NCBI RefSeq assembly: GCF_003946405.1
Contig: NZ_RHOG01000034.1
Coordinates: 1 to 32,702, forward strand
Length of the DNA stretch: 32,702 nucleotides
Source of the DNA: Lacticaseibacillus yichunensis
GTDB lineage: Bacteria; Bacillota; Bacilli; Lactobacillales; Lactobacillaceae
Reading direction: 5' to 3'
Shown here: one piece after another, positions 1-32,702 of the stretch
Layout: every line of letters begins with the position of its first letter
Position numbering within the stretch: position 1 is the first letter of the stretch
Program-made: the position numbers and the translations under genes
The notes under the pieces: generated by a model
The model's database searches: none
What the model was told of the DNA's origin: nothing
Seen by the model: the letters and a program-made list of their open reading frames with translations, nothing else

Positions 1-524
1 CTCGACGGCCCTCTGCTTCTCTTTTAGTGAGTACATTTAATATCATACCTGAAGTCCAACTTTTTGTCCGCACGCCCAACTTGTTGACTATATTAATTCA
101 CGAGACAGTTTTCAGCTCCAAAGAATGGTTGATAAACAACAGGAGGTTCTCAAAACATCGACCAACCCGTATGATCAACTCGACTTGATTGCAATCAAAG
201 CTGCTCGGTTCTATGTGACCAAGGAGCCTGTCACCCCCAAGGATATATTTTTTTATTGGGCTCACCTCTTGATATCACTATATCTGGAGCGATGCTTCGG
301 CGCTGATTCGTGTCATTTTGAATCAGTGCCGATTTTTTGTTGTGACACTTCGGCACTGGGGCCGCGATATCGCTCGGTTAAGAGCGCTACCTCACAACGA
401 GCCAGAATATATATGACACAACAAAAGAATCCGAGTGAAAGTGTGATACCCCACTTGCCAGACAAATAGAGACAATCGTCGGCGATCCAGGCAAATCTTC
501 TGTTCTCGATTTTCATCATGACGC
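1..524. other. Left-edge region without a supported gene
   Basis: This stretch is visibly richer in A and T than the rest of the window. A 114-codon open frame (125-469, plus) exists, but it has no convincing ribosome binding site before its ATG, it resembles no family I know, and a strong hairpin terminator lies inside it at 297-338. I therefore see no gene I can support. The region may be the decayed 3' end of a gene or element that starts outside the window. The other open frames here are shorter and also lack a start signal. Confidence 0.5.
297..338 (+). terminator. Orphan rho-independent terminator
   Basis: The arms TCGGCGCTGATTC (297-309) and GAATCAGTGCCGA (320-332) pair over 13 positions with one G-U wobble and a 10-nt loop. 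Six T residues follow at 333-338. This is a textbook plus-strand terminator, yet no intact plus-strand gene ends just before it, so it probably belongs to a lost or truncated gene. Confidence 0.8.
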
Positions 525-569
525 AAAAAAAGACATATCCAGCACCGGTCAAAACCGGTTCTCGATATG
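525..569 (-). terminator. Terminator after ogt
   Basis: Read on the minus strand, CATATC and GATATG form an outer stem and ACCGGT/ACCGGT an inner stem closed by TTTG, with a 4x4 internal loop between them. A run of seven T residues follows (A-run 525-531 on the plus strand). It lies 28 bases beyond the ogt stop codon. Confidence 0.75.
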
Positions 570-596
570 CCTCATCAAATGTATTGTAATGCGATT

Positions 597-1130
597 CTAC
601 GCAAACGCCACTTTCTGCCGGCTCGCCGACAACGTAACGCCTTCCAGTTCAAGCAGCGCCTGTTTGCGCGCCAGCCCGCCTGCGTAACCAGTCAGATCGC
701 CGGTCGCACCGACGACCCGGTGGCACGGAATCAGCAGACTGATCGGGTTATGGCCGACCGCCCCGCCAATCGCGCGCGGGGAAACATTCAGGCGATGCGT
801 CGCGGCGGCCACGCGCTGGGCTAGCGTCTGATAGGTCACCACGGTCCCATAAGGAATGCGCCGCAATTCGTGTAGCACCAGAAGCCGATACGGGGTAACC
901 TCAGGAGCAAGCGGCACCAATGTTGGATCCGGCCGCTCGCCAGCAAAATAACCCGTCAGCCAGGTCTCAGCCGCCAAGATTGGCTCACTGCTCGCAGTCT
1001 CGGCCGCCTGCAGATCATACTGGGCCCCGAAATTTTGCTGATCCGTAAACCACAGCCCGCGCAGATCATTTTCATCGCTGAGCAAGGTGATCTCACCAAG
1101 TGGCGAGTCGACCATTTGCTTGAATAACAT
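597..1130 (-). CDS. ogt: Methylated-DNA--protein-cysteine methyltransferase
   Basis: This 177-residue protein repairs O6-alkylguanine (and O4-alkylthymine) in DNA by moving the alkyl group irreversibly to its own cysteine. The acceptor motif IPCHRV is present with Cys136, followed by the conserved GYAGGLARK stretch, and the preceding RAIGGAVGHNP segment is the usual helix-turn-helix/asparagine-hinge region. The length fits Ogt-type proteins without an Ada domain. I chose the start at 1130 because AGGAGG (1138-1143) sits 7 bases upstream; an in-frame extension to 1214 exists but has no such signal. It lies 89 bp downstream of the DHA2 exporter on the same strand and may be co-transcribed with it, and it has its own terminator. 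Confidence 0.93.
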   Translation of the reverse strand: MLFKQMVDSPLGEITLLSDENDLRGLWFTDQQNFGAQYDLQAAETASSEPILAAETWLTGYFAGERPDPTLVPLAPEVTPYRLLVLHELRRIPYGTVVTYQTLAQRVAAATHRLNVSPRAIGGAVGHNPISLLIPCHRVVGATGDLTGYAGGLARKQALLELEGVTLSASRQKVAFA

Positions 1131-1219
1131 CAAAATGCCTCCTGCCGTGCGTGACAGACTTTCATCGCGCCAGTTAATGAGAACAGGATACCAGTTTTTC
1201 AAGCTGGCGGACAAACTTT

Positions 1220-2605
1220 TTATCTCGATGCCACACCAACCTTGTTTCCGCGAAAAAGGACCAGTAAGATCACAAGGGCGAAAACGCCAAGCACAGCCAG
1301 CAGGACAAATGCGTGCTGCGAACCAACTGCGGTACCGACCACTCGGCTGGTGGCCCCGGCCTGCCCCGCTGCCACCAGCGCGGCGGCCAGGCTCGTCCCC
1401 AGTGCCGCGCCGAATTGCTGGAGGGTGTTGAAGATCGCGTTGCCATCCGGCTGCTCGACCGGCGCCAATTGATGAAGCCCATCCGTCATCACATTGCCCA
1501 TCGACAGGCCAATGCCCGCCATGAAAAGTAGATAGAGCCCCGCGACCCCTGCAGCGGTCAGCGCCTTGCCAAGAGTCGCAAATCCCGCGAGTGACAATAA
1601 GCCCAACACGCTGCCTAAAAGCAGTGGCATTTTTGCCCCGACGTGATCATAGAGTCGCCCGGACAGCGGGGCGAGCAACGCGCCCAGCGCCGCCCCGGGA
1701 AGCACGATCAGGCCTGCTTCAAGCGCCGTTTTGCCATTGACTAACTGCAAGTAATTCGGCAGGAGAAACGACAGGCCCAACGCCTCGATCTGATACAGCA
1801 AGAACACGGCAACGTGTGCCGCAAATCGCTGATTGGCCAGCAGGCGCACGTCGATGACTGGCTGCTTCAGGCGAAGCGCCCGCAGGCAAAACACTGCCAG
1901 GGCCACCCCGCCGATCACCAAAGCCAACCAACTGAAGCGACTGGCGAGCTCCGCAATGCCCCAGATCAAGCCGCAAAATACCAGCACGATCAAGGCCACG
2001 CTCGGCGCATCCACCGTTGCGGCGGACAGAGGCGATTTTTGCTGAATGCAGCGCACGCCGAACACCAGCGCCAGCACCAACAGCGGCAAGAGAAACACGA
2101 AGACATAGCGCCAGCTCATGACCGTGACCACCAAGCCGCCAAATGTCGGGCCAATCGCCGGGGCAACGCCAGTGATCAAGGTGCCGACCCCCATCATCAT
2201 GCCGATCATGGGCGCCGGCACTTGATCCAAAATTATGTTGAACATCAGCGGCAACGCGATGCCGGTCCCCACGCCTTGAATCCCCCGGCCGATCAACAGC
2301 ACGGAAAATGTTGGCGCCACCGCATCCAGCACCACGCCTAAGATAAAGCAGCTGATCGCGACAAGAAACAGATCACGCGTTTTGAAGCGGCGTTTAAGCG
2401 TCGCCGACAGCGGTACGATCGAGGCGACCACCAGCAGGTACAGTGTCGTCATCCATTGGACCGTGGCCGTGCCGACCGCAAATTCCTTCATCAAGGTTGG
2501 AAACGTGATGTTCATCGCCGTTTCGATGATCACCCCGCAAAACGACATGAGCCCCGTGGCGATGATCGCGCCAAGCACGCGCGGCGACAATTTTTCCTCA
2601 GGCAT
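1220..2605 (-). CDS. DHA2-family MFS drug exporter (14-TM type)
   Basis: This 461-residue protein is a proton-driven multidrug exporter of the EmrB/QacA (DHA2) branch of the major facilitator superfamily. The sequence is almost wholly hydrophobic with about 14 membrane segments. It has the family signatures FPTLMKEF and VQWM in the first segment pair, GRGIQGVGTG in TM4 (motif B-like) and GVAPAIGPTFGG in TM5 (the antiporter motif C). The start at 2605 overlaps the end of marR by 8 bp (2598-2605), so translation is probably coupled. The natural reading is a MarR-controlled efflux unit. The substrate cannot be read from the sequence. Confidence 0.9.
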   Translation of the reverse strand: MPEEKLSPRVLGAIIATGLMSFCGVIIETAMNITFPTLMKEFAVGTATVQWMTTLYLLVVASIVPLSATLKRRFKTRDLFLVAISCFILGVVLDAVAPTFSVLLIGRGIQGVGTGIALPLMFNIILDQVPAPMIGMMMGVGTLITGVAPAIGPTFGGLVVTVMSWRYVFVFLLPLLVLALVFGVRCIQQKSPLSAATVDAPSVALIVLVFCGLIWGIAELASRFSWLALVIGGVALAVFCLRALRLKQPVIDVRLLANQRFAAHVAVFLLYQIEALGLSFLLPNYLQLVNGKTALEAGLIVLPGAALGALLAPLSGRLYDHVGAKMPLLLGSVLGLLSLAGFATLGKALTAAGVAGLYLLFMAGIGLSMGNVMTDGLHQLAPVEQPDGNAIFNTLQQFGAALGTSLAAALVAAGQAGATSRVVGTAVGSQHAFVLLAVLGVFALVILLVLFRGNKVGVASR

Positions 2606-3032
2606 GCGCGTCGCCTTGATTCAATTGGGTAAACGCCGAGAGCATTTTGAAAAATGTTGCCTGCTCCGCCTCGGTGAAGGCGCTGGTCATGGCCTGCTGC
2701 TGGCCGCTGATGTACGCGGCGACTGCCTCGCACAACTTACTGGCCTTGCTTGTCAGCCGCACCGCCTTTTGCCGGGTGTCCCCAGCGACTGGGGCGCGCG
2801 TGATCAGCCCAGCTTTTTCCATGCGCTGAAGCGTCACGGTGGTCGTCGAACGCTGGATGCCAAATTCCACCTCGATCTCCCGCTGTAGCACCTCTCGCGT
2901 CCCGATAAAATCGATGATCGACATCTGATTGCCGGTCAAGCCAAATTGCTTCGCGTAATTGTCCATGGCCGTGGTCATGCAGATCGATGCGTGTTTGATT
3001 GCTTTCCCAAAATCCTGTGTCAACGTGGTCAC
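2598..3032 (-). CDS. MarR-family transcriptional regulator
   Basis: This protein of about 144 residues has the MarR winged-helix layout: an N-terminal dimerisation helix, a recognition helix around IQRSTTTVTLQRMEKAGLI, and a wing containing APVAGDTRQKAVRLT. It most likely represses the overlapping DHA2 exporter, and itself, through the palindrome at 3039-3056. The start is uncertain. GTG at 3030-3032 lies only about two bases from the AAGGAG Shine-Dalgarno sequence, while the in-frame TTG at 3021-3023 has the more usual spacing of about 10. The protein would then be three residues shorter. Confidence 0.9.
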   Translation of the reverse strand: MTTLTQDFGKAIKHASICMTTAMDNYAKQFGLTGNQMSIIDFIGTREVLQREIEVEFGIQRSTTTVTLQRMEKAGLITRAPVAGDTRQKAVRLTSKASKLCEAVAAYISGQQQAMTSAFTEAEQATFFKMLSAFTQLNQGDAHA

Positions 3033-3038
3033 TCCTTT

Positions 3039-3056
3039 TTGCTAGTCGGCTAACAA
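3039..3056 (-). promoter_or_regulatory. Probable MarR operator
   Basis: On the minus strand TTGTTAG, four bases, CTAGCAA form a near-perfect 7+7 inverted repeat with one mismatch. It lies between the promoter candidate at 3062-3089 and the marR Shine-Dalgarno, where a bound MarR dimer would block transcription start. Assignment to this MarR is inference from position. Confidence 0.6.
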
Positions 3057-3061
3057 AAACT

Positions 3062-3089
3062 ACCTTACCACGCATTTTTTCGAATGCAA
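3062..3089 (-). promoter_or_regulatory. Candidate promoter of marR-DHA2 unit
   Basis: A -35-like TTGCAT (3084-3089) and a -10-like TAAGGT (3062-3067) are 16 bp apart. The match is only moderate, but the position just upstream of the operator is right. Confidence 0.4.
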
Positions 3090-3091
3090 GG

Positions 3092-3116
3092 AAAAACCGT
3101 CCAGCAAGCTGAACGG
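3092..3116 (-). terminator. Terminator after the histidine phosphatase
   Basis: On the minus strand CCGTTCAG, loop CTTG, CTGGACGG pair over 8 positions (one wobble), followed by five T residues. It lies 10 bases after the phosphatase stop and insulates it from marR. Confidence 0.85.
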
Positions 3117-3125
3117 CAGACGAGG

Positions 3126-3731
3126 TTAGGCTAATGAGACGTTGAATTGTTCCAGGCGCGCGCGAAAATCGTCGTGTTCGTCGAGGTGAAGCCGCGTCAG
3201 AGAGACATTGCTGACCGGGGCGAAGTGGTAAAAATCCGTGTGCAATAAATTCGCAAGCAGCGCGCGAATCGTGAAGCCATGGCAAACCACCAAGACCTTG
3301 CCAGCCGGCGTGGCGGCTTCGGCATCCGCCAGAAACGCGGCGGTGCGATCCAGCAGATGCGCATAGGTCTCGGCGTTTGGCGACAGATCCGGCATCGCTT
3401 CGGAAAACATCTCCTGGTAATCAAACGCCGCCGGAAAATCGCGCTTCAGATCAGCGGCTTGTTGACCTTCCCAATCGCCGAAATCCATTTCCTGAAGGCG
3501 GGCGTCCTCGGTCATCGGCTGGCGGGCCATCGTCAACAACGCCGCCGTTTGTTTGGCGCGCTTCATTGGACTGACATAAATGCGATCGAACTGTTGCCAA
3601 TCATACGCGTCGCGCACCAGTTCCGCATAGGTAATGCCCGCGTCCGACAGCGCGACATCCGCGCCTGCACCTGAAATCAGCCCCGCACCATTAGATAAAC
3701 TGATGCTGTGGCGCACCAATGAGATTTCCAT
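3126..3731 (-). CDS. Histidine phosphatase family protein (phosphoglycerate mutase-like)
   Basis: This 201-residue protein belongs to the branch-1 histidine phosphatases, which remove or transfer phosphate through a phospho-histidine. The N-terminal motif reads LVRHSISLSN, with the catalytic Arg and His but Ser in place of the common Gly of RHG. FGDWEGQ supplies the acid region and VVCHGFTIRALL the second catalytic His. The substrate is not predictable; family members act on sugar phosphates, nucleotides or cofactors. GGGGAGAG lies just before the ATG at 3731, a promoter lies at 3758-3785, and a terminator follows, so the gene is a single transcription unit. Confidence 0.88.
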   Translation of the reverse strand: MEISLVRHSISLSNGAGLISGAGADVALSDAGITYAELVRDAYDWQQFDRIYVSPMKRAKQTAALLTMARQPMTEDARLQEMDFGDWEGQQAADLKRDFPAAFDYQEMFSEAMPDLSPNAETYAHLLDRTAAFLADAEAATPAGKVLVVCHGFTIRALLANLLHTDFYHFAPVSNVSLTRLHLDEHDDFRARLEQFNVSLA

Positions 3732-3757
3732 TTTCTCTCCCCTTTTCCGTTAGTCTC

Positions 3758-3785
3758 AGTATACCAGAGCCAAAACGCGAATGAA
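3758..3785 (-). promoter_or_regulatory. Promoter of the histidine phosphatase
   Basis: A TATACT -10 (3758-3763) and a TTCATT -35 (3780-3785) are separated by 16 bp on the minus strand, about 27 bases upstream of the start codon. Confidence 0.55.
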
Positions 3786-3834
3786 CGGGCCGCCGCCAAC
3801 CTGCGCCGTCAGATTTTCACCACGAAAACGGTCC

Positions 3835-3868
3835 AATTCCGAACATTAAATATGACAACTTCAGAAAT
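3835..3868 (+). promoter_or_regulatory. PurBox pair upstream of the purine permease
   Basis: AATTCCGAACATT (3835-3847) matches the PurR PurBox consensus AWWWCCGAACWWT at every position. A weaker inverted copy, CAACTTCAGAAAT (3856-3868), matches 10 of 13 positions, and the two CGAA/TTCN cores are 16 bases apart, the spacing known for paired PurBoxes in Gram-positive bacteria. The first core lies roughly 75 bases before the predicted transcription start, close to the position recalled for PurR-activated lactococcal promoters. Confidence 0.75.
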
Positions 3869-3882
3869 AGCCGTTTTTCATC

Positions 3883-3911
3883 TTGTAATTGATGCGCTAA
3901 ACGCATAAGCT
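3883..3911 (+). promoter_or_regulatory. Candidate promoter of the purine permease
   Basis: TTGTAA (3883-3888) and TAAGCT (3906-3911) are 17 bp apart. The -10 element is weak, which suits a promoter that needs an activator such as PurR bound upstream. Confidence 0.45.
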
Positions 3912-3944
3912 AAAAAGCAAATCGTTTTTCAGAAAGGATCGATC

Positions 3945-5399
3945 ATGGAAACCTTCTTTAAGCTGAAAGAAAATGGCACGACCAAACGCACCGAGCTGAT
4001 CGCCGGGCTGACTACCTTTTTTGCAATGTCTTACATATTATTTGTCGCCCCGTCGACCTTGGCGCTGACCGGCATGCCGAGTCAGGCTGTCTTTTTGGCG
4101 ACGATCATCGCCAGTGCGACCGGCACGTTGATCATGGGCCTCTTCGCAAACGTCCCTTACGCGCTGGCTCCTGGCCTCGGCCTCAACGCATTTTTCACCT
4201 TCACCGTGGTCGAGGCGCTCGGCTTTACCTGGCAAGAGGCGCTGGCTCTCGTCTTTCTGTGCGGCGTGATCAACATCCTGATCACCGTCACCAAAGTCCG
4301 CAAGCTGATCATCGTTGCCATTCCGGAAGTCATGCAGCACGCGATCGGCGGCGGTATCGGCGTGTTCGTCGCTTACATTGGCTTGAAAAATTCCGGCTTC
4401 CTGCAATTCACGACGGATGCCTCGAGCATCTTGTCCGTCAACGGCCAGGCATTCAAACCTGGCGATGGCGTGAAAAACGGCCTCGAGTCCATCATCTCCG
4501 GAGGCGGCATCACCCCGGCACTGGTCAACTTCACCCAGGCCGGCGCGATCGTCGCCTTGCTGGGGCTGATGCTGATGGCGGTGCTTGTGGTGAAAAAAGT
4601 CCCTGGGGCGATCTTGATTGGGATCGTCGCCACGACGCTGATCGGCATCCCCTTTGGCGTCACGCAACTATCCGCTTCGGCCGGCAATTCGCTGGGTGAA
4701 GCCTTCAGCCAGCTCGGCACCACATTTGGCGCCGCATTTTCCAGCAAGGGGTTCGGCAGTCTGTTCACCGACGCCCATCACATCATGTTATCCGTGATGA
4801 CCATTTTCGCTTTTTCCTTCTCCGATATTTTTGACACGCTGGGCACATTCATCGGCACAGGCCGCCGCACTGGCATCTTTTCCAATGAGGACCTGACCCA
4901 GATGAAAACAGGCCGTGGATTCTCTTCGAAAATGGACCGCGCGCTGTTTGCCGATGCGATCGCGACTGGCGTTGGCTCCGTCTTCGGCACTTCGAACATC
5001 ACTGTCTTCGTCGAAAGCGCAGCTGGCATTGGGGCAGGCGGGCGCACCGGCCTGACAGCGGTGGTCACCGCGATCTGTTTCCTCTTGTCCGCGCTGTTAT
5101 CCCCACTGATCGCGATCGTGCCGACTCAGGCTGTGGCGCCCGCGCTGATTCTCGTCGGCATCATGATGATGAGCAGCTTCAAGGAAATCAACTGGAGCGA
5201 CCTCGCCGACGCGGTCCCGGCCTTCATGGCGTCCATCGTGATGGCGCTGGTCTACAACATCTCATACGGCATCGCTGCAGGCTTCATCTTCTATTGCCTG
5301 ATCAAACTGGTCACCGGCAAACGCAAGGAAGTGCACCCGGCGCTGTGGGTCGTCACCGGCCTGTTTATTCTGGATTTCGTGTTTATGGCGCTTTTGTAA
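3945..5399 (+). CDS. NCS2/AzgA-type purine (guanine/hypoxanthine/adenine) permease
   Basis: This 484-residue polytopic membrane protein resembles the AzgA/PbuG/PbuO branch of the nucleobase-cation symporters, which import purine bases for salvage. Supporting motifs are the N-terminal GLTTFFAMSYILFVAP, PGLGLNAFFTF, the DIFDTLGTFIG segment and ITVFVESAAGIGAGGRTGL, all typical of the family. The start at 3945 follows AGAAAGGA at normal spacing. The PurBox pair and promoter upstream indicate control by PurR, fitting a purine-salvage transporter. A large hairpin terminator follows. Which base is preferred cannot be told from sequence alone. Confidence 0.92.
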   Translation: METFFKLKENGTTKRTELIAGLTTFFAMSYILFVAPSTLALTGMPSQAVFLATIIASATGTLIMGLFANVPYALAPGLGLNAFFTFTVVEALGFTWQEALALVFLCGVINILITVTKVRKLIIVAIPEVMQHAIGGGIGVFVAYIGLKNSGFLQFTTDASSILSVNGQAFKPGDGVKNGLESIISGGGITPALVNFTQAGAIVALLGLMLMAVLVVKKVPGAILIGIVATTLIGIPFGVTQLSASAGNSLGEAFSQLGTTFGAAFSSKGFGSLFTDAHHIMLSVMTIFAFSFSDIFDTLGTFIGTGRRTGIFSNEDLTQMKTGRGFSSKMDRALFADAIATGVGSVFGTSNITVFVESAAGIGAGGRTGLTAVVTAICFLLSALLSPLIAIVPTQAVAPALILVGIMMMSSFKEINWSDLADAVPAFMASIVMALVYNISYGIAAGFIFYCLIKLVTGKRKEVHPALWVVTGLFILDFVFMALL

Positions 5400-5407
5400 A
5401 AGGACGC

Positions 5408-5470
5408 AAAAAAGACTGTGCAGTCGCGAGCCCGCGGATCGGCGGGTGGACAACTGCACAGTCTTTTCTT
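5408..5470 (+). terminator. Branched terminator after the purine permease
   Basis: AAAAGACTGTGCAGT and ACTGCACAGTCTTTT (ending at 5467) form a perfect stem of about 15 bp. A smaller CCCGC/GCGGG hairpin lies inside the loop, and a T-rich tract follows. The stem is unusually long and lies 9 bases after the permease stop codon. Because the outer bases are A and T runs it may also act on the minus strand. Confidence 0.85.
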
Positions 5471-5502
5471 TCTCTTGCGACTCGGCGCGGCACCGTTTCA
5501 TA

Positions 5503-5620
5503 GTCGGGCTCCGGTCCGCATGGTGGAAGCATCTAACTGGCTCGTGCGTTTGAGGCGAAGTGCGCCTCAATCACCCGAGCCAAGTTAGCTGTTCCACCAT
5601 AAACGCGGACCTCCGCACCC
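5503..5620 (+). repeat. Structured palindromic repeat, copy A
   Basis: This 118-bp unit begins GTCGGGCT and ends CTCCGCACCC, and folds on itself almost end to end. Nested arms are GGTCCGC/GCGGACC, GGTGGAA/TTCCACC, CTAACT/AGTTAG, GGCTCG/CGAGCC and, at the tip, TTGAGGC/GCCTCAA. Related units lie at 5628-5747, 7801-7918 (reverse) and 23807-23922. It holds no open frame with a start signal. It lies in the convergent gap between the permease and the minus-strand oxidoreductase. Confidence 0.85.
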
Positions 5621-5627
5621 TGTCATT

Positions 5628-5747
5628 GTCGGGCTGCGGTCCGCATGGTGGGGACATCTAGGCGTCTCCTGCACTCGATGGCCAAATGCGCCATCAAGCG
5701 CATGAGCCGACCTAGCTGCCCCACCATAAACGCGGACCTCCGCACCC
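5628..5747 (+). repeat. Structured palindromic repeat, copy B
   Basis: This is a second unit in direct tandem, 125 bp after copy A. Both ends are nearly identical to A (GTCGGGCT, GGTCCGCATGGTGG, CCACCATAAACGCGGACC, CTCCGCACCC), but the inner stems differ with pairing kept: GGTGGGG/CCCCACC, CTAGG/CCTAG and GATGGC/GCCATC replace the corresponding A pairs. Such compensated change suggests the fold, not the letters, is what is conserved. It ends 6 bases before the oxidoreductase stop codon and may also serve as its 3' hairpin. Confidence 0.85.
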
Positions 5748-5753
5748 TTTTCC

Positions 5754-6392
5754 TCACGCATTCACGACTGTAAATCGCTTATGCAGAAACTCTGGGTCTT
5801 CCATTTCATCGAGTAACGCGCTTGCCAGGTTGCCGGTGGAGACCACCGATTTGCCGTCCGCGTCCAGCATTAACTCATCCGTGCCGATACGATATTTCGT
5901 CTTTGGCCCCGGCACGAAGGAAAATTGGGGCGAGACTGCGGTCCACTTCACATTGTCGATCCACTGTAAAAACTGGTACTCGTGGAATTGCTGATGCGGC
6001 GTTTCGACCCAATCCGCGCCCGCATTTTTCGCCAGCACCTCATCGATCACATAACTGCCATCCGCCTGCTTCAACGAGCTGGCGCCGAGAATGAAATACA
6101 GCGTCGTCGTGGTGTTGCCGCGCAGCGCTGCCACCAGCCGCGCCGCCAGATCGACGTGCTGATACGCGGCCGCGCGCGTGGCAAACGCATCGACCACCGC
6201 ATCGTAATCAGTCAAGTCGGCGGCGGTCAACGCCAACGCATCTTTTTCAACGATCGTCACCCGCTCGTCAAACATCTCCTGCGCTTTGGCGGCGTTGCGC
6301 ACCAATGCCGTCACCTGATGGCCGCGACTTTGCGCTTCTTGAACAATGGCACTGCCGGCATGGCCGGTCGCGCCGATCACTGCGATCTTCAT
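5754..6392 (-). CDS. NAD(P)-binding oxidoreductase (NmrA/YwnB-like)
   Basis: This 212-residue protein has a Rossmann fold of the atypical short-chain dehydrogenase/NmrA group, starting MKIAVIGATGHAGSAIV with the glycine-rich GATGHAG dinucleotide motif. It continues with the TALVRN strand that contacts the cofactor phosphate and the DYDAVVDAF strand. It lacks the YxxxK catalytic pair of classical SDRs in an obvious place, so it may act as a quinone or flavin-type reductase or a redox sensor; the substrate is unknown. GAGGAGTGAGGAAGG precedes the start at 6392. It shares the family, but not the operon, with the genes at 19965 and 30604. Confidence 0.85.
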   Translation of the reverse strand: MKIAVIGATGHAGSAIVQEAQSRGHQVTALVRNAAKAQEMFDERVTIVEKDALALTAADLTDYDAVVDAFATRAAAYQHVDLAARLVAALRGNTTTTLYFILGASSLKQADGSYVIDEVLAKNAGADWVETPHQQFHEYQFLQWIDNVKWTAVSPQFSFVPGPKTKYRIGTDELMLDADGKSVVSTGNLASALLDEMEDPEFLHKRFTVVNA

Positions 6393-6584
6393 CCTTCCTC
6401 ACTCCTCTTCGTTTAGGTCGCCTTTACAATAACACGTTTACGCAATCGTTACTATCGAAAAATAAGCAATTACTGAGACACACACCCTGCTTTGGGCTGA
6501 CAAAATCGTCACGCAACTTCGGTCCGCAGACTGAACGCCGTACTAACCCCTTTCGCTATACTAAAACCAAAAGGAGTGAGAAAA

Positions 6585-6758
6585 ATGAAATTTCGTCGTT
6601 CTTCGAGTGATCACGTGATCGCCGGCGTCTGCGGGGCCATCGGACAACGGCTTGGCATCGATCCGCTATGGGTGCGGCTAGTCTTTGTTTTTGGCAGCGG
6701 CGCGTTCTTCTGGGTCTACCTCGCACTATGGGCCCTGACGCCGCTGGATAATGAGTAA
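6585..6758 (+). CDS. Small PspC-domain membrane protein
   Basis: This 57-residue protein is almost entirely one PspC domain: a basic N-terminus (MKFRRSSSDHVIAGVCGAIG), then LGIDPLWVRLVFV and a hydrophobic segment rich in aromatic residues ending in ALWALTPLDNE. PspC-type proteins sit in the membrane and are linked to envelope-stress sensing. Stand-alone short forms are common in lactobacilli and their exact role is unclear. AAGGAGTGAG lies 6-7 bases before the ATG at 6585; an in-frame GTG at 6576 overlaps that ribosome site and is unlikely. A TATACT -10-like element precedes it. A strong terminator follows. Confidence 0.88.
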   Translation: MKFRRSSSDHVIAGVCGAIGQRLGIDPLWVRLVFVFGSGAFFWVYLALWALTPLDNE

Positions 6759-6794
6759 GTCCATCCGAACCGCAACCACCAAAGCTGAGCCAAG

Positions 6795-6830
6795 CAGGGC
6801 GCCGAGAAAATTTCTCGGCGCCCTGTTTTT
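6795..6830 (+). terminator. Terminator after the PspC gene
   Basis: CAGGGCGCCGAGAAA and TTTCTCGGCGCCCTG form a perfect 15-bp inverted repeat (6795-6825) followed by five T residues. It ends 18 bases before the convergent PPK2 gene. Confidence 0.92.
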
Positions 6831-6848
6831 ATCGACTCAGTCAGCTAC

Positions 6849-7730
6849 TTATTTGTCCGTCAATTCTTCTAAAGCGGCCTGTAAGCCAGCCTTTTGCTCG
6901 GTGGTGACCGTTGGAAACGCCAGCGGCAGATCATCCAACCGCTTGTCGATCATCTTAGACACCAAAAGTCGGGCAAACCACTTGTTGTCCGCCGGAATAA
7001 TATGCCACGGAGCGTTGGCCGTCGACGTGTTGGCGATCGCGTCTTCGTAGGCATGCTGATAGTCGTCCCAGTAGCGGCGCTCCTTGATGTCCGCGGCCGA
7101 GAACTTCCAATTTTTATCCGGCTGATTGATGCGATCCAGGAATCGCTTCTTCTGCTCACCCTTGGACAGATGCAGGAAAAACTTCATCACAATGATGCCG
7201 TTTCGCGTCGCATAATTTTCCATCTGGCGAAAATCCTTGTAGCGCCGGTTCCACAGATCCTGTGTCACATCCTCGACCGTCCGGATGCCCGGAATGTGCT
7301 CCTTGAGCAAATTCTCCGGATGCACGCGATCGACCAGCACCTCTTCGTAATGGGAGCGGTTGAACACGGTGATGTTGCCGGCGCGCGGAAACGCCACGCG
7401 GGTGCGCCACAGATAATCATGGTCCAACTCGTCGAGGCTTGGCTGCTTGAACGAGATAACTTCGGTGCCTTGCGGATTGATGCCGGTCATCACATGCCGG
7501 ATCATGCCATCTTTGCCGGCTGCGTCCATGCCTTGGAAAATCAGGAGCAAACTGTATTCATTTTGCGCATAAAGCATCGCCTGGTCTTGAACCAGCTCGG
7601 CGATATCCTTGGCGATCGACGCCTTGATGTCAGCCTGGCTGAGATCGCGGTAGGCCTTTGGCACATCGGTCGCCCAGTCCTTGAGCTTAAAGTCACCTTT
7701 ACCAGCGTAAATAAAGTCATTCACATCCAT
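6849..7730 (-). CDS. ppk2: Polyphosphate kinase 2 family protein
   Basis: This 293-residue protein is a PPK2-family enzyme that transfers phosphate between polyphosphate and nucleotides. The Walker A motif GMDAAGKDG is at about residues 67-75. IRHVMTGINPQG, the Walker B-region FNRSHYEEVLVDRVHPE and a lid-type RRYWDDY segment follow, all standard for the family. The length suits a single-domain PPK2, and the subclass (AMP, ADP or broad nucleotide use) cannot be set by eye. I chose ATG 7730 because GGAGGT (7738-7743) is 7 bases upstream; an in-frame start at 7745 would overlap that site. A perfect TATAAT lies upstream at 7758-7763. Confidence 0.92.
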   Translation of the reverse strand: MDVNDFIYAGKGDFKLKDWATDVPKAYRDLSQADIKASIAKDIAELVQDQAMLYAQNEYSLLLIFQGMDAAGKDGMIRHVMTGINPQGTEVISFKQPSLDELDHDYLWRTRVAFPRAGNITVFNRSHYEEVLVDRVHPENLLKEHIPGIRTVEDVTQDLWNRRYKDFRQMENYATRNGIIVMKFFLHLSKGEQKKRFLDRINQPDKNWKFSAADIKERRYWDDYQHAYEDAIANTSTANAPWHIIPADNKWFARLLVSKMIDKRLDDLPLAFPTVTTEQKAGLQAALEELTDK

Positions 7731-7757
7731 TATCAGCACCTCCATTAAGTTGTTTTC

Positions 7758-7763
7758 ATTATA
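7758..7763 (-). promoter_or_regulatory. -10 element of the PPK2 promoter
   Basis: A perfect TATAAT on the minus strand lies 27 bases before the start codon. No clear -35 box is seen at 17 bp. Repeat copy C lies just upstream, outside the expected transcript. Confidence 0.5.
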
Positions 7764-7800
7764 TAAGACGAGCGCCCCTCAACGCTAAGATAATGTCTCA

Positions 7801-7918
7801 GGGTGTGTAGGTGCGCGCTTATGGACGTGCGGCTAACTTGGCCTGGGTGCGTTTGGCGCACTTCGCCAGACGTGCACAGACCAGTTAGACGTCGCGGCCA
7901 TGCGCACCGAAACCCAAC
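7801..7918 (-). repeat. Structured palindromic repeat, copy C (reverse orientation)
   Basis: Compared with the reverse complement of copy A this 118-bp unit matches at both ends (GGGTGTGTAGGTGCGCG versus GGGTGCGGAGGTCCGCG, and CCATGCGCACC versus CCATGCGGACC) and at the core (GCTAACTTGGC, GGCGCACTTCGCC, CAGTTAGA). The outer stem is GGTGCGC/GCGCACC and the tip TTTGGCG/CGCCAGA, both paired although they differ from A. A separate short hairpin, GCCCGC/GCGGGC, follows at 7931-7961 next to the ribbon-helix-helix gene. Confidence 0.8.
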
Positions 7919-7975
7919 TACGGTATAGCTGCCCGCATATAGGCGTGCGAGTACAGCGGGCCTCATCGCGCGCCT

Positions 7976-8149
7976 TCAGTCGTTGCAGTCATCCTCCAGC
8001 GCAAAATCGCGTGCACGTTGTTCCTCGATGAAGTAAGCCGTCAGCGCGCGACTGACCACCGCATCGACTGATTCATCCCCACGTTCGCAGGCCGCTTTGA
8101 GCTCGGCGGCCATTTCTGGTGTGAGTGTCACCGTTATTTTGTCTGCCAT
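7976..8149 (-). CDS. Ribbon-helix-helix (CopG/Arc-type) DNA-binding protein
   Basis: This short acidic protein of 57 residues has the ribbon-helix-helix layout: a basic beta strand (KITVTLTPEMAAEL), helix A and helix B (ESVDAVVSRALTAYF), then an acidic tail ending EDDCND. Such proteins are dimeric repressors or antitoxins. No toxin gene lies next to it, so a solitary regulator is as likely as an orphan antitoxin. GGAGGT sits 6 bases before ATG 8149, and a promoter is at 8177-8205. It is divergent from the DHA2 exporter at 8302, with the two promoters almost back to back, which makes that exporter a candidate target. Confidence 0.8.
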   Translation of the reverse strand: MADKITVTLTPEMAAELKAACERGDESVDAVVSRALTAYFIEEQRARDFALEDDCND

Positions 8150-8176
8150 TTTGCACCTCCGTCTTTGAATACGCTC

Positions 8177-8205
8177 ATTGTAGAGTGCTTCGCCGGGAAA
8201 CACAA
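8177..8205 (-). promoter_or_regulatory. Promoter of the ribbon-helix-helix gene
   Basis: TTGTGT (8200-8205) and TACAAT (8177-8182) are 17 bp apart on the minus strand. Confidence 0.6.
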
Positions 8206-8216
8206 ACGCCCCCTGC

Positions 8217-8245
8217 TTGATATTTTCTGAAAACAAGTCTAATGT
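8217..8245 (+). promoter_or_regulatory. Candidate promoter and operator of the second DHA2 exporter
   Basis: TTGATA (8217-8222) and TAATGT (8240-8245) are 17 bp apart. The spacer holds an imperfect inverted repeat: CTTG..TTTTC and GAAAACAAG around a single central T (8216-8238). This would suit a repressor bound on the promoter, possibly the adjacent ribbon-helix-helix protein. Confidence 0.45.
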
Positions 8246-8301
8246 AGCCTCTTGTGCGCGGCCCTATTTTCACGGTCTGGCGCGCGAAGGAGGAACCCTT
8301 A

Positions 8302-9684
8302 GTGGCAACAAGTAAGACCCAGACGAAGCCGATGATAGTCGTGACCGTAGTGGCGCTCATGTCCTTTCTTGGCGTGCTTACGGAAACATCGATGAATACG
8401 ACGTTTCCCACGCTGATGAAAGATTTTCAGGTCTCCCTTACCGCGGTGCAATGGGTGACCTCGGGGTATCTGTTATGTGCGGCGCTGGTGATGTTGACGT
8501 CGGCGTTTATGAAGCGGCGGTTCACCAACCGGACCTTGTTCACCTGGGCTGCCGCCTTGTTTATCGCAGGCGACCTCCTGTGCGCGACCGCGACAATTTT
8601 TCCGCAATTATTGGTGGGCCGGCTCGTGCAGGCAGGCTGCGTCGGGTTTTGCACACCACTGATGGTGAACATCATCATGGATGTCGTGCCCCGCAGCAAG
8701 CTCGGCACCTACCTCGGACTGGCCAATGTGATCATCTTGATTGCCCCGGCGCTTGGACCGACATTTGGTGGGGCCATCACCGCGTTTGCCAGCTGGCGCA
8801 TGATCTTTTGGCTGACGCTGCCCCTGGCTGTGATACTGTTGATCTGCGGGCAATTCTTGATCAAACAATACACAGCCACGAGCCGCTATGCGTTTGACTG
8901 GGCGCGATTTGCCCTGCTGGCCGCGGCGCTCACCAGCCTGATTATTGGGTTGACCGCGCTGGGCGATGGCAATTGGCTCTTGTTTGGCGGGCTGATGGTG
9001 GTGCTGGTGGCCAGCGCGATCGGTTTTGCGAAGCTGTCGAAAACAAGCACCCGCGCCCTATTTTCCCTGACCGTCTTTCACCAGCCGGCGTTTCTCTTCA
9101 GCTTTTTGCCGTACATCCTCCTGCAGTTCGCCAATGTCGGCATCAATTTTCTCCTGCCGAATTATGTGCAAGGCGTGTTCGCCGCGTCGTCGTTTGTCGG
9201 CGGTTTGGTGCTCCTGCCGGGAAGTATTTTCAACGGTCTCGGTCAGCCGCTGTATGGCTGGCTGCTGGACCGCTTCGGAGGCAAGGTGCCGCTGTATACC
9301 GGCGCCGCCTTGTTCACCCTGGCGCTTGGCGCAATGGCCGGCTGGGGCCCGCGGCTTGGCGTGGTCGGCATGACGCTGGCCTACCTGGTCTTTGCGATTG
9401 GCCGGTCGATGGCGTTTTCCAATAGTGTAGCGTATGGGTTGAAGAAAATGCCCAAGACGCTCCAAAGTGACGCCAACGCGCTTTACAACACGGGCCAGCA
9501 AGTCTCCGGCGCCATGGGAACCACCGTGCTGGCGCTTCTGATGACCAGCATCTCCCGGCCTGGCTGGCATCAGGCCCAGATCATCAGCGCCGGCAGCGCC
9601 TTGGCATTCGGCCTGCTGACGGCCTCGGGCGTCGTGATCTGGTGGCTGTTTGTCAAGTTGCTGCACGCCAAGACGGATTATTAA
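8302..9684 (+). CDS. DHA2-family MFS drug exporter (second copy)
   Basis: This hydrophobic 460-residue protein of about 14 membrane spans is a clear paralogue of the exporter at 1220-2605. It shares TTFPTLMKDF, AVQWVTSGYLL, the LLVGRLVQAGCVGFCTPLM region of TM4 and IAPALGPTFGG (antiporter motif C) of TM5. The start is GTG at 8302, with AGGAGG (8288-8293) 8 bases upstream; an upstream in-frame ATG at 8254 lacks such a site. The substrate is unknown. Its TM4 motif reads GRLVQAGCVGF rather than GRxxQGxGTG, so substrate handling may differ from the first paralogue. Confidence 0.9.
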   Translation: MATSKTQTKPMIVVTVVALMSFLGVLTETSMNTTFPTLMKDFQVSLTAVQWVTSGYLLCAALVMLTSAFMKRRFTNRTLFTWAAALFIAGDLLCATATIFPQLLVGRLVQAGCVGFCTPLMVNIIMDVVPRSKLGTYLGLANVIILIAPALGPTFGGAITAFASWRMIFWLTLPLAVILLICGQFLIKQYTATSRYAFDWARFALLAAALTSLIIGLTALGDGNWLLFGGLMVVLVASAIGFAKLSKTSTRALFSLTVFHQPAFLFSFLPYILLQFANVGINFLLPNYVQGVFAASSFVGGLVLLPGSIFNGLGQPLYGWLLDRFGGKVPLYTGAALFTLALGAMAGWGPRLGVVGMTLAYLVFAIGRSMAFSNSVAYGLKKMPKTLQSDANALYNTGQQVSGAMGTTVLALLMTSISRPGWHQAQIISAGSALAFGLLTASGVVIWWLFVKLLHAKTDY

Positions 9685-9692
9685 AGTAACCG

Positions 9693-9733
9693 AAAAGCCC
9701 CGGGTCGCACCGCCAATGCGGCCCGGGGCTTTT
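9693..9733. terminator. Bidirectional terminator between exporter and haem operon
   Basis: AAAAGCCCCGGG (9693-9704) and CCCGGGGCTTTT (9722-9733) form a perfect 12-bp stem with A and T runs on both sides. It can end both the plus-strand exporter (stop 9684) and the minus-strand ABC operon (stop 9743). Confidence 0.92.
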
Positions 9734-9742
9734 GGAATCCAG

Positions 9743-11338
9743 TTAGGAAACTGCGGCTACTTGCTGATCACTGAATCGATACAAGCGATCACACTGTGCC
9801 ACTGTTTCCGGCCGGTGCGTGATGATCAGCACCGCACCTTGAAACTCGCGCCGAACCACAGCCAGCAGCCGACTCATCGCTTCCGGGTCCTGAGTGGACG
9901 TCGGCTCGTCGAGAATCAGCAGCTGACTCGGCCGAAGCAGGGCCCGCGTCAGTTCAAGCCGCTGCGCCTGCCCAGTGGAAAATGGCAAGTGGTGCGGGTC
10001 GATCACAGTGTCCAACCCCGCCGGCAGCGTCGCCAGCCACTGCGCCAAGCCCAGCGACCCCAACCGCTCGCAGATCAACGCATCCGGTTGCGCCATCCCC
10101 AGCGTCAGATTGTCGCGCAGCGTTTCGTGGAAAAACACGGGGCGTTGCGGCATGTAATTGATGCGCCGCGGGTGGGCAGACACGCCCTCTTTTTCCGTGA
10201 CCACCAGCTGACCGATGTCTGGCGCAAACCAGCCCATCAGGAGTTTGGCCGCCGTGCTTTTGCCTGCCCCGCGGGCCCCGACAAAGCCGACGACCTCGCC
10301 CGCTTTGATCGAGACGGACACATCGCGCAACACCGCGCGCTCGGCGCCTGGGTAGGTGAACGACACATGCGCCAAGCTGATCGCCCAATCCGCTGAGGCA
10401 GCGGCCGGCGCCGCTTGGACAACTGGCTCGTGATGCGGCACCGGTGCTTGGGCCAATAGTGCCTGAATGTTGCGACCGGCATCCAGCCCGCGGCTCAGCG
10501 CCCCAGGCAGCCGGGCGAGGGCCTGGTGTGGGGCAAACAGCAGCGGAAAGCTCAACGCCAGCGCTATTGCATCAGGCGGGAGCAGCCAGGCGATCAGCGC
10601 CCAGCCGCCTGTCAACGCAAAAACCACCGCCAGCCGGTCCGAGTTTTGCAAGCGGTCGGCCGCCTGGCGCAACCGCCCGGCCTCGGCCAGTTGCGTCTGT
10701 GCGGCCGCCGCCCTGGCCTCCGTGATGCCAAGTTGGTCACTCAGCCGCCGATTTTCGCTAGACTCAAACACATATTGGCGCGTGGCCCGCTGTGACTCCG
10801 CCGCCTCCGCCGTCAATGAAGCGACACGGTCCGCGTGCCACAGAGGAATCGCGGCGCCCACCACAAGCGCCACCAGCAACACGGCCAGGGCCGCGACCGG
10901 ACTGACGGTCAGGAATACCACACACAGGCACGCGGTATAGACGACCGCGATTGCCAGCGGCCCCAGTGTGTGGGCGAAAAAGACTTCCAGCGCCTCAATG
11001 TCACCGCCGATCAGCTGGAGCCAGCGGCCACTTTCCTGCTGGTCAAGACCGGCCGGCGCAAGCGTCACCAGATGATCGAAGACACGGACCCGCAAATTTT
11101 TCAAAATGCGAAACGCGACATCATGCCCAAAATACTGCTCCCCATAACTGGCCACCGCCGCGACCAGCACCGCGAGGCCACCGATCAGCCACCCGCGCGC
11201 GCTGAGCCCGCCGATCACACCCTGCGCCGCCAGCACGATCACCGCTGTTTTTGCCAAGGCCCCGGCCAAGCCGCAACCGGCACTCAATAACCAGCGTCCC
11301 CGCAGCGGTTTCACCAATTCCAGTAGAAATGCCCCCAT
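9743..11338 (-). CDS. ABC exporter-type half-transporter, CydC/CydD-like (second of pair)
   Basis: This 531-residue protein has an N-terminal six-span membrane domain and a C-terminal ATPase. It carries Walker A GARGAGKST, a Q-loop in NYMPQRPVFF, signature FSTGQAQRLELTRALL (a variant of LSGGQ), Walker B LLILDEPTS and the H-loop His in IITHRPE. It is the last gene of the haem operon, and its ATG shares one base (11338) with the TGA of the gene before, so the two are coupled and probably form a heterodimer. CydCD exports cysteine/glutathione and is needed for cytochrome bd assembly. Exporter-fold siderophore importers (YbtPQ-like) look similar, so direction and cargo remain open. Confidence 0.85.
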   Translation of the reverse strand: MGAFLLELVKPLRGRWLLSAGCGLAGALAKTAVIVLAAQGVIGGLSARGWLIGGLAVLVAAVASYGEQYFGHDVAFRILKNLRVRVFDHLVTLAPAGLDQQESGRWLQLIGGDIEALEVFFAHTLGPLAIAVVYTACLCVVFLTVSPVAALAVLLVALVVGAAIPLWHADRVASLTAEAAESQRATRQYVFESSENRRLSDQLGITEARAAAAQTQLAEAGRLRQAADRLQNSDRLAVVFALTGGWALIAWLLPPDAIALALSFPLLFAPHQALARLPGALSRGLDAGRNIQALLAQAPVPHHEPVVQAAPAAASADWAISLAHVSFTYPGAERAVLRDVSVSIKAGEVVGFVGARGAGKSTAAKLLMGWFAPDIGQLVVTEKEGVSAHPRRINYMPQRPVFFHETLRDNLTLGMAQPDALICERLGSLGLAQWLATLPAGLDTVIDPHHLPFSTGQAQRLELTRALLRPSQLLILDEPTSTQDPEAMSRLLAVVRREFQGAVLIITHRPETVAQCDRLYRFSDQQVAAVS

Positions 11339-12903
11339 CAGCGGCCTCCCTTCAACGTCAACTGGCCGCCCAGTTGATAGACCTTCGCCGCATGCGCCTG
11401 CACCAATGGATCGTGGCTGACCCACAAAATCAGATGCGAGCGGCTAAGTGCACCCACCACGTCCAGCAAATGCTTCGTCGTCCGCCGATCGACGCTGGTG
11501 GTGATCTCATCCAGCAGGTACACCGGTTTGTCCGTCAGCAATAGCATCGCCAACGCCAATTCCTGGCGCTGGCCGGGCGAAAGTCGCCGCCCATTTTCAC
11601 CGATCACGGTGTTCCAGCCAGCCGGCAGGTCGCGGATAAAGGCAAGCAGTTGCCACTTCGCAAGAAAGGCCTTGCGCCGCGCGTCATCCGGACAGGCCAG
11701 CTTCAGATTGCTAGCGATCGTACCACTGAACAGTTGCGGCGAAGGCCCCAGCGTGCCGATGACAGACGCCCGCTTTTTTGCCGAAAATTGGGCCAGGTCC
11801 TGGCCATCCAGCAGAATCGCCCCTCGTGCAGGCTCGCGCGACCCATTGATCAGATTCACCAGCGTCGTCTTACCGCTACCGTTCGCCCCGCACAAAACGG
11901 TCAGCCCACCCGGCGCAAGCGTGAGTGACACATTTTTGAACACCGACCGGTCGGCATAAGCGGCCGCACAATCACGCACGGTCAGCTGCTGGGGATGAGC
12001 CGGCAAGTCAGCTTCAACTCGCGGCGCCGTCTCGAGCATGCCAAACACCCCGCGCAACGCCGGCCGCTGGCTTTTGATGCCATGGGAGAAATACCCGAGC
12101 TGTCGCCCATTGAGCATCAACGTGGCCAAGGTCACAAAGGCCGCGGCCCGGCCGCCCAGTGGCCCACGCAAGGTCAGCGGCGCCAGCAGAACCGTCAGAT
12201 AGACCAGCCCATTGATCGCGATCAGCGAGGTAAGCTGCGTTTGCAGAACTCGCATCGTCGCGTGGCGAAACCGCTCACTTTGCGAAGCGAAACGCTGGGC
12301 AAACAGCGGCCCGGCCTCATAGCTGACCAGCATCGTCAAGCCGCCAAGCGTGTCCAAAAACGATTGGCCCAGTGCCACAAATCGGTGCATGCATTCCCGG
12401 TCGCGCCGACTCACCCGCCTGGCCAGCGCCCGCAACACGATGGCCACCACCGCCAGACAGCCAAGGGGCAAAATGGCGACCAAGCTATGTTGCCACAGCG
12501 AAAGCCCCGCCAGCAACACCCAGCTCGCCCCCACCCCCAAAACAGCGGGCACGAGCACATTGTAAAACCCTGCGCCTTTATCGATCGCTGTCAGATCCCG
12601 TTGCAGCGTCGTACCTGCATCCGGGACGCTGGCCTCGGCGCGCCTGGCCAAGGCCGCCAGATACGCGCCATGAAGTTGCGCCGTGGCGGCCAAGCCCCAG
12701 GCGTGAAAATGCCCCCGCGCCGTCAGCCAACTGCCAAGCGCAGCGCATGCGACCACTACGCCGCCCGCCCAGATCAGCTGACGCGTCTGGCCGATCAGCC
12801 CGGCGGCCAGCAGCGCCCAACCCAAATTCGGTAGCCAGCCCCACCCACTCTCGACGAGCGCGCGGCCGACCTGTTCTTTACCATAGTGAAATAACTGACT
12901 CAT
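11338..12903 (-). CDS. ABC exporter-type half-transporter, CydD/CydC-like (first of pair)
   Basis: This 521-residue protein is a membrane domain fused to an ATPase: Walker A GANGSGKTT, Q-loop GPSPQLFSGTI, signature LSPGQRQELALAML, Walker B VYLLDEITTS with its catalytic Glu, and H-loop WVSHDP. Both half-transporters keep all ATP-hydrolysis residues, so the dimer is not obviously one-sided. AAAGGAG precedes ATG 12903 and overlaps the 3' end of the upstream ATPase gene (stop at 12914), so the five genes read as one transcript. The placement directly behind haem uptake genes suggests a role in haem or thiol handling for respiration. Confidence 0.85.
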   Translation of the reverse strand: MSQLFHYGKEQVGRALVESGWGWLPNLGWALLAAGLIGQTRQLIWAGGVVVACAALGSWLTARGHFHAWGLAATAQLHGAYLAALARRAEASVPDAGTTLQRDLTAIDKGAGFYNVLVPAVLGVGASWVLLAGLSLWQHSLVAILPLGCLAVVAIVLRALARRVSRRDRECMHRFVALGQSFLDTLGGLTMLVSYEAGPLFAQRFASQSERFRHATMRVLQTQLTSLIAINGLVYLTVLLAPLTLRGPLGGRAAAFVTLATLMLNGRQLGYFSHGIKSQRPALRGVFGMLETAPRVEADLPAHPQQLTVRDCAAAYADRSVFKNVSLTLAPGGLTVLCGANGSGKTTLVNLINGSREPARGAILLDGQDLAQFSAKKRASVIGTLGPSPQLFSGTIASNLKLACPDDARRKAFLAKWQLLAFIRDLPAGWNTVIGENGRRLSPGQRQELALAMLLLTDKPVYLLDEITTSVDRRTTKHLLDVVGALSRSHLILWVSHDPLVQAHAAKVYQLGGQLTLKGGR

Positions 12904-12913
12904 CCTGTCTCCT

Positions 12914-13687
12914 TTAATGAAAAATCAATGCTGACTGCCCCGCACGATCTTGGACCCGACTCGCCTCGACCTGAAACAGTTGCCCGACGCGTTTGGCAGT
13001 CAGCACATCCTCAGGCGTCCCTGTTGCCAGCAACGTCCCCGCCGCCAGGAGTGCCACGGTATCGGCAAACTGCAAGACCTGATTCAGATCATGCAACACC
13101 GCGATCACCGTCACCCTGCGCTGCGTCAACGCCTTCAACCGTTTTAATAAGTCGAGCTGATAATGAATATCCAAAAACGTGGTCGGCTCATCCAAAATAA
13201 TGACAGATGGCGTCTGGGCCAACGCCAGGGCGAGCCAAACGCGCTGTTGCTGGCCGCCAGAAAGCGCCGAAAAAGGCCGGTCCGCCAGCGCCTGTAGATC
13301 ACATTGGCGAAGCGCCGCAGCTACCACTTCCCGATCCGCCGAGGTGGTCGCCTGCCAAAAGTGGCGAAACGGTGTGCGGCCCAGCGCGACCACCTCGCGC
13401 ACCGTCAAGGCTGGTTTTGCCTGATTTGTTTGCCGCACCACCGCAAGCTGTTGCGCACGCGCCTGGGCGGTCCATTCGGCCAGCGGTTTTCCTGCAAAAG
13501 AAACGGTGCCACTAACCGGCGTGAGTTGCGCCGTCAAACAGCGCAGCAGGGTGCTTTTTCCCGACCCATTCGGCCCGCACAGCGCCCAAAATTGGCCAGC
13601 ATCGATCGTCAAATCGACCGGCCGCAGCGCCAAGTCCGCCGACCCTGGATAGCGACACGCAACGTTCGCCAACTCAAACACTGTCAT
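12914..13687 (-). CDS. ABC transporter ATPase, FecE/haem-iron type
   Basis: This 257-residue cytoplasmic ATPase belongs to the iron-siderophore/haem/B12 import class. It carries Walker A GPNGSGKST, Q-loop VVRQTNQAKP, signature LSGGQQQRVWLALAL, Walker B VIILDEPTTFLD and H-loop VLHDLNQVL; the DEPTTFLDIxYQLDLL stretch is typical of FecE/FhuC. The start at 13687 follows AAGGGAG. It overlaps the permease gene by 14 bp (13674-13687). It would power the FecCD-type permease encoded just upstream. Confidence 0.92.
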   Translation of the reverse strand: MTVFELANVACRYPGSADLALRPVDLTIDAGQFWALCGPNGSGKSTLLRCLTAQLTPVSGTVSFAGKPLAEWTAQARAQQLAVVRQTNQAKPALTVREVVALGRTPFRHFWQATTSADREVVAAALRQCDLQALADRPFSALSGGQQQRVWLALALAQTPSVIILDEPTTFLDIHYQLDLLKRLKALTQRRVTVIAVLHDLNQVLQFADTVALLAAGTLLATGTPEDVLTAKRVGQLFQVEASRVQDRAGQSALIFH

Positions 13688-14672
13688 GCGCCGCTCCCTT
13701 CCGCCTGCCCAACATGCCCAGAAAAACGGGCCCACCGACGATCGCCATCACCGTGCCGATCGGAATCTCGATTGGCGCCGCCACCAGCCGCGCGACGGTA
13801 TCCGCTGCGGTGACCACCAGCGCGCCGGCCACCATGGTCAGCGGCAACAGGCGGCGATAATTGCTGCCGACCAGCAGCCGGGCAAAATGCGGCACGATCA
13901 GCCCAACGAAACTGATCAGCCCAGCCTGCGCGACCACTGAGGCGGCCAAGAGCACCGCCAGGCTCGCAACGCCCAGCCGCACCCGACGCACGGGAATTCC
14001 AAGATCGCCCAGCGCCTCATCATCCAAAACCAACAAGGTCAAAAGCGGCCGCAGCCACCACACCACGGCCAAAACCGGCAGCGTGTAGGCGGCTACCAGC
14101 CCGACCTGGCCCCAGGACTTACCGCTCAGGTCGCCATTCAGCCAGCCGATCACCCCGTGCAACCGATCGCTGTACAGCGTCATCAAGATCGCCTGGACCA
14201 CGCCGAACATCGCGTTCACCGCGACCCCGGCCAAGATCAGGCGCACCGGCGACAGCTGGCGGTCCCAGGACAGCACAACGATTGCTCCAAACGCCGCCAT
14301 GCCTGCGCCAAACGCGATCAGCGGCAGCACCCCACTGGCCACTGGCACCACCAACAGCACGATGACCGCGCCCAGCGCCGCCCCACTGCTAATGCCCATG
14401 ATGCCCGGATCCGCCAACGGATTTTTCAAGACAGATTGCAGGAGCAGCCCAGACACCGCCAGGGCCACGCCGGCCAAGGCCGAAAAGACGACCCGGGGAA
14501 ACCTGATGGTCCACAGAATCGGGGCATCCGGGCCGGCTTGCCCCACCATTGCCTTTAGGACGACATGCGGGGCGATGGTCACACTGCCCAGCATCGCCCC
14601 ACAAAGAAGCGCCGCCAGAAGCAGTCCGACGGCGCTCAGCAGCACCAGTTGAAATGAGCGGCGAGGCGTCAT
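13674..14672 (-). CDS. FecCD-family permease for haem/iron-siderophore uptake
   Basis: This 332-residue polytopic protein of about 10 spans has the FecCD hallmarks RFPRVVFSALAGVALAVSG, LLLQSVLKNPLADPGIMGISSGAALGA and, near the C-terminus, ISFVGLIVPHFARLLVGSN. Two such subunits would form the membrane channel for the lipoprotein's ligand. The start at 14672 overlaps the stop of the binding-protein gene by the four bases ATGA, and the ribosome site overlaps that gene's last codons. No second permease gene is present, so a homodimer is likely. Confidence 0.93.
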   Translation of the reverse strand: MTPRRSFQLVLLSAVGLLLAALLCGAMLGSVTIAPHVVLKAMVGQAGPDAPILWTIRFPRVVFSALAGVALAVSGLLLQSVLKNPLADPGIMGISSGAALGAVIVLLVVPVASGVLPLIAFGAGMAAFGAIVVLSWDRQLSPVRLILAGVAVNAMFGVVQAILMTLYSDRLHGVIGWLNGDLSGKSWGQVGLVAAYTLPVLAVVWWLRPLLTLLVLDDEALGDLGIPVRRVRLGVASLAVLLAASVVAQAGLISFVGLIVPHFARLLVGSNYRRLLPLTMVAGALVVTAADTVARLVAAPIEIPIGTVMAIVGGPVFLGMLGRRKGAAHDSV

Positions 14673-15613
14673 TTGCTGGCGCCTTTCAGCAATATGTGTT
14701 TCAGCGCTTGAACGGTGGTGGCGACCTGCAGATTGCCGGTCACCGGATAGGTTTTGTCATCAAGCGGATAAACATGGCCGCGTTTGACGGCGGTGGTCTG
14801 TTGCCACTGCGGCTTGGCCAGTTCGTCCTTGAACGCCGCCTTGGCCTGATCGACCCGGCCATGGGCAAGCGTCAATATGTAATCGGGATCTTCGGCAACG
14901 AGTTTTTCCAAGCTGAATGGCACATAGGCGCTTGGGACCTGGCTGAGCGTGCCGGCAACATTGGTCAGCCCCAGCTTCGTCAGGAGATCGCCCAAGTAGG
15001 AATAATTCGTTGCGAGCATGAAACCGTGCCCGGCGCCAAACAGGACGGCGACTTTCTTACCCTTGAGCGCGCCAGCGCCTTTCAGCGCGGTGTCGGTCTC
15101 GCTTTGCACCTTTTTGACCACGGTCTGTGCCTGGGTCTCCTTGTTGAACAACTTACCCAGCTGCATCACGCTATCCGTGACGTTCTGGTAGCTTTCGTTG
15201 TTCAGGTACAGCCCGCGCACGCCTTGCTGTTTGAGGCCCTGATCCAGCAGGCCCATCATGCCGCTGTCGGTGATGTACAGATCCGGCTTCAGGCTCGCGA
15301 TTTTTTCCATGTCCGGCTTCCGCGGCAGGCCGATACGCGGGGTCTTTGCGTAACGCGCCGGTTGCCCATCCTGCGTGTCGATGCCCACCAGCGGCAAGTC
15401 CAGCGCTTCCGCATACTGGGCGACTGTGCGCGTGCCGGCGATCACCCGCTGCACTTTTTTGCTTTTGACCTGACTGCTCCACGAGGACGTCTGCTTTGCC
15501 GGTGAATGGCCGCAGCCCGCCAACCCGATCATCACCCCAAGGGCCAGCGCCCATGCCCCACGCCTGTGCGCACACCCATACCCGCTGTTGCCTTGATTTG
15601 TTGCCTTGTTCAT
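14669..15613 (-). CDS. IsdE-like haem-binding lipoprotein of an ABC importer
   Basis: This 314-residue lipoprotein has a hydrophobic signal ending in the lipobox LAGC with Cys34 as the lipidation site. The mature part resembles the S. aureus IsdE haem receptor along its length, as recalled: RVIAGTRTVAQY, LDLPLVGIDT, PDMEKIASLKPD, SYLGDLLTKLG and ILTLAHGRVDQAK. His251 in LAHGR aligns with the haem-ligating His of IsdE, but the position of its haem-ligating Met is Arg98 (GLPRKPD), with Met102 nearby. The start at 15613 has GGAGG at good spacing. It is first in the operon, right behind the operator and promoter. Binding of another iron complex cannot be excluded. Confidence 0.85.
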   Translation of the reverse strand: MNKATNQGNSGYGCAHRRGAWALALGVMIGLAGCGHSPAKQTSSWSSQVKSKKVQRVIAGTRTVAQYAEALDLPLVGIDTQDGQPARYAKTPRIGLPRKPDMEKIASLKPDLYITDSGMMGLLDQGLKQQGVRGLYLNNESYQNVTDSVMQLGKLFNKETQAQTVVKKVQSETDTALKGAGALKGKKVAVLFGAGHGFMLATNYSYLGDLLTKLGLTNVAGTLSQVPSAYVPFSLEKLVAEDPDYILTLAHGRVDQAKAAFKDELAKPQWQQTTAVKRGHVYPLDDKTYPVTGNLQVATTVQALKHILLKGASK

Positions 15614-15638
15614 TTTTGGTCCCTCCATCATTTTTAAT

Positions 15639-15661
15639 TTAATCGTAACTGTTACGATTAA
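15639..15661. promoter_or_regulatory. Perfect 23-bp palindromic operator of the haem operon
   Basis: TTAATCGTAAC, a single T, then GTTACGATTAA form an 11+11 inverted repeat without a mismatch. It lies just downstream of the predicted start of transcription and upstream of the ribosome site, where a bound repressor would block the operon. It is not an obvious Fur, PerR or MntR box. The regulator is not recognisable in the window. Confidence 0.8.
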
Positions 15662-15672
15662 TGACGAGCCCA

Positions 15673-15701
15673 ATCTTACCGGGGGTGTGTCGCCCTGTCA
15701 A
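15673..15701 (-). promoter_or_regulatory. Promoter of the haem-uptake operon
   Basis: A perfect -35 TTGACA (15696-15701) and a -10 TAAGAT (15673-15678) are exactly 17 bp apart on the minus strand. This is the strongest promoter match in the window, consistent with a gene set held off by a repressor. Confidence 0.8.
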
Positions 15702-15936
15702 CCTGGTGGCTTCGCGGCTGCGCCACCCGCGCCGTCGTTTTAGTCATTTAACCACCTGATGGCCGCCTGTCTCGTTTGTTCGTCGTTATGGAAAAAAATA
15801 TTGTGCGAACGGTTTTTCTAGTGCTGAAGACAAAAATAGCCTGTGCCCTGTTGATGGGGTGAAATCAAATAATTTCCGGGCCCTGTTTCCGAGCCCAGAG
15901 ACCAAAATGGCCGCCTTTTTTTGCCGATTCAGTCGA
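15702..15936. other. Intergenic stretch between haem promoter and pepN terminator
   Basis: No gene is seen in these 235 bases, and no open frame has a ribosome site. A short hairpin GGTGGC/GCCACC lies near 15703-15726, immediately upstream of the -35 box. The rest is unremarkable, with some A/T tracts. Confidence 0.5.
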
Positions 15937-15971
15937 TAAAAAAAGAGCCAGGACATCACATCCCAGCTCTT
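15937..15971 (-). terminator. Terminator after pepN
   Basis: On the minus strand AAGAGCTGGGA, a 7-nt loop and TCCTGGCTCTT pair over 11 positions (two wobbles), followed by a T-run. It begins 15 bases after the pepN stop. Confidence 0.9.
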
Positions 15972-15985
15972 GAAAAATATTAGGT

Positions 15986-18511
15986 TTACAAGGCAGCCTT
16001 GATCGCGGCGTTGACCGCAGCCTGTTCCTTGGCAATGAGGGCCACGCGGGTCGCGATGACCTTGGTGTCCATCGCAATCTCGCGGCCAAGGCCCGGCACG
16101 TCCTTCTTCGGTTCAAAGAAGGCGCTGAATTCATCCAGCCGGTCTTGCGTGCGGAAAATACCGGAGATCACCGTGATGTAGGTGGTGAATTCCATGTCCC
16201 CACCGACTGTTTTTTCCAGCCAGTCCCATTCACTCCGGATCCAGTCCCAGGCCAACTGCTCGCCAGCCGGGTTGTTCAGGACCCCGCGGAACCACGCGCG
16301 CAGATCTTGCGGCTTGATCGTGTCGGCGTCTTCAAAATGCGCAACGACTTGCTTGAGTAATTCAGGATCGGTCAGGCGTGGCACGGCGGCCATCAGGGAT
16401 TCCTTCACGCTCGGATCAGATGTCTTGCGGTAGGCAGCAAAGAAACTGTCCAGTAGCGCCTGATCGCCGAAATGCTTGGCCTCGGAGATCAGGACATATG
16501 GCCGTGGATCCGCTGGCATTGCATCGAGGTTGGCGGCATGAGCCAGATACAGCGCATGGGCATCCTCGATCACCTTGGCATCGTCCGCATAGACCACAGA
16601 CCCCACCACGGTCTCACGGCTGAGCTGATCGTCGTTGGTGTCTGTGCTTTGTGGCACGAGGCCCAACCGTGCATATTGGTGGCCGAAGATCTTGGCATAA
16701 AGTGCCTTGAGCTGATTTTCCTCATCAGAGCCCGGCGTGGTGAACTTGCCGAGGCCGGAGATCGCCTGGTTCAACGCCGTGTTGACAACGCTGTGGGCAC
16801 TCCCCGCAAAACGTGTGAGCAGCGGCACGATCTCGGCATAAGAGATCGCCCCAGCTTCCGCCTGCAAGCGGGCGTCCTGAAGCAATTGCAGCTGCGAGAT
16901 CGGATCAAAGTCGGCGGCTTCCTTCAAAATGTCAGCCATCAGCGTGTCATCGTATTTGACGATGAAATGCGAGTTGTTGCCAACATTCAGGCGGAAGGCT
17001 TGACCGGCCTCGCTGCGAAGCGCTTCGTAGTTGCCCAGATTCAGCGACTTTTCAGTCATGAGCTGCGGCGCGGCGGCATAGTTGCTTTCCAGCGGAATCT
17101 GCCACTGCCGACCGACCTCTTTGCCTTCGCCGATGAAGAACTGCTGCTGGCTGATCACCAGGTCGCCATTTTCAACACTGGCAGATACCAGCGGATACCC
17201 CGGCTGCTCGAGCCAGGAGTTCATGATCGCGCCGACATCCAGGCCACTGGCATCGCCCAGCGCGGCCCAAAGATCTGCGCCGGTCGCGTTGCCGAACTTG
17301 TGCGCGTCGAAGTAGGCTTTGAGGCCCTTGCGCAGGTTATCGTCGCCGAGCAGTGCGCGGACCATCACCAACATCCGCGAGCCCTTGGCGTAAACGATCG
17401 CGCCGTCGAAAACAGAATCGATGTCTGCCGGGTCTTCGACCGAAACATGCACCGACTGAACGCCATCGGTTGCATCGCGGCGAAGCGCAGAAGCCGCCTC
17501 GGATTTCTGGAACAATTCCCAGATGTGCCAATCCGGCTCAAGCGCGTCGACCGACAGATATTCCATCATGTTGGCAAACGACTCGTTGAGCCACAGATCA
17601 TCCCACCACTTCATCGTGACTAGATCGCCGAACCACTGGTGGGCCAACTCATGCGTGATGACCGTTGCGACCAGCTGCTTCATCGACAAGCTGGTGTTAT
17701 CCGGATCCAGCGTCAGGTACGCCTCACGATAGGTCACAAGCCCCCAATTTTCCATCGCGCCGGCCGAAAAGTCTGGCAGGGCCAACTGATAGGAATGCGG
17801 CAATGGATAAGGCGTCTGGTAGAAGTCTTCGTAAAATTCGATCGCGCGCTTGGCGATATCTAAAGCAAAATCAAGCTCTTTTGGCTGATGGGCCTTGGTC
17901 GCAAAAACCCCGATCTCGACGCCGGACTTGGTCTGCGTCAATTTCTTTTGCATGTCGCCGAACGCAAATGCGATCAGGTAGGTCGACATCCGCATCGTCG
18001 TGGCAAAATAATGCACGCCATCTTCAACCTTGGTCTCCGGCATGTTGGCGATGATCGTCTCGCCTGGCTGTTCGTCGAACTGGATGGCCAGGTCAAAGGT
18101 CGCCTTGGCTTCTGGTTCGTCCACGCCAGGAAACGCCTGACGCGCTGCGGTGGACTCAAACTGGGTCCCAATCAGCTCCTGCTTTTCGCCATTAAGCGTG
18201 TAATAGGATGGGTAGATACCCATCATGGTGTCGGTCAGCGGCGCGGTGTAGGCGATCGTCAGGGTCACGTCCCCTGCTTGCGGCAAGGTGATATCGAGGC
18301 GTTCGTTGGCGTCATCAACGGTGAATGGCACCGCCGCGTCATTTGCCGCAACGGACTGGATGGTCAGGAACTTCTGGTTGACGGCGATCGCCGCTTCTTG
18401 CGCGGTCCCTTCGATCGTCGTTTTGCCCGTGATCAGTTTTTTTGCGCGGTCCACATTAATGTAAAGGTCATAATGCGTGGGTTGGAACGTTTCATATAAA
18501 TGTTTTGCCAT
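15986..18511 (-). CDS. pepN: Aminopeptidase N
   Basis: This 841-residue cytoplasmic M1-family zinc aminopeptidase releases N-terminal residues from peptides taken up during growth on protein; it is a main peptidase of lactic acid bacteria. The exopeptidase motif GAMEN is at residues 251-255, the zinc site HELAH at 287-291 with the third ligand Glu310 in WLNESFA, and the C-terminal helical domain is complete. The length matches lactobacillus PepN of roughly 840-850 residues. GGAGGGAGAAAA lies before ATG 18511 and a TATACT -10 is at 18543-18548. Its own promoter and terminator mark it as a single-gene unit. Confidence 0.97.
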   Translation of the reverse strand: MAKHLYETFQPTHYDLYINVDRAKKLITGKTTIEGTAQEAAIAVNQKFLTIQSVAANDAAVPFTVDDANERLDITLPQAGDVTLTIAYTAPLTDTMMGIYPSYYTLNGEKQELIGTQFESTAARQAFPGVDEPEAKATFDLAIQFDEQPGETIIANMPETKVEDGVHYFATTMRMSTYLIAFAFGDMQKKLTQTKSGVEIGVFATKAHQPKELDFALDIAKRAIEFYEDFYQTPYPLPHSYQLALPDFSAGAMENWGLVTYREAYLTLDPDNTSLSMKQLVATVITHELAHQWFGDLVTMKWWDDLWLNESFANMMEYLSVDALEPDWHIWELFQKSEAASALRRDATDGVQSVHVSVEDPADIDSVFDGAIVYAKGSRMLVMVRALLGDDNLRKGLKAYFDAHKFGNATGADLWAALGDASGLDVGAIMNSWLEQPGYPLVSASVENGDLVISQQQFFIGEGKEVGRQWQIPLESNYAAAPQLMTEKSLNLGNYEALRSEAGQAFRLNVGNNSHFIVKYDDTLMADILKEAADFDPISQLQLLQDARLQAEAGAISYAEIVPLLTRFAGSAHSVVNTALNQAISGLGKFTTPGSDEENQLKALYAKIFGHQYARLGLVPQSTDTNDDQLSRETVVGSVVYADDAKVIEDAHALYLAHAANLDAMPADPRPYVLISEAKHFGDQALLDSFFAAYRKTSDPSVKESLMAAVPRLTDPELLKQVVAHFEDADTIKPQDLRAWFRGVLNNPAGEQLAWDWIRSEWDWLEKTVGGDMEFTTYITVISGIFRTQDRLDEFSAFFEPKKDVPGLGREIAMDTKVIATRVALIAKEQAAVNAAIKAAL

Positions 18512-18542
18512 TTTTCTCCCTCCGGCTCTTCAGATTACTCTC

Positions 18543-18548
18543 AGTATA
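18543..18548 (-). promoter_or_regulatory. -10 element of the pepN promoter
   Basis: TATACT on the minus strand lies 31 bases before the pepN start. The -35 region 16-17 bp upstream is poor (TTTTCG). Confidence 0.45.
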
Positions 18549-18674
18549 CGCCATTGCGCCCGTGCGAAAAGCAGGCGTCGCGCATTCTGGCCGAAAATTC
18601 AAAGTGACCTGCCTCTTTTGCGCAAAGCAACAACGTGCCTCAGCAAAATTAACAAATTTTTTTGTAGTAATATG

Positions 18675-18703
18675 CTGACACCGGTGTCATTAAAGCGTAT
18701 ACT
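18675..18703 (+). promoter_or_regulatory. Promoter of the ECF S-component gene
   Basis: CTGACA (18675-18680) and TATACT (18698-18703) are 17 bp apart. The -35 box is inside operator copy 1. Confidence 0.7.
18676..18689. promoter_or_regulatory. Operator copy 1 before the ECF S component
   Basis: TGACAC-CG-GTGTCA is a perfect palindrome overlapping the -35 box. A matching site lies 39 bp further on, centre to centre. Confidence 0.75.
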
Positions 18704-18713
18704 TCAGCTTGAA

Positions 18714-18729
18714 ATGACACGTGTGTCAT
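18714..18729. promoter_or_regulatory. Operator copy 2 before the ECF S component
   Basis: ATGACAC-GT-GTGTCAT has the same TGACAC half-site and 2-bp centre as copy 1 and lies just after the expected transcription start. Two matching sites around one promoter point to a dimeric, TetR-like or similar repressor. The regulator is not identified. Confidence 0.75.
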
Positions 18730-18754
18730 TAATTTGAAAGAGCAGGTGAAACAG

Positions 18755-19396
18755 ATGAAGAATCATTCAAAAGCGTTCCGTCTTGCGATTCAGGCCTTGT
18801 TTGTCGCGCTGATCGCCGTTCAGACGATGGTGCCATGGCTCGGCTACATCCCACTTGGGTTTCTTTCCATTACGATCATTCACATCACGGTGATCGTCGG
18901 CGCGATCATGTTCGGACCGGGGGAAGGCATGGTGATCGGCTTCACCTGGGGCCTGTTCAGTCTGATTCGCGCCTACACCGCGCCATCCAGTCCACTGGAT
19001 ACGCTCGCCTTCACGAATCCGCTGGTCTCCGTGGTGCCCCGGATCTTGATCGGGCTGTTTGCCGCATGGACCTTCTGGGCGCTGTTCAAGCTGACCCATC
19101 GCCAGCTCGTGGCCAGCATTGGCGCCGCGATCATCGGCACCGCGACCAATACGGTGTTGGTGCTCGGGGCAATGGGGCTGATCTATTCCGGCCAGGTCGC
19201 GAACTTCTATAACGTCTCCAGCGGCAACTTGATCAAAGTGCTGGTTGGCATCGTGATCTCCAACGGCATCCCCGAAATGATCGGCGCAATCATCCTCACC
19301 CCGCTTCTGGTGCGGGTCCTGACGACCGCGACCCACATGATTCCGTGGCATGTCGCCGCGCTTGCGAAACCTGCACAGCTGGGCACACATAATTGA
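18755..19396 (+). CDS. ECF transporter S component, probably pantothenate (PanT-like)
   Basis: This 213-residue hydrophobic protein of about six spans is the substrate-binding subunit of an energy-coupling-factor vitamin importer, working with a shared EcfAA'T module encoded elsewhere. The signature stretch SITIIHITVIVGAIMFGPGE, followed by GLFSLIRAYTAPSSPLD, NPLVSVVPRILIGL and the C-terminal NGIPEMIGAIIL, recalls S components annotated as PanT. The ligand is inferred from that resemblance only; another vitamin is possible. ATG 18755 is preferred because AGGTG is 6-7 bases upstream; an in-frame TTG at 18734 has no ribosome site. Two operators flank its promoter and a terminator follows. Confidence 0.8.
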   Translation: MKNHSKAFRLAIQALFVALIAVQTMVPWLGYIPLGFLSITIIHITVIVGAIMFGPGEGMVIGFTWGLFSLIRAYTAPSSPLDTLAFTNPLVSVVPRILIGLFAAWTFWALFKLTHRQLVASIGAAIIGTATNTVLVLGAMGLIYSGQVANFYNVSSGNLIKVLVGIVISNGIPEMIGAIILTPLLVRVLTTATHMIPWHVAALAKPAQLGTHN

Positions 19397-19413
19397 GTCA
19401 TTTGAGAAGAATC

Positions 19414-19449
19414 GAAAAGCCGTCGAGCTCAAAAACTCGACGGCTTTTC
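19414..19449. terminator. Bidirectional terminator between the S component and rrf2
   Basis: GAAAAGCCGTCGAG (19414-19427) and CTCGACGGCTTTTC (19436-19449) form a perfect 14-bp stem flanked by A and T runs, serving the converging genes on both strands. Confidence 0.92.
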
Positions 19450-19468
19450 ATATGGCTTCGGCGGACGC

Positions 19469-19912
19469 TTATCGCGAAGTAGCGTCGCGCGCGGCTTCCC
19501 GCGTCAGAATCTCATCGATGATGCCTTGCAAGCTGATGCCAGCCATGGTCTGTTCAGCTTGCTTTTGAATCTGATCGTACACGCCATCCAGGGTCTGCTG
19601 GATATTGCCACCGACGATGCATTGGGGGTTCGTCTTGTCGTCGATATGCAGCAGTTGCTGGTTGTCTTCGGCGGCGCGGTAGATCATGAGGAGCGTGATC
19701 TCGCTGGCGGGCCGTGCAAGTTTGGGGTCGACTTTCCCTGGGGCGCTGGTCAACAGGCCAGCTTTGACCAACCGCGACATCAGGCGCCGCACGAGGCTTG
19801 GGTTTGATTCGATGCTGCTGGCGATCGCATTGCTTGACAGATCGCCATCTTGATAAATGTCGACATAGGCCAGCAGATGGACCGCATCGCTCAGCCGGTG
19901 TGAATATTTCAT
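19469..19912 (-). CDS. Rrf2-family transcriptional regulator
   Basis: This 147-residue winged-helix protein starts MKYSHRLSDAVHLLAY, has the Rrf2 recognition region SIESNPSLVRRLMSRLVKAGLL and the wing with KVDPKLARPASEITLL. Iron-sulphur Rrf2 proteins carry three clustered cysteines; here only Cys98 (NPQCIVGGNIQ) is present, so a cluster is unlikely and a YwnA-like or single-thiol redox sensor is more plausible. The start at 19912 has a purine-rich site (AAGGGGG) upstream. It lies 52 bp behind the NmrA-type oxidoreductase, its likely partner and target, but also has its own promoter at 19940-19968. Confidence 0.88.
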   Translation of the reverse strand: MKYSHRLSDAVHLLAYVDIYQDGDLSSNAIASSIESNPSLVRRLMSRLVKAGLLTSAPGKVDPKLARPASEITLLMIYRAAEDNQQLLHIDDKTNPQCIVGGNIQQTLDGVYDQIQKQAEQTMAGISLQGIIDEILTREAARDATSR

Positions 19913-19939
19913 TCGAATCGCCCCCTTGCCGTTGCGTTC

Positions 19940-19968
19940 AGTATACCGTTTTGCGAAGCCGCTGTCAG
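19940..19968 (-). promoter_or_regulatory. Internal promoter of rrf2
   Basis: CTGACA (19963-19968) and TATACT (19940-19945) are 17 bp apart on the minus strand. The -35 box overlaps the stop codon of the upstream oxidoreductase gene, so rrf2 can be made independently. Confidence 0.7.
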
Positions 19969-20819
19969 GCCGTGGCCAAAACAACCTTGATGGCATCGGC
20001 CAGTGAGGTCAGTGGACGGCCGAGCACCGTGGCCAGATCATCGGTCGTGCCGGCGAGTTGACCCTCGCGGATCAGCGTTTGAAACGAGGTGACGAGCGCC
20101 GCGGTGCCGGCATCCAGCCCAGCTTTTTCCAGTCCGGCTTGATAGGCAGCGTCATCAACGGCGACGACTTGCACGTTGCCATCGATGGCCGCGGCAAGAT
20201 CTGCGTAAGTCCGCGGCGCGCCGGAAAATTCATAGATGGCTTTTGGCGTCTGCGTCAAAAGGACCCGCACCGCGCCTTCTGCGTATTCGCGTTCGAGTGC
20301 CCAGCCCGCCTGGCCAGCACCGGCGGAATAAACAAACGGTTGGCCGGCCGCCCCGGCAGCAAGTGTCGCGGCTTCATTCTCAAGATACCAGTTGTTACGC
20401 AGGAAGCTATGCGCAAGGCCGGCGTCTTCGATCATCTTTTCCGTGGCGCGGTGATCGGCGGCCAGTGGCGTGGTCGACGTGTCCGCATGCGGAAAACTGG
20501 TGTAGGCGATGTACCCAACACCGGCCGCTTTCGCCGCGGTCACCACGTTTTGATGTTGCGCAGCGCGGGCAAGCTGGCCCCCTGGCTGAGATGAAATGAA
20601 GAGTAATTTGTCCACGCCCTGAAGCGCTGCCGTCAATGTGGCTGGCTGCTCATAATCCGCCTGGCGCACTGCCACGCCGGCCGGGACGAGTGCCGCGGCC
20701 TTTTCTGTGTTGCGGGCCAGCGCGATGATCGTCGCATCGGCCGGTGCCAACGCCTTGAGTTGCTTGATGGCGGCCTGGCCAAAATGACCGGTCGCACCTG
20801 TGATCGCATATGTTGTCAT
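19965..20819 (-). CDS. NmrA-family NAD(P)-dependent quinone oxidoreductase (QorB-like)
   Basis: This 284-residue protein starts MTTYAITGATGHFGQAAI with the NmrA-type GATGHFG dinucleotide motif. IALARN, LLFISSQPGGQ, YIAYTSFPHAD, HRATEKMIEDAGL and the FLRNNWYLEN segment follow, as in QorB (YtfG) and related quinone reductases. These enzymes reduce quinones with NADPH and protect against electrophiles. ATG 20819 lies 10 bases after AAGGAG, and a TTG three bases earlier is an alternative. It is upstream of rrf2 on the same strand, and repeated GTTAC/GTAAC half-sites lie in its promoter region. Confidence 0.88.
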   Translation of the reverse strand: MTTYAITGATGHFGQAAIKQLKALAPADATIIALARNTEKAAALVPAGVAVRQADYEQPATLTAALQGVDKLLFISSQPGGQLARAAQHQNVVTAAKAAGVGYIAYTSFPHADTSTTPLAADHRATEKMIEDAGLAHSFLRNNWYLENEAATLAAGAAGQPFVYSAGAGQAGWALEREYAEGAVRVLLTQTPKAIYEFSGAPRTYADLAAAIDGNVQVVAVDDAAYQAGLEKAGLDAGTAALVTSFQTLIREGQLAGTTDDLATVLGRPLTSLADAIKVVLATA

Positions 20820-20851
20820 CAATAAAGATCTCCTTTTTATGTGCCAATCAA

Positions 20852-20887
20852 GTTACTTTTAACGTAACCTGTTGTTTACATAGTAAC
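20852..20887. promoter_or_regulatory. Repeated GTTAC/GTAAC half-sites before qorB-like gene
   Basis: GTTAC (20852-20856) and GTAAC (20864-20868) form one inverted pair, and GTTTAC (20874-20879) with GTAAC (20883-20887) a weaker second. Such arrays suit an HxlR-, Rrf2- or MarR-type regulator. Which protein binds is unknown. Confidence 0.4.
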
Positions 20888-20973
20888 ACCATCAAAGAAG
20901 CCGTCAACCTGTATTTTTAAAAATCACAGACAGTGTGCACCAGATGCGCGCACCGCCACCCGTTTTTACGCAG

Positions 20974-21002
20974 AAAAAAAACCAACGTCGCCGCTGGTTT
21001 TT
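20974..21002 (-). terminator. Terminator after the third DHA2 exporter
   Basis: On the minus strand AACCAGC and GTTGGTT pair (one wobble) around a 6-nt loop, followed by a T-run. It begins 9 bases after the exporter stop. Confidence 0.85.
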
Positions 21003-21010
21003 CCGCAAAG

Positions 21011-22429
21011 CTATTCCCGCTGACCGGCCGGCGCCGCCTGGACCCGAAAGGCCATCAGAAAGCCCGCCGCCGCGATGATCAGGACAAACACGAACCCAGC
21101 ATGGATCCCGGCGTTCACCCCGGCCGCGCCAGTCTGCGCCGCCATCCCGCTTGCCAGCAAGCTCGTGGCGATCGCGGTCGCCAGCGCGCCGATGATCTGT
21201 TGAAGCGTGTTCAAGATTGCGCTACCATCTGCGCTGAGGCGACCCGGCAGGCTGTTCAGCCCGTATGTCTGCGCCGGCGACATCGCAAGCGGCGCGCCGA
21301 TCATCAAGACCACATGCCCCAGAATCAAGACCCAAAGTGGACTCGACCCGGTGCTACTCAGCAGGACCAGCACCCCGAGCGCCGCGATGAAAAAGCCAAT
21401 GCGTGCGGGCCATTTCGCCCCATAATTGTCATACAGTCGTCCGGCCACGCCGGAGACGACCGCGTTCACGATGCCACCTGGCAACATCGCGAGCCCCGTC
21501 ATCGCGATTGGCAGGCCGACCACGCGCTGCAGATACATCGGAAACAGATACATCGCGCTCAAGATCAGCCCGAAATCCAGCATCACCAAAACCGTCCCAG
21601 TGGTGAACCGCGCCGAACTGAAAACATGCAGATTGAGAATCGGCATCTCAAGCTGAAGCTGGCGGTGCGCATACGCAGCCAAGACGATCAGGCCGATCGC
21701 CAACGTGCCGAGAACCTTACCGGATAGCCAGCCGCTGTCCGAGGCCATCGAGGCGCCGAGCACGATCGCCGCAAAGCCGACCGTGCTTTCGCCGATCGAC
21801 AGCCAATCGATCGGCGTTTTCGTCTGTTGATAGACATTGTCCAGATACAGCGCGACAAAGCCAAACGCAATGAGCAAAAATGGCACCAGCACCCAGAAGA
21901 TCGCGTGCCAGGACGCCTTGGCCAGCAGTAGCCCGGTCAAGGTCGGGGCGATCGCCGGGGCAAACATGATGACCAGCGCCGCCAGCCCCATCACGGTGCC
22001 CAGTTGATGCGGCGCGACGATCTGCATCGCCACCGAAAACATCAGTGGCAACACCAGCCCCGTGCCGATGCCCTGAATCATCCGGCCAACCAGCAACACA
22101 GGAAAACTGGTGCTGGTCGCCGCGATCACCGCGCCCACGATGAAGGCACCAAGCGCCACCAAGACGATCTTTTTCGTCGTCGCCCATTTGGTCAATAGAC
22201 TCGATAGTGGCATGAAGATACCGATCACGAGCATGTACCCGGTGATCAGCCACTGCGCCGCCCCAGCCGTCACGCCAAGCGCGCTGGTGATCGTTGCCAG
22301 GGCGATGTTCAGCGAGGTCTCCGAGAACATCCCCACGAAGCTGCCGATCATCAAGCCGACCATCGCCAGCGCCGGATGTGCGACAATGACTCGCGCCCTT
22401 GAGAGTGCCTGAGATTGTGTGATTTCCAT
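21011..22429 (-). CDS. DHA2-family MFS drug exporter (third copy)
   Basis: This 472-residue protein is a DHA2 exporter of about 14 spans with AAQWLITGYMLVIGIFMPLSS, TM4 LLVGRMIQGIGTGLVLPLM, TM5 FAPAIAPTLTG (antiporter motif C) and the late segment LILGHVVLMIGAPLAMSP. It resembles the first exporter more than the second in TM4. The start at 22429 has a ribosome site (GGAAGGATGG) somewhat far upstream, and no better in-frame codon is nearby. A TTTTTGCGCAAAAA palindrome lies 29 bases upstream. No regulator gene is adjacent. Confidence 0.9.
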   Translation of the reverse strand: MEITQSQALSRARVIVAHPALAMVGLMIGSFVGMFSETSLNIALATITSALGVTAGAAQWLITGYMLVIGIFMPLSSLLTKWATTKKIVLVALGAFIVGAVIAATSTSFPVLLVGRMIQGIGTGLVLPLMFSVAMQIVAPHQLGTVMGLAALVIMFAPAIAPTLTGLLLAKASWHAIFWVLVPFLLIAFGFVALYLDNVYQQTKTPIDWLSIGESTVGFAAIVLGASMASDSGWLSGKVLGTLAIGLIVLAAYAHRQLQLEMPILNLHVFSSARFTTGTVLVMLDFGLILSAMYLFPMYLQRVVGLPIAMTGLAMLPGGIVNAVVSGVAGRLYDNYGAKWPARIGFFIAALGVLVLLSSTGSSPLWVLILGHVVLMIGAPLAMSPAQTYGLNSLPGRLSADGSAILNTLQQIIGALATAIATSLLASGMAAQTGAAGVNAGIHAGFVFVLIIAAAGFLMAFRVQAAPAGQRE

Positions 22430-22458
22430 AAAGAGAATGCCATCCTTCCATGCGCCTG

Positions 22459-22472
22459 TTTTTGCGCAAAAA
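22459..22472. promoter_or_regulatory. Palindrome before the third DHA2 exporter
   Basis: TTTTTGCGCAAAAA is a perfect 14-bp palindrome in the leader/promoter region of the exporter. It could be an operator; no clear promoter boxes could be assigned around it. Confidence 0.35.
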
Positions 22473-22628
22473 AATAGTCCAAAAATGGGCTACAGAGTTG
22501 AGTCGCTGCGCGAAAGCCATACCCAGCGACGATCCTATTCGGCCAGCGCACTGGGCGCCGGCATCATGTTGATCACCTTACCAGAAAAATTCGGGCGGCG
22601 TAAGCTTTTTTTCAGATAAGCGTTTGCG
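22473..22628. other. Remainder of the exporter-adh intergenic stretch
   Basis: No gene is seen. The only structure is a perfect GTCGCTG/CAGCGAC inverted repeat with a 15-nt loop (22502-22530), of unknown meaning. It lies upstream of the exporter and could belong to its promoter region. Confidence 0.4.
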
Positions 22629-22673
22629 GAAAAAAGTGGCCGGCGCACTCGACTTACTGCGCACGCCGGTCAC
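22629..22673 (-). terminator. Terminator after the alcohol dehydrogenase
   Basis: On the minus strand GTGACCGGCG and CGCCGGCCAC pair with one mismatch, extended inside by a partly complementary TGCGC stretch, and are followed by six T residues. It lies 59 bases after the adh stop. Confidence 0.75.
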
Positions 22674-22731
22674 TTCCTCCACGACTTACTTTGTCACGCC
22701 CGATTATCGAGCGCCTCGCTTTTTTCGCGAC

Positions 22732-23772
22732 CTACTTTGCCACGACCAGCAACGACTTGATCGCGGTGCGCTGGTCCATCGCCTCATAGGCATCCTGAAT
22801 CTGATTCAGGGCAAACCGCTTGGTGAACACTTTGCCCGGCTCGATCTTGTGATCCAAGACCGCCTGCAACAACACGTCGCGATCATAAGTCGTCACATTG
22901 GCAATCCCGCCGCGCAGGCCGACATTTTTCCAAAACAGGTCGTTCGTGTTCATTTCCGCTTTTTGCGGAATGCCAACGCGGCCCACCACGGCCCCGGCGC
23001 CGGCGACGCGCACCGCCGTTTGGACGGAGAGCTCGGTGCCGACACATTCCAGCACCGCATCCGCGCCGGCGCCATCGGTCAACGCCATCACTTCAGCCAC
23101 GGCATCATCGCCACGACTCGCCACAATATCCGTCGCGCCAAATTCACGGGCGAGCTTCTGGCGGTCTTCGTGGCGGCTCATCGCGATGATGCGCGTTGCC
23201 CCGCGCAACTTGGCGGCGATCACCCCGCACAACCCAACGGCCCCGTCACCCATCACGACTACGGTGTCGCCGGGCTTGACCTCAGCGCTGGCCGCCGCGT
23301 GATAGCCGGTCGCCATCACATCCGCCAGCGTGACGAAGGACTGCAACATCTCCTCCGAGTAATCGGCCGGCTGCCCCGGAATTTTCACCAGCGCCCAGTT
23401 GGCATTGGTGAAGCGCAGGTACTCGCCTTGATAACCGGGATTGGCGCCTGGCTCGCGGTTCATGCAATTGCCATCAAAGCCGGCGCGGCAGGCGGCACAA
23501 TGCCCGCAGCCGTGGGTGAATGGTGCGATGACAAAATCGCCAGGCGCCACCTGATGGACATCGCTGCCGACGGATTCAACGATGCCGATTGCCTCGTGGC
23601 CGACCGTGGTATCGGCGGGCCGCTGCTCGAGCCCGCGGAACCACCACAAGTCCGAGCCGCAGACACTGGCGCGCACGATCTTGATGATCGCATCCGTCGA
23701 TTTTTCGATCACGGGCTTGTCGCGGTCCTCGATCACGACTTGGCCCGGTTGTTTAAATACAGCAACTTTCAT
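22732..23772 (-). CDS. Zinc-dependent alcohol dehydrogenase family protein
   Basis: This 346-residue medium-chain dehydrogenase/reductase has catalytic-zinc residues Cys38 (VCGSD) and His59-Glu60 (GHEAIG). Four structural-zinc cysteines lie in CGHCAACRAGFDGNC (residues 89, 92, 95 and 103), and the coenzyme loop reads VMGDGAVGLCGVIAAK. It oxidises alcohols or reduces aldehydes with NAD(P). The substrate is not evident, though the PGANPGYQGEY segment recalls broad-specificity or tartronate/threonine-type members. GGAGGT is 9 bases before ATG 23772. Its leader contains repeat copy D, and a TGGTATAAT extended -10 lies beyond that copy. It may also be reached by read-through from the SDR operon upstream. 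Confidence 0.93.
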   Translation of the reverse strand: MKVAVFKQPGQVVIEDRDKPVIEKSTDAIIKIVRASVCGSDLWWFRGLEQRPADTTVGHEAIGIVESVGSDVHQVAPGDFVIAPFTHGCGHCAACRAGFDGNCMNREPGANPGYQGEYLRFTNANWALVKIPGQPADYSEEMLQSFVTLADVMATGYHAAASAEVKPGDTVVVMGDGAVGLCGVIAAKLRGATRIIAMSRHEDRQKLAREFGATDIVASRGDDAVAEVMALTDGAGADAVLECVGTELSVQTAVRVAGAGAVVGRVGIPQKAEMNTNDLFWKNVGLRGGIANVTTYDRDVLLQAVLDHKIEPGKVFTKRFALNQIQDAYEAMDQRTAIKSLLVVAK

Positions 23773-23806
23773 GGGGAAAAGACCTCCGATTTTAATTTCG
23801 ATAAGA

Positions 23807-23922
23807 GTCGGGCTACGCGGGGCGGGGCTGAGACGTCTAGCTGGCTCGTGCACTCGAGGCAAAGTGCGCCTCAAGCACCCGAGCCAAGCTACCCGCTCAC
23901 ACCTATACGCCCCGCGCCGCCC
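23807..23922 (+). repeat. Structured palindromic repeat, copy D
   Basis: This 116-bp unit matches copy A in GTCGGGCT at the left, CTGGCTCGTGC, the GAGGC-AAAGTGC-GCCTC tip and CACCCGAGCCAAG. Its outer stem is instead GCGGGGCG/CGCCCCGC and its middle stem GGGCTGAG with CTCACACC, so pairing is kept while sequence differs. It lies between the SDR stop and the adh start and would be transcribed, as its reverse complement, in the adh leader. Confidence 0.85.
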
Positions 23923-23924
23923 TT

Positions 23925-23933
23925 ATTATACCA
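23925..23933 (-). promoter_or_regulatory. Extended -10 promoter of adh
   Basis: TGGTATAAT on the minus strand is a perfect extended -10 (TGn plus TATAAT) without a clear -35 box. Starting about 7 bases on, the transcript would carry repeat D as a leader of about 145 nt before adh. Confidence 0.6.
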
Positions 23934-23940
23934 GTTACGC

Positions 23941-24687
23941 TTACCACGGCTGGGTGGTCGGGCCGATCGTGAATTCGGAGACATTGGTGTCTTCCGGCTG
24001 GTCGATGGCAAACGCGACGACGCTGGCCACACGCTCCGGGGCGATCTGGTACTGATCGTATAGCGCGCCCATCCCCGCCGCCACCTGCTTGTCCGTGATC
24101 GTGGTGAGGAGCTCGCTGCGCACAGCCGCGGGATAGATTGTCGCGGTACGGATGTTGGTGCCTTCCTGCGCCGATACCATCCGTAGCACTTCCATCAAGT
24201 CCTTCACCGCAAACTTGGTCGCCCCATACACCGCCCCGCCTGGATAGGCCTTGAGCCCAGCCACGCTGGACGTGACGATGAACTGGCCATGGCGCTGGCT
24301 GGTGAAAATTAGCAACGCCGCCGCGATGCCATTCAACACGCCCTTAAGATTCACATCAACCATCGCGGCCCACTCATCTGTTTTGAGTGCGGACAGCGGC
24401 GAATTCGGCATCAAGCCGGCGTTTAAAAATACTACATCCAGTCCGCCAAACCGCGCTTGCGCCAGCGCCACCAACGCCTGATTATCTGCCGGCACGGTCA
24501 CATCGCACACCTGATACGCCGCCTGGCCGCCTGCCGCTTCGATCTCGCGGGTGATGCGGGCTAACTTGTCCTCCCGCCGCGCGCCCAGCACGACCTTGGC
24601 CCCGTCTTTAGCGAGACGCTTGGCCGTCGCCTCCCCGATGCCACTGGACGCCCCAGTGATCACAACCACTTTGTTTTGCATCGTCAT
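23941..24687 (-). CDS. Classical SDR-family oxidoreductase
   Basis: This 248-residue short-chain dehydrogenase has the cofactor motif TGASSGIG (residues 11-18), NAG at 89-91, and catalytic Ser140/141, Tyr154 and Lys158 in YGATKFAVKD. GARRED after the second strand suggests NADP(H). The substrate is unknown; close relatives are annotated as serine/3-hydroxy acid or quinone-type reductases. ATG 24687 has GAGGAGG upstream and overlaps the AhpD-like gene by four bases, so it is the fourth gene of the flavodoxin operon. Confidence 0.93.
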   Translation of the reverse strand: MTMQNKVVVITGASSGIGEATAKRLAKDGAKVVLGARREDKLARITREIEAAGGQAAYQVCDVTVPADNQALVALAQARFGGLDVVFLNAGLMPNSPLSALKTDEWAAMVDVNLKGVLNGIAAALLIFTSQRHGQFIVTSSVAGLKAYPGGAVYGATKFAVKDLMEVLRMVSAQEGTNIRTATIYPAAVRSELLTTITDKQVAAGMGALYDQYQIAPERVASVVAFAIDQPEDTNVSEFTIGPTTQPW

Positions 24688-25010
24688 TTTGCTTCCTCCT
24701 CATACACGTTTTTCACCAGCGAAAATGCGGACCAGGCTTTCGGCCAGCCAGCATAAAACGCCAAGTGGGTGATCATCGCCACGATTTCTTTTTCCGTCAG
24801 GCCATTCGCCTTACCGATGCGCAGGTGGGCCTCGAGCTGCGGAAACAGCCCCTGGCTCATCAAATTCGCGCAGGTGATCAAGCTCCGGTCGCGGGCGGAC
24901 AGCTCATCTGTTTTCGCCCAGACCTCTCCGAACAACACGTCATCATTCAAGGCCGCAAACTGCGGGGCGAGTTCGCCCAATTGATCGCGGCCAGCTGTCT
25001 GTTTTGCCAT
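24684..25010 (-). CDS. Carboxymuconolactone decarboxylase/AhpD-like protein
   Basis: This all-helical protein of 108 residues belongs to the CMD family, with LSARDRSLITCANLMSQG, LEAHLRIGKANGLTEKEI and THLAFYAGWPKAWSAF as the conserved core. AhpD-type peroxidase reductants have a CxxC motif; here only one Cys remains at that spot (ITCANL), so a thiol-disulphide cycle like AhpD is doubtful. The ATG shares one base with the cupin stop (TAATG), and the gene's own stop overlaps the SDR start, so translation is tightly coupled. Confidence 0.92.
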   Translation of the reverse strand: MAKQTAGRDQLGELAPQFAALNDDVLFGEVWAKTDELSARDRSLITCANLMSQGLFPQLEAHLRIGKANGLTEKEIVAMITHLAFYAGWPKAWSAFSLVKNVYEEEAK

Positions 25011-25438
25011 TAGTCTGCCTCCTCTTCCAGCGCGTCGTACTGCGCATCGCTCACCGGCTCGAGCCACTCTGGCGTCCCCGCGGTGATCGCGATGTGCGCA
25101 AACCAGCTGTCCTTCGTCGCGCCGTGCCAGTGCTTCACACCATCATGAGTGACGACCACATCGCCGGCATGTAGCTTGCGCGCCGGCTGCCCGGCCTCCT
25201 GGTACCAGCCCTCGCCGCCAGTCACCAGCAGAATCTGATACCCATCATGGTGAATATGCCAATTATTCCGCGTGCCCGGCTCAAACGTCACCACGCCGAC
25301 CCCGACATTGACCGCCGGATCTGCCACCAGCGACTGCAAGTAACTCGTCCCGGTGAAAAATTGGGCGTAGGCGGCATTTTCTGGCCCGCGTGGGAAGATC
25401 ACACCATTTTTCACTGCTTCATTGTTTTGACCTGTCAT
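25010..25438 (-). CDS. Cupin-domain protein
   Basis: This 142-residue single-cupin protein has motif 1 in NNWHIHHDGYQILLVTGGEGW, with the metal-binding His residues, and motif 2 in HDGVKHWHGATKDSWF. Small cupins next to CMD-family genes are often annotated as quercetin-like or carboxymuconolactone-pathway companions, without a proved reaction. ATG 25438 overlaps the flavodoxin stop by four bases. It probably binds a metal and acts on a small electrophile handled by the operon, but this is inference. Confidence 0.92.
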   Translation of the reverse strand: MTGQNNEAVKNGVIFPRGPENAAYAQFFTGTSYLQSLVADPAVNVGVGVVTFEPGTRNNWHIHHDGYQILLVTGGEGWYQEAGQPARKLHAGDVVVTHDGVKHWHGATKDSWFAHIAITAGTPEWLEPVSDAQYDALEEEAD

Positions 25439-25962
25439 TTCGTTGCCTCCATTTCACATTTCGTGCACGCCAGCCAGTTGGCCAGCGCCGTGTCTGATTT
25501 TTCCGCGCGCCCGCCGCGAATGGCCAGGCCCCGCGTCACCTGATTGGCCGGCAAAAGTCGGCGCAGCGTCGCCATACTGTTGCCAAGCCCGCTACCTTCG
25601 TGCGTGACAAACGGGCTGATCGTGACGCCTTGCATCGCTTTTTGGGTCAACCAATGCTGCACCAGCGGCGGGACATCCCCGTTCCAAATCGGAAAGCCGA
25701 GGAAAACATGCTGGCCGGTGAGCTGCGGCACCGGCTCAGCCAACGCGGGCCAGTTTCCGCTGGCGAGCTCCTGCTTGGCCCGCGCCACCAGCGCTTCATA
25801 GGCGGCCGGATAAGGGTCGGCTGCCTTGAGCCACTGCACAGGCGCGTGCAACGTCGCCGCGAGCTTGGCGGCGACCAGCGCCGTGTTGCCCACGGTTGTT
25901 TCTTGGACCACCCCATCGCGCCAATTCGGGCTGGTGAGGGAAAATACGATAATATCTGCCAT
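25435..25962 (-). CDS. Flavodoxin-like protein
   Basis: This 175-residue flavodoxin-fold protein has an N-terminal strand MADIIVFSL followed by a phosphate-binding segment with TTVGNT, then VFLGFPIWNGDVPP in the flavin loop and FVTHEGSGLGNS in the second loop. Such proteins bind FMN and carry electrons or reduce quinones. The gene is the first of the four-gene operon. AGGAGG lies 6 bases before ATG 25962; an in-frame start at 26007 lacks a site. The leader upstream holds a 14-bp inverted repeat. Confidence 0.88.
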   Translation of the reverse strand: MADIIVFSLTSPNWRDGVVQETTVGNTALVAAKLAATLHAPVQWLKAADPYPAAYEALVARAKQELASGNWPALAEPVPQLTGQHVFLGFPIWNGDVPPLVQHWLTQKAMQGVTISPFVTHEGSGLGNSMATLRRLLPANQVTRGLAIRGGRAEKSDTALANWLACTKCEMEATK

Positions 25963-26019
25963 GGTTGCCTCCTGAAAAATGTCCCTGAGAACCGTGTGCC
26001 TCCACACCCTGAATCAAAC

Positions 26020-26067
26020 AGCGCCCGGTAACAGCTCCTCTTTACGAGAACCATGTTACCGAGCGCT
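26020..26067. promoter_or_regulatory. 14-bp inverted repeat between lysR and the flavodoxin operon
   Basis: AGCGCCCGGTAACA (26020-26033) and TGTTACCGAGCGCT (26054-26067) pair at 13 of 14 positions around a 20-nt loop. No T-run follows on the minus strand, so a plain terminator is less likely than an operator or leader hairpin. Confidence 0.6.
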
Positions 26068-26101
26068 TCACTCGAACACCAATGCTTATTCTGAACATCC
26101 A

Positions 26102-27001
26102 TTATGCTTTTGAGGCATGACCGCCGAACGCCTCTTGGAACCGGCGCAACAATTCCTGTGCGACTGGGGTCAACACCCGCCCCTGCCGCCAGACCAGCAC
26201 ACAATGCGTGGCCAGTGCCGGCGCCAGCGGGATGAATCGAATCGCGTCACTTTGATAGCGGCCCAGCGCGCCTTCGATCGTCAGGGCCGACGCCGTTTGA
26301 TTTTCGATCAGCGGCAGCGCGTTGAAAATCAAATTGTGATTGCCGATCACATTCAGTTTGGCGACATCATCCTCAAGCCAGTCGCCCAGCAATTTTTGCA
26401 CACTAGCGCGCCCCGGCATCATAAGCGGAATGCCGATCAAGTCGCCAGCCGTGATCGCCGTTTTTTGCGCTAAAAAGCTCGCGGCCGCCGTGGCGAGGCC
26501 CCAGCGCTCCAGCCGCGGCAGACGCAGCGTGTGGTATTTCTCCGTCGCGACCGGCTCAAGCAAGATCGCCAAGTCCTCCAACCCCTTGTCCAGCCGGTCC
26601 TGAATAATATCGCTGGTGCCCGTGAACACCTCAAACGACACCGCCGGATAATCCGCGATCATCTCCTCCAGCAGCATCGCCAACGTGTCCGAATTATCCG
26701 CCTCGACGCACCCGATATTGATCTTCCCCGCGAACAGCTCCTGGCGCCGCTGGGCAAAATCATGCGCCGTGTCATCAGACAGCGCCAAGATTTCCCGCGC
26801 TCGGTCTTGTAAAAATAGGCCGGCGTCAGTCAAAACGAGGTGGTTGCCGCTACGCTCAAATAACGCGGCGTCTAACTCCTCCTCAAGTAGCCGAAGTTGG
26901 CGACTCAGCGTCGGTTGCGTGATGTGCAGCACCAAGGCCGCCTGAGAGATCGTGCCCTCTTCGGCGATGGTCAAAAAATACCGTAGTAAGCGCAGTTCCA
27001 T
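26102..27001 (-). CDS. LysR-family transcriptional regulator
   Basis: This 299-residue LysR protein has an N-terminal helix-turn-helix (MELRLLRYFLTIAEEGTISQAALVLHITQPTLSRQL in outline) and a C-terminal effector-binding domain starting at KINIGCVEADN. The effector is unknown. It is encoded directly upstream of, and in the same direction as, the flavodoxin operon, and 36 bp behind the MATE exporter, so it probably controls one or both. GAGGAGG precedes ATG 27001. LysR proteins usually activate when a co-inducer, often an aromatic or quinone-like compound, is bound. Confidence 0.93.
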   Translation of the reverse strand: MELRLLRYFLTIAEEGTISQAALVLHITQPTLSRQLRLLEEELDAALFERSGNHLVLTDAGLFLQDRAREILALSDDTAHDFAQRRQELFAGKINIGCVEADNSDTLAMLLEEMIADYPAVSFEVFTGTSDIIQDRLDKGLEDLAILLEPVATEKYHTLRLPRLERWGLATAAASFLAQKTAITAGDLIGIPLMMPGRASVQKLLGDWLEDDVAKLNVIGNHNLIFNALPLIENQTASALTIEGALGRYQSDAIRFIPLAPALATHCVLVWRQGRVLTPVAQELLRRFQEAFGGHASKA

Positions 27002-27037
27002 GCAGACCCCTCCTCTTTCTGCTCATCATCCCACAAC

Positions 27038-28384
27038 TCAGACCGCGCGCCCACCTTTTTCAAGCGCGGCCAGATCAAACGTGCGCCGGTACAGCACCAG
27101 GCCCAACGCAAAGGTCAACGCATCGGCAACCGGCTGCGCCCACACGACGCCCGTGAAGCCAAACGCCGCGGCCAGCGCGATCAACGCCGCCGCAAACAGC
27201 ACCCCTTGCCGCGAGATCGCCATGAGTAGCGCCGGCAGTGGCTTGCCTGTCGACTGGAAAACGGTGGTGAACACCAAGATCGCACCGATCAATGGCGTGG
27301 TCAAAAGCAGCGCGCGCAACATCACTGTGCCCATCGAAACGATTGCCGGCGCGCTCATGAACGCGGCGACCAATGGCTTTGCCAACAACATGATGACCGC
27401 CCCGGCCACCAGCGCATAACCGGCCTCCACTTCAAAATCGAAGCGCAACACGGCTCGCAATCGGGACCAATTTTTCGCGCCATAACAATACCCGATCAGC
27501 GGCTGGGTCCCAAAGGCAAAGCCGACCATGATCAGCATCACCACCATGTAGATCTTCTGGGCAATGCCCATCGCGGCCACCGCATCGGCGCCAAACCGCG
27601 CAAGATAATTGTTGAGCAGCATCATCCCAAAGCTTTGCATGAAATTGGTCAGCGACGCGGGGATGCCGATGCTGACAACGGCCCAAAGCGCGCTGCGCGT
27701 GGCATGCGCCTGCCGCACATTGAGCGTCAGGACGCGGGCCTTGGTGTGCATGAACCACACCAGTAGCGACGTGTTGACCACATAGCCCAGCACATTGGCG
27801 AACCCAACGCCCATCGCGCCCCAATGCAGGCCAAACAGAAAGATTGGATCCAGCACGATCGTCAGCGCCGTGCCCGCCAGCGTCGCGATCATCGACTGCT
27901 TCGCCAGCCCCTCGGTGCGAATGATATTACCCGGCACCAACGACACGATGATGAACACCGCCCCAAGCGCGAGCATTCGGTAAAAATCAGCCGCATAAGA
28001 ATACGTGGCGCTGGTCGCCCCCATCAGGTGCAGAAGAGGCCGCTCAAACACAAGCATCACCGCTGTCAGGACCACGCTGAAGGCAATCGCCGCGTAAAAA
28101 CAAAACGCGGACAATTCCGCGGCGGTGCGGTGATTCTGCTGGCCCATCAGGCGCGAGATGATGGCCGACCCGCCAAGGCCAAAGATGTCGCCCACCGCGA
28201 GCATAAACGAAAACAGCGGCGCGCCGATCGCGATGCCGGCGACCAGATTCGCGTTGCCAGTCTTGGCCACAAAAAAGGTGTCCGCGAGGTTGTAGACCAT
28301 GCTGGCAACCATCCCGAGCACCACTGGCAGTGCTAACTGCATATACGCCTTACGAACGGGCGCCTTTTCAAAAAGATTATCCAT
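27038..28384 (-). CDS. MATE-family multidrug/cation antiporter
   Basis: This 448-residue protein of 12 spans belongs to the MATE (DinF/NorM-like) exporters, with the N-terminal KAYMQLALPVVLGMVASMVYNLADTFFV and GLGGSAIISRLMG, and in the second half the matching QPLIGYCYGAKNW. It extrudes drugs or toxic metabolites with sodium or proton gradients. ATG 28384 is favoured because GAGGAG lies 8 bases upstream; a GTG three codons earlier overlaps the site. It is followed by lysR at 36 bp, so the two may be one transcript. Confidence 0.92.
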   Translation of the reverse strand: MDNLFEKAPVRKAYMQLALPVVLGMVASMVYNLADTFFVAKTGNANLVAGIAIGAPLFSFMLAVGDIFGLGGSAIISRLMGQQNHRTAAELSAFCFYAAIAFSVVLTAVMLVFERPLLHLMGATSATYSYAADFYRMLALGAVFIIVSLVPGNIIRTEGLAKQSMIATLAGTALTIVLDPIFLFGLHWGAMGVGFANVLGYVVNTSLLVWFMHTKARVLTLNVRQAHATRSALWAVVSIGIPASLTNFMQSFGMMLLNNYLARFGADAVAAMGIAQKIYMVVMLIMVGFAFGTQPLIGYCYGAKNWSRLRAVLRFDFEVEAGYALVAGAVIMLLAKPLVAAFMSAPAIVSMGTVMLRALLLTTPLIGAILVFTTVFQSTGKPLPALLMAISRQGVLFAAALIALAAAFGFTGVVWAQPVADALTFALGLVLYRRTFDLAALEKGGRAV

Positions 28385-28516
28385 TCCTATCACTCCTCAC
28401 TCGATCGGTCTCTCGCGAGGGGTCGCTTGCCGGATCTGTTTGTCTTCATGGTAGCACAGGATTCGGGGAACTCATGAAAAAAGTTAGGCGCTCATTGTGA
28501 ATATAAACGCACGGTG

Positions 28517-28665
28517 GTGCTCCGGGCAGAAATGGCTGGCGACCGAAGTAGAGTGGAAGGCAAGCTTTAAGCCCGCAAAAGGCGCGGTCTTAAAGCTTGC
28601 CTTCGGTGTAAGCGGCTTTGCCGCTTACACCGAAGAGGGGGCTGAGCCATTTCTGCCCTCCGCAC
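28517..28665. repeat. Large three-way-junction palindrome
   Basis: An outer stem of GGGCAGAAATGGCT with AGCCATTTCTGCCC, extended by GTGC/GCAC beyond a 3-nt internal loop, encloses two long hairpins. The first is GGCAAGCTTTAAG/CTTAAAGCTTGCC (28559-28601) with an inner CCGC/GCGG. The second is a perfect 16-bp CTTCGGTGTAAGCGGC/GCCGCTTACACCGAAG (28601-28635) with loop TTT. The rest of the 408-base gap from 28385 to 28792 holds no gene I can support. The sequence is not related to repeats A-D, but is of the same architecture type. Confidence 0.85.
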
Positions 28666-28792
28666 TCCCTCACATCCAGCACTCAAATTTTGATAGCTTA
28701 CCTGTTTCGATTACTGGAAGAGTCGCGATTATAGTCAGTCAACCGATTCATCCTGTCACGATTAGCCGACCATCAACCTTTTCGTCAGGCAG

Positions 28793-29797
28793 TTATTTCA
28801 GATGCAGCAATTTTTCGGCATTGCCTGATGCGACTTTCACCTGCTGCACCGGGGTCAGATCGTCCGCGGTCAAAAACGCCTGCACATTTTGAGGCTGCTT
28901 GTAGGGATAGTCGCATGCCATCATCAGGTGGTCCTCGCCCATTTCATCGAGCAAAAAGCGCAGCTGCGGACGCGTCAGCATTCCGCTCGGTGTCACCCAG
29001 ACGTTTTCGCGGTAATAGTCGGAAAATGCTTTGCGCAGGCCGGCGTGCGGCGTGAATTCGTCATCGAGCCGCTCGAGGAACAGCGGCACCAATTCGCCCC
29101 AATGGCCCGAGATCAACTTCAGGTTCGGCAACTTGTCGAAGATGCCGCTGGCGACCATGCGCAGGACCTGCACGCCGACGTCCATGTGCCAGCCGTAACC
29201 GGCCGAAGACAGGATCCCCGTCACCACGTCCGCCCACTGATCGCTGGCAAAATAGTGTGAGGTAACCTCACCCGAGATGAACGACGGGTGAAAATAGACT
29301 GGCACGTCCAGATCACTCGCAGCCTGAAAGATTGGGAAGAAAAACGGGTCATCAAAGAACTTGCCGCCGAAGTTACCTTTAATCAACACCCCGCGCAAGC
29401 CCTTTTCTTCGACCGCCCGATGCAGCTCTTTGGCCGCCGCCTGCGGATCTGCGACCGGCAAAACGGCGAGCGCCGCAAACCGGTCCGGATGTGCCGCAAC
29501 CACCGCCGCCAGATCATCGTTCGCTTGCTGGCACAACGCGATGGCCTGAGCAGCCGAGAGATTCTGCGGCTGGGCGTTGCCAAAAGAAAGCACCTGCATC
29601 GCAATGCCCTGCGCGTCCATATAGGCCAGCCGCGGCCCCGTGACATCCTGCATCGTTGTGGGATCAGGCAGCTCTGTTGCCATGTAGTGCCGCATCCCCT
29701 CACTCAGCTTCGGCACCGGGGCTTGGCCGCCACTTTGCGCGATTGCCGCGGTGATGTCAGGAAATTCAATATGTTCCTCCAAAGTGATCACACGCAT
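28793..29797 (-). CDS. Amidohydrolase-2 family protein (decarboxylase-like)
   Basis: This TIM-barrel protein of 334 residues belongs to the gamma-resorcylate/aminocarboxymuconate semialdehyde decarboxylase group. The N-terminal EEH motif (residues 7-9) replaces HxH, as in that group; YFHPSF supplies a metal His, SGHWGE a further His, and ACDYPY the catalytic Asp. The likely role is non-oxidative decarboxylation of a hydroxylated aromatic acid, but ring hydrolysis is possible. ATG 29797 is chosen with a modest AAAGGCGG site. It lies 110 bp behind the TetR gene on the same strand and may be its target. Confidence 0.9.
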   Translation of the reverse strand: MRVITLEEHIEFPDITAAIAQSGGQAPVPKLSEGMRHYMATELPDPTTMQDVTGPRLAYMDAQGIAMQVLSFGNAQPQNLSAAQAIALCQQANDDLAAVVAAHPDRFAALAVLPVADPQAAAKELHRAVEEKGLRGVLIKGNFGGKFFDDPFFFPIFQAASDLDVPVYFHPSFISGEVTSHYFASDQWADVVTGILSSAGYGWHMDVGVQVLRMVASGIFDKLPNLKLISGHWGELVPLFLERLDDEFTPHAGLRKAFSDYYRENVWVTPSGMLTRPQLRFLLDEMGEDHLMMACDYPYKQPQNVQAFLTADDLTPVQQVKVASGNAEKLLHLK

Positions 29798-29907
29798 GTG
29801 AACACCGCCTTTCACTTGTACTCACATTTATCCTAGTCATCGGCAGAGGAAAAGAAAAGTCCAAACAGAATCAAAATGTCCCGTTTGAGCAACCTCGTTT
29901 GCAGCCA

Positions 29908-30486
29908 TCACGCCGGCGTGCTGCGTGGCGACGCAGGCTTGAGCCGCTGCAACAGACCGTTAAACTGATCCGCTAAATATTGCTGGAGCTGTGCGGTCTC
30001 CTCCGCAAGCGGCGCAGGGTTCGCCGCCAGCAGCCAGGCTTTGATCGCGGCGACCATCCCGGCCGCCAGCACATTTTTCAAGAATGTCAGGTCGGCGGTG
30101 TCGAGCGTGAGGTGTTCGGCCTTTCCCATATCATGCAGGATGTCGCCGAACATCGTCGCAAAGTGCATCTTGATCACCTCGGCTGGCGCATTTTGCACAT
30201 CGAGCATCAGGACTTGCCGATAAAAGGCGTCGTTCGCCTGAAAATATTGCAGGATGCGCGCGACGGTTTGTGGCCAGTAACGATACGTCCGGCAATAGGC
30301 CGCGGCGCTGTCGACTTCTGTTTGGTAGATGTAAGCCAGCACATCGTATTTGTCTCGGAAATGGTCGTAAAATGTCTGCCGGCGCAGGCCTGCTTCCTGC
30401 ATGATCGTCGTGACCGTGATCGCACTGAACGGACGCGTCAGCACTTCTCGTTTGGTCGCCGCACAAATTGTTTCTTTGGTTGTCAT
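29908..30486 (-). CDS. TetR/AcrR-family regulator (DhaS-like)
   Basis: This 192-residue regulator has a typical TetR DNA-binding helix-turn-helix (TVTTIMQEAGLRRQTFYDHF) and then an unrelated ligand-binding helical domain. The DNA-binding part resembles DhaS-like TetR proteins of lactic acid bacteria. It is divergent from the NAD(P)-binding oxidoreductase at 30604 and in line with the amidohydrolase, so both are candidate targets. TTGGAGG lies before ATG 30486. The intergenic inverted repeat at 30522-30545 is its probable operator. Confidence 0.92.
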   Translation of the reverse strand: MTTKETICAATKREVLTRPFSAITVTTIMQEAGLRRQTFYDHFRDKYDVLAYIYQTEVDSAAAYCRTYRYWPQTVARILQYFQANDAFYRQVLMLDVQNAPAEVIKMHFATMFGDILHDMGKAEHLTLDTADLTFLKNVLAAGMVAAIKAWLLAANPAPLAEETAQLQQYLADQFNGLLQRLKPASPRSTPA

Positions 30487-30521
30487 CGTCTGCCTCCAAT
30501 CGTAGTGTACCACCGCACAGC

Positions 30522-30545
30522 CGGACAAAACGGGGTGATTGTCCG
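30522..30545. promoter_or_regulatory. Probable TetR operator in the divergent gap
   Basis: CGGACAA (30522-30528) and TTGTCCG (30539-30545) form a perfect 7+7 inverted repeat with 10 bases between. AAAACGG and CCGTTTT form an overlapping second one. Both lie between the divergent tetR and oxidoreductase genes. Confidence 0.6.
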
Positions 30546-30603
30546 TTTTCCTTATTTTTCGTCAGTGGTATGCTGAAGGCGAAATGAGAAAGGAAGTCAT
30601 CCA

Positions 30604-31245
30604 ATGACAAACGTTTTGATTTTAGGCGCGCATGGCCAGATTGCCCGGCTTGCGCGGAAACAATTGATCAACGAAACAAATGCGTCCCTCACCCTATTTT
30701 TGCGGGACGCAAGCCGAATCAAGAATGTCGATGCGACGCGGGAAACAGTGATCGACGGCGATGCCACAGATATTGCGGGGCTGACCGCCGCGATGGCCGG
30801 CATCGATATCGTGTACGCGAACCTTGGCAATCGCGGCATCGAGGCGCAGGCCAAGGCCGTGGTCGCCGCGATGGACGCGGCCGGCGTGAAGCGGCTGATC
30901 TGGATCTCGACGCTCGGCATTTACGACGAGGTGCCCGGCGCGTTCGGCAAGTGGAACCACGACCAGCTCGACGGCGGCTATTTGGAGCCATACACTGCGG
31001 CCGCGGCGGTCATCGAGGCGGCCGACCTCGCGTACACGATCATTCGGCCGGCCTGGCTGTCCAACAAGTCCGTGGTCGATTACGAGCTGACGGAAAAAGG
31101 CGAGCCGTTCAAAGGAACCGAGGTGTCTCGCCAAAGCGTCGCAGATCTGGTCGTCAAATTGATTGAAGACCCGACTGCCCATGTGCGCGGGTCGCTGGGC
31201 GTGGATCAGCCCAACACGGACGGTCCGAAGCCTTCCTTCTATTAA
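30604..31245 (+). CDS. NAD(P)-binding oxidoreductase (atypical SDR)
   Basis: This 213-residue Rossmann-fold protein starts MTNVLILGAHGQIARLARK with the glycine-rich GAHGQIA motif (GxxGxxA variant). LFLRDASRIKNV, DIVYANLGNRG, LIWISTLGIYDEVPG and the IIRPAWLSNK segment follow. It resembles YwnB/NmrA-like NAD(P)H-binding proteins and has an unknown substrate. AAGGAAG precedes ATG 30604. It is divergent from the TetR gene and followed by a bidirectional terminator, so it is probably a TetR-controlled single gene. Confidence 0.88.
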   Translation: MTNVLILGAHGQIARLARKQLINETNASLTLFLRDASRIKNVDATRETVIDGDATDIAGLTAAMAGIDIVYANLGNRGIEAQAKAVVAAMDAAGVKRLIWISTLGIYDEVPGAFGKWNHDQLDGGYLEPYTAAAAVIEAADLAYTIIRPAWLSNKSVVDYELTEKGEPFKGTEVSRQSVADLVVKLIEDPTAHVRGSLGVDQPNTDGPKPSFY

Positions 31246-31316
31246 AGTGGCAAGCCATTGAAAAATCGGCAGGCAGCTAATTCCGATTGATAGGAAAAAC
31301 GCAGAGACAGTGAAAT

Positions 31317-31354
31317 AAAAAAGGCAGTCACTCGAATTGAGCGGCTGCATTTTT
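31317..31354. terminator. Bidirectional terminator
   Basis: GCAGTCACTC (31324-31333) and GAGCGGCTGC (31339-31348) pair with one mismatch and one wobble around GAATT, with an A-run before and a T-run after. It lies between the converging oxidoreductase and nitroreductase genes. Confidence 0.85.
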
Positions 31355-31380
31355 GTATCGGTTAGCTGAATTCTGATCGA

Positions 31381-31896
31381 TCACTCGAGGATGGTCGTTG
31401 CGATGCGCCCTTTTGGCATCGTGCGGGCCGGATAGTCTTCACTGCTGACACCAACCACGAGGCCTGCGACCGGCGTGCGATCTGCGGGGATGTTCAACTG
31501 TGTTTTCAGCGATGGATCCTTTGCAAATGCCTGAAGCGCACCCCAGATGTGGCAGGCGCCGAGGTCCAGCGCCACCGCCGCCAAGTTGATGTTTTGCACC
31601 ACTGTGGCCGCGTTTGAATAAGCCATGTTGTCGCTGGCCGTGCCGGTCAACGGTGTCGAGACGACGAAAAATGCCGGTGCGCCGTATAAAATGTTGGCGT
31701 TGCCTGCCGCCTCGCTGATTGCCGCCAGCAATGCCGGCTTTTGCACCACTGTCAGGGTCAGATCTTCATACCGTCCCATTGCGACTGGCGACGCATATGC
31801 CGCCGTCAAAAGTTGTTCCGTTTGCGTCTTGGTCAACGGTTCGCCGGTATACGTGCGCACCGATTTGCGATTCACGATCGCAGTCATCACATCCAT
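31381..31896 (-). CDS. Nitroreductase-family protein
   Basis: This short 171-residue nitroreductase-fold protein has the N-terminal flavin-phosphate motif NRKSVRTYTGEPL, a central SPVAMGRYEDLTLTVV segment and a C-terminal VAGLVVGVSSEDYP. Members bind FMN and reduce nitro compounds, quinones or flavins with NAD(P)H. At this length it is of the compact type. GAAAGGGG lies before ATG 31896 and a TGATACAAT extended -10 is at 31923-31931. It forms its own transcription unit with the terminator at 31317. Confidence 0.9.
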   Translation of the reverse strand: MDVMTAIVNRKSVRTYTGEPLTKTQTEQLLTAAYASPVAMGRYEDLTLTVVQKPALLAAISEAAGNANILYGAPAFFVVSTPLTGTASDNMAYSNAATVVQNINLAAVALDLGACHIWGALQAFAKDPSLKTQLNIPADRTPVAGLVVGVSSEDYPARTMPKGRIATTILE

Positions 31897-31922
31897 CTCA
31901 ACCGCCCCTTTCTAACGCTTCC

Positions 31923-31931
31923 ATTGTATCA
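31923..31931 (-). promoter_or_regulatory. Extended -10 promoter of the nitroreductase gene
   Basis: TGATACAAT on the minus strand is a TGn-extended -10 (TACAAT, one mismatch) lying 27 bases before the start codon. No convincing -35 box was found. Confidence 0.5.
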
Positions 31932-31966
31932 TCACGGCCTGTGCGTGACCCACTTTTTCCGGCATG

Positions 31967-32611
31967 TCACAGCGAGAGATGGCGGGGGTTTGCAGGTGGA
32001 GATAATGGCGCGGGGGTGGCGGGCGAATTTTGTGCTGATTTTGAAACTAAATCCGATTCTGATTCTGCTTTCGATTCTGATTCTAATATCGATTTCGATT
32101 CTGATATCGTTTCCAATTTTGGCGCTAGTTTTAGATGTGAGTCGGATCTTACTTCAGCAGTTGATTCCGTCGATGGTCTGGCCGAATCGTCGGGCTTAAC
32201 CGCCTCTGTTGGTTTTACAGGTTCGATTGGTTTCGCCGGCGTCACCTGATCTGTGGGCTCGCCGGGCGTCGGGGCTTTGGCATGTGCATCTTCACCACCC
32301 ACCGGCCCCGCCGCCTCTGTCTTCGCGCCGGATCCACTTTCTGACACTGGCTTGGCTTCAACCGTCTCCGTTTTCTCTTGCCTCCGTCGCAATGCCTTCG
32401 CCGCCGCCACACTGCGCGACGCGATCATCGGCTCGTCGCTACCCGCCTGAATGCGCGCATAGGTCGCCATGACTTCCGGGTCCTCCTGCTCGCCGACCTC
32501 ACGCGGCTGCCAATGCTGTGCCCGCCACTCCTCTGGCAGCGCTAACGTGCTCAACAGCGGCAGGCCCTGATGCTGGCGAAAAGCGCGGTCTTCATTCAAA
32601 GTCCGAAGCAA
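31967..32611 (-). CDS. Unrecognised protein with Pro/Ser/Glu low-complexity C-terminus
   Basis: The open frame gives up to about 214 residues from a TTG at 32611, with no clear ribosome site, and can be read back only to a TGA nine codons earlier. I do not recognise the family. The first 80 or so residues look folded and charged (LLRTLNEDRAFRQHQGLPLL, then a helix-like RSVAAAKALRRRQEKTE). The rest is Pro/Lys-rich (TPAKPIEPVKPTEAVKP), then Ser/Glu/Lys repeats and a Pro-rich end without an LPxTG anchor. A frameshift or a missing 5' part is possible, because an adjacent frame upstream is open to the window edge. Confidence 0.5.
   Translation of the reverse strand: MLRTLNEDRAFRQHQGLPLLSTLALPEEWRAQHWQPREVGEQEDPEVMATYARIQAGSDEPMIASRSVAAAKALRRRQEKTETVEAKPVSESGSGAKTEAAGPVGGEDAHAKAPTPGEPTDQVTPAKPIEPVKPTEAVKPDDSARPSTESTAEVRSDSHLKLAPKLETISESKSILESESKAESESDLVSKSAQNSPATPAPLSPPANPRHLSL
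32054..32108. repeat. GATTCT/GATATC-type low-complexity repeat
   Basis: The tract reads as diverged hexamers of GATTCT, GATTTC and GATATC. On the minus strand it encodes the Ser/Glu/Lys section of the preceding gene. Such tracts change length by slippage. Confidence 0.7.
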
Positions 32612-32639
32612 CTCATATCGATAAATAGTGGCTGTTCAA

Positions 32640-32702
32640 CTAGGCCACCATATTCTTGGTGCTGGTAGTAAATTTGTACCGGAAACGATAGGTTTGCCCG
32701 TC
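32640..32702 (-). CDS. Possible C-terminal end of a gene running off the window
   Basis: On the minus strand one frame enters from the window edge and stops at TAG (32640-32642), giving a 20-residue tail rich in aromatic and basic residues (GQTYRFRYKFTTSTKNMVA). A second frame is open further, to a TGA at about 32592. With so little sequence I cannot tell which, if either, is coding. Confidence 0.25.
   Translation of the reverse strand, partial: DGQTYRFRYKFTTSTKNMVA

Follow-up and report, generated by a model that had tools for sequence, protein, structure and literature searches.

A stretch of 32,702 nucleotides of Lacticaseibacillus yichunensis (contig NZ_RHOG01000034.1, positions 1 to 32,702; hereafter the window) carries four copies of a palindromic repeat of about 118 bp, and this raises the question of what kind of element the repeat is and how its copies spread. 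The usual picture of small palindromic repeats in bacteria is that of mini-transposons jumping to new sites. The initial annotation of the window described a four-copy family and proposed either a REP/BIME-like element moved by a transposase located elsewhere or an RNA family.

The repeat unit and its copies in the window

All four copies were found within a few bases of the positions first assigned to them. Together with the adjoining sequences they are arranged as follows:

Positions 5487 to 5502, forward strand: an older unit surviving as a left-hand remnant (3' box GCGGCACC), with spacer GTTTCATA
Positions 5503 to 5619, forward strand: unit A, consisting of the 5' box (5503-5512), the hairpin core and the 3' box (5612-5619)
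Positions 5620 to 5627, forward strand: spacer CTGTCATT between units A and B
Positions 5628 to 5746, forward strand: unit B, 95% identical to the L. mingshuiensis unit at the same place
Positions 7802 to 7918, reverse strand: unit C, single, with the T/A variant of the end boxes
Positions 23807 to 23920 (end approximate), forward strand: unit D, with an incomplete 3' box

The arm pairs quoted in the initial annotation were present in the sequence, and the compensated stem changes that it reported are genuine. Its description of the ends had to be corrected, as the 5' end of copy C is GTTGGGTT and not GTCGGGCT, and copy D lacks part of the 3' end box that all four copies had been said to share. 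In copy C the 5' C-to-T change is itself matched by a G-to-A change at the other end (CACACC). When the four copies were folded against 200 dinucleotide shuffles each, the z values were -8.84, -7.18, -4.55 and -5.51, and in no case did any of the 200 shuffles fold as well.

The unit is a 118-nt imperfect hairpin composed of a 10-nt 5' box (GTYGGGYTNC), a core of about 100 nt and an 8-nt 3' box (TNCRCACC) followed by CT. The core contains conserved mismatches or unpaired stem bases and a conserved apical loop. In an alignment of 66 copies the covariation stayed strong: 92.9% of the paired cells were kept, in comparison to 32-38% when the partner was slid by 1-3 columns, and two-sided changes were observed in 28 of the 39 pairs. 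Like MITEs, the units have terminal inverted repeats, in which the 5' GGGY pairs and varies with the 3' RC(A)CC; at columns 7/118 the pair was Watson-Crick in 235 of 244 units. Four of the 244 units fell below 75% Watson-Crick pairing, which implies that pairing is not enforced at once. A 3-bp TNC...TNC duplication flanking the core was considered and rejected, since columns 9 and 116 agreed in 92 of the 244 units (0.38, where 0.42 is expected by chance).

Copy number and distribution

The family is far larger than four copies: the L. yichunensis genome contains no fewer than 191, whole or partial. This number comprises 122 copies (108 of them full length) in the 333 kb that were read and, by a script recount, 69 of 150 covariance-model matches outside those stretches; the covariance-model count is a lower bound, as 150 of the 1419 candidates were scored. 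Some copies are single and others form head-to-tail arrays of 2-6 units. Matches to the covariance model came from 28 of 30 Lacticaseibacillus genomes, several of which had more than 100 scored copies each, and from none of the 16 genomes of other genera. Plasmids and phages gave no match to copy A. The repeats are intergenic, since among 123 arrays a single one had an overlap of more than 20 bases with a predicted gene (genes being predicted with a simple in-house caller), and the arrays occur in both orientations relative to neighbouring genes.

The initial annotation had named a lack of further copies, a loss of covariation and a match to a known repeat as results that would speak against it; what we found was more copies, persistent covariation and no matching Rfam family. 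We found no description of the family in a literature search that covered open-licence papers and returned mostly irrelevant results. As far as that literature shows, the repeat is a previously undescribed variety of small palindromic repeat.

Pairing as DNA or RNA

Strong stem covariation, a conserved apical loop and the T-rich sequence that frequently follows the 3' box could all be taken as signs of a structured RNA family (a regulatory leader, a terminator or a small RNA) selected for its RNA fold. However, in 240 distinct units, with four weakly supported pairs omitted, G·U pairs did not outnumber A·C mismatches (128 versus 138), whereas tRNAs from the same genomes gave 23 versus 0 in a control whose stem register was set to maximise standard pairs, a choice that raises G·U relative to A·C. 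The counts were 40 G·U and 81 A·C in the units of Lacticaseibacillus kribbianus, and 44 and 83 when the 66-copy alignment was counted with its full set of 39 pairs, the weak ones included. Thus, the covariation does not resemble the mark of selection on an RNA, and the pairing is probably conserved as DNA. The occurrence of arrays in both orientations to adjoining genes also speaks against an RNA. Moreover, no Rfam family matched the window at the gathering threshold, and the repeats in the window and three other loci matched only sub-threshold miRNA/UTR hairpin models, with E values up to 5. The mismatch counts and the absent Rfam match led us to reject an RNA family as the main reading, and we regard it as very improbable. 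A comparison of G·U with A·C counts offers a simple means of separating DNA from RNA covariation.

Sites and their contents in a sister species

L. mingshuiensis is approximately 92-94% identical to L. yichunensis around the repeat sites. The three sites of the window are all occupied in this species: unit C has an ortholog with 97% identity, unit D one with 91% identity and a second unit behind it, and unit A has none at the same site (best identity 75%), where CTGTCATA stands in place of the A-B spacer. Twelve further comparisons, made at 11 distinct sites that were not chosen through matches in the second species, revealed units in eight cases and only a 3'-box remnant, judged by eye, in four; none was clean. 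Most loci were picked through matches, and these 12 comparisons and the three window sites are the ones free of bias on the compared side. No comparable site was clean in either species; arrays without a two-sided match in the fetched stretches (24 of 53 in L. yichunensis and 48 of 78 in L. mingshuiensis) were left out.

The contents of the sites turn over. Across 25 orthologous array pairs, 54 of 109 units were shared at 90% identity or more. Comparable sites thus persist while units are gained and lost, and roughly one hairpin in two differs between the sister species through replacement, addition or loss. Some units were lost by internal, box-to-box deletions that left joined boxes, and 108 of 131 arrays of the two species have a 3'-box-like remnant (by a loose motif) or a truncated unit at the left end. 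Among six unit pairs with the same immediate context on both sides, the core was kept in four and different in two. We did not accept in-place replacement of the core, and counted neither case, because both can also be read as unit gain or loss.

The proposal that the repeat is moved by a transposase elsewhere therefore holds poorly, as the compared positions are shared between the sister species while their contents change. The lack of a clean site likewise weighs against a MITE-like non-autonomous element that would be inserted in trans by a putative transposase, preferring places beside existing copies, with the spacers as short target duplications of variable length. The high copy number and the near-complete restriction to intergenic sequence would suit such an element.

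Boxes, spacers and cores

The comparison of units within and between arrays demonstrated that boxes and spacers are site-specific, whereas cores are shared between sites. For unit pairs whose cores were less than 80% identical, the match at columns 7/118 was 0.93/0.96 within arrays (147 pairs) and, for the same core class, 0.69/0.74 between arrays (13308 pairs); at columns 12-16 and 110-113 the within-array excess was small or absent. The pattern was repeated in L. kribbianus (73 within-array versus 4412 between-array pairs). The spacers, which are 2-10 nt long and nearly always end in A, are mostly constant inside one array. In one array (L012 compared with L052) two neighbouring units have exchanged their 3' halves, and the exchange lies at the apex.

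These data bear on the MITE-like element in two ways. In the 25 of 64 pairs displayed, the similarity between near-identical units (up to 99%) of different sites stops where the unit stops, and spacer and right flank had at least four leading bases in common in 36 of 115 cases, in comparison to 11.7 (maximum 24) after shuffling; both observations also fit enzymatic insertion with short target duplications. On the other hand, the box letters go with the site and not with the core, and the spacers vary in length.

The same modularity could be produced by a cassette system in which a site-specific recombinase works on hairpins folded from single strands and inserts cores at the boxes particular to each site, as in integron attC recombination or CRISPR adaptation. 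Such a system would be gene-less: a structure-recognising recombinase would shuffle folded cores among a few hundred fixed, box-marked Lacticaseibacillus sites, boxes and spacer being copied locally with each addition. The sharp boundary between box and core near the hairpin base, the conserved unpaired stem bases, the constancy of spacers within arrays and the excess of A·C over G·U among L. kribbianus units, which would suit a better tolerance of G·T on the other strand, are in its favour. However, the one exchange observed lies at the apex and not at a box, and polarity of growth was not seen, an age gradient along the arrays not being supported (P = 0.095).

In L. yichunensis 39 of 53 arrays, and in L. 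mingshuiensis 50 of 78, are oriented in agreement with GC skew; the orientation also agrees with gene direction (27 of 40 and 36 of 56). Since the two species have sites in common, the skew values come from individual fetched loci and gene direction shows the same kind of agreement, we draw no conclusion from the agreement with GC skew.

Search for a moving enzyme

The Y1 transposase domain (PF01797) was present in 13 of the 30 genus genomes and absent from four that have 56-147 scored copies. Six Y1 loci, one of them from L. yichunensis, had no repeat within about 1.5 kb according to the profiles of two species. The domain does not track copy number, and we rejected a REP/RAYT system on these grounds. 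The REP/BIME-like reading thus stands in part: the repeats are intergenic, palindromic and numerous, but four high-copy genomes lack the Y1 transposase and the Y1 loci are repeat-free. The same four genomes argue against the MITE-like element, as does the finding that no longer element with the same ends was evident in 1.08 Mb of two genomes searched by eye with a strict box motif (6 5'-boxes and 32 3'-boxes lay outside units). Taken together, insertion of this kind is possible but rather doubtful.

The integron integrase TIGR02249 was above the cut-off in none of the 30 genus genomes, all of which had weaker tyrosine recombinase matches, and Cas1 (PF01867), the integrase expected in carriers of a CRISPR or casposon array, was absent from the L. 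yichunensis genome and found in 15 of the 30. An integron-like agent and a CRISPR-like agent were rejected on these results, and we consider a cassette system improbable. The hairpin nuclease SbcD was encoded in all 30 genomes, which led us to reject the loss of SbcCD as the reason why the hairpins are tolerated.

A possible mode of evolution

The repeat is best read as a genus-specific, non-coding DNA-hairpin family at fixed intergenic places. To account for its behaviour we tentatively favour, at slightly less than even confidence, a DNA-hairpin repeat, selfish or structural, whose sites are fixed and whose contents recombine. Arrays would grow and shrink via tandem duplication and slippage, and structure-dependent recombination, for instance template switching during replication, may copy cores from one array to another. 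The switch could take place where the hairpin forms on a single strand, the short identical boxes serving as landing places. It speaks against this explanation that ordinary RecA recombination needs more than the 8-10 nt of a box, so that the template-switch step is inferred. The unsupported age gradient, the badly paired units and the two discounted core replacements count against it as well. Pairing may be kept because the hairpin acts as DNA, either as a cruciform or as a single-strand hairpin, and the hairpin itself could be a selfish sequence spread by copying or a site bound by a putative protein. The sites were perhaps first seeded by an extinct or distant transposase.

In this family the compared sites stay, the contents turn over quickly between species, and boxes and cores are inherited separately. 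Fixed sites with shuffled hairpins represent an unusual evolutionary mode for a bacterial repeat. The family also offers a copy-rich natural data set for asking whether palindromes are conserved through selection on DNA folding or through a copying mechanism, and for how long cells with SbcD retain hairpins.

Comparison with known systems

Integron attC sites, which stand in arrays, fold into long imperfect hairpins whose unpaired bases and end boxes are conserved while the paired bases vary. The Lacticaseibacillus units share these features, but their arrays have no gene cassettes, no integrase exceeded the cut-off in the 30 genomes, and the boxes differ in order and sequence.

REPs are described as 20-40 bp long with a GTAG/CGTC-type head, and the RAYT gene as flanked by REPs (PMC2817692, PMC3733652). 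On this description our repeat resembles REPs, BIMEs and REPINs in that it forms large numbers of extragenic palindromes, frequently in arrays, whose stems show compensated changes; unlike REPs, its units are 118 nt long, start with GTYGGG and lie head to tail, and four high-copy species have no Y1 transposase.

RUP and other MITEs are described as about 107-120 bp long, highly base-paired and non-coding (PMC3049150). The Lacticaseibacillus repeat is similar in these three properties as given there, but it is GC-rich, has shared sites and arrays, and showed no parent insertion sequence in the part searched.

The same source presents the BOX elements of Streptococcus pneumoniae as boxA-boxB(n)-boxC, with terminal inverted repeats and target duplications reported (PMC3049150). 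As described there, BOX is also an intergenic, modular, stem-loop-forming repeat of a Firmicute with a variable number of tandem central modules. However, its end modules are separate and surround the boxB arrays, whereas every full Lacticaseibacillus unit has both boxes. On that description our repeat is set apart from BOX by its occurrence in another genus, by boxes that are specific to the site and by cores that are common to many sites.

Copies of the repeat in the window and in the genome

The repeat unit is an imperfect hairpin of about 118 nt, composed of a 10-nt 5' box, a core of about 100 nt and an 8-nt 3' box, and one to six units stand head to tail in an array. The four stretches reported in the initial annotation lie at their places in the window and form much better folds than shuffled sequence does, and the arm pairs quoted for them are correct:

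5503-5619 (+): copy A, in tandem with copy B
5628-5746 (+): copy B, in tandem with copy A
7802-7918 (-): copy C, single, reversed
23807 to ~23920 (+): copy D, single, 3' box incomplete

However, the family, which had been taken to have four copies, numbers 191 or more copies, whole or partial, in its own genome. BLAST of copy A against this genome gave at least 69 matches (40 of the 117 first-look candidates scored), and an iterative profile search of the window and 35 fetched stretches (333 kb) detected 122 copies, 108 of them full length. A covariance model built from 66 of these 122 copies matched all 150 candidates scored in the genome (out of 1419); the bound of 191 was obtained by adding to the 122 the 69 model matches that start outside the stretches read.

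Distribution among genomes

In a first run the covariance model matched 22 of 25 Lacticaseibacillus genomes, the own genome included, and none of 16 genomes from other genera of the order. When more candidates were scored in a second run, 28 of 30 genomes of the genus were matched, G009 and G012 giving no match and G019 rising from zero matches to two. An exact 26-letter apical probe recovered 23 stretches from the genome collection scanned, all from three Lacticaseibacillus species, although the probe misses species without the exact word and the scan may have omitted entries close to the genome of the window. Copy A had no match in the plasmid and phage collections, and in the Rfam comparison that the initial annotation had proposed no family matched the repeat.

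Unit anatomy and stem pairing

Units have the layout GTYGGGYTNC - core - TNCRCACC. The 3' box is usually followed by CT at the right edge (116 of 126 arrays), and the spacer within arrays ends in A in 114 of the 115 arrays (out of 126) with a readable last spacer. The end boxes base-pair (GGGY with RC(A)CC), columns 7 and 118 reading CG in 197, TA in 38, TG in 8 and TT in 1 of 244 units. Where neighbours differ in their boxes, the 3' box matches the unit's own 5' box seven times and that of the next unit once (2 and 1 in L. kribbianus). Both boxes change together in other species: L. kribbianus has the types GGGC/GCCC and GAGC/GCTC (position 5/115: GC 88, AT 11 of 102), and in the genome G014, judged by eye, four of five loci (L122, L127, L133, L138) carry GCGC/GC(A)GC boxes and the fifth (L146) the usual type. 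At locus L128, the units starting at 1671 and 1843 share an additional, hairpin-like stretch of about 50 bases in the 3' arm.

The compensated stem changes noticed among the first copies recur in the 66-copy alignment, being two-sided in 28 of 39 pairs. Standard pairs are kept in 92.9% of 2565 cells, a figure favoured by a stem structure partly derived from the same alignment, and pairing falls to 32-38% when the partner is slid along the alignment. Over 240 distinct units and 35 well-supported pairs we counted 7876 Watson-Crick, 128 G·U, 138 A·C and 226 other cells, whereas a control of 28 tRNAs (336 cells, in the register with most standard pairs) gave 23 G·U and 0 A·C (Fisher p 1.5e-7). A stem selected as part of a transcript should contain more G·U than A·C, which is not the case here, so the pairs are probably maintained at the level of DNA, or else re-established by some form of copying from arm to arm. 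Simple arm-correction is disfavoured by conserved mismatches; stem and loop bases that are unpaired yet conserved include A19 (65/66), T31 (61/66), C82 (62/66) and C63 (66/66). In the L. kribbianus stems (L172-L191), A·C exceeds G·U two to one (81 vs 40), an excess that points to the other strand and runs contrary to the signal expected of a plus-strand RNA.

Site-specific boxes, shared cores and turnover of units

Boxes and spacers are specific to sites, cores are shared between arrays, and units are lost by deletion. Among same-genome unit pairs with cores less than 80% identical (147 within and 13308 between arrays), the initial 10 and final 8 letters were more alike within than between arrays (column 3, 0.80 vs 0.60; column 7, 0.93 vs 0.69; column 118, 0.96 vs 0.74). 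Columns 12-16 and 110-113 had little or no within-array excess (0.28-0.42 vs 0.35-0.46), and a few nearly invariant inner columns had a nominal one. The same pattern was observed in L. kribbianus (73 within, 4412 between; position 5, 0.97 vs 0.75; position 7, 0.99 vs 0.72; position 115, 0.99 vs 0.78). Conversely, 64 same-genome pairs from different arrays were at least 93% identical; for the 25 of them displayed, similarity does not extend past the unit ends. With cores at least 95% identical, the end letters differed by 0.132 (5') and 0.118 (3') between arrays (29 pairs) and by 0.031 and 0.022 within them (27 pairs). In one case the breakpoint was apical: compared with the sister species, two adjacent units of the own genome have their 3' halves exchanged. 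Two apparent in-place core replacements, each also readable as unit gain or loss, were not counted.

Against the sister species, L. mingshuiensis, sites persist wherever comparison was possible. In 25 orthologous array pairs, 54 of 109 full units were common at 90% identity or more. Two-sided matches were found for 29 of 53 L. yichunensis arrays and 30 of 78 L. mingshuiensis arrays; 55 of these 59 had units opposite and 4 a remnant alone, most of the loci having been picked via hits. Twelve comparisons (11 distinct sites, one viewed from both sides) were picked otherwise: eight had units, one of them partial, and four a 3'-box remnant only, next to the same right flank. The window's three sites are all common to the sister (identity B 95%, C 97%, D 91%), which carries two further units there; copy A has no counterpart in it (best 75%). 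Internal deletion of units leaves joined boxes behind.

We favour a model in which tandem duplication and slippage would change unit number within arrays and cores would be copied from one array to another via the short identical boxes. Replication stalled at hairpins could promote this copying; we infer a template-switch route as part of the mechanism. Alternatively, a transposase of some kind possibly moves the units, given their exact ends and the agreement of spacer and right flank over at least 4 letters in 36 of 115 arrays (11.7 expected). The initial annotation had suggested, as one possibility, a REP/BIME-like element mobilised by a transposase located elsewhere. Of the known agents of similar elements that were tested, namely Y1/RAYT, integron integrase and Cas1, none fits. 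In genome G000 a gene for a tyrosine recombinase (C5:22193-22999), scoring under the cut-off for integron integrases, precedes an array (C5:23209-23452) by about 200 bases, probably by chance.

Surroundings of the arrays

On the 5' side, 108 of 131 arrays in two species have a 3'-box-like remnant within 18 nt (loose motif) or, in 31 cases, a truncated first unit; unlike this left side, the right edge is sharp. Among the 123 arrays that have a predicted gene on either side, one shares more than 20 bases with a predicted gene. Five consecutive A occur no more than 20 nt from the right edge in 6/52, 12/78 and 20/50 arrays of three species (3.6, 3.6 and 1.4% at random positions), as beside a convergent terminator. 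The right flank CTGAATCAAAAA recurs at different loci beside arrays or lone remnants (L012, L013, L044, L052, L058, L077, L081), as if one terminator type were a preferred neighbour. In the window, an inverted repeat at 5410-5467 (79% complementary, outer bases perfect, with A- and T-runs) is probably a bidirectional terminator separating the gene at 3945-5399 from the array. An 18-base tandem repeat (32054-32113, 3.3 copies) encodes a Ser/Glu-rich stretch in the open frame 31967-32611 (-).

Comparison with known repeats

The open-licence literature searched held no recognisable description of repeats of such kind in lactobacilli. BOX elements and REPINs are among the closest relatives in kind, but their tested defining features (literature cited: PMC3049150, PMC2817692, PMC3733652, PMC2267715) fail for the Lacticaseibacillus repeat. 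We therefore class the family as a new variation on a known kind of repeat.
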